A stretch of DNA of 64,000 bases, from the NCBI GenBank assembly GCA_002118135.1, contig BDIU01000074.1:99881-163880 (forward strand), written 5' to 3'. The notes below the pieces were generated by a model, which was not told the DNA's origin, searched no databases, and worked only from the letters and a program-made list of their open reading frames with translations. Source of the DNA: Trebouxia sp. TZW2008. Lineage: Eukaryota > Chlorophyta > Trebouxiophyceae > Trebouxiales > Trebouxiaceae. Below are positions 1 through 64,000 of this stretch, in pieces (the stretch's first letter is position 1; every line of letters starts with the position of its first letter). Made by a program: the position numbers and the translations under genes.

Positions 1-1404
1 TAGGTGTTGTAAGATAGGATGCAGCACTGACGCCCTACTCAGTGATAATGTGCCTGACCACCAATATTGACTACAATGGACAAGCTTGAGGCCAGATGAC
101 CTACCAGCACCATTGACTGGATCTCTTGCTCCCCACTGCGGTGCTTGTTGCAAAGGCTGTTGGGCTTGTGGCGGCGGCTGCTGCTGCTGCTGCTGCTGCA
201 AGACAGGCGAGGTGGGGAACTGATCCAGATCCAGTGAAATGGTCCTGTCATCTTGCTGCTGCTGAGATTGTGAGTCTCGTTTATTTGACTGCCGCTGCGC
301 CGACTGCTGTCCGATTGACTGTTCCCAAGCTGGCTGTTGTTCAATTGACTGTTGCCAAGCTGACTGCCGTCTGATAGACGGGGGTATGGAAGGCTGCCGC
401 CCATGCGACCGACTTGACTGATTTATCCGATTTGACTGAAATGACTGCTGCTGAGTGGTGGAATGAGACCTGGGTAGTGGGGAAGAAGAGGGAGAGTCTG
501 AGTCATGAGGCCTGTCCCAACTGCCCTGGCTGGTCCTGGATGAGCCATTGGATGAGCTGTTGAATGAGTCACCGTATGAGGTGCTGGTGCTAGTGGATGC
601 CTGGTCATGAGACGCTCGCCTCTGAGCAAGCTGATCTTGGGACGTTGACGCTTGTGATTGGACTGCCTGAGTCTTTACAGAATGCGACTGTGCATCGAAC
701 CTTTGACCTCTGCTTGCACTGTGGCTGTTGGCAAAGGCCCCGCTTGCACTGGGGCTGTTGCCAAAGGCCCTGCTTGCACTAGGGCTGTTGCCAAACGCCC
801 TGATTGCCTTGCCCTGTCTACTACTATGGCATGCGCAGGCTACAGAACTGGTAGACAAGCCTGCTCTGCTTCCAGAAAAGCCAAGATTGGATGTACCCAC
901 AGCAAATCTTGAGCTGGCTAGACTCTGAGCCCTGCCTGTGTGAGAAATTGACATGAGAGGCTGATAGCTGGTCGAAGCATCTGCACTCCAAGCTGAAGCT
1001 GACATGCCATTGACTGCTGATCTTTCATGAATGCTGCTCTCAAGCTCGTTCCCATGCAAAGGGCTAGAAGAAGGGTTGGATGTACTGGCTAAGCTGTCAT
1101 CCGCTGCTGAACTGTCCTGGGACTCAACCTGGATTGGGCTCAAAGAGGTGGAAGGAATGCTGCTTGTACTAGCTAAGCTGCCGCGGGTTGCTGAACTGTC
1201 TTGAGACTCAACTTTGTTTGGCTTCAATGTTTGGGAAGGAGTGCTGCTTGTGCTGGTCAAGGCTAGGCTGCTGTCAGATATATGAGAGTCAGAGCCTTGG
1301 CTTGGTAAGCTGGTGCTGTCAGGGACAGTGTGTGATTCTTCAGCTGATGCAGAAGACTGTTGAGGGAGGGAGCGACGTAAGCTGTGGGCTGTCTCAGTGT
1401 CCAC
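1..1404 (-). CDS. Ser/Gln-rich low-complexity protein, partial exon running off the left edge
   Basis: One minus-strand frame stays open from about position 1447 to the left edge. A plausible acceptor (TTGCCTCAG, exon beginning at 1404) precedes it. The translation is extremely rich in Ser and Gln. It contains two copies of a roughly 33-residue unit built around VESQDSSA and SLASTS, short FGNSPSAS repeats, QQSIEQQPAW-like repeats and an eight-residue Gln run (CAG repeat near 178-202). In-frame Met codons are rare and the frame has no stop inside the window, so ATG-to-stop ORF finders miss it. No domain is recognisable; it looks intrinsically disordered, for example part of a regulatory or scaffold protein. 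It lies downstream of CRSH on the same strand, about 345 bp beyond its stop. The long open frame and biased composition support coding, but low-complexity DNA can stay open by chance and the 5' exons were not found. Confidence 0.45.
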   Translation of the reverse strand, partial: MDTETAHSLRRSLPQQSSASAEESHTVPDSTSLPSQGSDSHISDSSLALTSTSSTPSQTLKPNKVESQDSSATRGSLASTSSIPSTSLSPIQVESQDSSAADDSLASTSNPSSSPLHGNELESSIHERSAVNGMSASAWSADASTSYQPLMSISHTGRAQSLASSRFAVGTSNLGFSGSRAGLSTSSVACACHSSRQGKAIRAFGNSPSASRAFGNSPSASGAFANSHSASRGQRFDAQSHSVKTQAVQSQASTSQDQLAQRRASHDQASTSTSTSYGDSFNSSSNGSSRTSQGSWDRPHDSDSPSSSPLPRSHSTTQQQSFQSNRINQSSRSHGRQPSIPPSIRRQSAWQQSIEQQPAWEQSIGQQSAQRQSNKRDSQSQQQQDDRTISLDLDQFPTSPVLQQQQQQQPPPQAQQPLQQAPQWGARDPVNGAGRSSGLKLVHCSQYWWSGTLSLSRASVLHPILQHL

Positions 1405-1748
1405 CTGAGGCAATGCCAGCAGATTTGCCTGCGTTGAAACATACAATCAGCTTCTGTAGGGAGCGTGTGATCTGCCACAGCATTGCATTGATCGTGTCGG
1501 CATGTTGCCTGAAACGTGTGGTCTGCAAGCATGTCGTATATGTACTTACACAGGGCTAAGGTGCAGGCACAGAGTTTTCTGGCAAACTGAGTGCAGCGTT
1601 CAAAAAACTGGCAGAACACCTGTTTTCTACGGCTTTCAGTGAGCAGCAGAAAAATGTATCCTGCTCCATTTGACACTCAAGGATACACAGGCATTGTTGG
1701 GTCTATGCACGGTCTCTTCTTCTTGTGAATGAGCAGCACAATGGTGAC

Positions 1749-4700
1749 TCAACACAGTCCAATGTGCATGAAAGCTATGCAGCATGACAACAGCAGGTCT
1801 AGCAGTAGCAGTCTGACCTGGTGGTTGAAGTGCAGAAAGTCTGAGAAGTTGACACCATCCTGTTGCTTGTCTGTCAACCCAGCCAGCAGCTTCCGTTGTG
1901 GCTCACGCTGCACAAAGCCCCCCTGCTGTGGTGAGGGGACCCCAGACTCAACCCCCTGCTGTGATGAGGAAACCCCAGACTGAGCCCCCAATTGTGCTGA
2001 GGGAACCCCAGACTGAGCCCCCATTTGTGCTGAGGAGACCCCAGAATCAACCCCTAGCTCGTCTAGCAGGACTGCAACTTCTTCTACACTGATAAGCCCA
2101 TCTCCATTGCGGTCCAGATGCCTGCACAGAACAGCTTTGCTGCAAGCTATGATTATTTAGGCCAAGAACCTTTGTCATCCTCAGACAGAGTCGCAAGCCC
2201 AGCAGCACCACTGAGTGCATCTCTTTCTGGTCCAGATAACTGCGCAGGCCACTCTGTCTGAAGGCTGTGTTTGCTTGCAAGATGACTGGGCCAAGCAGAT
2301 CTTTCTGAAGCCGACAATGCTTGCACGATGACTGGAGCAACACATGACACACAGTAAGGCTAGCAGCAAAGCTGTTTGGAAGCAAGGTATTGCTCCTGTG
2401 CTACCTTTCAACTTCATTAGTCTGCCTTGCTTGTGTGCAAGTAAGACTCATCCAATAGCAGACAGCAACACGTTACAAGTGAATGAAGGCATGCTTAGAG
2501 TGTGTAATGTGTAAGCCCAGGGGCTAATTCTGAGATGGGCGAAAACATCAAATCTGCTGACAATCAGCAGATGGGCTGCACTTATGCACATCGAGTTGCA
2601 ACACATGTGCCGAGTATCAGCAAACCCGACAGGACCAGACATCTCAGCGAAAGGCTCCTGTGCAATTGCATCATGGGCTGGTGACCTGCTGTCAATGTAC
2701 AATCTCGCCAGAAGTGCTCTCACTAAAGATCAAGGCACTGCTGGTCTCACTGATATGTGCATTAAGTACACAACACCATCCATCTCAGACCTATATGGAT
2801 GTGACGGCAAACATTTCCAAACACTGGGCATGTTGACCAAAGCAGCAGCTTCCAGAGGCTTTGGCAGTCTTGCAAAGCATTGCAAGTGCCCACAAGCGGT
2901 GAAGCATCCTCATGGCAGCCAGGATGGAGCACAGCATGATTCCTGTAGGGAGGACATTAGCTGCACCAGACCAAACAACGGCTTGCGACCATCAAGCTTA
3001 CGTGAAAAGCTGCTCAGCAGCAGCAGCCTGATTGCCCCATTCCTGAGGTGCTGCCTCTGGAATGGGTGGGTTGGCAGGGGGTAGGGCCTGCAGGGTGCGG
3101 GTCCATGCCTGCAGCCTGGTGGCTTGCACTGCATCCAGGCCACCCTTGTAAGCTGCATGTGCCGCCCCGCCGGACTCTGCCAGCTCATGCATGCCTGCAT
3201 GACATACAGCAGTGAGTCGACGTTGTCTCATACACCCATTTGCCTGTGAGGTGTTGAATCAATGCCAGACAGCCTGTTGGCTTGTAGTGCGTCCAAAACC
3301 CCTTGTAGGCTGCATGCGCTGCCCCACCAGACTCTGCCAGCTCATGCATGCCTACTGGACATACCACATGATGTTGAGCTTGTCTCATGTGCCTACTTGC
3401 CAACTCGGGGTCAGCAGGGGGTAGGGCCTGCAGGGTGCAGACCCACATCTGCAGCCTGGTGATTTGCATCGCATCTAAGCCCCCTTTGTAGGCTGCATCA
3501 CATATCAGTTTGAGAGAAGGCAGGCTGCATGCGCTGCCTCATGTAGTCCTGCTAGCTCATGCATGACTGCAGGGCATTGCAGCCTGGTGACTGGCACTCC
3601 GTCCAGGCTCCACTTGTAAGCTGCATACGCCGCCTCACCAGACTCTGCTAGCTCATGCACGCCTGCACAAATTACAAAGTGAATGCAAGCTTGTCTCGTA
3701 TACAGACCAAGCTGTGGGCAATTGACACATGCTGCCAGCTGCAGTCTCCCAACTTTACAATGAACAAGCGAAGCTGAGCGCTATGTAATTGCGCTGCAGA
3801 AGACAAGACTTGCTTGATCAGCTCAAGCAAGGCCATGCTCAGCAGTGGATGATTCAAGGCATCGCTGCATTGGTGTGCAAAGTCATGTAATAATCTCTTG
3901 CAGCCCACTTACCCTGAGTTCTGATTTGCAGCTCACAGGTGGGACCCTGATCAAGGACGCACTCCTCATTTCCTGCTGCACCCGTTGTGTCACACTCCAC
4001 TGTAACAGGAGGCAGCTTGATGGTGCAGTGAAGACTCTGGTAGCCATTGCCCTTAGGCTCTTGGATGTAGTCCTTGGACCGGCCAGGAAGCTCTTCATAC
4101 ATCTCCCTTGCCACTCTGGCTACAACATAACATGCCTGCGTGACACACATAAATCAGTGAGTGGCAAAGATGATGCCGCATAAACATGCCACAAACTGTT
4201 CCAGGCAAATGCGACAATACAAAATGACAGTCACTACTGCAGTTCAAAGACAACGTTGCAAAATGCTGACCTGTGTGGCAAGGGCTTCTGCCTGAGAGGG
4301 GGCCAGGTGAGGGTGGCGCAGGACAATGCAGCGGGAGGCCAGGATGTCATGCAGGTCCTGGCGGGAGCGGCCGCCCGCCTGCATGCTGTCCAGCCGCAAT
4401 AGCTTCTTCATGGTGCTGAACAAGCTCTTTGTGCGTCCTGCCACCTGTGACACGAAAGAAGGGAACAGGTGACAGACGCATTTGGACAGATGATTGAAAC
4501 AGACAGCAGAGCAGAACAACGAGCACCGTGGACAGACTATTTTAGAATGTGAATTAATGTAGCGTGACCACTGACCCATTGTGTGACTTCCTTTTTGTGC
4601 AGGCAGCAATTAGCTCCATGCAACAGCAACTCATGTACACATATAGTAAGCAGACATGCATTTCTGCTGCAAGTAGTGAAGCTGCATCAAGGTGAGTTGA

Positions 4701-7392
4701 CTTGAGCATGCTGTCAACTTTCCTCTTACAATATCAACGCTATACACTTGATGCTTCGTACATCATCACGAGCATCTGCAAATGTGATGCTTGGGGCAAG
4801 TCATGCAAAGCTAAACAATCACCTCACAACCAGCAGCCAGAGATCTGAATTCTGGGTCTGCCTCAACAGCCTGTTGCAGCTGCTGCTCACAGGAGGCCAA
4901 GCTGTCACCGTGTGCATTCACCTCACGCCTCAGCCATGCTGCTGTCTCAGCATATGACTCAGGAAACAGCTCCTGCAACATACAAGCTGCTGATGCTGCT
5001 GACACTGCAAAAACACGTGTTGAGCCTGTCTGGCACACCTCCAGAATGAAATGGAAAATGACAAACCCATATTGTTGTGAACACAAGCATCAGGCACCAG
5101 AAGCCTCAGCCACGCAGCTGTCTATGCACATAACTCGGAGAACAGCTCAATCCTTTGCTGATGCTGCTGATCGAGCAAACAATACAGCTGTGGATGGCAA
5201 ACGGCGTGCGCAGCTGCGCACCAACATAACCACCACACACATGTATAAGCAATCGTGCGCTTTGCCTAGGCGAGAAGTTGGAAAGAGAGCACACCATGGC
5301 AAGCTGATGAGGCACAGCTACTGCTTTTGCAAAAGCATGATGGGCGTTGTTCATCTAAGCTCAGCGGCCCTCTCCGTTCAAGCCCAATAACACAGCACCA
5401 ACCAAGTTGAGCACAGCACTCAGACACTCGCAGGGGCGAGGTGTGCCACGCAATGGTCATTGTAAGGGAATTGTTTCTCACCTGGAAAGAGCTGTCCTCC
5501 AGCTGTGAAGAGAGACTTCTGAGACCCAAGCCATGGCCCAGGGGGGCATAGATCTGCAGAGCCTCCAGGGCTGCCAGCTGGCGGGCCCACAGAGAGGTCC
5601 CCACCAACCTGTTCATGCCCACCAGCCGCGACACTAGCTCCACTACAATGGCTCTGGTGTCGTAAAAGGTCAATGCCAACTCCCTCAAAGCACTGCGTGA
5701 AAACATTGCTGCGTCAGCACATGGCTCATGTGCTATGCTCATGAGTTGCGGTCTGGTACCATCAGAGTCAGCGCCAGCTGTCTCAGGACACTGAGTGAGC
5801 CCTCAGAGCATGAGCGATGCTGATACATTGCACTGCATGCAGGTGGCAGCGGCTTGCAAGTGTGCAGCAGGAATTTGCCTAATCTGAGCAGTAATGAGAG
5901 CGGTCTGTGCAGCTTAAGCAGGCAAATGTGCTGTGTAATCAGCTGATCAATCAGCATCACAGCAAATTCCAGTAGCATACATGTTGGGGGCTGACATGCA
6001 AACTGCAACCACTCAGCACCTCAATGATTGTGCAAGCGAACACTTCTCATTGCATGTGATATGCTCACAGGATACACTATCCTTGTCTGCAGTTGTGGCC
6101 TGCTCTGCTCACAGAGGCTTTCAGCGTGACGCTTAAAGGCATCAGCTTGTCCTTGACTATCCTTTTTGTCTGATATCTGTGTTCAGTATAATTTTTACCT
6201 GGAGGCGACATCGTCATACAGGTCAACCCTGCTAGGCAGCCGCCTGATCTTGAGGATGCTCTCTATAAGATCTGCTACTGCTGGGCCCAAAGCATGGCTC
6301 ACATCCCTCAGTGCTAGGCTCTTGCCAGCCACAGCATCTACCAACACTCCAGCAGCAATTGACTCTGCGTCCAGAGGGAAGCCCTGGCCTGATAAGTCTG
6401 CCAGCTGCAGCGCTGTTGACATGGCTTTGCTGGCCGTTGTGCTGGCTGGCAAGCCTTGGGCGTCTGGCACTGATACGGGATGCGAGACTGCCAACTTGAG
6501 GGCATTGAGAATGAGCTCTGCTGCGCTACCCATGCCAGCCTGAAGACCAATTCCAACATAGGTCAGGTGCACAACGTTGAAAGGGACTTGACCATCTTGC
6601 AAGAAGAGCAAGCGAGAGCAATCAATGCTGGCTCTGCAACACTGCCCATGCCAGCGTTGAAACAGATTTCCAACAGCGATGAAGCAGTGGATCAATGCGG
6701 TGGAAGCAAAGTTTGACTGTATTCAAAGAAAGAGCAATGATGGTGCTGACTCTGCTAGCTGGGTCAGCTACGCAAGCATGCAGGCATCAAGCGCATCCAT
6801 CTGCATGTTGCTTGTAATAACCCAATGTAAACCAGTTGTTGTGAGGCTGCCGTGCGCGACGTGAGCAGAGATCATGAATGCCACCTGTGGCGGCAATCGC
6901 AAGGCAAGCTGATCCCATGCTGCTAAGAAGTCCAGTGTCCTCTGAGCACCAAGCCCCGCAAAGCCTTGAACCTGGGTGGGGTCAGGACCAGCTTGGATGC
7001 TATCTGAGTCCTGCTTGCAGACAAACCCAACTCAAGCTATTGGCGATTTTGTTATTGCGACAGACGTTGCCTGTCTGATCTGAATATTTGGTGTGTGAGA
7101 GGGATGTGATTAGTGAAGCATTGCGCCAGCGTACCTTTTCTGCATAAGTAGCTGTGAGGCTGGCGACGACATTGCTACGACTGGAAAAGGCGAGACTCCT
7201 ATTCTGGCCACGCAAACGCTTGCTTGCAGCACTGAGGGGCTTGTGTGATTCCGAACGATATCTGAGAGGACGCCTGTGGTGATGCAGGTTGCCGGAACGG
7301 TGAGACAAGTTGAGACAACTGTAACATGCACGGCAAGACACGAGAGGCTTTGTAGTTCTCGACGCAGCAGGCACCATGCCGCACTGCCGCAT
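1749..7392 (-). CDS. CRSH: Calcium-regulated RelA/SpoT homologue (CRSH-type ppGpp synthetase), 9 exons, about 682 aa
   Basis: Exons in transcript order: 7392-7135, 7010-6885, 6539-6199, 5692-5482, 4972-4823, 4444-4271, 4135-3913, 3194-3002, 2121-1749; all phases agree. Residues 1-86 are Ser/Arg-rich, like a plastid transit peptide. Residues about 165-310 match the N-terminal HD-like region of RSH proteins, but the metal-binding HD is replaced (GVLVDAV), so hydrolase activity is unlikely. Residues about 363-515 are the RelA/SpoT synthetase: GRTKSLFSTMKKLL, DILASRCIV, KDYIQEPKGNGYQSLH and ELQIRT with the conserved Glu. The C terminus has one canonical EF-hand loop (DRNGDGLISVEE, 562-573) and a weaker one (DKQQDGVNFSDF, 643-654, Phe at position 12). 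Plant CRSH proteins make (p)ppGpp in plastids in response to calcium; this architecture is the same. Between the EF-hands lies a linker with 11-residue repeats (SGVPSAQLGAQ type). Extra exon-8 copies lie in the preceding intron. Confidence 0.93.
1925..2045 (-). repeat. 33-bp coding minisatellite between the CRSH EF-hands
   Basis: Imperfect 33-bp units (plus-strand core CCCCAGACTGAGCCCCC) are repeated about three to four times. They translate on the minus strand into 11-residue repeats of the type SGV(P/S)S(A/S)Q(L/Q)GA. The repeat lengthens the linker between the two EF-hand loops in frame, so its copy number may vary without breaking the gene. Confidence 0.75.
3075..3664 (-). repeat. Tandem copies of CRSH exon 8 (one functional, three degenerate)
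   Basis: The segment coding MHELAESGGAAHAAYKG occurs four times: within the functional exon (3194-3002), at about 3351-3274, at 3573-3421 and at 3664-3579. Copies at 3194, 3351 and 3664 keep an acceptor AG in the same phase (AG followed by GC or GT, then a His-Glu-Leu codon run). The copy at 3573-3421 is longer, carries an insertion, and also keeps the downstream block ending in TLQALPPAD. Only the last copy in transcript order reaches a good donor (CAC|GTAAGC). Confidence 0.85.
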
Positions 7393-7660
7393 TGCACCAA
7401 TACAGTCAGGTGCAGCGCTTGACCCGCAGTGGCCGCTGCATCGAAAGTTTGATCACTGCTGTGTCCACATACGATCTTCTTCCGTTGAGTCAGAGACGGT
7501 TAGGTCAGCGAAATTACAAAAAGCCCTAGATCGACTCGAATGACCTCGGACTCAGTGCGGTCTGATCACCCACACCAACGCTTCGCCACACAGTGCATCC
7601 TGAGGGCGCGTCAGCGAGCTCGGCAAGGCATTATATAGTCACACAATCCGCGTGCAGGGC
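7393..7660. promoter_or_regulatory. Shared CpG-rich promoter between CRSH (-) and PnsB3-like gene (+)
   Basis: Only 268 bp separate the two divergent start codons. The stretch has many CpG dinucleotides, unlike the flanking introns, and a TATATA-like motif (TTATATAGTC at 7631-7640) about 25 bp before the plus-strand ATG. Both genes encode likely plastid proteins, so co-regulation is possible, but that is inference. Confidence 0.55.
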
Positions 7661-8426
7661 ATGCTGGCCAATTGGTCTGTCGGCTCGAGCACGCATAGCT
7701 GTTGCAACATAAGCTTCGGCCATATAGGCGCGCTAGGTCTCAAGCAATCCGCCCTCAATAGGAGTCGACGACACCAGCGACGCACAGCGAGTCTCTGCCG
7801 ATCCAGTGCCCCCGAAATTCCACAGATTACGCTCAATTTCGAAACAAAAGAAGGTTCAACGACGCTGGAAAGTGAAAGTGGAGACATATTGCGGGATGTC
7901 ATGCTGGCGAATAAGGTCGACTTGTACACAACCTGGGGCAAAATTGCATCGTGTGGTGGCGGTGGACAGTGTGGCACCTGCATAGTTCAGGTCAGATAAA
8001 GCAAGTGGCAAATCAAACCTCAGCGTGCAAAAACAGCTGCACATGCAAATGCACATGCCCTCATTTGGAAATGCGCTGAGAAATGCTTGCTTACCAGCAC
8101 AGGCGCTTGATGGCCAGGAGCTGCTTTCTGAGAAGAATGCAACTGAGAAGAAGAAACTAAAGAAGGTAACAAATGCCTTTACTTGAGATTTGGTGCACAT
8201 GCAAAATCATACTGGTGTCCACACACAGTCCAACCCACTTTGCAACAATAGATGGGATCTCAGTCTCTGCGCTGTGCATCAGAACATATTGATGCTGAAG
8301 TGTGCACCTGTCAAGGTTGATATCATGTCACTGCAGAAGCCAGAGTCATATCGCCTAGCCTGTCAGACAAATGTTGGTGATGGCACAAACTCGGGTGCAA
8401 TTGGCCTGAAGACCAAGCCACCCTAG
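7661..8426 (+). CDS. 2Fe-2S ferredoxin-like protein of the PnsB3/NDF4 type, 3 exons, 160 aa
   Basis: Exons 7661-7990, 8103-8165 and 8337-8426, all in consistent phase. Residues 1-50 are Ser/Arg-rich and resemble a transit peptide. The mature part reads PEIPQITLNF, then the cluster motif CGGGGQCGTC (Cys98, Cys104, Cys107) and a fourth Cys140 in YRLACQT. The order ITLNF, GKIASCGGGGQCGTC, DGQELLSEKN, KPESYRLACQT closely follows PnsB3 (NDF4), a subunit of the plant chloroplast NADH dehydrogenase-like complex. The Cys-x5-Cys-x2-Cys spacing is that of this family rather than photosynthetic ferredoxin. Most chlorophytes lack plastid NDH genes, so here it may be an orthologue with another partner. 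The ATG at 7661 was chosen; an in-frame GTG lies three codons upstream. The family assignment is strong and the NDH role is uncertain. Confidence 0.9.
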
Positions 8427-10391
8427 CACCCTATGCGGGCATCTGCATCAGCCGGCAGGCCACCTAGCATGGGTAGGCTTGCAGGTCTGCTATTTAGGGT
8501 TTAGGGTTTAGGTCTGCTATTTTGTCACAAAAAAGCACTGGTACCGTCTCTCATGTGATCTGTGTACGTTAGCACGAGTCACCACGCCTGAGCTACGTGA
8601 AACAACAAGCGAAAAAGCACTGGTGTGACACTATTGCACATGGGATGCAGAAGGGGAGTGATTGCCCAATCAGCCTCTAGTAACTTGTGCATAGTAGCGT
8701 CCCTGCTACCATGTACATGTTGTGACCCAGACATTCGAGCTCACAATAGCTGGCCAACAGTTTCAGCTGGGGTAATGTTTGGTGTGTCAAGCTTGCCTGA
8801 CGTAGCAGCATGACCTGGTGCAGCAGCCATACGTACATTGCAAGCTGTATGCTGATTGGCTTGACAGTGTGTGCCCAAATGTCCTGTTGATGCTTGTTCA
8901 TGAAACGTGCATCTGATGAGCATGCTGCTATACAGGAGATTGAAGCAAGTGACCTGTCTGCTGTTGAAGAGTCCGGTAGCAAATCACACTCAATACCTGA
9001 TGAACACAGCATGTGGGCTGGAGTCGATCAGCTGTCGCACTCTACTCTATGATCATCACAACTCGAACAAGCAGAGCCGGCTGTATTGTTGCTTGCTTTC
9101 ATTTGGAGCTTTATGATGATCACATGTATTTCATTGTTTGCCTTGCAATGAAGGTCACGATCATCAATGATGTCAGCATCAGCCTGGATAAACATTATTT
9201 TGCATGATATTCTTGGGACTTCAGCCGCGCAATCCTGGAGCTTTGATAGTGCTGGCCAGCATCTAGTTTCTTGTTTGCCAACGATGCCGACATCGATGCA
9301 CTGCGCAGCTATGCCATAGAAAAGAAAAGAAAAGTCTATGCCGTTAGGCGTTATATCGGGAGCCTCTGTCTAACGAGGCAGCCCGGGAGCTGTGCCATAT
9401 GGCATGCATGCCTGTTTGCTGCTAGGCTTGGCATGATTGCAGCTACCCTGTGCATGTCAGCTTGGTACAGCTGTGATTGCTACCTGTTTGCTGCAGCGCG
9501 TTTGTCGCTCATTGTCCATGCACAGGAACCCATCATCTGGCAACAAGCCTGAGAATCTGGCCGAGGTTCATTGAACCCCTTATGAAGTTGCATGAACTAC
9601 TGACAACACCCTCGTGATGTCATTACAGACATTTTGCAACTGCCTAAGCACCTAGCGTGTTCAACACGAACCACGCGTCAATATAACTTGCAACGCCGCG
9701 CAAAGCTGACGATCAAAGGAGTCACTTCTCGCTCGAAAGCCGCACGGTGAGCCCGTGCTGATCTCTGCACCGTTGACCTTCCCATCACTTCTGCTTGGCT
9801 TGGCCAAACCGACCGCAGACGTCACTGCATGCTGCGCGCCTACCATGATCGTGCGGCCCAGAACATCATTGACAACGCCAATAGCCCGTGCATCATGCGC
9901 CACGACCTGAGCATGCGTCGAAAGGGCTCGAGCACGCAGCGTACAAGTCACTCGAAGTTGATCGACCGTCTGGGACGACGCTTCTCCCCTGATAGCAGCG
10001 TAACAAACGACCGGTTGTCACAGCAGCTTTCAGCCGTCGAATTTTGCTGACAGCTAGATTGGTGCAAGCACTGCCGTCAATACTGAGCGCCATGGCTTGT
10101 ACGTAGGCATGCAAGCCCAAGCTCACGTGTTGTGCGTCTGACAGCACACTTGCGCGCATAGCATGCCGCGTGTGGCTCTCTGAGCGTAGAGTGTGACCGC
10201 CGGAGTCCTAATGCTTTTTGTTCTTGCAGAGTCACCGCGATATTGTGTCTGCAGGGCACCAAACCAAAGTGTTAGTCTGGGCAGTGCTTATAGTGGGCAG
10301 TGCTTACAGTGGGCATTGCTGATAGTGGGCAGTGGTAGTAGCAACTCAAATCAGCTTCAATTTGGTGCGGCCCTGAAACACATTGGGCATC
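8427..10391. other. Intergenic stretch, no gene recognised; CpG-rich part at about 9650-10250
   Basis: Apart from the telomeric block I see no conserved exon on either strand. A small imperfect palindrome with an AAAAG-rich centre lies at about 9310-9340 (CATAG ... CTATG). From about 9650 to 10250 the sequence becomes CpG-rich, as at other gene starts here, and is probably the promoter or 5' region of the two-TM protein gene that starts at 10392. Confidence 0.5.
8483..8522 (+). repeat. Interstitial TTTAGGG telomeric repeat inside a direct repeat
   Basis: Two full and one nearly full plant-type telomere units (TTTAGGG) occupy 8493-8512. The block is bounded by two copies of AGGTCTGCTATTT, one starting at 8483 and one at 8510, which overlap the ends of the telomeric tract. 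It lies about 60 bp after the stop of the PnsB3-like gene. Confidence 0.9.
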
Positions 10392-13300
10392 ATGTCAGTT
10401 CCAAACCCTCTGAACCCTTTCACAGTGAGAGGTGGAAGGCTAGCACGCGGTGGAGCTTGGTGCTGGGCTGTTGTATTGTGGTTCCTCTTCTTCTGTTACT
10501 GCGTCTTCACTTTGATACAGGTATGAAGCAATGACGCATCGGCAAATAATCATTTTGTGTATGCTGGCTGCAGCGCTGACACATCAAGCACACCGCTAGA
10601 CCTGCAGCAGCACACTCTGTGCCTCGCATGAGTAAGATCTCTAGGCCTAGATCTGCTGTTGAACAATTGTGAGGTACATGACAGGAGCAGTCGTTGCTGC
10701 TAACTGCTCCTGTGAGCATGCAGCAGTGCTTCCATTTGCATGCAGTGCCACCACTGTCTCTATTCACTGTGTCGATTACATTGGGGACATGCATATGCAG
10801 GCTGTACAAAAGACACAGGACCCCATGCTAATGACACAGGCATCCCAGCATATACCTGTGACAAGTGAAGGGGAGCATCACAGGAGCAGTCATCACAGCA
10901 GTTCTTGCGTTTGCGCCTGTTGTCACCACTGCTGACTTTTTCCCTCACTGACATGCAGGCGGTGCAGAAGACACAGACTCCCATGCAAACCACCAGCTAC
11001 ACTGGTGACTCTGGCTTCATTATGCACTCAGTTGACATATGCCTATCAGAACAAGCAGCATCACAGAAGCAGTCATTACAGCAGTTCTTGCGTGTTTGCA
11101 CAGTGCCACTGCCTTCTTTCTTTCTCACTCTGATTCCATGGTGGTCATGCAGGCCGTCCAGAAGAGGCAGACCCCCCCTTTAAACTGACAGCTATACCCA
11201 GGGCATGCATTCAGTTGACACATGCCTATCAGAAGCAACAAGCAGCATCACAGCAGTCATTACAGCAGTCATTACAGCAGTCATTACAGCAGTCATTACA
11301 GCAGTCATTACAGCAGTTCTTGCGTGTGCACACACTGCCACTGCCTTCTTTTGTCCCTACTTTGATTCCGTGGTGGTCGTGCAGGCTGTACAGAAGAGGC
11401 AGACCCCCATCCAAACTACCAGCTACACCCAGGACTCTGGCTTCACAAGGCATTCATTTGACATGTTCCTACGAGCAGCATGGCAGAAGCAGTCATTGCT
11501 TGCATGTGCACACAGTCCTGGTGCATACTTTGCGATACCCTATGTTGACAAAATTGTGTATATGCAGGCTGTACAAAAGACACAGACCCCCATACAAACC
11601 ACCAGCTACACCCAGGATTCTGGATTCACAATGCCCAGCGTGCTGCTTTGCTCATTTGGGCAGTACAACCTCGGCTCTTTCACAGCAGAGTATCCAACCC
11701 TGTTCGCTGGCAACTTTTGGGTGCAGCGCAGCTATGAGGAGTTGCTATCCCCAGGTATGACTACTTGTGTATGTTGGGCACAGGAATGTCCAAAGGAAGT
11801 AACTAATGCCAAAATGAATGCATATGGACTGGGTCGCAGCAATGCTGTTAGCATTTGGATGGCTTGCATGACTTTTGTGTGAGCTGGTGTTGTGATACAA
11901 CTCTCATATCTGAGTGACTCATCCGCAGGTGTGGCTAACCATACAGAGGCAGACAACCCTACAGCCCAGACAGAATTGAACTTTGATGATGCGTACGGAC
12001 GCAACGATTTAATTACGTTCTCCCAGAACTGTGGCAACTTATCTGGTTCCAGAGGCCTGCCGCACCTGTCCCTGAATGATTCCGGCTTCTGCAACTTTAC
12101 AACTCCTCAGTTGATGGGTCTCATCAGATCTGCCGCCATCAATGAATCTAGCGCAAAAGAACAGTTCAACAACGTCACCAAGACAAGATGGTGTGTCATG
12201 TGGACACCATACCGCTTGACTTTAGACGACCCTCCAAGTGGCGCCTCAAACGCTTCACTAGACACTGGTAGTGCAAGCGCTAGACAGCTTGACTCTAGAG
12301 ATGGTTATCGCCTTAGCATCTCTCTGAACGGCACAGCAATCATGGAAGAGCAAGCACTGGCAAACGTGCATGAAGACGATGGTAGCATAACACCAGCAGC
12401 TGACCGCAGATTCCCACACACCATGTCTCTGAAGTTCATTGAGTTTAGTGACACCCGTGAAGAAGAGTGGCGGACTGGCAGCCAGTCCAGCCAGTACTTG
12501 AAAGAGGCGCTGACAGCTGGGGACCCAGATGGCTTTGAGCTGGTCAGCTTGGACAACCACTATGAGATGTCGGTTCAGAAAGTTGTCACCACCAGACTGT
12601 CAAGTGCTCAGAAAGTCGGGTGGCCTTGGGCACCTTGGCCTTGGTCTGATGAAACTCCCTATCAGGTCATTTACAATGCCAATGACTTTTGCGATGCATG
12701 CCTTATAAAGAGCGCAGGACTGCTTGATGCCCTGTATATGTGTGTGCATTAGCAGCATCAATCAGCACAGGCGCTGTGGTAAGGTGAATGGCAACAACAG
12801 TGACATTGGTTGCTAGATCTGGGTTGCAGGAATGCTCCAGTCCTTTGCGTGCATGTAACATCAACAGATATCATGCAGCACTGCATGGGTGTCACATGTC
12901 ATGGCAGCAATTGACTTTTCGGAAGACCCAATGCCAATAGAGGGTGTGCCAGACCTTGACAAGCCAAAGCCTCAAACTGACTGTTTTACTGCCAAGCAAC
13001 ATATCTTCCAGCGTGTCATCCACCAGCATGCAGATGTGACATCCAAGCCATGCTTGCAGTGCCTTGCATGCATCAGATGCCTGCTGCTCAACCATTGTAT
13101 GCATGTTGCATCTGGTTTGCATGTGTTTCATCTGGTCACGAGCCATAGCTCCTCCTTTCTTCAGCTTACTCATGGTCATCAGGTTTTGCCAAGCCATGCT
13201 GGCTGACTGCAGGTTGATGTCACATTCTGACTGACTGAGGGGTGCTTCTGTGCTTGCAGTCAACAAGCTACCAAGTAATCTCATCCACTCTGCTACCATA

Positions 13301-13712
13301 TCAGGAAGCAAACGGTCCGCACAGCTTGGCGCTGTGTATGCTACGGAGCACAAAGATGGTTCTACAGATTGCAGATGTGCCAGTTGTATATGGTTTCTTT
13401 GGCAACATTGGAGGCGCCCTCAGTTTGGTGGTGGTGCTTTATGGCTGCTTCTATGCAATCAAGTCATATGAACCTGTTGAGACAGAGTTTGAGCTACAAG
13501 GTGCTGACACTGTACGAACTGTGTGTTCTTGGATTGCAACAAAATGCAGAGCAGGTTGGCGAGGTTTGCCAACAAGGAGCAAAGCACAGAGTTTCTGGCC
13601 ATTGCGGTTGCAGTCGCAACAATCAATAAGCGTGCCTGAAAACCCCAAGTTTGAGATGTCCTATCCAGACAGGCCAGGCAGGTTGCAAAGCTTTGATATA
13701 TCGCGGGTCTGA
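10392..13712 (+). CDS. Two-transmembrane protein with large N-glycosylated loop, 4 exons, about 501 aa
   Basis: Exons 10392-10520, 11568-11754, 11929-12665 and 13260-13712 join in frame. A short N terminus (NPFTVRGGRLARGG) precedes one membrane segment (WCWAVVLWFLFFCYCVFTLI). A loop of about 370 residues follows, carrying several N-x-S/T sites (NHT, NLS, NDS, NFT, NES, NVT, NAS, NGT). A second membrane segment (VVYGFFGNIGGALSLVVVLYG) leads to a cytosolic tail. Directly after TM1 come AVQKTQTPIQTTSY and SGFTMPSVLLCS. That placement recalls the post-TM1 FPAVTxCN region of DEG/ENaC/ASIC channels, and the two-TM topology is shared with ENaC and P2X channels; this is only an analogy. I do not recognise the family. 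Intron 1 holds four degenerate copies of the start of exon 2. Exon 1 also reads through in another hydrophobic frame, but only the frame with ATG 10392 gives a phase-0 donor matching exon 2. Confidence 0.7.
10795..11640 (+). repeat. Five tandem copies of an acceptor plus exon-2 start in the two-TM gene
   Basis: A TGCAG acceptor followed by a sequence coding AVQKTQTPxQTTSYTxDSGF occurs at about 10799, 10957, 11151, 11383 and 11568. Spacing is about 158, 194, 232 and 185 bp. The copies also share the upstream pyrimidine-rich intron tail (for example CACTGCCTTCTTTC). The first copy diverges soon after QKTQDP, the third carries an in-frame stop, and the fourth is open through DSGFT before running into intron-like sequence. 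Only the fifth continues into a complete exon with a donor. Confidence 0.88.
11251..11316 (+). repeat. 12-bp minisatellite (CAGCAGTCATTA)5
   Basis: Five near-perfect 12-bp units lie inside intron 1 of the two-TM gene, within the tail of one of the duplicated acceptor-exon units. The related single motif CAGAAGCAGTCATT occurs in the other units, so this array is a local expansion inside one copy. Confidence 0.95.
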
Positions 13713-14629
13713 GGCAGTTGGGTGATCATGTTTTGCAAGCAAATATTGCCAGGGATCACAGCATCTCAAGCTGAAAAGAAGGAATACTGGTGTGCAGATG
13801 TTATTTGTGTGTGGAAATGATGATTCCTTAGCTCTCTTGTAGATTAGCTCTTGTGCATGCACCCAGACAGATCAGAAGGAATGTATAGCATGTGTGTGTA
13901 GCTTGCAGTTTCAATTTGATGCCTTCCATTTTTGTTGTTTCAGGTGCCTTTAGCACATTTCGTCGTTTATCATGGCACGTCAGCTTGCATGCAAGGAGCA
14001 TTTAGGTTGAGACCATTTTTAATCATTGTATACGACCCTTCTGCAGTGATGTGACGATGGAGGCTGAGGCTCAGAAGATGTTGAGTACAGGGTTCCAGCT
14101 TTCAAAAGTTTCTTTGCCAGCTCTCTTGATAGACAGTCTGTGATAGATAGTCTTTTGACATGTACACACGCTACGGGTTGGCACAAGAAACGTTTACAAC
14201 ACTACATGGGCCCCTGGCCTGTTCAATCAGGTTTGAAGCCAATTGCAACTTGCCAAATGATGCAGCGTGAGCAGATGTCTGGACAGGTATAGGAATATCC
14301 GGTCAAGTGTATGTTATCGCATAATATGCAAACACAAGCAGCAGCAAAGCTTGGCATGCATGCCTCTGAGCTCATTCAGAGAAGTAACGCAATATGCTAC
14401 TGCTGACTTTTCTTCAGCACCTATTGTCTATTGTCTCGAGCTATTGCAACACTAGGCAGCACAGGCGCTGACCGCATTTGACAGACAGATGCAACCAGCT
14501 ATGCATATAAACTATGATATGTCATAGTCATCAACTTGGGGAACACAACGCTACAGTACAAGTTCAGTGCTTTAAACACGCGTTTCTTGCTAAGGATTGC
14601 ATGTTTGTTTGGTTTTATAAGTGAAACCG
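13713..14629. other. Convergent intergenic and 3' UTR sequence
   Basis: This lies between the stop of the two-TM gene (+) and the stop of the coiled-coil gene (-). No conserved exon is visible on either strand; probably two 3' UTRs with little spacer. Confidence 0.5.
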
Positions 14630-15927
14630 TCAACGCCAAGCAGGTGGGGGCGGCAGGGCATCATCTGCAATGCCAGCTGCTTGCAAGTCTGCCTTGCCTG
14701 ACGACGCTGATGCAACTGGCGCCTGCCCAGGAAAGTCCTGCATCAACAGGTAAGCAACTTGTGTTGTATTGGATTGAAATGTGCAGACAATGCAAAAGTA
14801 CATGAGCTTGTTGCAGGACTGACTGAGCATTGCTTTCATTGTGGAATGCTGCATATCGATAGATGCACTGCAGCACCTGGTGTCTTAGTGCTTTAGCATC
14901 ATGGTCACAATAGATCTGCCCATGGATTTGCTTGCATGTACAGACCTACTGGAGCTGCCTCTGTGCATGGCAGACACAAGGTATGCAAAGGATGCAAGCA
15001 ATGTGTGGCTGCTTATGCCAGCAACTCTTGCCTTAGAAACAGCCCCGGACCCTGGGCGCATGTTTGCAGGAGGCGGGGGTGGCAGAGCTTGGGCTGCAAC
15101 AGCAGGATCATCCTGGCTGTGTGCTGTACTACGCTGCCTTGCAGACGCCTGAGCTTGCTGTTGTGCTGCACTTGGTGAGGGTGTACACTCCCCATCTTCG
15201 GGCTCTATACTGGCTGCTCTTCTTGACATCTGCTCACCTACCTCTATCACCTGAGTTACACAGCAGAGCAGTGTCAGAGAGCGTGATTTGGCCACGCTCG
15301 TGAAGCAGGCACCTTGCAAGCAAAACGCAATTGCAGTACCATGGCCAGTTGTTGCTCTGCTTTGAGCTTTTGCTGCTGCACTTTCTGTAAGGACTGTTGC
15401 AGGTCTGGCATAGCATCAGGTTGCTCAGTTGCGTGACTGAGCGCGGCTTGGTCAGCGTGTTTGTGCCTGTGCTGCTTCAGCTGTAATTCAAGCATTTTCT
15501 CTTTGTCGTGGAGCTGCTGCAACTGCTGGTCTCGCTCCTCAGCTTGCACCTTTCTTTGAGTTGCCACTGCCTGCCTAAGCTGCAGCCGTTGCTGATGCCG
15601 CTGCTGCTGGTCACGTCTATTCTGCTCATACCGCTGTCGCCTGCCCTGCTTGCCTTGCTCCTTGCTAGAACCTTGGTGTTGCTGGCTTGACTTGCTTGCA
15701 AGCTGATCACTAGATTGCTCTTTAGAGCGTATCGCACGACGCTGGGCGTTGGCAAGGACCCGGTAGAGAGATTTTGCAGTGTCGCTGCGCTCTGTGCCGT
15801 TGCTGTTTTCCGATTCGAGGAGAGCTATCGCTCGCTTGTACACGCCAGAGCGAAAGGCAAAGGTTGTGAGCTTAGGTGCAGACTTCTGTGCTTCAAAGAC
15901 CCTCACGTTCTTTTCGTCCCAGGGCAT
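14630..15927 (-). CDS. Gln/Arg-rich coiled-coil protein of unknown function, 3 exons, about 313 aa
   Basis: Exon 1 (15927-15313) opens at an ATG with MPWDEKNVRVFEAQK. It continues through a short globular-looking part (about residues 1-70) into a long highly charged Gln/Arg/Lys stretch (about 75-205) typical of a coiled coil. Exon 2 (15250-15032) is Ser/Ala/Pro-rich with a PPPPP run. Exon 3 (14737-14630) ends in ALPPPPAWR before the stop. Phases agree only if intron 2 uses a GC donor (TCTAAG|GCAAGA); otherwise exon 2 could read on to a stop at 14885. No family is recognised. The protein is probably structural or a binding partner. The first 70 residues, with the conserved-looking block FRSGVYKRAIALLES, are the best target for a profile search. 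Confidence 0.6.
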
Positions 15928-16703
15928 GGTAACTGCTTCACAGGTGTGTTGCTACAGCAAGCATGAACAAAGCGGACTCGACGTTGAGAGCAACTTGATG
16001 CATGCAGTAGTGCGTCCGTGCGTTGCGGTGACCCCCAACAGGAACCCCAGGAGAGGCCTGAGGGTGTGCAAAATTTGTAGCATGCGACAAATTCAGGTTC
16101 CAGGCTGTGTCCGGCATAGCTCACAAGCATGCTCGAACTCTATGAGGAATCAACGCGATCAGCCTCCAAATATGGACACCTGAACCTGATGTGCCTGATA
16201 AATGATTGCCACCTCTGGGCAATCTGGCCGCCCACATCACTCGCACCAGAATCACTCACTGTTCGCTCAATGAGCTCAAATACTCCTGGCTGCATGACTG
16301 ACTCCAACACTGTTCAACACAACAGCCACAAATGTTGTAGACACACATTGTGGCAATACAAGTGGCAATGTTTGTTGCCTACTTGCAACATCTGCCATGA
16401 TTTGACATTCATTCAGTGACCATTGCCCTGCATTTTAATACTGTATGATGTGGACAGCAATGGAAATCACAACCTCAAGACACAGACTTGCAGAACTTCA
16501 TTCTGATGCACAGGTCAACCAGATGCTTCAAAACGTCTTTGCACATCAATTTTCAAGCAGAAACCTTGAGTCTGAAAAACTGTGCAACAGCTTCAAGACA
16601 AGTCCCACAGCATTGTCTCAGTCAAATTGTTGTCATGGCATGCCATAAAATCACATGTCGCGTCATACGCCAACTTGTCCTGCTTTCTCTCACACTGTGC
16701 ATG
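15928..16703. other. Intergenic region upstream of the coiled-coil gene
   Basis: This contains the 5' flank of the coiled-coil gene (-) and the 3' flank of the carbonic anhydrase gene (-). Moderate CpG density occurs near 15720-16060 around the coiled-coil start. No exon was recognised on either strand. Confidence 0.45.
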
Positions 16704-17462
16704 TCACTCAATCTTTTTGTTGCGCACTGGCAGGCGCTGGGTAATCTGCTTCAGAGACCCATCTTCTGTCGAGTACAGAAACCCATAAATGCCAATATGC
16801 TTTGGCACCATAGGATTGTGCTTCAACTTTTCTACATCTTCCAACACACTGCGCTCTAGGTTGCGGATGGGCTTCAAGAATATGCCAGTCAATTGCAAGA
16901 AGTCCAGCAGTCTGAGCACCAGGCCAAACAGGAATGGTACCTTATCAACAATGGCCTGGATTAGCATGCCATGCTGTCTGACAGCTGCCTGGCCACCACA
17001 ATCTGTGTGGTGTATGACAAAGATGTCTGTGGTCTTCAGAATTTCCTGGGAGACCACAAGCGATCTGCAATGCATGAATTCTAGCTTCCACGCAGACCGG
17101 CATCACGAAGGACGAGCATGTGGTTGCAAATCAAATGAGTGCCACAAGCTCACCGTATCATGTCGAGAGTGACCCTGCCGCCAGCATTCCTGAGGACCTC
17201 TGCATCCCCAATCTTGAGGTCAAAGATCCGCTCAGGGTGCACTCTGCGCAAGATGCCACAGTGTCATCCGAGTGAAATCTTCACTTTCGCACGCAACTTC
17301 ACGGCTTGACACTGGCTTTCATGCTTACCGTGAGTCCATGCATGTTATGATGGCCAGTCTGGCGTTAGCACCCAAGGGCAAAGGGGTCTTGAAGTTGCTT
17401 TGCCACCGTGAAGCTGCTTGCATCAGGCCTGCCACATCGGCCATGTTGCTGTTACCCTGCAT
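16704..17462 (-). CDS. Beta-class carbonic anhydrase, 3 exons, 194 aa
   Basis: Exons 17462-17329, 17243-17154 and 17064-16704 join in frame. Beta-carbonic anhydrases interconvert CO2 and bicarbonate with a zinc held by two Cys and one His. Here the ligands are Cys41 (in ITCMDSR, with the Asp43/Arg45 dyad), His94 and Cys97 (in HHTDCGG), all present. LRNAGGRVTLDMIRSL and VRGF-like IYGFLYSTEDG near the end fit the short prokaryotic-type clade. A hydrophobic insert of about 40 residues (VPFLFGLVLRLLDFLQLTG region) sits between the HHTDC motif and the final helix. The start at ATG 17462 gives no obvious targeting peptide; upstream frames lack a supported exon, so a targeting leader on an unseen exon cannot be excluded. 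It is divergent from the ABM-domain gene. Confidence 0.94.
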
Positions 17463-17866
17463 TGCAACACGTACGTCCACGTTGGTGTATGCTGTGACTC
17501 TGCATGGGTCGTGTTCGCAGGATCGTGGCCGGGCGTACCTGCCCTGCCTGTCAAATTGCTGATGTAAAGGCTCTGCGAAAAGCTGATACAATTGGGCTGC
17601 CGGAAGGATGCCTGCTGCGAGCAGGACGAATTGTGTGTCGATTTGCGCAGCGTTTGGCAGCTGTCATGCATTCATGCATTCGTACAAATCAAGCGCAACG
17701 CGAGCAAGCGTTTCGTGTTTACGGACTCCGCAACAACAAGTGTGGCCAATATGTTGGCACAAGCATCACGATTAGCGTCCTGTTTCGGAGCACATCAGCA
17801 AAAAGTGCCTAAATTTTAGCCACAGAGCCACATATATTGGCTTGCTGGGACTCGCTTCCAGGCGTG
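17463..17866. promoter_or_regulatory. CpG-rich divergent promoter, carbonic anhydrase (-) / ABM protein (+)
   Basis: 404 bp lie between the two start codons. CpG dinucleotides are frequent here and into the first exon of each gene, then fall away. No clear TATA box was identified. Confidence 0.5.
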
Positions 17867-18782
17867 ATGGCGCACGTATGTAGTCCATCCAGCGTTATTT
17901 TCCGTCAAAGCACCTTGGCTCCCTCGAGTACGAGCAGTCGGGCGTTGCAGCACCGCTCTCGCCGCGCCCACGCGCGGGTGCAAGCGTCGGGCAATCCAGA
18001 CCTGTATTTCATTGCTCAAAATAACTTCAAGGTGATCTGCGGCATTGCCCTCCGTTACGAGAACAAACGCTGTCGGAACAGCTTGATGCTCAAGCTTCGA
18101 ATTGAATCCAGGTCAAGAAAGAGGGCCGGCAGCAGTTTGAGGAGACCTGGAAAAGCCGAGAGTCTCACCTGAAAGAGACACCAGGCTTTATTAGGTTTGC
18201 CTTGCTCAGAGGGGATGAGGAAGGTAACCAGAGCAATCTATGTGCTCTGCAACTGGCAGTGTCAAAAGCAGCAATGATGTCCATTTCTGCATTGCCAATT
18301 CGCTTGATTTGATAAGACCGATACATTGCCCTTTGAGGCAACATACAGTAGAAGCTGTCAGTTCGTAATATAAGTAGAAATTCTGCCATTGAGCACCACA
18401 AGGCCTGGTCAGTCACAAAGTGACACGAGCTGTTTGTGCAGGAGAGTATGTCAGTCAAAGCACATGGGGTTCACGTCAGGACTTTCAGAACTGGACACAG
18501 TCACAAAATGTAAGCTTAGCAAGTAAATATACTACAAACTGCTGTTTCGGGAGTATGTCTGGCAAGGCTGTCCCATGCTAAACCTGTGATGGCGCTTCAA
18601 AAGCACTTGCAGTAACGAAAGCTGTCATGCAGTTTGCCAAAGCACACGGGACATCCCAAGACAAAAAGCCAGAGCAAGAGAAGAAGCCAGAGCCCGGCAG
18701 CAAAAGGGCAGGCATGGCAGAACTTTTAGAGGGTCCACCTAAGCCCAGATTCTATGAGGCAGTGACAGTCACAAACAAATAG
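17867..18782 (+). CDS. ABM-domain (IsdG-like) protein with transit peptide, 4 exons, 164 aa
   Basis: Exons 17867-18031, 18112-18223, 18442-18509 and 18633-18782; phases agree. Residues 1-41 are Ser/Arg-rich and look like a plastid transit peptide (SSTSSRALQHRSRRAHARVQ). Then comes a small ferredoxin-like-fold domain of the antibiotic biosynthesis monooxygenase superfamily: YFIAQNNFKVKKEGRQQFEE, RESHLKETPGFIRFALLRGD, YVSQSTWGSRQDFQNWTQSQ, FAKAHG. It ends in a Lys/Glu-rich linker and the block ELLEGPPKPRFYEAVTV. ABM proteins include heme-degrading IsdG types, monooxygenases and non-enzymatic dimers. Plastid heme or tetrapyrrole handling is possible but not shown. Exons 2-4 are each under 160 bp, so ORF scans miss most of the gene. 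Confidence 0.9.
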
Positions 18783-19498
18783 TCACTGACAAGTGATTAT
18801 TGACAGCAATGTCATGATGAACCCCTAATTATGCAGTCCTGACTGCTTGCAGCTGCTGCCAACATTGAATTCATTGTTTTGCGGGGACGCTTCTTTAGCA
18901 CACTCCTGGTGAATCACAGCCCAATTCCTGCTATGTTTTGTGATCCATGTAGCTTTATTCATGATACGTGATGACTATTTTAAACAGCTGTCATGGGGAT
19001 TTTGAGAGGTCAGTATGTTCAGCTGTGACTTCTCATCCTAAACACGCTTCTGGGTTGCAGCTCAACAATTTGCTATACGTGTCATCGCAGATATGTTGCG
19101 ACAACTTTATATGAGGCCATGTCTCCATTGGCAACATACATCGTCATATGACTTATATCTGTGACCGTAGGCAAAGGCTGTCATGGGTGTAAAGCAACGC
19201 ATGTTTGATCAGCAATGCTGCACCTTTGAGAGGGTCCCACTCAGGGTCCTACATCGCGCGACTGTGCCTGACGATTTTTGCATAGATTGCCTTCTGCCTG
19301 CAGCGCTGCGTCGTCATGTGGGGACACTACGAGCTTGCAACAATGGCAAGCTGGCAACTTCAGTAACAGGGGATATGGGTGACTCGAAACGTGAACTGAA
19401 TGACTGCTGCAAATCAGACACCCAAAACAACATGCGCAAGAAGCCGCTGCATTTTGCACTATCTGTATGCCTAAGCGAGCAAAAGCTGCTATGATGGA
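18783..19498. other. Convergent intergenic region
   Basis: 3' flanks of the ABM gene (+) and the FUSC-like gene (-). No exon recognised. Around 19170-19250 a few short matches to the last exon of the ABM gene (AAGGCTGTCATG, GAGGGTCC) hint at a very decayed copy, but this is weak. Confidence 0.4.
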
Positions 19499-22400
19499 CT
19501 ATGTCAGCTTGATCACACCATCTGGCAGCTTGATGAGCAGAGCTGTCAAGGCCACATGGGTCTCCTGAAACTCCTCAGCCAGCTCTTCCATGAGAAACTG
19601 GAAGCTGTACCATCGCACCTGCAAATCAGGGTTCAACATGTGATCACTGTAGCATGCTCTCATAATGTAACTTGATACAAGCACATTCCGTTTGAGAGCA
19701 ACTGAAAACCAATCACTGCATTCTGGCTGCAGTTGTACCTCTGAATTGTTGCATAGACATTGTCCATGGTGTCGACTTCAGGTGTTGAGAGGAATTACTG
19801 TACACAGCAGCAGTCCAGCAATGCATGCAAAGCAATGCATAGCAAAGCTTGCAGCAGCAACACCCACTGCTATGCAGGCAGCATGACTTTCCAACTCAAA
19901 CTTTCCAGTAAGATCTCAAAGACAGCACCTTTGAGACGTGACCTTCAGCCGTTTCAGGAAACAGCAGCAGCTCCTGGCTGTTGACTCTAGGCAGGCTGAT
20001 GCTCATGTCGCCTTGCTCCTCACCCTATGCCACACACAGCAGTCAGGCCCAGGACCATAACTAGCACATACTGCACTGCACAAAACAGGGGAAAACTTGA
20101 CGCCACAAGCAACGCATTGTGCCACATCAAGAGTATCAGGACACTGTCGTAATCACCTGTTGACTTCAAATTCAAGCAGGTTGCAATTGTCATTGAGGTC
20201 AAGTGTGATGTGCCATGCAGGCATACAACTCTGTGTCACCTGAACATTGGGCACAGTGCCACACTAGCATAATACTAATCCTCGTTTGCTTTTTCATTTA
20301 TGCAGGAGCTTTGAGGTTACAGTACACAATGCCATACTAGCATACAAACAAGAGTTACCTGGTTGTTGTACACGATGGAGTTGGTGCGCGACATATCCTC
20401 CCCACCAGGAGCTTGCAGCTGGATCCGCAAGCCCTCTGGCAGGTGGGCAAACGCATCCATGGGGTCCATCCCGCCAAAGTGCTGGCTGAAGGGCGACAGA
20501 AACTTGGGATCACTCCCGCCTGACTGTGCCTGCTGAGCCTGTTGAGACCCACTAGACCCAGAAGGGGCAAACCCACTGAATGGCTGTTGCTCCTGAGAGG
20601 CTGTGGCCCTGCCCTTGGGGCTGCTGTCAGCAGCCCTGGTTTCAGAGCCAATGTCACTCGCCCTAGCAGGCTTGTCTGCATTGCCTGCTCCCCCTTGTTG
20701 CCTGCGAGCTTGCGCTACTGCATGGGTGACAGCACCCAGGTCTGCTGAGTTGCTGGCGGCCAGATGTGCCAAGCTGGGCTCCTTCTGTGACATGGGCTTG
20801 CCTGCTGCAGCAGCTGCCAGCTGGCGCCTGATTGAGTAAGGGCCTGCTCGGCCTGTGGGCATGTCAGGGCTGTCTAGTAGGGCTGCTAGCCCTTCAGAAC
20901 GCTCCCTCTTGAAGCCTCTAGCAGGAGCAACACCGTTTGCTGTAGACTGCTTCTCTGGAGCGCCGTTCTCCTTACCCTCTGAACGTGACCTGCCTGCATG
21001 GATGACAGAGAATCAGAATGTGACCTGCCTGCAAGCAACCATGACAGCGACGTCGTGACTACATATGACCTGAGCAGTCAGGTCTCGAGCTGCACAGACA
21101 ACCCAAGATGTGTTCATGCATCAAGGAGATGAGGGCACAGCAGTCAGCAGCAGGCACAGGTGTCCCCTTTTATGGAACACAATTAGCAGCATGCTCACAC
21201 AATGTGGCAGGATATGTGCTAGCATCTCACTGACTGTCAAGAAGAGGTGAACGAAGGCTTACGCGCACTGCCCATCTGGATCTGGTCATCAGTCAGGGCA
21301 GCAGCCGCCGCCTCGGCGTCTGGGTCCTCATCAAACACAGTCCCGGCTACTCCAGTTGGCTTGGTCACATGCTGGCGGTGTGGGTGACCATCTCTGTACC
21401 ACACAACAAACAAGCATGAGTGCCTTCCTGATGGCAGCGGCTTGAGCAGGTGCTTGCCAGTTTACATCTTGCATGTCTCTAGCAACAGAACGCATATGCA
21501 AGAATGCTTTGCAAACATTATGTGCTCTTGCTCAGTATGTGCTACTTGTTGGTGTTCAAGTACAACCCGCAATCAGAGCAGCCTGCTGAGCACTGATTCT
21601 GCTGACCTGACAGCATGCTTGCACACACAGCCAAGCAGACCAATGTCCTCCCAATCAGAACCTAGCTGATTTCGTGAAAGCCAATCCAGAAGCAACCGGG
21701 GCACAAATGCACACCTGCTAGTGCGGTCTCCCTCCATGTCAAGCACAACATGGTCGCCTGACTGCCTACGTGCTGCCTCTGCGCCATTCTGCTCAGGCTC
21801 AAGGGCAGAAAAGCTGGAGTGAGCAGGTGAAACTGGTGCATCAGAATGGTAGGAGCCCACTGGGCTTGTTGAGTCCAAGTTGGGTCCACTGGAATCACTC
21901 AGCCTGTGGTGATTGGTGGCCACTGCATGCTTGAACTGCTGCACAACCCCTGTTGCCAGGTGACTGCTGCGCCTGCACACAGAAAAGAGACAAGTATTGC
22001 CACTCTGCAGGTTGTCAGCAAAATGCAGCCAGAGGGTCTTTTGTGCCTTTTGGCACCTGTGTGTGAGTGCATGATGCATCCTCTTTGATTCACGTGCATC
22101 AAGCAAAAGGCCAGAGATGGTGAGCAGCAGTTCCTGACGACGTTGCTTGCACTGACTATGGACGCATACTGACAATTGCTGACTTCTGCCAAAAGCAAGC
22201 AACATGCTTTCAGAAATTGCATATGCCTTTATAGCTTTGTGAAATTTTTGTTGTAGGAGCACGTGCTTGCATTAAATTAATCCCCATGCTTGTTGACAAC
22301 GCTTGCTCAAACATGTATGCAGCAGCTACCAAAGCAATTCTGACATGCGACTCTGCAAGGGACTCAGGCAGAGAACCTTTGCTGAATGTCTGTGCTATTG

Positions 22401-25400
22401 GATATGTCAAAAGCGGGAATGGCAGGACACAACTCAACAAAGGAGCATGTGAGACATCAGCATCCAGGATGCAGATTCTCTTCTCTTGTTACCTGCGGCG
22501 CATATCTCTGTAGTGGCGCATCATGTGAGTGATGCGGCGCCTCTGGAAGTCTGAAATGTGCAGCAGCCCCGCCACTGCTGTTGCAAACTGGCGCATGTTG
22601 CTGGCATTCACGCGGTTCTCATTTGGGAATGCATTCAGCATGTCCTGCATGTTTCACAAAGCTTGACTTGTGCATGAAACCTTTTCAAGACTCAATTGCA
22701 CTGCAAGCTGATACCTTCTGTTCACTGTAATGCCTGAAGCGCCATGGCGATCATCAACTCATATGCTTTGCAAGATATCGCTGATATTGTAGGACAAGCT
22801 GGCCAGAAGTCAACGAGTCAAAATACAACAAAATTGGGCTGTTGACCATTGGTGCAGTACATGACTGCCTTATAGCACGACACAGTCAATGGTAATCAAG
22901 CTGAGAGTCATCCTGCCTCGAGCATGAAAGAAGACAAGAGACAAGGCCAGAGTTTCCTTGCTAAGGTGGAAGAAAAGCTAGTTATACAAAGCATCTGCAG
23001 GGTGTCTTGAGGCAAAGTAAGAGTGGCTTTTGACACAACTGGGCCGCTGCAATGAACTGATGGTTTACGCAAGGCAACCAATCCAGCGACATAGCAGCAA
23101 ACAGAGACGCAGCACCTGCAGGGTGTCTTGGGAGCTCTGCACGAGCTGGGGCATGAGGCGCGCCGGGTACTGCTGCTTCAGCATCGCCATCATGTTCTCA
23201 TCAAACCCCTGCATGCCAACCTTGCCAATCATGCCAAGCCTATCATGCATGTCATGCACTGAGCCTCTGCCTTTGCGTGTCAGCCTTTGAGCCATTAGAC
23301 AAAATTCTGAGCCAACCTGAGCATTGACAATACATGAGTGTTGCCCATGAAAGCTCAACGGATGCATCCCTTATCAATAGAAGTAAGCTGAGGCTACACA
23401 TCCAAGCATGTTTTTGGGCAGCAAGCTGCAAGGGCAATTGTCAACTCACAAAATGCAGGCCATGGATGTTGCATGCAAAACAAGCCCAGCTTTTTGACAC
23501 GTCAGGTACTGAACGCAAAACAAGCAGGGCTAAGCCTGGCAAAAATCAGATGGTGGGAGTGACCTCTTGAAAAGTAAGGTGCAGGGTCCAAAGGAGGCGA
23601 GCGAGACGGCGCACGCAAGTGGCTAGTGTCTGCATCTCCGTCTGAGGCAGGCTCCATCGCCCAATCTGGCAGCCAAAGGGCAGGCCCGGCATGAAGCACA
23701 GGTGCTTCTTGAACACCCCCAGGTAGATCTCACTGCGCGCCTGCATACACGCTCAAGGATAGCACTGACAGCTTGTGTATGAAGAGGCGGAGCGACAATG
23801 CTTGCTGATGGCCTCTCAGGCATATGCTTCAGCGTGTTACTGACAGAGTTCACCCGTTGTCTCTAATGCAGCCATCACTTGGTCACTTGCAAGCACATGA
23901 GGTACCAGCGCTACTCATCATTGCTACCTTTTGCACAGTCTTGAACTGCATTTTTATTGGTGCCAGCATTGCAGTCCTAAAGCCAGCAATCAGGCTGCAA
24001 GTATTCTGCCCAAGCGCTGCAGTTGTCCTGAGGTCAATCTTGCTTGGTACATTTATGTGTCAGGGAAATATAGCAGGCAGCCATCAAGCAGCGCATGGTG
24101 AAGTCAGCTCAAGGCCTGCCCAAGGCGGCATGTTCTTGGCTGAGTGCACAGTTTGAGCAGCATCAGCAGAGCATCCACGCAGAGTTGCTGTTGTAGCCTA
24201 CCAGCATGCGCCCACATCTGTGGGTGCGTTACATGTGTGATGACACAGGGACAGGTGTTGGCGCTATGCTGACAGGGGTGGAGGATGTTTGATAGGCAGC
24301 ATATGCTCACCAGGGGAATGAACTCCTGGCACTTGTACAGGGAGTTGTAGGTGTCCATAAGGATACGCTCAGTCTCTGCCTCAAAATGCTCCTGCCGCTT
24401 CTTGGCATTCACTGACAGGTCCTCTGCTTCGGGCTTGCCTGAGAGCAAAGTGTAACCCAGATTGTTCACGGCACGCCTGCAGCAGGACACAACACCTCGA
24501 GGACAGCTGAGCAACGACTTTACTGCAAAGCTTTTGTAGAACCAATCCTCTTGGAAAAATGCAACTCAAGCATGACACGGTACGTTGATGGCAGCTCAGC
24601 AAGGCTTTTGCTGGAGACTTGTGAGAAGCTTACAGAGAAACAGCTCACAATCACATGCAGCAAAGTGTGTTGTTACAGATGCAATTTGTGTGCCAGTGAT
24701 GTGTGCCTGAGCAACAGCAGCTGTGCAGAAGTGACATGCTGCAGCTTTTGTAGTGGGCATGTTGGAGCAAGATGCAAGTTTATGTGCATGAGGGGATGGG
24801 ATCATGGGCAACATGCTGTAAAGCTGAGTTTATGTATTGTCGCGCTTACTTGAGGTTGGGCTCAGGGTCTTTGGGCATCTGGTTGATCACAGGCTCCTGC
24901 CAAGCCATGGTGTTCAACTCCACTAGCCCTTGCAGGGACTGCATGATGCAGCAGCAAAACCATCATGCACTGCATGCTTGCAAGTTTGAGTTACTCAGTA
25001 CTTACAAAAGAGTGCGTCACAATGTCCCTGCCAACAACAGTCTTATACAGCATATATGTGCGTCTGCAAATGCTGCAAATGCAGTATAGCACCAACGCCA
25101 TGCATGAGCATGTTGCACATGCTTGATGTGAAAGTCCACACAAGCTCCACTGAATGCTGACTGCCTCCCCAGAGGTGTATGCATACAGTACAGGAAGTGC
25201 TGACCTGGCGCAGGCAGGCCATAGCCTTGACACTGGCACTGCTGGGGTACACCACAATGCTCAGCAGCAGCGACACCCCCACTCCAATGCAGATCCCACT
25301 GATCCTGCTGACTGTCACCTGCAAAGCACCTACACCACAGCACATAGCCAACCTTCAGTTTGTGTTGCTTTGATAATGTGTGCAAAGATGCAGACATGAC

Positions 25401-26635
25401 ATAGGTGTCAGTATTCAGCTGTACAGTACGCCCACGGCGTATGGTTGTGAGAGGCGCAAACAACATGATGGATCAGCAACGGCAATCACTGTAGAAGTGA
25501 CACACAACACACCACTTGCAGCTGGTTATTTGTAAAGGACCAGAGAATAGTGCTTATTTGGTCACAATTAGCAAGCCTCAAGCAAGAAGCTTTGAGACCT
25601 GGGAAACTGACATGCCAAAGCTTCATATTGCAGGCATTGCGACACATCAACACCCCAAAGCTGCATGCAATGCAGTTGCTGGCCAAATCAGCAAGACTTA
25701 CTGATGCCGTCTTGTGCTCCAAAAGTGACCAGCAGGAATGTCAGGGCAAACAGCTTGGCGCTGTCGGCCAATTTCAGACGCTGAGCTGCTTCACAGCTGA
25801 TGTAAGCCACAATGGCCGCTCCTACTGACAGCACAATGCCTGCAAACAAATATTGCAGCTAGCAGATCATGTAAAGTGTGCTAAGTGTTCCATTTGCCGT
25901 GAAGTATTCAGCTGCAGACCCACTCACAAATCATGCAATGTAAGTGTGCCATGAAGCGCCCAATGGCAGACACACACAGCCAATCAGGAAACATGCAATG
26001 CACGAGTGCCATGAAGTATGCAGCTGCTGCTGACAAATGCTTGCTCTGCAGTCCAAGTGCTGAAGCAACACGTAGGTGGACTTGCATGAGTATGGCATGG
26101 CGCATGGCTGACATACTGACCGTCTGTTGTCTCGTTCCAGACTTGGCTGCCTAGCATGTATACAGCATAGCCCGTCCAGCCCCCAATGACTGTACCAACT
26201 ACTCGCTCAATGCCGACCTGTGCAACCTTGCCAATGACAGGCGCAGAAACAACCTGCACAAGCAACGAAATATTTGTAACAATTTGCAGCTGTCCCTGTC
26301 CTGAAGCAGCAATGCTTCCTTGGAGGTCCAAGGCTTGTGTCAGACAGTGGTGCTGCTTCCTAGGCGCAGTTGCAGTGGCTTACCACGCAAGTAATGGCAC
26401 ACCATTTGAAGCTCTGCACCCATTGCCTTTCATAATGATCGTGAATTCCTGTAACATGATGTAGATTGATTGAGCGCTGCTGCAGAATAATTAGGGAATG
26501 CTGCACCTTCCCTTCAGCGTAGAGCAATTTCTTACCTCCGCGGGGCAAAACTACGCCATAACCTATCACGCAAGCAATGAAGACCGCTATCGCCAACCGG
26601 ATACCCCTCTGAACATGGGGCGCCGGGCGCCGCAT
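19499..26635 (-). CDS. FUSC/ALMT-like membrane protein with a large cytosolic Ser-rich insert, about 16 exons, about 885 aa
   Basis: Exons: 26635-26536, 26448-26384, 26253-26121, 25839-25702, 25329-25205, 24938-24850, 24476-24311, 23740-23564, 23316-23116, 22644-22493, 21972-21715, 21393-21263, 20993-20359, 20239 to about 20157, 20024-19929, 19618-19499. Membrane segments: GIRLAIAVFIACVIGYGVV near the N terminus; APVIGKVAQVGIERVVGTVI and GGWTGYAVYMLG; GIVLSVGAAIVAYI; LFALTFLLVTFG; RISGICIGVGVSLLLSIVVY. The motif GIERVVGTVIGGWTG, followed by a helix ending in VVYPSSA, is typical of the fusaric-acid-resistance / aluminium-activated malate transporter superfamily (anion or aromatic-acid export). 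Helical cytosolic parts follow, then about 350 Ser/Ala/Gln-rich residues (exons 11-13), then a conserved C-terminal block (VRWYSFQFLMEELAEEFQET). The join between exons 14 and 15 is uncertain: the better donor breaks the frame, while GAA|GTCAAC keeps it. Substrate unknown. Confidence 0.8.
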
Positions 26636-27242
26636 TTCCACGCGTATTTTAGTGTTGATACAGGCTAAGATACTGTTCTATCGACAAGCGATCTGCTCAA
26701 GAACCTGCGTCAGCGTAAGCGCGAACGGCGTAGTCTTTCATGCCATCGGCGATCGCGGTGTCATTGTCAACTCGATGCGCGCCCGACTACAGTGCTGCTG
26801 GGGCAGTACTGTCTCAGGTGCCCGGCCGAAGATCAGTAGCGTGCTGTGCAGCAGTTGGGTTTTGAATAGCGCAGTAATACTGGGCCCCATGTGATATCAC
26901 ATAATCAGTAACCGAGCTTGCCTATTTTGAAGGCTGCTGCAAGTCCTGCAAAATTGCAGAAAGCATAACCTGATCATGCAGTCGCTTTGAGAAGGCATGC
27001 CGAAGGGCGTCATGCACATATCAATAAGAATGGTGTGATTACATATGCCAAACACATGCTGTGCCAAGGAGTTCAAACGAAATTGATGAACAATGTTAAT
27101 GATGCGCGATATGCCTCTGCAAGCTGCACATGACCTGCTGCATGTTTGTGATAAGACTGATGAGACAGGAGAAGCAGCTGCATCATATCGTGCACAATGT
27201 GTTGGGCCAATTGCCAGCTTATAACAGCTTTGCAGAAACAGA
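26636..27242. promoter_or_regulatory. Promoter region of the FUSC-like gene and 3' flank of DDB1
   Basis: The part next to the FUSC start (about 26520-26830) is CpG-rich (for example CGCGAACGGCG), matching other starts in the window. The rest, up to the DDB1 stop at 27243, is AT-richer and shows no exon. Confidence 0.5.
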
Positions 27243-30200
27243 CTAGTGCAACCTGCTCAATTCTTCAACAGTTTTGTTGACTTCTTCAATGGTAGCTCCA
27301 TGCCCCATGCGGTCTACTACCCATTGCATGGTGTCCCTATTGAGGTCTACAAACTGCTCTATCAAATCTCCATCAATGAAATTCTTGCATGTTCCCTTCT
27401 TCCTTTCACTGCTGAATGACCTCCATTCCTCATGGCTCAAACCACCTATTCCATTGACTGCTTGCCTCATACAGTCCTGTGCAGCAAAACAGTTGCAGTG
27501 AGCAAAGCCTGAACATGCCATGCAGCTGACTTCTGTGTGCTGGCAGACAGAAATGAAATCAGCAGTTGAAGATAGTGCAGGGCAGAAAGACAGTCTTCCT
27601 ACTGTTGCACTGACTTCCAATTATTGCTATGCTGCCGGGCCTCACATCAAACAGTCACCATGCACTTGACATGCTGTGAGTGCAACAGAGCAAAGGCTGA
27701 CAATATAAATGTTTGCAAAGGACACAGCATCTGCACAAGTCAAATTCATCTTCACACAGCTCTCAATACATCATTCTAGTTTGATGCTGACCTGCAATCG
27801 AGCAAGGAACTCATACTGCTCGCGTGGTATGCTGGCCACAACTCCAATGATGCCCAGAATGGTTCCAAACAGCAGCGTTGGGATGTGGGCAGTCTCACTG
27901 TCTGGCAGCTGCATGACCAGGCTGCCGTGCTGGAAGCGGTTCACCATGTCCCCAAGGTGGTACTCCCCAACCACCTGTACCACACCAAATCATATTCAGC
28001 AAAGCCAGCCATGTCTCAAAATCATGACACCATGTCCCCAAGGTGACATTGCCCCGTCACCTGCACCATACCAAATCAGAAGAGCAAAGCCAGCCGTGCT
28101 GGAAGCGGTTGACCATGTCTCCAAGGTGATACTCCCCAAAAACCTGTATCATACCGAGTCACGTTCAGCAAGGCCATACCAAGTCACACTCAGCACAGCT
28201 CGCCAGACCTTAACATCACAACACGGAAGCTGTAAGATGTGCAGCCAGAGGTGATTCACCAGGATCTGCCATCCTCTGCTCAAGCACAAAATGATAGCCT
28301 GCATCATGCAGCACGCTTGCTTGCCTGCCTACCTGCCTGCTTGCTTGATGACCAGCAATAAGCAAGGCCCCGAACTTTCATAGCAGTCAAAACATCAGGC
28401 ACGCAATCAGCATGCTGCATGACCACAGCATTCACGATGCAGATTTTGAATGCCATGTTTGTTTCCAAGACTGGGTGTGCATACCTCCAGCCGATTTCGG
28501 TCCTCATCAGCTGCAGCATCGCTGTTCTTGCGTACAGTGAACAGGTTGTAGTTGACCTCCGCTCCCAGGTAGGTGTCATCATCCAGCACGTCCACAGCTG
28601 TCATGTAGTTTGAATGGAAGTCCTTGGCCCGCACCTCCAACACATTGTCCTCTGGCTTGTACATCAGCAGGTATATGCTTTTCATCAAATCGCCTGCATT
28701 GCAGAGGCCAGTGTCTTGCACTATTCAACATGTGTTGCACCAGGATGCCTCTGTCATTTGCACTCTTGCATGCAGTCGCAGCCTAAACGTACTAGGTGAC
28801 GTTTTGCCAAACAGATGCAAGATGTGCACCACAGTTCTTGCACACTGCCAGGTACTTCAGGAACACAACCCCAAGACCAGGACGTAAGCCAAGAGGCAGC
28901 AATCTTATCTTGTCCCTGCGTACACCGCCTGTGGACAAAGTGCTGCATCACTAACTGCTGTTCACATTTAGCAGGCCAGGCTGGCAGAACTGCACACAGA
29001 TGCTGAGCTGTTCGCAACAGCAGAACTCGTGCAAGGCAAGTGACAACAAGCAATACAGCATTACAGTTTAGGTGTCAAGGGCAACTTGCAGATGGCTGTG
29101 CAGCTTGCCTACAACAATGAAGTCCCCTCTGCAGGCAAGGTAGAGGGCCAGCACCAGGCCAGACTGCCCTGCTCCGGCCACCAGCCCTCTGCTGGAGTCC
29201 TTCTGCAGCTGCCAGTCATACAGCTGCACCCGGCTGTTGATGCCTGCTATCAACTTACCCTGCACACACATGCCAACCCACTTCATCTTGGGCAGATCAA
29301 TGTCCACAGACATCAATCAATGCCAAAGTCTGTGCATATGAATGCAACCAGAGCTTTATCAAGGCTGATAGTTTCTGCGGTGCTGCTGCCAGTCGTACGG
29401 CTACACCCAGCTGTTGACGCCAGCTATCAACTTGCCCTGCAAGCACACACCATCCTGAGCGCTTGTAATTTTTTCGTTTGCTGTCTGCTTGTACATGCTC
29501 AAGCGAAATCAGAATGATGATGTTGGTGGCAGTGACAGTGACAGGGACAGCAGAACTGACAATGAGAACGGTCATGATGATGGAAGTGACAACATGTTTG
29601 AGCACAAGAGCCAGGTGCATATGGGCCAAAACCTGTCTTGCCAGGCAAGCTTGTATGAAGTATGCTTGTGGACTCAGTATGTCAAGAAGCGCTGCATCAA
29701 ACGATGTGACACAGAAGTGCACCAGATACAGAAACACAGAGTGCAGTGACTGAGTTGCAGCAGAGGAAGCCAAGAAGTACCTGGAAGCCACTGATGGTGT
29801 ACACTGCCCCTCGGGTCTCCTTCTCACACACTATATGTAGCTTCTGCTGCTGGATCTTAGTTTCAAGCACTAGTATCCTACCCTGCAACACCAGGTCAAG
29901 CTGCCTCAGAGTCACGAAAGCACAAGCCCTTTTCCCTTGGGCACTAGTAGCTGCTCATTGTTGGAGGAAGGGCAGCGTCGCTGCACATGGCCACAGAACT
30001 TGAAGTGGGACCTGTTACCAGTCATTGTGTTCAGTGAGATACTTCGTAGCCGCCCATTGACCAGAATGGAAGTGGTAAATACAATAGGCCTGATGCAGGC
30101 AGACGATGATGCATCATGCATGCATTACAGTAATACTCCATCACACAGCAATTGGCAGCAGCATAGTTCAGAGCAGTGCGTCGCAAAGCTGATGCATTGG

Positions 30201-33200
30201 CTCAATTTGCCAGGTGTGACTCTTCGTCTCAGCAGTTGTCTCGAGATAATTTGCTTGACAGCATTACCTTAGTGGGCTCCTGTTCTTCAGGGATGGCATA
30301 CGCTGTGCCAACCACATAATAGGGGTTGGGGTCATCTGCCAAGGTGATGCTGGTGCAGGAGCACGCCATCTCATAACGGTGCAATGGCAGCACGTCCAGC
30401 GTCTCAAATGTCTGATCATCTATCAGGCGGATCTGCTCTTGACTCACGCCGTTGCCTGCATCAGAACAGCCTCTCTTGGCACTGCATGCTGCCGACTACA
30501 GGAGTAAGGAATCTTCAGTATCTCAGCTGTCTGGTTGTCTATCAAGCGGATCTGTACAAGGGCACAGCGCACTGACAGCAGCACGAGTCTCAGCTGTATA
30601 GACAGGTAGGTCTATACAGGTTGAGCAGCGATACCAATCAGTCATTGCAAGAAGATCTATCATTCAAAGTAGACTTATATGACATGTAACACATGCTGCC
30701 ACTGCTGGCAGACTTTGAAGCAATGCGCCTTGTCAGTCTGGGTGCTGTGCTTGTGAATGTATTAGCATGAGCATGCATTGGCTGCAGCGCATTGCATGCC
30801 AACAGCTGTATGCTTATAGCATATCTTACCTCGCAAATGTCACTGGGTACAGGACAAGTGTTCCTGTAATGTCGCCAGGCATGAGCATAGTTACAAACAA
30901 TGTACCCACTGACAGCTGCAACGAGCTTTCTGCTTGTTCATTATGCTGCTTGCTATTCAAGGTAAAGTTAAGGGCAGATCATGTGAGAAGCATTGATGAC
31001 ATTGCACTTGCTGCAATGTTGATAGCAGCAATGTCTGAGATCATTGCCTGTGAGAGCACGCTGCCCACACAATTTACCTGCTGCACCTTCTGCATATGGT
31101 AGATACTCTTCACATACTGCTGGCCAGTGACAGGTAGGTGATGAGTGTCTATCATATGTAGAAGTTGCAGCATTTATTTTGTGCAAATAAGTCACTCTTA
31201 TGGCAGAGCGACCAGCAGATAGTCACCAAGAAGACATCTTCTGCAAAGTTTACATTGAAAGTGTTGAAACAGCATGAGGGCTGGTGTCAGGGTGTGCCAG
31301 ACACTTGATGTGATGCAAAAAATGCTAGCATGACAGGCGAGCAATCGGTCTCCACATGACGATAGCTGAAGTCCCAGAGCATTGACAGGTAAACTCAGGA
31401 CATTTCTGTCAAATCTGATGTGACAGAGAGCTGCAATATACACTGCAGTGTGTTGGGCCAGTTGCCATGCCATATGATGCATGCAGATGCTGCCTGCCTC
31501 TGTGTTGAACTTTGAAAGAGCCCTGACAGGCAAAGCATCAGCAACAGGCAATACCCTTGACCACCCTTGATCCAGCGTACTCGAGAGATGAACAATTACC
31601 ATCGCTGCACACAACAGCAGAAATTGTTTGCAAGCTTGAGGGCAGTAAGGAGCACGCTGGGTTTGAAGAGGGTTCAGTATGTGATGCAGTACATGCTCGC
31701 TGGCATGAGTGGCACAAGGTGAGGACTGCGTGGGCTACGATCAGGCTTGATGCAGACTACCCTGGAGACGCCGTGAACGATGTGTCAGCCTTTCATGATT
31801 GCAGGACAAACCTCCCACAGCTTTGTGTGCTGACAGAACAACGCACCCAACAAATGGTGACCATTGCCATGTAGGCAGCACATGCAGCAAAGAATGGCAT
31901 ATATGTCTTGCATGATATGACTGTGGCAAAGTGTGCTGTTCTTCGTACTATAAATTTGACATCATTGATGATTGTACGGGACGTATGACAGGAGGTGGTA
32001 ATGAGGAAGCAGAGAACGTTGCTGTAGACCATAGCCAAGTGGCTGGTCGAAGCATAGGCTGACTGTGTGCAAATTGCTTGCTGGGAAGGAAGGAGGAGGC
32101 AGTCTCAAGCAAGCAGGGAATGCTGCCTTCAAAGTGTGCAAATGGCTGTTGAAAGGCCTAGACAGAGGTGGTGATGGGGAAGCAAAAATTGGAAAACCGG
32201 GACCTTTTGCAAACAGTGTGTGAGTGGCTTACTTGCTGGGTGAAATGAGGTGGTGATAAGGAAGGTGCGTGAGGCGTCCTGATGGGCTAGCCTGCGCGCC
32301 TGCTCCCCCAGGGGCACTGCTCGGATGTGCAGCTTCTGGATCTCGTCTATGCTGCCGATGCTGAGGCCTCCTTCCTTGGCAATGGCCAGGCTGTCTGGGA
32401 AGCTGGCGCTATTGAAGCTGGTCATCAGGTTCACCTGCACACAGTATGACTCTGGCAGGTGAACAATGGATTGTCCTGATCAGGAAACGCAATGTAGAGA
32501 AATATCTTGCTGATAGGACAATGCAGTGATAGATCAATCGCTGCATTCTGATTGCAGTGGCACCTGTGAGAAGCACAATATAAAGAAAGACTTGCAGTTG
32601 TGTGCGCAAATTGAGCCATCATTTGCTTTGGCTGCAGCCAGTCCAATTAACAAGCTGTGTCATCCTGCAGGTATATACATTACACACTTGCTTGATGTGC
32701 CTTATCAGGGAGCGTCTGTAACATACGGGATTCAGACCCACAGCCATTTCATGGAGAAGACCCGAAACTCAGGGCTAACAACTTCTCTACGTGGCCAAAA
32801 ATTTGAATCTATGTACGGACATGCTATTTTCTGGATCTTAGACGAATTGTGTTACAGCGTCATGTGCGCGCTTGATACTTGCTGATGCATACGACAGAGC
32901 ACAGGAGTGCGCACCTCATTCTCATTGACGTTGGAGTACAGCAGCTTGTTGTTGCTGCTGTAGATGACTGTGGGCCTGTCGCTGGCAGCAAAGACATGCT
33001 TGATGCCATTGCTCTGAAAGGTCTTGAGGGTGACGGGCTTGCTGCCCAGACTCAGCTTCTTCCTGTCACTCAATTCCCCTACAAGCAACAGCTGAGTCAG
33101 GCTCAGTGAGTTCAGTACCTGCAAGTTGTTGACCCAGTAAGAACAGCAAATTCTTGTTGCTGCTGTAGATGACAGTCGGCTTGTCACTGGCAGCAAAGAC

Positions 33201-36200
33201 GTGCTTGATGCCGTTGCTCTGGAGGGTCTTGAGGGTAACAGGCTTGCTGCTTAGAGTTCAGCTTGTTCCTATCACTCAACTCCCCTACAAGCGACAGCTC
33301 AGTCGAACCCAGTGCTTTCAGCAGTTGCAAGTTGTGGACCCAATGAGTACAGCAGCTTCTTGTTGCTGCTGTACATAAGAATGAGCCTGTCACCGCCGGC
33401 AAAGATGTGCTTGATGCCATTGCTTTGGAAGCTCTTGGGGTTGACGGGCTTGCTGTCCAAACTCAACTTCTGCCTGTCACCCAGCTCCCGTACCAGCCAC
33501 AGCTGAGTCAGACTCAGTGGCATGAGGCAGTCAGAAAGCTAATTACCCCCAGATATGCACAACGACCAGCATGCTGCAACTTCGCTTTGCTCACGTCAAA
33601 GAAACCAAGGAACTGGCAACAAGATGACAGCAGACGCGGACGCAGCCTGGCTAAGTGACTGCTTGCATGTTTTGTGAGTGAGAATGCTTGATGGCAGTGT
33701 GTATGGATTTCTGACTGGCATGTCATGTGGTGACGTTGTCACTCTTGCCAAATAGCCTAGACATGAGTTCAGTCAAACTTGTCTTCTCAAGCATTGTTGT
33801 GAATAAACTGATGCAAGGAGTTGACTTGTATGCAAAAACACCCTGTATCAGAGCAAAGGGAGTGCAACAGCATGAGTTGAGGCACTACATGGTTCATGAG
33901 ATGCAATGCAGATTGCCATAAACAGTGCAGCTTTGAGTATTTGTACCTGATTTTGGACTGATATGGAAGGTAATGAGATGCCCATCACCAAGCGCACACA
34001 GCAGGTATGGCACGCCTTCAAATTGTGCAAACAGCAAGCTCCTGGGGATGACCTGCAGCAGACACACACTTGCACTCTGACCTCACCTGGCTAAAACACT
34101 TTGCCTCATTGCGCACAACAGCAGCAAAAGACCATGCTCCCATGCTGCTGATAATGTTTGACTGTCTGTCGTTGACACTCATCACCTTGCCAGGACAGAG
34201 ATTTGCTACCAGCTTGCAACAGCATTTTGCTTCAGCATATGTGCTGACTCTGGGTCTTGGTGCACGTCAACTTGGTATTATATATTTCGCTGTTGCAAGC
34301 ATTGCAAAGGTCTGTTGATGCATGCATCAGCCATGGGTCTTCGATCTGAGATGAGCAAGAAGAAGGACAGCAAAGCACACAAATGGATATGGCAGAAGGA
34401 GAATACCTCGCCCAGATCTTCTGATAGTAGGGGCTGCAAGGAAGGCAGACGGAAGAGCAGTAGCTCCTGCTGCCAAGTACCCACTGCTGCAAGCTCAGCC
34501 CTCTCACTTGACCCACCTGCAACACACTTGCGCCCTATCAAGTCGCCGCCACACAGCACAGCTGTGACCACTGTTCCAACAGTTGTTGTGCCATAAGAAA
34601 TCATCATCAACATTTGCATGCAATTGGGTATGAAACCCTGATGCCAAATAGTCAACCAGATTTCTAGAGCTGCGAGCCAGCCTTTGAATGCCGAGCAATG
34701 AGGTATGTTGGTTGCATTCAAGCTCGCTGAAAACCCAACCAGTACCAGCACAGGGTATCTGAGCGACCACCCTGACATGCACAGGCTCAACACACGACTT
34801 GTCAAAAGCAGCATAGGCTGACCTATGGGCGTGAGATCTAGGCAGGCCACCTCTATCTCCAGTTTGTGGTGCGCTGCCTGCTTGAGCTTGCCCCGTTCCA
34901 CCTCCAGATACACCAAGTTGCCCTGACCAGTTGCCACCAGCACCTGTGCCCCCATTAAGCCTCTTCAGCACTAGCCTGAGCTGTATGTACTCATAGACAA
35001 AATGCACAGTGCTCAACAAATCAGTCAATCAATGCACAGCGCATGACATCTGCAGAGAAGCTCAAGAGTGCAATAATGCACCAATACCACATTGTGATTG
35101 TCCAGCACCAAAGGTATGAGCAATACGGTAGCCTAGATATGCTTGCTTGCGCAAATCTAGTAGGCAGCAGATGACCCAATGCCAAGCCGATTCATTGTGC
35201 AAAGTGATATGAGAAGCCTGCCTGGGTGGGGCTGGCAGATGCTATGTTGATCTGCAGGCCGCTGGGGGGTAGCCACTCGTCCTGCAGGGTTCCAGAGGGG
35301 GCGGCCATGAGGCGCACACCTTCTGCTGTCACCTGCACCATGTGGTCATCTGCCATGCTTCCACACCACAGCGTCTGCAACACCCAGTCCATCATCAGCA
35401 TCATAATGTACATGGCAAGACAGAGGCAACACAAATTGTACTACTAGGAGAGTTACAATGCTGCCTTATGCAGAAAGGCACACTGTAAAGACATTTCTTG
35501 TAGCACTTTTGACATCTATGCAGCTACTGGCAATGCTGCGACTCTGGGACAGCAGTGCATAAGAGCTGTGTCAAAATGTCAAGCATAATGCAGTGTCTAC
35601 CTGCTGATCTACGTCAAAGCCCTCGATCTCTGCTTCACCAAGCTCATCCTCCTCACTGATCTCCAGGATGCGTGTCTCACCAACAAAGGCAAGGACTAGG
35701 TATGTATCGTAGCTATCGCTGCTGCTCTTCTGTAGGTTCCAGATGCCCTTGATACCTGCATGCAGCCAAGGCAGCCAATCACAGCCCTGAAGTGAATGAA
35801 GACGTGCCATTTGCACTGCCATGAGCCTGCGATGATGCCTGACATACAGGGTTCACATATAGAGGCGCAGAGAATGGCAAGAGCGGCAGAACAAGTGGCG
35901 TGAGGTTGGTGAGTTGCTGCAAGCTGCTTTCTCCCGAGCATTTGCAGTACAGCTGTGACTTATCCTTTACAGCCGACATCTACACGAGCCTGTGCAGTTA
36001 CACAACAATCCTGAAATGCCAACTCAGATGGTGATCATTTCCTGGAGCATGCTGTTATTTCCACGCCAAATTGTTCTGCAGCGTTGGTTGGTCACCGCTT
36101 GTTACAGCAGTTATTGGCAAATTGCTTCTGAACCCCCAAGACAACCATCACGGACACACCTGGCAGCTGCACAGCAGCTTCCTGCATCATGCCAATGCTG

Positions 36201-39200
36201 TCTCGCACAAGCCTGACCACTGGCTTGCTCAATCATTGTCTGGGCATGCTGCAGCTTCAGTGTTCAGACATGGCGCAGCACAAACAGCAACTCCGCATTG
36301 CGTACCTGGCAGCTCCACAGCAGCTTGCTCGATCATGCCGATGCCATTGCGCACAATGCGCAGGCTGGCGCTGTGATCCTTGCCGCTGCAGGTCACCACC
36401 TGCCCCTGCCCCTGCCCCTGCCGCTCCAGATCCACAACTGCCAAGTCAATGATGGGCCCCAGGTTGGTCCATGTATCCACCACCTCTACAAAGTTGCTGG
36501 GCTGTGCTGGGTCCACTGCGTCTGGGTGCAGCCTGATCAGCTGACTGTCCCCATACAAGCTCCCCTGCAAAGCAACAGTGCTGGGCTTGACCGCAATTAG
36601 CCAAACTGCAGCTAGCTTTGCTGGAATGATGTCCACAACTGTCAAAGCTGAGTGTCAGCTTGAGGAGGCGCCATGTTAAACGTAGCAAGCAGCTGTATGA
36701 ATGCAAGGACAATAGTCACCAGGCTGTGCTGGGTTACCCATGAAGGTACAACCTGATTGGTTGGCCGTCTCAGTACCAGCAGATTTGCATTGCCCTGGAC
36801 GAGCTTGTAAGCTGGTTGAAACTCAAAGTGAGCTGGCTGTCTCCCATACAACCTTCCGAGTCATATCGGACACAGATAATGATCCTGGCCCCTGGCAAAA
36901 GTGAGGAAATCGTGGTCTCTTGCCAGGCACAGGAAATGACCCCTTGCAAGTCACAGGGGCGCCAGCTCATCAAGCCACATGCTTGACTCAAGCTAGCATG
37001 CACGTGCTCGCTGCAGCTCTGCAGACTCACCACAAAGACGACGCCAGAGTCAAGGTAGGACAGGGTAGAGGGGGTGGAGATGCGGCCAAGGGCCTCCAAT
37101 TTGAGGCCCACCACTCGCTGCCCATCATTGCTCAGCACCAGCATGTGCAGATTGCCAAGGGTGTCCCCCAGCAGGTATCTGGAGCCATCAGGGTCCACTC
37201 GCCCTACAGCCTGCACAGAATGGATGCTGTCACTACTATCATCATTGACATGCTTGCTAGTGAGGCTGCGTGGCCCTGTCAGGTGTACCAAGAAGCTGGG
37301 AATTGAGTCCCAACCCTCAGCCAGCTTGCAACAGTGCAGATTGGTCTCAGTAAAGTCTCTGCAAGCCATGGGTAAATTCAATGGTGCAGAAGTAAATAGA
37401 TGCAGTAAGCCCCTGATCTTGCATGCCTCTTGCATGCTTGTTTCTGCTACTCAGGGTGCATGCTTGCAAACATGCAGCTTGCTTGCCGCTGTATGCATGC
37501 TATGCTGCTGGCACTGAACCTGCATCAATCTTGAGGTGCCCTGTGTTTCACTGCGGCACTATGCACCAAAGATTGCAAAGATGGACAGAGATGGTGGCTG
37601 CAGACATATTGTGGGCACTTGAGCCAAAGCCGGATTTGAGCTGCTGACCTGTACAATGGTGGCCTTCACTTGGATAGACTTGACAACTTGGTCATCTGGG
37701 CTGCGCTTCTTACGCACATATGCAATCACAGACTCCCCAACAACCACCACACCCCCCTGAGGTCCTGGCACAGGGATCAGCATTGATGCTCCAGGATCTA
37801 GGTTGCTCTGGCTGAAGGGGCCTTCTACAAATTCCTGTATATGGACACACTGTGCTCAATTACTTTCTTGAATGCGCAGAGGCATGTTGGAGGCAACCAT
37901 GAAGAGCAGCAGGGTATTGCCTCATCTTTTAGGTTAGTACAGGACCAAACTGGAGACATTTGGTTGCTCCAAGACATACCTAGCTGGGCCTGCTGAGCCT
38001 GTCTAGCATGTGCTTTGAATGAATGAAGGGAAAGAATGTGTCGCCTGTCTTGAGAGCAAGATAGGCAAAACACACATTCCCCTTCACTCGTTCACTCATT
38101 GAAGCTGAATGCAGAAGATCACCGCTTCCTATTGCTGTGCATGATTCTCGGTCAATAAGCGGAAAAACTGTACTTCTGCTTGCGTCTGGGACATATAGCA
38201 TATATCATAAATCACAGATGCAGCCACATAAGGCATGAGTCATGAGTGCAGACTTGACCTGTCAGGGACGTACCTTGTCTTTTATGGATATCTCGTAGGT
38301 TCTGAGGTGCCGCACATCCTTGTTATCATGATACAGCAGCGCCACCGTTGGACGCGCACAATTGTACAGAAACTCCATGCTGAGAACTTGCAGCTCATCG
38401 ACTCTAATGTTGAAGGCCTCATGAAAGCCTGCTGAGTCCATGGGCATGACCTGAAGAAGTTCCAGAAGTTGCTCAGCGCTAAAGCAATGCCACAGATTCA
38501 ATATAGCAAGTCAGGAGGTATCTATGTGCTGAGTGACATCCTGATCTGCGCATCCCGGCACAGGATTGTTGCGCGGGTCAATTTGCCAGACAGCAGAAAG
38601 GCTGCAGATCAAGCACTGCAGTAAGTGCATTGGCGGGATCAGCATCACCTTCAGCACAGCCATGGTCTTCAGCAAAGAGACGAGATACAGTTGTGCTGTC
38701 TGAGTCAACCATGAGAAGCAGCAGGCAGGGTGAAGACCAGTGAACCACCATACTCTTGATCTCAGTGACTGATACTGTAAAGCACTTGCGTGTTAGGTGT
38801 TACATATCGGCCCCAACGAATTGCATATTTCGCAATTTGCACTGCATCTCAATCATGCACACTCTCAAATTCTGCGTATCGCGTATGACGTTTTGCATAT
38901 TGAGTGTTACGTATTGTGATTCACTGGTGAAGAGTGAGCGAATAGTCACAGCACATAAGTGAGATTTAGGTGCTGACCTTTAGCAGGCCATCATACATCT
39001 GGACACCAATGAGCCGGCAGTCAGGGTCAACAATGCCAATTTGGCCATGCTCAACAGGCCGCCCAGTTCTGTCTGCTAAGTCCCCTCCAGCTCTAGTCTG
39101 CAGATTGTCTGAGCAGCAAGGTGCATGTCACGATCAGCTGAGGACAACAGATACAACCAAAAGATGCAGTCAAACTTGAATGCTGCCAACAAGGCTAATT

Positions 39201-39867
39201 GCATGTGCCAAAGAGTGGCAGTGGTTACGTCAAATTCAGGCAATCTATGACACAGAGATATGCATGCAGGCAGATATGCATAACAATGCATGACAATGTG
39301 GTAAGGTGAATTGGGAATGGCTGCTTACTGTCTGCATTCCAATACAGCACGCAGAACTTGTATCGCTCAGTGGTGAAGAAGAGCAGGTCCTTCTCCTCTC
39401 CCTGCATGTCACATTGAGTGTGACGAGTCTCTTACCACAAGAAGTGCAGCTGAGGACCCAGGCAAAAAGCTTACAGCTGGTCTGAACAGCTCCAGAGAAG
39501 CAATACGCCCGTATATAGGGACATCTGTGACATCCTGCAGACATACATGCTACTGACAAAGGCACTGTACAGCTGGAAAGAAAGGCATGAGACAGTGTGT
39601 GTGACTATGCTACCTTGAGGCCTTCAGGGGTGAGAGTATAAATTTCGATCCGCGTGACCTTGCTGCAGATACAAGCAAATATTGTTACCGCTGCAGTACA
39701 CCGGCATAGCAGCTACAGAGCGTTCGTTTATGGTCGAAGTCGCACCTGATGATCAGGTTCAGGTCTGAGGAGCTGGTGAAGTTGCCAACAACAGAATGAC
39801 GCACAGCAGTTGGCTTGTGAGCACTCACAACATAGTTGTACGTGCAGCCCTCCGAAGCAAGCTCCAT
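27243..39867 (-). CDS. DDB1: DDB1, UV-damaged DNA-binding protein 1 / CUL4 ligase adaptor, 22 exons, 1104 aa
   Basis: Exons in order: 39867-39746, 39662-39614, 39534-39475, 39401-39329, 39108-38978, 38450-38274, 37834-37649, 37210-37031, 36564-36306, 35755-35601, 35374-35222, 34943-34823, 34516-34407, 34052-33947, 33078-32915, 32434-32233, 30455-30268, 29882-29781, 29259-29109, 28693-28485, 27974-27792, 27476-27243; every phase agrees. Conserved blocks appear from [13 protein letters not shown] to VEELSRLH, including [99 protein letters not shown] and [16 protein letters not shown]1 folds into three beta-propellers plus a C-terminal helical domain, links CUL4 to DCAF/DDB2 receptors, and acts in nucleotide-excision repair and chromatin regulation. 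Length matches plant DDB1. Introns after exons 11 and 19 appear to be GC-AG. Several introns hold degenerate copies of adjoining exon edges. ATG 39867 is the first in frame; the upstream frame has only a TTG. Confidence 0.97.
28030..28145 (-). repeat. Two degenerate copies of the start of DDB1 exon 21
   Basis: The functional exon starts with [17 protein letters not shown] at 27974. Similar starts occur upstream at about 28145-28090 ([17 protein letters not shown], acceptor TACAG kept) and about 28072-28030 (CHLGDMV, more decayed). Both lie in the intron before exon 21 and stop matching within the exon. Confidence 0.88.
29381..29440 (-). repeat. Degenerate copy of the start of DDB1 exon 19
   Basis: About 60 bp match the beginning of exon 19 (GKLIAG, NS, YDWQ codons), about 180 bp upstream of the real exon start at 29259. 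The copy has an in-frame stop after [11 protein letters not shown]. Confidence 0.85.
30516..30556 (-). repeat. Degenerate copy of part of DDB1 exon 17
   Basis: About 40 bp read [13 protein letters not shown], against [13 protein letters not shown] in the real exon (30455-30268). The copy lies about 100 bp upstream in the 1.8-kb intron 16. Confidence 0.8.
32933..33488 (-). repeat. Three tandem copies of DDB1 exon 15
   Basis: Copy A (33078-32915) is the functional exon. Copy B (about 33284-33138) keeps the acceptor (TTGTAG) but is frameshifted after DRNKL. Copy C (about 33488-33344) is open through the block ending in SSNKKLLYS but has lost the acceptor AG (TACGGG). Neither B nor C reaches the donor end of the exon; both run into the intron tail shared by all copies (TTGGGTC/ACTGGGTC, CAACTTGCA). 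Unit length is about 205 bp. Confidence 0.93.
36155..36212 (-). repeat. Degenerate copy of the 3' end of DDB1 exon 9, donor included
   Basis: About 55 bp resemble the last codons of exon 9 ([14 protein letters not shown]) and its donor (CTGCCAG|GT). Unlike the other copies this one lies downstream of the real exon, so the duplicated edge is the 5' splice site. Confidence 0.8.
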
Positions 39868-40469
39868 TCCGTGCGACAAACGATGTTAACAGTTTTCGCT
39901 AGAATTTGTGGTTCAACTTGACTGTCGAGCGGGCGATGCTTTCATGCAATGATGTCAGTTGACCGCCACAATAAGGTGCGCGATCGCCCTCTGACTGGGC
40001 TGACCAACAGAACCTCTGCCAAGAAACAGCTGCGACTTTGGGCTTTGAGACTCCGAAGCAAAGCTCTTCCATGTCGGGAAAATGTCTTCCTCTTCTTCCC
40101 TTGTCATAGCACAGTCTGCCTCGGGTCCGCAGCGCAACGCCGGTGACTTTCAACAATCGCTTCCGGATTCGTGAAAAGGCGCGTCGTGACTCCACTGCCG
40201 TGTAGCGACTGCTACTTTCACGTTTGTTGTAAAATCGCTCGCCAGAACGAGATTGACAGGCCGAAGGCTGTCGGCATGCGGTGTATGTATATATGAAAGT
40301 GCGGCGCCGCTGATGCCTATCAGCTTGGACTGCTCTAGACAATTGTGGTGGCATGGTTTCTATGGGCTCCGACAGATTAATGAAATGATCGTGAGTGCGA
40401 TCTTGACGGCTTGCCGACATCCTTTTTGACTGCCTTTGGCCAATTTCGTCAGCCGAAATTGGCGCACGA
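39868..40469. promoter_or_regulatory. CpG-rich divergent promoter, DDB1 (-) / methyltransferase (+)
   Basis: 602 bp between start codons with many CpGs, in contrast to the surrounding gene bodies. It carries a long minus-strand open frame (39899-40420) that is Arg/Ser-rich with no conserved block; I treat that as a composition effect. Confidence 0.55.
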
Positions 40470-42945
40470 ATGACGTCCTCGTCGAGAAACTTGTTGTTGA
40501 ATCGATCGTGGACACAAATCGCTGAGCAATATGAAAAGTAAGTCTCGGAAATGCTTACATAGTGCTGTTCAGCTCATCGATCTCAGGCCTGAGTCTGCAT
40601 GCGTCGCAGGCATTTGGTGCCTCGCTTCATGCCATGGACAAACTACACAATGCAGCGTTTTGTCGCACAGAAATTGCCTCATGGCCCCATCTTGGTGCCT
40701 GCCTGTGGCCCAGGTACTGCCTTGTGATCACCTTGTTGCATCACAGTCTTCAGAGCATTACACACCTGATGTCTCCAGGGCACGAGCTAGTCATGCTTGC
40801 GAACGCATTCTCAGATGGGAGACACATCATTGGCATTGACCTGGCTGAAGGCATGGTGGACCTCGCAAACTCCCGCTGCAAGGAGGCAGCCATAAGGTTA
40901 GTGCAACATGAAGTGTGTCGCGTCGCGATTGAGCTTTCCCCACACTGTTGGTATCGAAGTCACACCTTTGTGAGTTGAAACCGCTGTATGCACAGCAAAC
41001 GTGCAACAAAAAGCTATGCAGGATGAATGGAAAAGCTGATCAAGCAGCTGATGGAAAAGAACGCGACCCATGTGATCGTGAAAAAGGTCACTGCATGACA
41101 AAGTGCAACTGGCAGTGAGTTACGAGGAGAACTCTTCTCAAGTCAGGCTGCATCTGACATGTTGTGTTAATGTCAGAACACTCAACTATGCAGTCTCTGC
41201 ATAGCAGCGACAACATCAAGGTACTTGCTGGACATCTTTTTGTCCCCTTTATGCATGACTTCCCGCCACTTGCAACAGTGTTTCACATCAGCGGTTTGAT
41301 AAAGACTACAACTTGTTTTGGTGCTGCACAGCGGCAGAGCATGGGCCGAGGTGGCAGACGCCTGCGACTTGGCCACCAGATTCCCCAATGCAGCTGGTGT
41401 CTTCTCCTTATTTGGGCTGCAGCAGCTGCCTCAACCCCATACTGCTCTAGCCAATTGGGTCAAGACCCTCTGCCTAGGTCAGCTTGCCAATTTGCAGAAT
41501 AGCTGATTCTACTGCTGTCAATGCAAAACCATCCACGCTGGAGTTCAAAAGACATTGATTGCGTCCAATCATCAGAATTTGTGCTGACAACAACTTGATG
41601 TTTGCATGCTGCTATTGTCAATTCATCAACCAATCAACAATGATTGATTTATTCATTTATCAACTCATTCTTTGGTGACTGTCCATGATCATCACGTAGT
41701 GATTGACCACCGAGAAAGCAGATCAGTGATGACAGCAGCTGGACAGCATCTGTCTTGGCATGTAGGGGGATCACTAGCAGTAGCCTTCTGGCCAAGCCAG
41801 GTGGAAGACAAAGGGCCGTGGCAAAGGCTAGCTGACTTGTCCACTAACAAGCCCAGGGCAGGCAAAGCAGCCTCATCCCAGGTCCACCCACTAGCCTTGC
41901 ACCACAAGCATATCTCCTCAAGCGCTCTCAAGCATCTGTTGACTCTTCTTTGTGATCTGACTCATGATTGTTCACTTGCTCTGTCAGCCAAGACATCTCC
42001 TGCTAAGCAGTGCCTGTGCAGTGATGCTGTCTTTTTGTCGCTAGACAGAAATCCTGTTTCTGACACTGTGCAGCTTGCGTCCTGTCTGCAAAAACCAATG
42101 GTGCGTATTTGGCATCTGATAGTCTGGATTGACCTGGTTTGTCTGACCAAATAGGTAGTGCATTGGCATGTGAGGCAGCAAGGCAGTGCATGCTGGTGAC
42201 TTAATGGGTGACACGTTGGCATGTGAGGCAGCAAGGCAGTGTGTGCTGGTGCAGTACAGAAGGTGAGCTGGGAGCAGCAGGTGCCGGGTTCAGCACTGAA
42301 GGAAGGAGGCATATTGGTTGCCGATGAGCAGCCAGCCTTCCCCATGCATTGGGACAGCATTGCTCACTTCTGGCAGGTCAGCCTGCTGGCCCATGTGTTC
42401 TGCACAGACTGTTTCGAACACTCACCTTAATGCTGCCCAGATCATTGATTGCAACTGCTGCTGCCCCACATACTCTGCAAAGACTGTTGGCAATACAGCA
42501 GCTTGATGTTGCCAAGAGCACCGGTCAAATCTGCTGATGCTGCATATGCTCTGCACACAGACTGATGGCGACATTGCACTCGAGCTGCTGATGTCACTGG
42601 TCAAAAGCGATGCCTCAGAAATCTGACCAAATGTGCTTGCAGATGTGAGAAACATGGACACTTTGATTGCAATTGCAAAGCTCTCTGCTTGCCAAGCCAC
42701 CTGCTCGCCAACTCAACAGGCCGGGAGATTTTTTTGTAAAGCCCAAAGCAAAGACTGTCTGCGCTTTACAGGTGATGACGCAAGCAGGTCCATGGCATGC
42801 GCGCTTGTTGCAGCTGGGAGAAGACCACATGGAGGCATTGAGGCAGGAGTTCATGGCTCCATATGCCAGTACTGCAGATGATCAGATTGAGCACTCCCCT
42901 CACGCTAGGCTATTTCTCATTCGCAAACAAGCAGCTGCTTTGTAG
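40470..42945 (+). CDS. Class I SAM-dependent methyltransferase, 7 exons, about 275 aa
   Basis: Exons 40470-40537, 40610-40713, 40779-40896, 41332-41477, 41766-41861, 42255-42376 and 42772-42945. The N terminus reads WTQIAEQYEKHLVPRFMPW. The SAM-binding Rossmann motifs follow: motif I ILVPACGPG, HIIGIDLAEGMVDLANSR (acidic Asp binding the SAM ribose), ADACDL, and GVFSLFGLQQLPQP as the motif-IV/V strand and loop. Then come VAFWPSQVEDKGPW and a C-terminal MTQAGPWHARLLQLGEDHME. The layout is that of UbiE/Methyltransf_11-type small-molecule enzymes; the substrate cannot be told. Intron 5 fits best with a GC donor (GGGCAG|GCAAAG) and acceptor GTGCAG|TA; a GT donor at 41882 with an acceptor at 42262 is also in frame. 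No transit peptide is evident. Exon 1 is only 68 bp. Confidence 0.91.
42160..42254 (+). repeat. Tandem duplication of an intron 3' end in the methyltransferase gene
   Basis: A roughly 40-bp segment (TTGGCATGTGAGGCAGCAAG core, continuing to a GCTGGTG end) occurs at 42162-42199 and 42216-42252. The second copy runs directly into the exon-6 acceptor. Confidence 0.9.
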
Positions 42946-44162
42946 AGCTGTATAGACAAGCATTGCTTTGAATCTGGATATGTTTAAGATGCAACCTAAG
43001 CTTGATACACACAAGTCACCTCTGCAAAATGGTTTAAAGTGCATGCGAACTGCCATCTTGTCTGTAACAGAATTGTCTGTTACTTGTCTTTCGACATCTT
43101 CAGAGCAGCTTGCTGCAAGTGTTGTGTGAGCCATTAACCCACAGAGTCAACGCACGTCTGATAAAAACACAAAATTTTCCAAACTTGCGCAGCATGCATC
43201 AACAGTGTTAGCGTAGGCTGCGGTCTGGCTGCATAAGAATGTGCAAGGGGGTGACTTAGCATGCTGAGGGCATTGCCTACTCAGTCAGTGGTTCGACTGT
43301 CCTGTCAAGAACCAAGCACTGCACTAAGTCGGTGTTGAAGTGTTACGTCCTGTCAGGAAAGAAAAGTTTACTGGTATGCTGCTACGCGTGAAGTTATTCT
43401 AGGACATCATGGAAATGGGAACTTCTGTGACCAGACGCATCAAGGCGTCACCAGCCTGTGATCATGCCCTATGTGCAAGCTTGGCCGTGTGCTTACTAAG
43501 AACCAGCCGATACCCTGTGTAAATAACATTCTTGATTTCAGAATGCACAACAGTTTGACAAGACTTGCATTTGCTGGCCATGAGGCTGCCTGGTTTGGCT
43601 GATCGCAACTGTCACTTGTACTGAGTTGCTGGACGCTTGCAAACCTTGGCACCTTTCAAAGCAGCAACCCTAGGCTGCCTCCTTAGCGAGAGGCTGCCGT
43701 CCTGACGCCTAAAAGCGTAAACCTTTCTTTTTGCCTTTTCTTGGCACTGTGCTGAAAAAGCTGCTCAGTATTGTCCATACTCTCCTACCAATTTGTCAAG
43801 GCCACCTGAGCTATTGGCAGCCCAATTGGGCACTTCGGTTGCATCAATGCTCATTGGGTCTGACGATGCCTGCACAATACACTTTTGTTTCAGCTTCAGT
43901 CAGACTCCAGCTTGATACAGATGCAGCAGCCTCAGCAGCGTCGACTGTAATGACTATACTCTGTGCAGAATTGTGCGGCATATGCATCAGCTTAGGTGTG
44001 AGTGGTGTTGCAGATTCTCTGATGCCCAAGTGACCTTTGAGTCTGAAAGGACTTTGGTTTGAGAGATGATTTGATCTGAAAGTTGCAATTCCAGCTATGA
44101 CAAAGCAATGTTGAGGGAGAAGCCAAGACCACATGGAAGGCAACATTGAAGCAACATGGTCA
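42946..44162. other. Convergent intergenic region, no gene recognised
   Basis: Lies between the methyltransferase stop (+) and the DUF3531 stop (-). No conserved exon was found on either strand; short ORFs have no family-like blocks. Confidence 0.45.
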
Positions 44163-47100
44163 TCATGGCATGTTGCTTTGATGATGTAGTGACAGGCACT
44201 TGTCTTGGCAGTGTCTCTGAAGGTGTCTAGGACATGCACTTGTCTTTGCGACGCCTCTGAAGATGTGTACAGCTCTGCTGAAGGGTGCACAGTACATACA
44301 AACGCATGCAGTTGTCTTTGCGCAAGAGCTGAACACATGCCCCACCTGCTGCTCTGCTAGTTTTGGCGTCGGCCAGTCCGCATTCACACCACCTATGATC
44401 AGCTTCTTGATACCCATGTTTCTGCACAAGCATTGGCAGCATCAGCGAACATGAGGTCAAGCTGATGCGACAGGTTGTGGTCTACCAAGCAAGCTTCAGC
44501 AAACAAGCCTTGACTTGATTCAACAAGCCTATGCGATCCCACTAGTCATGCATGGACAACCTTCATGCACAAGCGTCAATCTTAGCGTGACAGCTGGCTC
44601 ATATGGAAGGCTATGCTGCATTGGTCATGCACATCATTCAGCCGCCGTGAGCGAGTCCACAATGGGGAGCTTACTCTTGACTGAAATTGGAGAATGCATT
44701 GATGAGCATGTCAAAGGCAAATTCGTCACTCGTGCCCATGTCCACCCTGTACCACAGAACACAACGTGATTTCTTGGCTACTCACAACAGCAGCTCAAGG
44801 CTGCCAGCAAGCGCAGCTTTGCTGCAGCACATTCACCAACAGCAATATTGTCAATGACAGATTGTACACACTAGCACAGATGGATGACTGATCACCGATT
44901 CGAGGCAGCAAGTATGGTGCTCAGCAGTGCGTGGAATCATCACACAGTTGTCGTCCTATGTGAGCTATTGACCATATTCAAAGCCATGAGTCAAATCAGA
45001 TGCCTGCACTCATGCTTGCAGTTTGTCCAATGCTGACATGATGTCAGGGGCAACAGCAAAATGGTGCATTGCAGAGCACATGATATAGGGCAGAACAAAT
45101 GACAAGACAAGAGGCAAGGCACAGGGCAGGGCATAGGGCAGGGCACAGGCCAGGTCAAAGGGCAGGGCATACAGAAGGGCGTAGGGCAGGGCAAAGGGCA
45201 TGGCAAAGGACATGTTACAAGGCAGAGCATAGGGCAGGGCATAGGGCAAGGCATAAGGCAGGGCATCGGGCAGGGCATCGGGCAGGGCATAGGGCAGAGC
45301 AAAACAGGCCAGAACATGGAAGTGGATTGTAGGACTGACCAGCATCTAACCCAGTTGCCTTTCTGCTCAGTGTTGGACATATCATGCATGAGGGAGTGTC
45401 CAGTGTCACCACACATCTGGGCATTGTAGTCGAAATTGCTCACACTGTCTGATGATGCCCAATACACCTGCAAACTCACAAAAGGCCTGACTGCCTGATT
45501 TGCATTCACTGCTGCCATTGCCATGCAATGCAAGCCAAACATGACAAAGAACGAGCTGCTTGTTACTGCATATCATTTCCCAGCAGTGCCCTCATACATG
45601 TATAGGCCACAAAGCACATGAGGTATGCAGCACAGGTGTTCTGACTCTTCAGGACAATGTCAATGACATTAACAGTGTCACACATGCTGGCACAGGTGAG
45701 CATGCTGAGAAACCAAACAAGCTGTGCAGCACAGAGCTGGCAAATGCAGTTGAGTATGCTATACTTCTTACAAGGAAGAATGCAAACAGACCTAAACTTT
45801 GCTTTAGAGAGTGGTCAGCTCCAAAATCGAGACTGATCTGCGGGTTCTTGCCATTGAACGCTCACAGCAGCTCACAATCAAGTTGTTACACGAGCTGAGT
45901 GAGAGAGTCAATAACAATTATCATGCTACATGTATTAGCACAAGTGTCAAACAAGAATGCTGAAGAAACAGAAGCAGAAAGACAAGTGACTGACCTGCAG
46001 GTTCTCACCATTGAAGGCTCCCAGGCGGCCCATCATGAACCAGCTGCTCAGAATCTCTGCCATCATGTCTGTCTCATTTGCCGTGGGCGCTCTGTACAGC
46101 TCAAACCAAAGCTGCAGGTCACAGAAACAGCTTGGCACAGGTCATGCTGTCTAGTGCACATCTACCAAAACCAAAGGTCGTGCTGTCTAGTGCACATCAC
46201 CCAACACAACAGGTGTGTACAGGTCATACTGTGTAGTGCACATCGCCAAGACAACAGGTCGGCACAGATTGTGCTGCCAAGTGCACGTCAGCAAGGAAGT
46301 TCTGTGAGCTGTTGAGGGTGCTTGTACAAATGCAGGGCCAGGCTGTCAGCGGTGCCTCAATAGCTAGTCTTGGGCAAAAGCGCACATCAGCCACATGTAA
46401 ATGACTACAAATTGTAGTGATTGCAACCTGACATAGCCATGACGCCTCATTGCTGTTCCTTCCTCTTTTCCTGTTGCCCTCTTTGGTGCTTTGCTGTGTT
46501 TCCTTCTTTTTACATTTCGTCTGTCTGCTTTGCTTGTCTTTGGACACAATCGAAATTGAAGTACAGGCGGCTTACCCAGAGATCAAAGGGATCCACATCT
46601 CTGAATTGGACCTCCATTTGCTTGTCTGCGCCTGTCCTGTCTTTGAAGATGTTCTCACCCAAAACCTCTTGTCTCTGCAGTGCAAGGCAGCAAGCAATCA
46701 AAGACACACTCCCCACGTTGCGGACACACAAACAAAACCTGCTTAGCTTACGTTTTGAGTTGTGGGGCGTGGCTGGTTGGGCTCTTGCAACTCGTCTTCA
46801 AAGTCTGCTTCAGTTTCTGCTTCATCTGCATACAAATCTTCTAACTCTCGCAGCTCTCGCATCTGCCTGTATGTGCAGTCACAAGATGAGTCATCTTTCT
46901 CCTTTGGCACAGCAATTTGTTGGCTTGGCTGTAAGCGCTTGGTAAATGTGCACAGCACAGTGACCGTACACAGTATACAGCAGGATAACCAATACAGCAT
47001 ACAGCATACAGCATACAGCATACAGCATACAGCATACAGCATACAGCATACAGCATACAGCATACAGCATACAGCACAGTAATCGTACACCATACTCAGT

Positions 47101-47960
47101 ATGAAAATTGTACACTGTACACCGCATGGTGATAGTACACCATGCACCATACAGGATGGAAATTGTACACCATACACAATACAGAGCATGGTCCAGAAGG
47201 CTAGCCAGCCAACAAAGATTTGCCTGCTACCGGTCAAAGCCGGCTCTTCAAGATCAGGATGCTTGGGAGTTTATACCTGCGCGTGGCTGGAGCTGAAGCG
47301 GCTGCATCGATTTCACTAGATCGTGTCCGGTCATATTGCGGTGGCTGCGACTGCTGTGGCATCTGTGATCGCCGTGCCATTTGTGATTGCTGTGGTGATT
47401 GTGATTGCTGTGGCGGTGGTGATCGCAGTGATCGCAGTGTCCGCTTTGCATATGTCTCTTCTTCAAGCTCATGATCGATGACACCCTCAAAGCTTTCTCC
47501 GTCTTCAGCAAACATCCGCTCCAATTCTGTCATGCCATCAAATTCCCTGAGTGACAATCAGCAACATATGTTGACTCCCCAGCACAGCCCATTGAAGGCT
47601 CAAGTGCTATCAGTACTTCATGCATGCTGAATGAGGGCGCTTGCCTGCTGCACAGTAAGATATGCTGCAACTCAACAGCTTGCTGAGCAAACAGTACCTC
47701 CTACGAGAGCCTTGATCAATACTTTCAGAATTTGCTTGCCCCTGTGGCATCTGTGAGGTTGATGCGTTTTGCTGATCTTGTGGCCCTTGCGTCGGGCGCT
47801 GCGGTGGCCATCGTCCTTTTAGAGGGTTGTCTGTGTAGCCCTGCGTGCTACCCCTCCTTTTTACTGGCACTGGTGGGCAAACATGCTGTCTGCTGCGGCC
47901 ATGGTGAACGGAAGCAGCATGTGTGTTGCAAGCTGCCCTGTGTTGGGACAGGATGCGCAT
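44163..47960 (-). CDS. DUF3531-family protein, probably plastid, 8 exons, about 440 aa
   Basis: Exons 47960-47698, 47546-47277, 46866-46752, 46674-46576, 46111-45995, 45467-45340, 44746-44675 and 44421-44163. Exon 1 codes a basic, His/Ser/Gln-rich leader like a transit peptide. Exons 2-3 are acidic and Gln-rich (MTELERMFAEDGESFEG; ELEDLYADEAETEADFEDEL). From exon 4 the conserved domain reads KQMEVQFRDVDPFDLW, LWFELYRAPTANETDMMAEI, SSWFMMGRLGAFNGENLQ, HSLMHDMSNTEQKGNWVRCW, VDMGTSDEFAFDMLINAFSN and NMGIKKLIIGG. This matches DUF3531, a family of cyanobacteria and plastid-bearing eukaryotes with no known biochemical role. The C-terminal limit is unsure: reading on to the stop at 44163 adds a repetitive tail, while a donor at CAGCAG|GTGGGG would end the domain earlier. 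Introns carry three large simple-repeat arrays. Confidence 0.88.
44190..44285 (-). repeat. About 43-bp tandem duplication near the DUF3531 stop
   Basis: Two imperfect units share GGACATGCACTTGTCTTTGC / GTGACAGGCACTTGTCTTGG-like sequence followed by CTCTGAAG. They fall in the uncertain C-terminal tail and translate to KTSACP/DKCLS-like repeats. Confidence 0.7.
45100..45305. repeat. Minisatellite of GGGCATAGGGCA-type units
   Basis: About 200 bp of 10-12 bp imperfect units (GGGCAGGGCATA, GGGCAAAGGGCA variants) lie in intron 6 of the DUF3531 gene, about 35 bp downstream of exon 6. Both strands are open through it (CPMPCP-like and GHRAGHRAGH-like translations), which is a repeat artefact. Confidence 0.95.
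46992..47076. repeat. (ATACAGC)12 heptanucleotide array
   Basis: About twelve perfect 7-bp units in intron 2 of the DUF3531 gene. The following 100 bp (47080-47190) consist of looser GTACACCATAC-like variants, suggesting an older array. Confidence 0.97.
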
Positions 47961-48756
47961 CGCGATTGCTTTGCACGTGCCTCTGGTTGATGGTCAGCAG
48001 CGCATTCTTGCTTTCCTCAACACAAGTGTCGGACAAGGATGCAGCAAGCCAGTCGGTTTGACTGCAAGCGCAGCTGGCTCGACACAACAATGAGACATTT
48101 AGAACCCAGATGTTGGTATTGCGACAAGCTCAGAGATTGCGATGTCGAAGCGCGATGCAGCGACGACTGCAATATAACGCCGATAACGCCGCAGGTGTAA
48201 CGGCAGGTGACCGAGAGCCTGGGAGCGCTCGCATTGGGTAGCGCAGGCTGTATTGCAAATTGTGCACGGACTACAAGACACCGAGCTGGAAAGTCGCCGC
48301 TCCCGTCTCGCCATTCAAGTCAGCTGCTTAGTCGCGTTTGATCAGTGCATGGCATTTCCGACAGCATGTCTTAGTCTGCGCCAAATAAACTTATATCTGG
48401 AAGAAGAGGTTTCTCAGACATGCATTCGCAGGTCAGGTCATAGCTGCAAGCAAATCTGCAACTGGCAATCCAAAACATGCTTTTTAGGCTAGCTGAAGTG
48501 CCTTTGTTCGTGCTACAGGGGCAAGACCAGACGCAAAGAGTGTATTGAAACAGCTTGAATCGTTCACGCAATAGTGGCAGTATACAACAGGCGTCCTCTG
48601 CTGTTGCTGTCAGCAAGATTGCAGCCTAGACATGCACCACATGCTGATTGCAGGTTAACTTCAGCCTCACATTGACTCGTAAGGCTGCTCCTTGTACAGT
48701 TCAACCCCTTGTGTTTGAAAGACCACTGGTGCAGAAAGCTGTGTAATCCTGTTCAG
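47961..48756. promoter_or_regulatory. Divergent region between DUF3531 (-) and OPR/RAP (+) genes
   Basis: CpG-rich from about 47920 to 48330, then returning to gene-body composition. The 5' exon(s) of the OPR/RAP gene should lie here. An ATG at 48349 opening MAFPTACLSLRQINLYLEEE is a candidate first exon, but its donor (GAG|GTTTCT) is weak and I could not confirm it. Confidence 0.4.
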
Positions 48757-51700
48757 GGTGGCAGCATGCAAACCAGTGTTTTGTCCCCAGCTGAAGCTGC
48801 TGCTTCCCTGCACAGCCTTGCAAAGAAAAGTCAATGGAAGCCAATGCCTACAAGGCTAGAGCTGGTATGCAGCTATCGAGCACAACTGCCTGTGTTCCTG
48901 CTTCAACTGCTCAGCAGTCATCATGATATGCAGCCTATGTCTCAGCACAGCTGCACAGCCGCAAGCAGTTGCTGTCCAGCGAGACAGCACTTGTCAACAC
49001 GTCTTATGACTGAACAGCTTTGGATTGACGTTCTATTCAAAATCCTTCAAACACATCTACACCTTAGCAACTACACAGCGTGACATGCAGCAGACTAGTA
49101 CAAGCTGCAGGACCTCATCAATTGCTTGCATTTGATGTTGCATGCTTGCTGACAGGGAAGGACTGACAAGGTTTGGAAATTAGTCAAGCTTGTGAAGGTT
49201 GCAGCCGCAAAAAGAGCAACGTCTGGAAAGCTTGAAGCACATGATTCCACCAGGGCAAAGGCTGCTGCAGAGGCATTGCAGAGTCTAAATGCAGGGCAGG
49301 CATGTGACTCCATCTGGGCTCTTGCCGTTATGGGAGGAAGCGCTTTGTACGAAGCCCACACAGATGCTCTGCTTCAGGCAAGCTTCCTTACAATGATCAT
49401 CTTTCTGAGCTGGTGTTGTGTCAAAACCTGAACTCCAATTCACATCTGAGTGAGTTCTCTGCCTGAGTTGTGACCACTACATCTTGACTGCATGTTCACC
49501 TGATAGCATTTGGGCTGGGGGCTGGTCGCAAGGTGTACATGCAATGCACATATATCTTAGTTTGTTCATATAGTGGGCGTCCTGTTGCATGTCTTGCCTG
49601 CATCATTGGCTGCATGCAGAGCTGCTTTAACCGAAGCAGATGTGCATGCTTTGACACCAGCTGTAAGGCCTTCTGTGTGATCTGCTGCATGGCTCCCAAA
49701 GCTAAATGCCCTTCACAACAAAACGGACTGAACTATTTGGACATCCTTGTGGCTTTGTTGACAAAACAGCTACACCTACTGGTCAGGCAACGCTGCCCCT
49801 TCTAGAACCTTTAAGGAGTAGTACTGGCTGCAGGTGGGTCAGATCCGCAGTCGCATGAAGCTCTGTTGTTTTCAAGACAGAGGAGCTGTTCATCTTCTGC
49901 TATCAGCTACAGGCGTTTCGGTGGTTTCTGCTGCACTTGCTGGCAGTCCAGGCAAGCAACGATTCTGTTTCAGGTGGGACAGAGCTGTCGCTGGCCGCAG
50001 GTGACTGGGTAGCAGGTCGCTGACATGTGCTGACATGTGCAAAGATCACTGGTGGCGAAGAGGTATTGCCATGGAGAGGGACAGTTGCTATATGATGGCA
50101 AATGGGTGGAAGAAGCATAGCGTAGAGTTTGAGTAAACAGGCACCACGTGACATACTGGTGGTAACTGCAGGTGGGCCAAAACTGTGACTGGCAGCAGGT
50201 TGCCGACATGTGGTGGGGCCTGGCCACAGCCCGATAATGCACCCCTGCCTTGCCTGCTGCAACACAACAGCTCTCTCCTCAAGACTTAGCTACAGGCCCC
50301 TTTCAGTGTTGCTGCATTGCTTACAAATCTTGTTGTGCCAGGCAAGGCAGGTAGCAATGGTGGTGGCTGCAGGTGGGCCAGATCTGTGATTGGCAGCAGG
50401 TAACAGGGCCGCAAGTTGCTGACATGTGCTGGGGCCTGGCCACAGCCCGCCACTGCACTCCTGCTCTGCCCGCTGTGACACAACAGCTCTCTCTTCAAGA
50501 CTTGGTTGGGTTAAAGCCCAGGCTTGTGACAGCCATGCTATGGGGCTGTGCTGTGCTGCTGCAGCAGCCAGACAGTGTGATTGCTCAGCTGACAACAGCG
50601 TTGAACCCAGAGGGCAAGAGCTCAGGTGCTACTTGCTTGTCATAATTCACGCGTGATTGCCTTCCTGACAAGCCTCTGTTGACCACAGCATCTTGCATCT
50701 TCATAATCACGCCTGAGTGACAATAATGACAGGCTACGCTCTTTCGTCAAGGTGCTAAATGTGTGGAGCACAAATTTTGTCTCGTCAGGCTGGCTTACCC
50801 CAAGCACTGCCGTAAGCATGCATGGGTTTTCTGCACTTGCCTCCTGTGTTCTGCATTTTGAGCTTGATAGAGCTTGATTGCAGCTCTTGGACTTGCAGTT
50901 CCAATTGTGATTGACACACAGGTTACAAATGCATGTCTGCAGCATGACTGTCTTTCGGATTGATCAAGTCCATTTTTGCTGCAATTCTTAGCTAGACTGT
51001 GTTCCATGCCAACTTAGGAGATTGCTGCAGCATCTGCCCTGCATGTGAAGGGAAAGACACGGTCTCAACATGAGTGTTTTCAGGGTTGAGCAAATGCAGT
51101 GGGCAGCAGTTGGCGGCGTATGCCTCGGCCATGTGCCTTTTAGTGACGTTGCACTTGTGAGCTTGAGACCTTGATTCATGCCAACTTGCAGATTTGCATC
51201 GCAATCTGCTTTATAAAAGTGAGTCTTATGTGCAAGCATAAAAGCGCAGTTGCTTTCAGGGTTGAGCAAATGCAGTGGGCAGCATCTGGCGGCAATGGCC
51301 TGGGTACTGTTGTCTGGATGCTCAATTGCATTGCGTTCGTGACCTACATAGTGCTAGGGCCGTCTTAAAGTTTCCGCAACGTTGTTGGACCTGCAGATGT
51401 TGGTCATGCATGCAATGTCCAACACCTGACCTGACTGATTTAGGATTGAGCAAGTTCAGCGGGCAGCAGCTTGCGGCGGTGGCCTGGGCCCTGTCCGTGC
51501 TGCAGCAGCAGGGCAGCCCCCTCTTCCAGCTGGTCTGGGCACACCTGCTTGTAAGACCCAAGCAGGACCTCACCAACAAGGCGGCTCTCATGCAGCTGCA
51601 CCAGGTACAGCCTTCTTGCTCAAAACTTTTGTCGAGCTTTTCTGTTGTTGCCATTACGCTAAGCAATATCCAAACCTATGCGACTTGCCTTCCAGTTGTA

Positions 51701-52328
51701 TTCCCACCTGCCTGCTGCTATCAGCTACCTGAACTGAGAAGTCGTTGCTCAGGTCTCGTTTGTGCTTGGCGCGTCATGTTGGTTTGCTGCATAAAAAGCA
51801 TGAATTTCACAGCAGCAGCTTCCTGCTGACTTTGCCAATGCACAGATGTGTTATCTGAGATGCTATGACACAAAGCCTGTGCACATGCAGGCAGTCATGG
51901 AGGGTACAGTATCTGGCTTACAACTGGAGTCTGCTGACAAGCAAGACATACTCAGAACAGCCAAACGCTGTTGGCTTGATGAAACTTATGACAAAAGCAG
52001 GAAGCGCTCCTCCTTCTATGCAAGGGACATTGCATCAGTTGTGACTGGGCTAGGCAAAAGTTACAAGGAAGAAGACACGTCCACTGGCTATGCTGTAGAT
52101 GTGAGCATACCCAGCATGAAAATTGCTATAGAAGCAGATGGGCCAACTCACAGATGCAGAAACTCTAATAAGCCTTTAGGAGGTACAGTCATGAAGCAAA
52201 GGCATCTGAATGCAGCTGGCTGGCAGCTCATCACAGTTGCCCATGATAACTGGGATGAGTTGCGAGGCCGAAAGCAGAAGCTGGAGTTTCTGCAATCAGA
52301 GATTGATGCCTGCATGAGCAGCAGATAG
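48757..52328 (+). CDS. OPR/FASTK-like RNA-binding protein with C-terminal RAP domain, partial 5' end
   Basis: Supported exons: 48757-48864, 49156-49377, 49561-49662, 50373-50625, 51444-51604 and 51891-52328. The N-terminal exons carry degenerate helical repeats of the octotricopeptide/FAST type (SPAEAAASLHSLAKKS, QACDSIWALAVMGGSALYEA, PQVADMCWGLATARH, SGQQLAAVAWALSVLQQ). The last exon is a RAP domain: YAVDVSIPSMKIAIEADGPT, GGTVMKQRHLNAAGWQLITV, WDELRG, with the restriction-endonuclease-like core IAIEADGPTH. Such proteins bind and stabilise or process organelle RNAs in algae, so a plastid or mitochondrial role is likely. Intron 49378-49560 appears to have a GC donor (TTCAG|GCAAGC). Two introns contain repeated copies of the next exon's start. 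The first exon and a possible small exon near 48931-49080 are unresolved. Confidence 0.84.
49830..50500 (+). repeat. Four tandem copies of an OPR exon start
   Basis: CTGCAGGTGGG(C/T/A)CAGA-type starts occur at about 49831, 49971, 50168 and 50371. The third and fourth match over about 120 bp (ACATGTG/CTGGGGCCTGGCCACAGCCCG onward, through CACAACAGCTCTCTC). The fourth is the working exon, since it continues to a donor at 50625. Spacing is 140-203 bp. Confidence 0.9.
51076..51510 (+). repeat. Three tandem copies of a second OPR exon start
   Basis: AG followed by sequence coding GLSK(C/F)SGQ(Q/H)LAA occurs at about 51082, 51260 and 51444, a spacing near 180 bp, in the same splice phase. The first two diverge after about 45-60 bp; only the third continues as a full exon. 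Confidence 0.92.
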
Positions 52329-52802
52329 ATGCACCCAGGCCCTTCCAGCCTTGCTTGCCAATGCCAAACAGCAGTCTTGTATGTACTTGTGGCATGCTCA
52401 AAGCTCAGTCAGCTGCACAAGGTTTGGCTCGACAGCACAAAAGTTTGGCTCAACAGCCCTAACTTGAAACGGCTTGTTGAACGCATGCTAACCTTAACTG
52501 ACAGGGACACTTCTGTATGGCTTGTCATCATGTCAAGCATGTCTGGTATCCCTGGCTGCACTGCAGTTGTCTGTGAGTTTTGAACAGACAATTCATCTAG
52601 CAAGCTAGCTTCAGTCAAAGGCTTTGAAAGTCAAGCTGTGATCAGCTTTCCATGACTAAAGGCCGGCACGTGTGTGCATGTGGCTCCGTAACGCCTGCAA
52701 GAGATGGAGCAATAGGTCAGCCCAACAGCGAACTTCACGCAATGCCGCAGCTGCCCAGCGCGCGAAGCACCCCATGTATATACAGATGTGATAAGCTGCA
52801 GG
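52329..52802. promoter_or_regulatory. Intergenic promoter region upstream of the TPR gene
   Basis: The first half is the 3' flank of the OPR/RAP gene and shows no exon. CpG density rises from about 52660 toward the TPR start, with a TATATA-like motif (GTATATACAG) at about 52775. Confidence 0.45.
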
Positions 52803-55800
52803 ATGTTGGTCATCAGCGTCGTGATCTCCGTTGCATTGCTGGGAGGTTTGGTCACCGCTGCGATCAATAGTGGCTTGCACCGCCGATCAGCTGTCAGAAA
52901 TGCAGAGGTGATGCATGGCACAAAGTCATTGCGCAACACCGTGTCATTGCGATGCATCCAGTCTCTGACATTTGACGTGCATTTGACAGGCAGACCTCAC
53001 ACCGGCACAGGAGTCCGACAGATTATTGCAGCAGACAACTGCAGCGACTGAACCTGCCGGGTGAGCAGCGTTCATGCTTCCGGCTCGACTTTTGAATTGC
53101 ATGATTATAACGGTGTGCAATTGCTCAAAGCGCGAACGCTGCGTGCCGTGTGCGTTGCAGGAGAAGCCTTTGGCCTGTGGGAGTCGTTTTAGGTGTTGTG
53201 CTGGCCTTGCTTGGGGTCTTCACCACCTTAGCAGTGTATCTTGGTAAAACCCACGCCATGAAGATGTTGTTGGTACCTGCAAATATGCGCACTCTGTGTA
53301 TGTGCATGCTTGACATGGTTTGCAGGCAAAGATCATCAGGCAGGTGTGCGATTTCCTTGTGAGGCAAAGGGCAATGCTGATGGTCTTCTGCAGCTGGGAG
53401 ACCTCAATGGCTTTCAGCACAAGATCAAAACTACTTCTGCTCTCACCCAAACGCTCTTCAATGCAGTGAGTCTTTCAGCTGCAACTGCAATGGTGCACAT
53501 TTGGCTACCTCTGGCTGAATTCAGGCTGAATGTGCTGTGACTGACATGCAGACTTGCTTTGCAGGGCTTGCTTCTGGAATGGAACTTCAACCAGGCAGAG
53601 GCTCTGCATGCGTTTCAGTTGGCATCAGAAGCTGATCCCACAGCAGCCATGCCTCACTGGGGCATTGCATATGCACTCGGCCCAGGAGCCAATAGGTTAG
53701 ACCCTGAACATTCTCAGATGGAGACAAAGCTAATTCTGCTGCTGGCACTGGATCGCATATGCTCATACTCCCGTATTGCATTGCTGATGTAGCGCTGTGT
53801 CCAAAGGTCCAGCAACCACACGGGCTTGCGCTGAGGTGCAGAGTCCTGCTGCAGTGTTGAAATCATGCATCGCGACAAGACACAAGCTGTTGTGGACACG
53901 TTTTGTACCAATGTACACCAAACCAAGCAGGAGATGCTTTCTGCAGAATGATTGCCCTTTGTTGCCTGTTGGCAGGGATGTGACTGAGGAGCGGCAGCCC
54001 TTCCCCTCCTTCTGCCCAGCAGACTTTCAGCAGGCCAGCAAGGCAGCCAAGACTGCTTTGAAGCTGGCTCAACAAGCTGTCGCCGTAGATCCCAACTCTC
54101 TAGTGAGCCCTGCTGTCAATTGCACACACTTTGTTCTGCTATCATACCTTCATCAAGCAGTACACCATTTTAACATATTCAGAGGTGTTGAATCAGAGCT
54201 TTTGTGACAAGCACCCTGGCAGCAACAATTGCAAATTGCGCTGATTATAATAGGCAGTCTTGTTGTGCATGAACCAAGTCATCTTGCTAGAGTTTGCTTC
54301 TGCTCATTTTGCAACCACTGGACAGCACGCATGTTACGTTCAATTGTAAGTTCAAGTTGTTCAGTGTTCACATTGTAATCCTTTATCATCATTGCATGAA
54401 CAGAGTTTGGGGTTGTTGCAGGCCAGCCAGCAAGACCTTGCATTTGCTGAAGCAGTGTCACTGCGGTTTGCACCCAATACTGCTTTGAACCCTGGGCGCT
54501 ATGCGGCAGAAGAACAGTATGCAAACGCAGTGCTCAAACTTGGGCGAGACTTCAACAACAGCAAGGCTCTTGGCATAGCTGCTGAGAGCTACATGAACCT
54601 GTCGCCCTGGGACTACTACAGTGAGGTGCAACTCCCTGCTGACTACCACTGGATCCCCCGCTTGCATTTCACTTGGGCTGGTGTTGCTTTTCCCTTCAGC
54701 ACTTAGTGCACCTTGGGCTTGGGCAGAGCTTTGCATAATGAGTCAAGCTGCTGAGTCAGAGCCTGTCGTCCTGCATCACATGACCGTATTAAGCAATGAC
54801 ACACATGGTGTACCTGCCTCAATACTGGCTCTGCTAAGTGCTACTGAGCTTCATTGTGATTCGTGCAATGCTACGGGCTTTCAAGGTGCTCAAGCTCTGG
54901 CACGATGACATACGTTGTACCTTGACTTGCTCAGCATGTCTCATTTGTCCCTTGACAATGGCTTGGGTTGAGCATGTGCCTTGCGTGGATGCTCTATCCC
55001 ACTGCTGACTCAGCCTGTGCTGTGCAGCCCAATGTGCTGAGGCCTACAGCTGCCAAGGCTGAAGCCCTATTGCGGGAGGTGCTGGCTGCTGACCCAGACA
55101 ACCCGTTGGCGCTGCACCTACACATCCACATCACTGAAGCTTCCGCCCCCTCCAGGTCTGTCCTGCCATGCCTGCGACGCCCACACGCCAAAGGGCAAGT
55201 GCTACATGAAAGCATATGCTGAGCAAGCACCAAAAGGTAGTGGCACCACAGCATTGCATGTGAGTACAGGTTTTATGGAAGCCCATGCAGCTTGCCTTGG
55301 CTTTCTCCTTCAGTTGTCTCTTGCTCCAAGTTTCTCGCAATACAGAGGCTGTACAGGCACGTTTAACATGCAGTATGTGAGTGATCTGCACAATTGTGAA
55401 TGGATCAGGCTGTTGCGCAGTTGCTGTATGATGCATTCTCAGATGACAAGGTTCAAGTGCATCAAGCGGTACAGCATTTTGCCCCAACACACATGTCTGG
55501 AGGTGCCATTATAGAAGCTCATGTCAGCGTTTATGCTTGGTAGTGACACTCGCCAAGTAAAATTCTGCCATGCAGTTTGCTGTTCACAAATATGTGTTGG
55601 ATCAACTGGTACTGAACCCATTAGCTATTGTTGGGCTGACCTCTAGAAAGGAGTAACTGATCACAAAAACGAGCAGTCATTGAAATTGAATGAAAGTTTG
55701 AGTGATGTAACCAGTGAATGCTGGAGGTGGGTGATTGATCGAATGAGGCGGAGACGAATAGAAAGCATACATGACTGTTGGCATTGAATTGCAGGGCTGA

Positions 55801-58400
55801 GCGCACAGCAGGACGGGGAGAGCCGTCAGCAGACCGGCTGACAGGGCAGGGCCCTTGGCGCCACTCCCAGGGGCACTTACTGCACATGGCCTCCCACACC
55901 TTTGTGCGCCTTGGCCGCTACCACGATGGGGTGGTGTCCAATGTGAAGGCCTTTCAAGCAGATTTGGATGATTCAGAGCACTGTAGAACGCCATATCTGC
56001 CGGAGCACAACCTGGAGATGCTGATCTACGCTGCCACTTCAGGCGGTGAGGTGTGCCTCATGCCGCTCAGCTCTGCAGTGCCTGCTCAAATGCTGTGGCC
56101 TTGTGTATGCAAAACATCAAATATATGACACAGGGTGAGCCCCGTGTGTCAGGTTACACGTAACACAGTTACGTCATGTCCAAGCAGTTTCCATTGATCT
56201 ACTGCATAACCTTGGCATTGGTGACTTGTGCTGTCATCTGTGTTTCTGTTGTTGCGTTGTTGCAGAATTCTTGTACTGCTAGATAGTCTTTTGCATATCG
56301 GGTTGCACAAGCCGGCCAAAGGCAAATTACCACAACTTCTGCTAGCTGGTGCATCAAAACATTCCAGTCTGATGTAATGGCAGATGCTTGTTTGTCTATC
56401 TGTCATCGGACTGCCACCTGACCGGTATCCTCTGACATGTGTCCTACGCACCAACTCATCAAGCATGTAAGCATCATCTTTTGTCACAACGGGTAACACT
56501 CACACCCTTGACAAGTTGGGTTGCAGTGACGCATGCTGCGATTCAGTCAGTCCAGCACACTACAGGTAGCAGTGCTGTTGCAAGGAATGCCACTGTCAGT
56601 GCCACTGCCAATGCAGGTCAAGCAGGCACTGCGATACGCTAAGGCGATACGAGGCCAGCCAGACGACCCTAGCCTGATCCCCAGGCACGATGAGGGGTTG
56701 GGTGGGTGGACCCCCCTGCTGCTGGTTCAGTCCGTGTATGGGTTGTGGGAGGGTATCCTGCAAAGCCCTGAGCCCCCAGGCAATGCCAGGGGGCCCTGCC
56801 CTGCTCAGGGCTATGAGTATGCTCAGGCAGTGTACCATTACACACGCTGTTTGGCTCTAGCTGCGCGTTGCACAGCAGTGCCAGGCGGTGCTGCATGCTC
56901 TCAAGCCCAAGATGAGCTACAAGGTCTCCAGGTGCTGATGACCAGTGCATGCTACGTTTGCTTGTGTTTTGCTGTTACACAACTTGTTGCTGACTATAGT
57001 ATGTCAGTCGTGTAGCAAAGCTGTCCTGAAAGGGTTTCAGCCAGTCTTCACAAAAGACATCACTGTTCTAATGTGATGACATCGCACAGCTGCACAGCTG
57101 ACGAGCTGGCGGCAGCAATGGTACAGCTTCAGCCTATGCTGCAGCCAATGCATGAAACTCGGTAAAGCATCCAGTCAGTCACAAAACAGCACCCATGCTC
57201 TGGACAATGCTGTCAACTTGATGCATATAGTACAGGTCGTCATTTGCTTGACAACGCGTGCATTTCAGTAGGCAAAGCCATTGAGGTTGTGCAACCAGTG
57301 CACTATCATTTGCAGCATGCACGTCACTTATCAGAAGCACAGCATGCTGACACAGTGTCTGTTGCTGCGCAGACAGCTGCCGGCAAGCTGACAAGGGAGA
57401 CAGCAACTTTGCCTGGGTACTGGCCGGGCATCTATGGGTGTGAGTACAAGAACTTGAGCAGCATCTACGTGCACAGCGCCACAGCCCGCTTGGCAATGCT
57501 GCAGGGTGACCTCACACACGCAGAGGTATGTGACAGTGTTGCTTTTGGGCTCAAAACTCTGCAACTTAGCAGGGTCATTGAAGTCAGCCAGCAAGCGCAC
57601 CAATGACCATCATCATGCAGAACTGGTTCTTTGTGCATCTGCATGCTTAACAGCCCCTAGGGTGAGGTCTCAGCATCGCCCTGTACTTATGAACTGCATT
57701 GCAGTCTTGTTTGCTTTCATACTGCAATGCGCATGATCTGATTCAGGTGCAAGTGCCATGGTTGAGACTTCATGACAAGAGATCTGAAGCTTTTGACCCC
57801 AAAATGACAGCCCTTGTGTGACTGTGTAGGCGGAATTGAGGGCAGCAGCTGACATAGAGGACAAGATGGCATACCAAGAGGTCTGTCACTGGCCTCATTC
57901 ATTGAGCAAAGACTGCTACCATTGCATTTCCTGCCCTGCATGGAGCGCTGAGCTTCTCGACATTGCGAGGTGTGGCCCTTTTGTACCCTATTGTACAGCG
58001 CATGCATCAATTTGCCATCTGAAATGGTCAGGGGGCCATTTGCTCTGTCTGACTCAGCTGTTGTTGCCTGCGTGCATGCATGTCTGTTCTGTGGAAACAA
58101 TGTTTGGAAAATGATCTTTGTCTCTTTGTGGTGCAGCCAGCTCGGTTGCTGCAGCCTGTACGGCATGCCTTGGGATATGTGCTCCTCGAAGCCAACAAGC
58201 CAGAGGAAGCAGAGCAGGTGTACAGAGCAAACCTGGAAGAGCACCCAGCCACTGGATTCAGCCTGCTTGGTCTGAGTCAAAGCTTGACTGCCCAAGGCAA
58301 GGCTGCGGAAGCTAGAAGCATTCAAGCGGAATTTGAGCAGGCCTGGCTGCATGCTGACGCCCAAATTGCTACCAGCTCTCCCACGTTTTCAGTAGCTTGA
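52803..58400 (+). CDS. Membrane-anchored tetratricopeptide-repeat protein of a bacterial-type family, about 14 exons, about 700 aa
   Basis: Proposed exons: 52803-52907, 52990-53060, 53161-53243, 53326-53465, 53565-53695, 53976-54102, 54422-54625, 55028-55155, 55795-56045, 56527 to about 56549, 56617-56931, 57316-57525, 57830-57880 and 58137-58400. Two hydrophobic segments lie near the N terminus (VVISVALLGGLVTAAI; VGVVLGVVLALLGVFTTLAVY). TPR-type helical pairs follow: WNFNQAEALHAFQLASEADP, MPHWGIAYALGPGAN, SLSPWDYYSE-type NLSPWDYYSE, LLREVLAADPDNPLALHLHI, HLLHMASHTFVRLGRYHDGV, ALGYVLLEANKPEEAEQVYR and HPATGFSLLGLSQSLTAQGK. The order and wording follow a family of long TPR proteins common in bacteria and also present in algae and oomycetes. 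Function unknown, probably a binding scaffold. Exon 1 and the exon 10/11 and 12 boundaries are the least certain. Confidence 0.82.
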
Positions 58401-58996
58401 GTGCAAGGGCCTTTACCCCGTTACTGTCTGTATAGTATAGCACAAATAGCGTTCAGGTGCTGCTCAAGTTTGATCAGAGCTGTAACAGCTACTTAGTGGC
58501 GCAGGCGCTGCAGTCCAGAGTAAGCATTCTGTAAAATTGACTGAAAGTGTAGCAATGATGTGCATGTTCAGGTTGTGTAGTGTTATTGCAGCCGTGTCTA
58601 CATTGATGACAAAGATTTGAGTGAGAAGTGCAATCAAACCTTTGAATGTTCATGTTGTCATTGCCATCAGCTGACACGTGCCCCCTCATGATTGGTGCAA
58701 TTGTGCGCACGTGGGAGACTTCAGACTTCAGAAGTTCAGAATCCTCCTCAGGCTCGTCTTTTTGACCTTTGCAGCGTTGACCGGAGCTTCCTGCAGACAC
58801 ACCGACTTGCCCACACAGGCAAACACAATGCCAGGCGAGGGACATACAGCCAGCTGAAGTATGAGGTGCATTCGCAAAGACAGGTCAAGGTCAAGAACAT
58901 TGGCTGTCTCTGCCTCCATGACTGAACAACAAGCATCGTCGACGCGCAGTCTGAGCCTACAGCTATGAACAGCCACGACGTCGTTGTGACGGTCTG
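58401..58996. promoter_or_regulatory. Intergenic region and promoter of the permease gene
   Basis: 3' flank of the TPR gene followed by the 5' flank of the permease. CpG-rich from about 58930 onward. No exon found. Confidence 0.45.
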
Positions 58997-61900
58997 ATGG
59001 AATCCGCCGGAGACACCGGTCGGCAGAGGCTGTTGTCGCTTGGCATCCGTTCAAAGCTTCAAAGGCCGCTGCACTGGCGGCAAAATTGCTGCATATGCTA
59101 CTGCATCATGTCTCCCTTGACGGGAATCTCAGGTTGGATTTGGTGCTGCTTTCTTCGCAAACACGAATGATACGCCGCAACGGATGCGTGCTGCGGTGAA
59201 TGCAGGTCTATACGGAATAGGACTGGTGTATGGGGGTCCAGCTGTGCTGATCTGGGGGTGGGTGCTTACAAGCCTATTGACTCTTTGTGTGGGTCTGTCC
59301 ATGAGCGAGCTGGCTTCAGCCTTTCCTGTATCTGGTGGACTGTATTTCTGGGCGTTCATGCTGGGCCGCAATTTTGGACCTTTTGCAAGTTGGTGTGTAG
59401 GCTGGATGAACTTTCTTGGTCAGGTACCTACACAATGCACACAATTCAGCACTTCTCACATGCCTGAACTTTGTGCAGATTTGCAACTGCATAAGCCAGT
59501 GCACTTCACGACCCTTCTATATGTGCTTCCTGCAGGTGGCTCTGGTAGCAGCTGACACATATAGCTGTGTACAACTGTTTCTGTCGTTTGTCTGGATGGT
59601 CACAAAAGTTTACCTGGGAAGCGGATACTATCCAGGCAACTTGATGGCAAGACGCTGGCCAGCCTGCAATGATGTTCTTTGAGCACAGCTGCATCTTGCT
59701 CAACTCCAGGCTCACTGCAGGCCTAAGCATTTTGTTCATATGCAGCAATTGTACTTGTTTGGCGGTCTTCTGATTCTTTTTGCGATCATCAATATTCAGC
59801 CTCTTCAGACTGTTGCCCACATTGCAGAGATTGGCATGGTCTGGCACATTGTGGGTGAGCCTTCCACCGCTGATGCTGCTCAATTCCTGCTTGTTACGTG
59901 ACCAATTCACCATGACTCACAAGCACCATAACAGTGAAATCTCTTGACGTTTATAGCTTCTCATATGTAAAAGCTTGACACAGGCTTGCCTTGAGCCAGG
60001 TTAAGCCCAAAAATACCAGAGTCAATTCTGGGATTCAATCCCCTAAATCTTGCTGCCCAGGCTGCCATACATCCTCAGCCAGACATGTGACTGAAAGTGC
60101 TCGTTCACTCACAGGCACCGTTGTCCTCGTCACAGCACTATTAGCAATCACTGAAAAAGAGAAGCGTTTTGTTTGGGTGCTGACACACTATCAGGTGGGT
60201 CAACTCTGTGCACATTGTGCACAGTCAAGCTCCCAAGGCCTGTCATAGTTGCAGATTGTGTCAACAAATGCAGCTATGTCATCACAGCCACAGATACATG
60301 TCAGTCCACAGTGCATTGACAGGCAACTCATGTGCTTGACTTGCCCTGTTGAGGTTGTTTCTATTGCTATAAACGGCTTCAGCTTACTACTTGTTGCAGA
60401 CAGCTTGGTCTGCCTTTCCCCTTCCTTGTCCCCACCTTCCCATTTGTGCACAAAAGCACTTTGACTTTGCAGAGCAATCCAGATTCTGGCATCAACAGCA
60501 ACATTTACATCTGTGCACTGGGGATGTTGACAGCGGTGTGGAGTCTGGTGGGGTATGACTCCACAGCGCACATGATTGAGGAGACCAAGCAAGCAGACTC
60601 AACAGCAGGGTGGCCCATGCTGTATGCCATTGGCTTGGCTGCTGTAACTGGGCTGCCAGTACTGTTAGCACTCACCCTCTGCTTGCAGGTCATGCTGCAT
60701 TCAAGCCTTGCTTGAACACCACTGCAAGGCATGCACTTCTTGCTGACATGAGCACATCCATTCAGAACTTGCACATTGCGCTAAAGTTGTACTTGTATGC
60801 TATGCTATGCTATGCTATGCTATGCTATGCTATGCTATGCTATGCTATGCTATGCTATGCTATGTTTTGCTATGCTATGCTATGCTATGCTATGCTATGC
60901 TATGCTGCGCTGTGCTATGCTATGCTATGCTGCGCTGTGCTATGCTGTGCTATGCTATGCTGTGCTGCGCTATGCTATGCTATATGTACTCCCTGAAATA
61001 GTTTGGCATTACTGCTTGGAGCATGAAAGTTGACAACAGTAATCAAGGCCTAAACCAGCATGCTGCCTTTTGCAAAATTTGTCTTGTTCGCTGTGTGAGC
61101 GCTTAGTCAAATATTCATGCGTCATTCACACTGCTGGACAATTGACAGGATGATGCGTTTCTGACGTTTGTCTGGCAGCCTTGGGGCATATCCAGGAACA
61201 GTGAGTGAACAAGTCTGATCTGAAGCATGATGTGCAGGATGTTGATGCATTGACAGATCCTGACAATGGCTTTGACGGCATCAACATTGTGGCACAGATA
61301 CTGTGGCAAGCGTTTAGCACCCGATATGGCAGTGGGGCCAGCAGCCTCTTGCTATTCATCATACCTATGGGTGCCAACTTCTTCTCAGCTTTGCACTCCA
61401 TAACTTCAGCAACTCGGTGCGCCAATTCATGCTTACGACTGACGGCTTGTGAGAGCTGTTTGATGTTTGCTTTTAGAATAGACTGATAACATTGTGGGTC
61501 AAATGCTAAAACCCTGAATGCTGGTAATTGCTGCAATTCACAACATGAGGCAAGCTCTGACTTGGTCAACAATGACATTGCTTTCCCCTTGTTTCTCAGC
61601 AACTTGAGAAGCATGCATCATAGCATGAGCATCCTTGACGCTATCGGTGGATTTTGCAGAGTCCTGTTTGGCTTCTCAAGGGATCAAGCCGTCCCAGGAT
61701 GGAGAACATGGCAGCAAGTTGACAAAGCCAGCAAAGTGCCATACAATGCAGGTGACTTCTAGTTTAAAGTACCAAGACACAGCTTTAGATGAGAACTTGC
61801 GCGTTATGACTGACAAAACTACAACAGGCATCTTGCGTGAGCTTGATGCTTTTGATTTCCAGCAGATAAGCACTAAGCCCAATGCATGAGAGGTGGTTTG

Positions 61901-62622
61901 ATAATTGAAGCCACAAAGTTGCATGCGTGCAGTCTGGGGAGTGGTGGGTGCGTCCTTTATTTTGGGTCTGCCATTACTGAAGGGCACGGCAGCCTTCTCA
62001 GCAACTACCTCTATAGCTTGTGCTGGCTTGGCCTTTACCTATGCCTTCCCAATCGTCCTGCGCATGTTGTTCAGAAGGAGCTATCTTGAAGCTGGGCCTT
62101 TCAATCTTGGCAGGTCTTGCCACCACCTTCTGTTTCTGTGTTCAGCTTTTTATGCTAATGCTAATGCGTGCGAGGCAACATCCTGATTGACAGCATCAGG
62201 GACTCATCCAAATGCACTCGCAATCAGCACATACCTGGCAGCATCTGCGTCAAATGGTGTATGACATGCTGTGTCGCTGACCAGATAGCTTGCACATGCA
62301 TGGCATATATCATCTCTAGAGTGCGCACTCAGTCTCACTGACATATGTCAATGATCACAGGTGGAGCATCCCTGTTGCAGCAGTGGCTGCATGCTGGCTC
62401 TTGGCTGAAACAGCCATGTTCATGCTGCCGACAGTGTATCCCATTGATGCTGTCAATTTCAACTACGCGCCCGCAGCAGTGGGAGGAGCTTTGGTAGTTA
62501 TTCTTTCCTGGTGGTTCCTATCTGCCAGCTCATGGTTTTTTGGGCCAAAGATTGATGTTGACAATTCTGATGCTGTCATGATCAGTTCTTGGGTGTCTGA
62601 CCCACCTAGGGGGGTTCATTGA
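58997..62622 (+). CDS. APC-superfamily amino-acid permease (BAT1/GABA-permease type), about 10 exons, about 510 aa
   Basis: Exons: 58997-59132, 59206-59423, 59536 to about 59600 (donor unclear), 59746-59854, 60115-60194, 60473-60688, 61238-61416, 61660-61751, 61933-62113 and 62361-62622. Conserved blocks: RLLSLGIRSKLQR, IMSPLTGIS, GGPAVLIWGWVLTSLLTLCV, GLSMSELASAFPVSGGLYFW, PFASWCVGWMNFLGQ, VGYDSTAHMIEETKQAD (the GYD-AHMxEET signature), NFFSALHSITSATR, FSRDQAVPGW, NAVWGVVGASFI, FTYAFPIVLRM, YLEAGPFNLGRW, VYPIDAVNFNYAPAAVGG. These place it with eukaryotic bidirectional amino-acid / GABA permeases with about 12 membrane helices, at the plasma, vacuolar or organelle membrane. Exon 3 has two possible in-frame donors (ATG|GTCACA, AAA|GTTTAC). 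A TATGC microsatellite lies in the intron before exon 7. Confidence 0.9.
60796..60984. repeat. (TATGC)n pentanucleotide microsatellite, about 38 units
   Basis: Almost pure TATGC units, with TGTGC, TGCGC and one TTTGC variant toward the 3' half, in the intron between permease exons 6 and 7. All three plus frames read as MLCYA-type repeats, which produces spurious ORFs. Confidence 0.98.
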
Positions 62623-64000
62623 AGTGCAGACTGCCAACCATAACAAAATACCCTGGTCGATCCCATTGATAATGTCGTGTTGCTGTTTCAGTTTTCGGCA
62701 GGGTGTCATGAGCTTTGTACAACAGCCCTTTGCTGCGGAATGACTATGATCATGCTTGCATGTTCAACATGAGTTTGCGATGTCCAGTCGAACAGCTTAA
62801 TGTACACTTTAGTCGACGCTCAATGTATGTTGGGCCGTGAGCACTTTTTATTGTCTCTGTGTTTGATGGGGAGCTTCCCATTATGCTTGAAGTGACCATA
62901 ATTAGTCGCAAGCTGTCACCGCTATTTTTGAAGTTTGGTGTGCCAGCCTGAAAGTTTTACTTGAGTGACCAACATATGGCGTTTTTCCTGTGTTGGAAGA
63001 GCTTTCATTACAAGTACATTGGTGTAATACGCATGTAGCAAGACACAAGGGCAGTGTAAAGCCCATCTGAGGACAAGCAAAAGGCACACTTACCATTTGT
63101 GAAACAACTGCCAAAGCCTTGTTTGCTTCGGAGGCCATCATTTCACCATCAATTACTGTGACAAGCACATCAGGAAATAGAGAAAGGACCTAGCAAATGG
63201 ACCCAACAGCCAAGCCACAATAGCCCATTGGGCCATGCAAGCATTTGCAGCAGCACTTTCATTCTTTGGAGGTAGCACTCTGCTGTCACGCTACGGCTTG
63301 CCCGCTTTGCTGATTGTGTTGCGGCGAAGTTTTGCATAGGCAAGTCCAGCCTGCCACGTCAGTGCCCACATCAGGTCTGATGCAAGTGAATGGAGAGGCA
63401 ACTACAGCCGATCAGGTGCTGGGGCTCACAAAGCATGCTGTTCTGCTCTCAATTCTGCTCACTTTCCTGCTCACTTTCTGCACCCTCTTGTAAAGACATT
63501 GAACCACTGCTGATGCATGCAGCAATCATGTGCAAAAGTCTGCTGCTTGAAACTGCACACAGTTGACGCCAGGGCATTGTATGTTGCCGCCTGGCCAAGC
63601 ATCAGCACTCCAGACCATTTGCAACAGCAGCTAAGACAACCTTGACAGGTCCTGCTGCTTGCTATGCGCATCAGCGCAGCCCTGCTGTCAGCAGCTGTGG
63701 CAGGCAGAGCTGATAAGTGCTGACAGGTATGACATCCTGCTGCTTGTGCTGCCAGGGGACAGCTTGAGGTGCAGGTATGCTTAGGAAATAGGTATGTGCA
63801 GTGATCAAGACTATGCTGCAGGTCAAAACACTTCTTTTTGCAGCGGTCTGTGACCTGCAGCTGCTGCTGTTTGACATCTTGCACGCGATGTTTGCCTGCT
63901 TTGCTGTCTCACGTTGCATCGCAGCTTCCATGTGGCACAATTGGCGCCGTTGACACGGTGTAAAGCGCACAGGAGAGGGGTTCAGCTGTCAGTGATCACT
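62623..64000. other. Right-edge region, mostly unassigned
   Basis: This follows the permease stop. Apart from the candidate exon at 63094-63189, no exon could be supported. Cys/Gln-rich minus ORFs at 63471-63970 have no conserved blocks. The region may hold introns and the 3' part of a minus-strand gene convergent with the permease. Confidence 0.35.
63094..63189 (-). CDS. Unidentified conserved-looking exon, minus strand
   Basis: A 96-bp phase-0 exon is bounded by a good acceptor (TTGCTAG) and donor (ATG|GTAAGTG). It codes VLSLFPDVLVTVIDGEMM followed by ASEANKALAVVSQM. It has alternating hydrophobic strand and helix character, unlike the surrounding noise. I do not recognise the family; neighbouring exons, probably to the right beyond about 63300, were not established. 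Confidence 0.4.

Follow-up and report, generated by a model that had tools for sequence, protein, structure and literature searches.

Minisatellites are tandem repeats with units of tens to about 200 bp and many near-identical copies. Introners and introner-like elements bring extra sequence into the introns of many genes and are near-identical at many loci. In tandem exon duplication, as seen in mutually exclusive exons, copies of an exon lie side by side, each of them a complete exon under coding constraint. Small tandem duplications are also said to result from break repair, reportedly through patch-mediated repair in rice and in a study of Pol theta end joining. The pertinent part of one report deals with fill-in by CST-Pol alpha-primase and with insertions shorter than 100 bp in human DNA (PMC8355091). 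As for introns, a passage of a 2012 review held tandem duplication to be the only route of intron gain shown in vivo at that time (PMC3443670), and examples of gain by this route have so far been few. Those described in that review, in a fission yeast study (PMC3629103) and for a potato RdRp gene (PMC4974935, which also mentions introners) involve, in the portions relevant here, tandem duplications next to or across splice sites, the potato gene having copied an intron-exon piece.

Here we report an analysis of 64,000 nt of Trebouxia sp. TZW2008 (assembly GCA_002118135.1, contig BDIU01000074.1, positions 99,881 to 163,880, forward strand), hereafter the window, together with 21 other regions of the same genome, a sample of 274 kb in all. 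Most of the sample comes from a single offset (20001-30000) on contigs taken at even intervals, to which five chosen places were added, and it is not strictly random; two repeat-rich stretches (L010 and L012) were excluded from the counts. Gene models other than those of DDB1 and the CCT genes were built ab initio with a home-made HMM and may label decoy copies as exons. This HMM recovered exactly 17 of 23 homology-derived CCT introns, the same 23 that had served to start it, and two junctions of L036 with low scores were among its training data. Two-TM, OPR, FUSC and methyltransferase are labels taken from an earlier, sequence-only reading of the window. The interpretation that we favour, with a probability of roughly 0.78, is that small tandem duplications occur throughout the genome, that introns are the sink in which they are tolerated, that constrained exons keep their fossils visible, and that old introns are lengthened as a result.

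The sequence-only reading had noticed intronic copies of neighbouring exon edges in several unrelated genes, and this observation was borne out for DDB1, CRSH, the two-TM gene and two exons of the OPR/RAP gene (Table 1). The DDB1 gene model matched solved DDB1 with 896.9 bits and carried exon-edge copies in 6 of its 20 introns, the previously noticed donor-side copy among them; CRSH, which contains a RelA/SpoT domain (Pfam), had them in 2 of 6. Four of the two-TM copies were recovered by repeat pairs and the fifth (~10795) by eye; all contain TGCAG, and the last (from ~11494) runs on into the working exon. In every array of the window that was fully read (DDB1 at 32.9-33.5k, CRSH, two-TM and OPR) the unit consists of an intron tail plus an exon head, and in the DDB1 array the decoys end short of the end of the exon. 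The arrays were rightly taken to be local rather than dispersed: in a search of the 68.5-Mb genome, the DDB1 (32915..33534) and first OPR arrays each matched a single place, their own, and the part of the two-TM array that was searched matched no other place, very common words being skipped. The OPR/RAP gene has a RAP domain (Pfam), and the possibility that its arrays are merely OPR protein repeats was dismissed on inspection, given that spacings of 176 and 361 bp are not multiples of three and that each copy includes an intron tail. Scans of the window for tRNAs and against Rfam gave no matches, and no DNA-level relatives were found in a scan of viral contigs. One DDB1 exon searched against E. 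coli genomes likewise had no match, a result that is uninformative.

Table 1. Exon-edge copies and arrays located in the window (positions are those of the window)
Feature	Position	Strand	Description
CRSH array	3068..3703	-	exon-head copies GMHELAESGGAAHAAYKG.., acceptors intact by eye; working exon 3002-3194; score 58.0, shuffled max 16.0
Acceptor-side copy of CRSH exon 4823-4972	5095..5148	-	score 30.0, shuffled max 13.5
Two-TM array	10795..11634	+	five copies of intron tail + TGCAG + exon head
DDB1 three-copy array	27919..28188	-	period 86 bp; decoy 28088-28155; score 50.0, shuffled max 15.0
DDB1 exon-head pair	29204..29455	-	spacing 177 bp; decoy 29401-29455; score 35.0, shuffled max 13.0
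Weak acceptor-side copy for DDB1 exon 30268-30455	30516..30554	-	score 23.0, shuffled max 16.5
DDB1 three-copy array	32915..33534	-	unit ~205 bp: ~44 bp intron tail + acceptor + ~145-150 bp exon head
DDB1 array, copy 1	33329-33534	-	AG lost
DDB1 array, copy 2	33123-33328	-	AG kept, 1-bp insertion
DDB1 array, copy 3	32915-33078	-	working exon, with its intron tail
Donor-side copy of 3' end of DDB1 exon 36304-36564	36158..36210	-	spacing 146 bp; score 35.0, shuffled max 14.0
Weak acceptor-side copy of DDB1 exon 36304-36564	36709..36780	-	70% identity; score 21.5, shuffled max 12.5
OPR/RAP array 1	49971..50503	+	three copies by eye; spacings 201/216/399 bp
OPR/RAP array 2	51068..51494	+	three copies by eye; spacings 176/361 bp

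The weaker form of the pattern ascribed to the FUSC and methyltransferase genes was not recovered. None of the nine introns of the FUSC gene, whose Pfam domain match lies below the cut-off, contained an exon-edge copy. The methyltransferase had been given no coordinates, and we took it to be predicted gene 41027-42945; on this assumption none of its four introns carried such a copy, its only repeats being of 53 and 75 bp and lying inside introns. Neither this predicted gene nor that at 53101-58580 matched a Pfam family.

Local duplication proved to be widespread, as had been proposed. The 274 kb contain 90 local head-to-tail duplication families, which cover 10.8% of bases and correspond to roughly one small duplication that can still be recognised in every 3 kb. 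Unit length was 52-219 bp in 88 of the 90, compared with the 140-240 bp first described, and copy number (span/period) was 2-5 in 69. When the sample was cut into 10-kb pieces, 201 local direct matches were found, compared with none in E. coli sequence (50 kb) and none, by the same search, in order-2 Markov sequence (548 kb); the repeats thus exceed chance, the comparison of density extending to these two controls. Among six conserved CCT/Cpn60 genes on other contigs, two (L032 and L035) have exon-edge repeats on both sides and a third (L033) on the acceptor side, and the other three show none at any exon edge that could be placed (no repeat in L034, repeats elsewhere in L036 and L037). On the best reading, the duplication process is genome-wide and general rather than intron-making. 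The algal families differ from minisatellites in having few copies, strong divergence and a unit taken from unique genic sequence.

Exon edges are nonetheless where the copies had first been noticed, and one alternative holds that the process is aimed at them, creating or extending introns through copied splice sites much as in AGGT duplication. Of 415 predicted introns tested, 53 contained a copy of their own flanking exon edge (score of 18 or more). At the same score, inverted introns yielded 0/684 and introns of other genes 0.0 and 0.2 per set; at a score of 16 or more the figures were 30 and 36 for own introns, 2 and 4 for inverted introns, and 0.5 and 0.9 per set for those of other genes. 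Copies on the donor side (32/343) and on the acceptor side (28/341) were equally common, and the predominance of acceptor-side copies, which describes the window well, does not extend to the sample. A splice junction fell inside 46 of 81 families versus 42.4±4.2 under random placement (P=0.23); there is no overall enrichment of duplications at splice junctions, and a special tie of the process to introns or exon edges is not supported. Fully intergenic families were fewer than random (5 versus 12.1±3.4, P=0.023) and acceptor-only families leaned high (17 versus 11.8±2.9, P=0.07), from which it follows that placement is not strictly uniform. Pairs that are partly recognisable lie mostly in coding sequence (0.70, n=25), which full-length ones do not (0.29, n=44). 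Since the working exon is under selection, the exon half of a duplication would outlast an intron half that fades, and exon edges would come to look special.

The age of the affected introns bears on the same alternative. Inspection by eye of 24 relatives' open reading frames retrieved for DDB1 showed that 19 have the residues A-G immediately ahead of the start of the exon, which is what read-through of an acceptor would give. For CRSH, searched with the working exon alone, 10 of 24 relatives extend upstream of the exon start with mutually unlike residues, and the other 14 start at a Met in the exon head. Judged from these reading frames, the intron positions of DDB1 and CRSH appear to be the same in relatives, and both introns look old. 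None of the window cases examined shows a new AGGT-type intron; the units extend over intron and exon that were already there rather than over an AGGT segment inside an exon. The best reading is that the duplications lengthen old introns rather than make new ones, which retains the growth of introns by local tandem duplication from the sequence-only reading and leaves their birth unsupported. The acceptor- or donor-bearing copies in introns, many with intact decoy sites, the lean of acceptor-only families and the precedent of the potato intron (the relevant part of PMC4974935) speak for a process aimed at exon edges; against the lack of overall junction enrichment and the seemingly shared intron positions, we consider it improbable. 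The alga differs from the potato case, as far as the latter's description in that part goes, in that both of the intron positions checked appear old and the copies resemble decoys, with the protein probably kept by use of the outer splice site.

We regard as quite unlikely a second alternative, that the copies are degenerate tandem exon duplications representing past or present alternative (mutually exclusive) exons or alternative acceptors. In its favour, an open homologous frame is kept in 29 of 60 copies; the other 31 have a frameshift or stop. Unique changes by codon position (1/2/3) number 8/7/4 in DDB1 copy 1, 3/3/8 in copy 2 and 0/0/6 in the working copy 3, and the third-position excess of copy 2 raises the possibility that certain copies were in use for a while. 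The pooled share of third-position changes is 0.49 (A) and 0.47 (D). Two neutral copies would give 0.33 and two constrained copies a strong excess; the intermediate values fit one neutral and one constrained copy. The extra copies look as if they evolve neutrally beside a working exon that remains under constraint, and codon-position patterns contain no overall sign of the copies being translated. Decoy splice sites do persist, as had been predicted: in copies that span the junction (11/28 and 11/32 matches do not and were left out), AG is kept in 13 of 17 (10.9 expected) and GT in 14 of 21 (13.3 expected), and selection purging these decoys was looked for in them and not found, a further point in favour of this alternative. 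Among the best 120 of 194 DDB1 matches and 24 CRSH matches from relatives, no decoy-type open reading frame was recognised by motif, although such frames may go uncalled. The algal copies resemble mutually exclusive exons in adjoining their exon and differ in being partial, as in the DDB1 array, and in their pooled neutral decay.

False tandem copies produced by the assembly, from haplotypes or misjoined reads, are very improbable. One region (L021) has a 162-bp N gap exactly between two identical 52-bp flanks, as such errors might leave; however, assembly error would give near-identical copies, whereas the best pairs of the families are 64-94.5% identical, and the DDB1 working copy has changed at third positions only and copy 1 evenly. 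An identity of at least 95% was reached by 0 of 81 families (best pair) and by 2 of 202 individual pairs, which leaves the description of the process as ongoing unsupported, bearing in mind that the assembly could break or collapse inside such repeats and young copies be missed. Insertion of introner-like or other mobile elements, for which one might cite the dispersed sequence contained in the window intron at 11755-11928, is scarcely credible and is rejected for the arrays tested by their single-locus matches and by the near absence of inverted copies (2, versus 202 direct, within 600 bp), exon edges moreover matching their own introns and not those of other genes; introners differ likewise, the array units tested being single-locus and derived from the neighbouring exon.

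We propose that many small head-to-tail duplications, with units of about 50-220 bp and commonly 2-5 copies, would arise at positions near random with respect to genes, probably when staggered breaks or paired nicks are repaired in an error-prone way. Where a duplicated unit includes a splice junction, the intact site lying farthest out, either the last acceptor or the first donor, would presumably still be spliced; the protein would be unchanged, and the extra copy would turn into intron and then decay neutrally. Small tandem duplications from break repair are alike in the local, direct, head-to-tail copying of short unique DNA. The algal copies are too diverged for junction microhomology to be read, and their units reach about 220 bp, commonly in 2-5 diverged copies, compared with the insertions below 100 bp in the part of PMC8355091 cited above.

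A more far-reaching view, which we offer as tentative and rather doubtful, is that this algal lineage has been under a mutator regime of tandem duplication, past or present, with a sharp unit ceiling near 220 bp, which would have written about a tenth of the genome, been a main source of intron growth and met a spliceosome that tolerates many intact decoy splice sites in each genome; the ceiling is reminiscent of nucleosome or Okazaki-fragment length. Annotators should be warned that gene finders may call stranded copies as exons, as our home-made gene finder did with decoy copies of DDB1. With recognisable duplications at roughly one in every 3 kb, many of them across splice junctions, such a genome would be a natural experiment on splice choice between identical competing sites, and would also inform how introns lengthen and which repair process lies behind small tandem duplications.

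Self-comparison of the window yielded 29 repeat pairs, of which 28 were direct, with spacings of 53-609 bp, and one was distant and inverted. The window occupies C72:99881-163880 of an assembly that spans 68.5 Mb in 527 contigs at a GC content of about 50%; sizes of 63-74 Mb (PMC11523091) and GC contents of 49.7-50.3% (PMC12712428) are published for Trebouxia genomes. Local direct repeats (E≤1e-4) were likewise found in 22 of 23 other stretches (222 kb). Two repeat-rich stretches of short contigs, L010 and L012, unlike the rest of the sample and perhaps satellite or centromere-like DNA, were excluded. In the remaining 274 kb, window included, 90 families of local head-to-tail duplication were called at E≤1e-6, 13 in the 64-kb window and 77 in the 210 kb elsewhere, so that the window is, if anything, poorer in families than average. 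The controls, 50 kb of E. coli and 548 kb of simulated sequence, gave none. HSPs comprised 202 direct pairs within 600 bp, 2 inverted, 8 distant direct and 1 distant inverted; units measured 52-219 bp in 88 of the 90 families, which cover 10.8% of bases. The duplications are local, direct, bounded in size and, where tested, confined to a single locus.

Exon edges were then compared, for 415 introns predicted by a small gene-finding HMM trained on this genome (exact on 17 of 23 homology-derived CCT introns, which had also been used to start it), with their own intron, the same intron inverted and introns of other genes. At a score of at least 18, own introns matched 28 of 341 acceptor and 32 of 343 donor edges, against none of 684 in inverted introns and 0.0 and 0.2 matches per set in other genes' introns; the copies therefore derive from the local exon and are absent from other genes' introns. 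The sequence-only reading had named copy-free introns or a dispersed element as what would overturn it; we found own-exon copies in 53 of the 415 introns, across 20 of 28 loci. The acceptor-side bias it described holds in the window and does not extend to the sample. Among six CCT/Cpn60 genes on other contigs, with exons placed by Pfam homology, repeats lay at donor and acceptor edges in two (L032, L035), at an acceptor edge in one (L033) and away from placed edges in two (L036, L037); the sixth (L034) had none.

Within the window, the DDB1 model was reconstructed exon after exon, some edges by eye, and its joined product matched solved DDB1 over almost its full length (896.9 bits). Of the genes in which exon-edge copies had been proposed, DDB1 (6 of 20 introns, one with the donor-side copy already recognised), CRSH (2 of 6), the two-TM gene (one array of five copies) and the OPR/RAP gene (two arrays of three) bear them, and FUSC (0 of 9 introns) and the predicted gene taken for the methyltransferase (0 of 4) do not; a predicted gene at about 53-58 kb also had none in six introns. 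Other features are listed below. The dispersed sequence in the two-TM intron is as likely a short transposon as an introner, since ab initio models of six other copies gave no consistent intron placement.

Features observed in the window and in other sampled stretches
Location	Feature	Observation
35223-35374	DDB1 exon	3' end apparently uses a GC donor (CCCAG|GCAGGC), by eye from sequence and protein
1919-2054	Repeat inside a predicted CRSH exon	in-frame 33-bp repeat; imperfect 11-residue repeat (GVSSAQMGAQS-like)
46992-47076	Perfect 7-bp array	ATACAGC x 12.1
60796-60983	5-bp array	TATGC x 37.6
45061-45303	12-bp repeat field, predicted intergenic	GGCAGGGCATAG x 15.8
11755-11928	Intron 3' of two-TM working exon	dispersed sequence; both parts match 15 other places (identity 76-92%)
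~11758-11843	its 5' part	
~11862-11931	its 3' part	ends ..GACTCATCC.CAG at acceptor
L010 (C7:20001-22195)	Short contig	dense direct and inverted repeats
L012 (C19:20001-30000)	Short contig	dense direct and inverted repeats; also distant repeats
L021:5671-5936	Gap in a sampled stretch	162-base N gap exactly between two identical 52-base flanks

The placement of the families gives no overall sign that splice sites are themselves the target. Of the 81 families with a period of at least 60, 46 have a junction within their copies, where random placement of the same pairs gives 42.4±4.2 (P=0.23); the observed count is inflated because the HMM at times labels decoys, the extra edge copies, as exons. 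Acceptor-only families tend towards an excess (17 against 11.8±2.9, P=0.07); fully intergenic families fall below expectation (5 against 12.1, P=0.023), and both-noncoding families do so to a lesser degree (19 against 25.4, P=0.07). The coding share was 0.70 (n=25) where the recognisable part of a pair covers less than 0.6 of its spacing, and 0.29 (n=44) in full-length pairs; the constrained exon half thus seems to outlast the intron half, an ascertainment effect that would explain why exon edges are conspicuous to a reader.

Copy-unique changes in the DDB1 array, by codon position, numbered 0/0/6 in the working copy, 8/7/4 in copy 1, which has lost its acceptor AG, and 3/3/8 in copy 2, which carries a one-base insertion. 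Pooled third-position shares of differences were 0.49 (28 acceptor-side matches) and 0.47 (32 donor-side), close to the ~0.47 that a simple estimate of our own gives if one copy is neutral and the other constrained. The homologous frame is open in 29 of 60 copies, which when pooled give no overall sign of coding status, DDB1 copy 2 leaning the opposite way. Decoy AG (13 of 17; expected 10.9) and GT (14 of 21; expected 13.3) are retained about as often as other dinucleotides, and hence show no sign of purging.

Protein searches of public sequence data recovered the DDB1 and CRSH exon versions of relatives. Every one of the 24 CRSH matches extends to the end of the working exon, as do the 120 listed of 194 DDB1 matches, 119 judged by motif and one by eye; none of these has a decoy-type ORF, although ORF callers may skip decoys. 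What reads as acceptor read-through directly before the exon in 19 of 24 retrieved DDB1 ORFs, and upstream extension into dissimilar residues in 10 of 24 CRSH ORFs, make both array-bearing introns look old. The nearest DDB1 relative among the listed matches (P0051) has the flank MPLSLTQLW, which agrees with that of the outermost copy 1, not with that of copy 3, as expected of an unduplicated ancestor; three diagnostic residues suggest that the duplication may be specific to the Trebouxia sp. TZW2008 lineage. Lys is common to all 24 retrieved DDB1 relatives and both decoys, with Asn in the working copy, so the decoys keep the ancestral residue.

As to whether the process is ongoing, best-pair identity ranged from 63.7 to 94.5% over 81 families, reaching at least 90% in five and at least 95% in none; just two of 202 pairs reached 95%, in stretches L020 (55 bp, 96.4%) and L021 (52 bp, 100%). 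More young pairs would be expected of a steady process, but at L021, where the identical pair exactly flanks a 162-base gap, the assembly breaks within a young tandem repeat, and such copies could be hidden.

The duplications would arise through error-prone repair of staggered ends. Their unit ceiling near 220 bp may be compared with the lengths of nucleosomal DNA or Okazaki fragments, a relation that is speculation. Among short insertions in human DNA, small tandem duplications are described as the most frequent; either fill-in by Pol alpha-primase or the joining of broken ends can produce them (PMC8355091). Tandem duplication is an established route of intron gain (PMC3443670, PMC4974935, PMC3629103). 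The literature searches showed, among the titles and abstract openings listed, no report of a genome-wide field of exon-edge copies in a green alga, and the word 'tandem' is absent from the main text of two Trebouxia genome papers (PMC11523091, PMC12712428), which weakly suggests that such a field is new. Our confidence is lowered by the three of six CCT genes with nothing at a placed exon edge; we nonetheless give a probability of roughly 0.78 to a general process of small tandem duplication, in which copies falling across splice junctions would be stranded in old introns and decay there.
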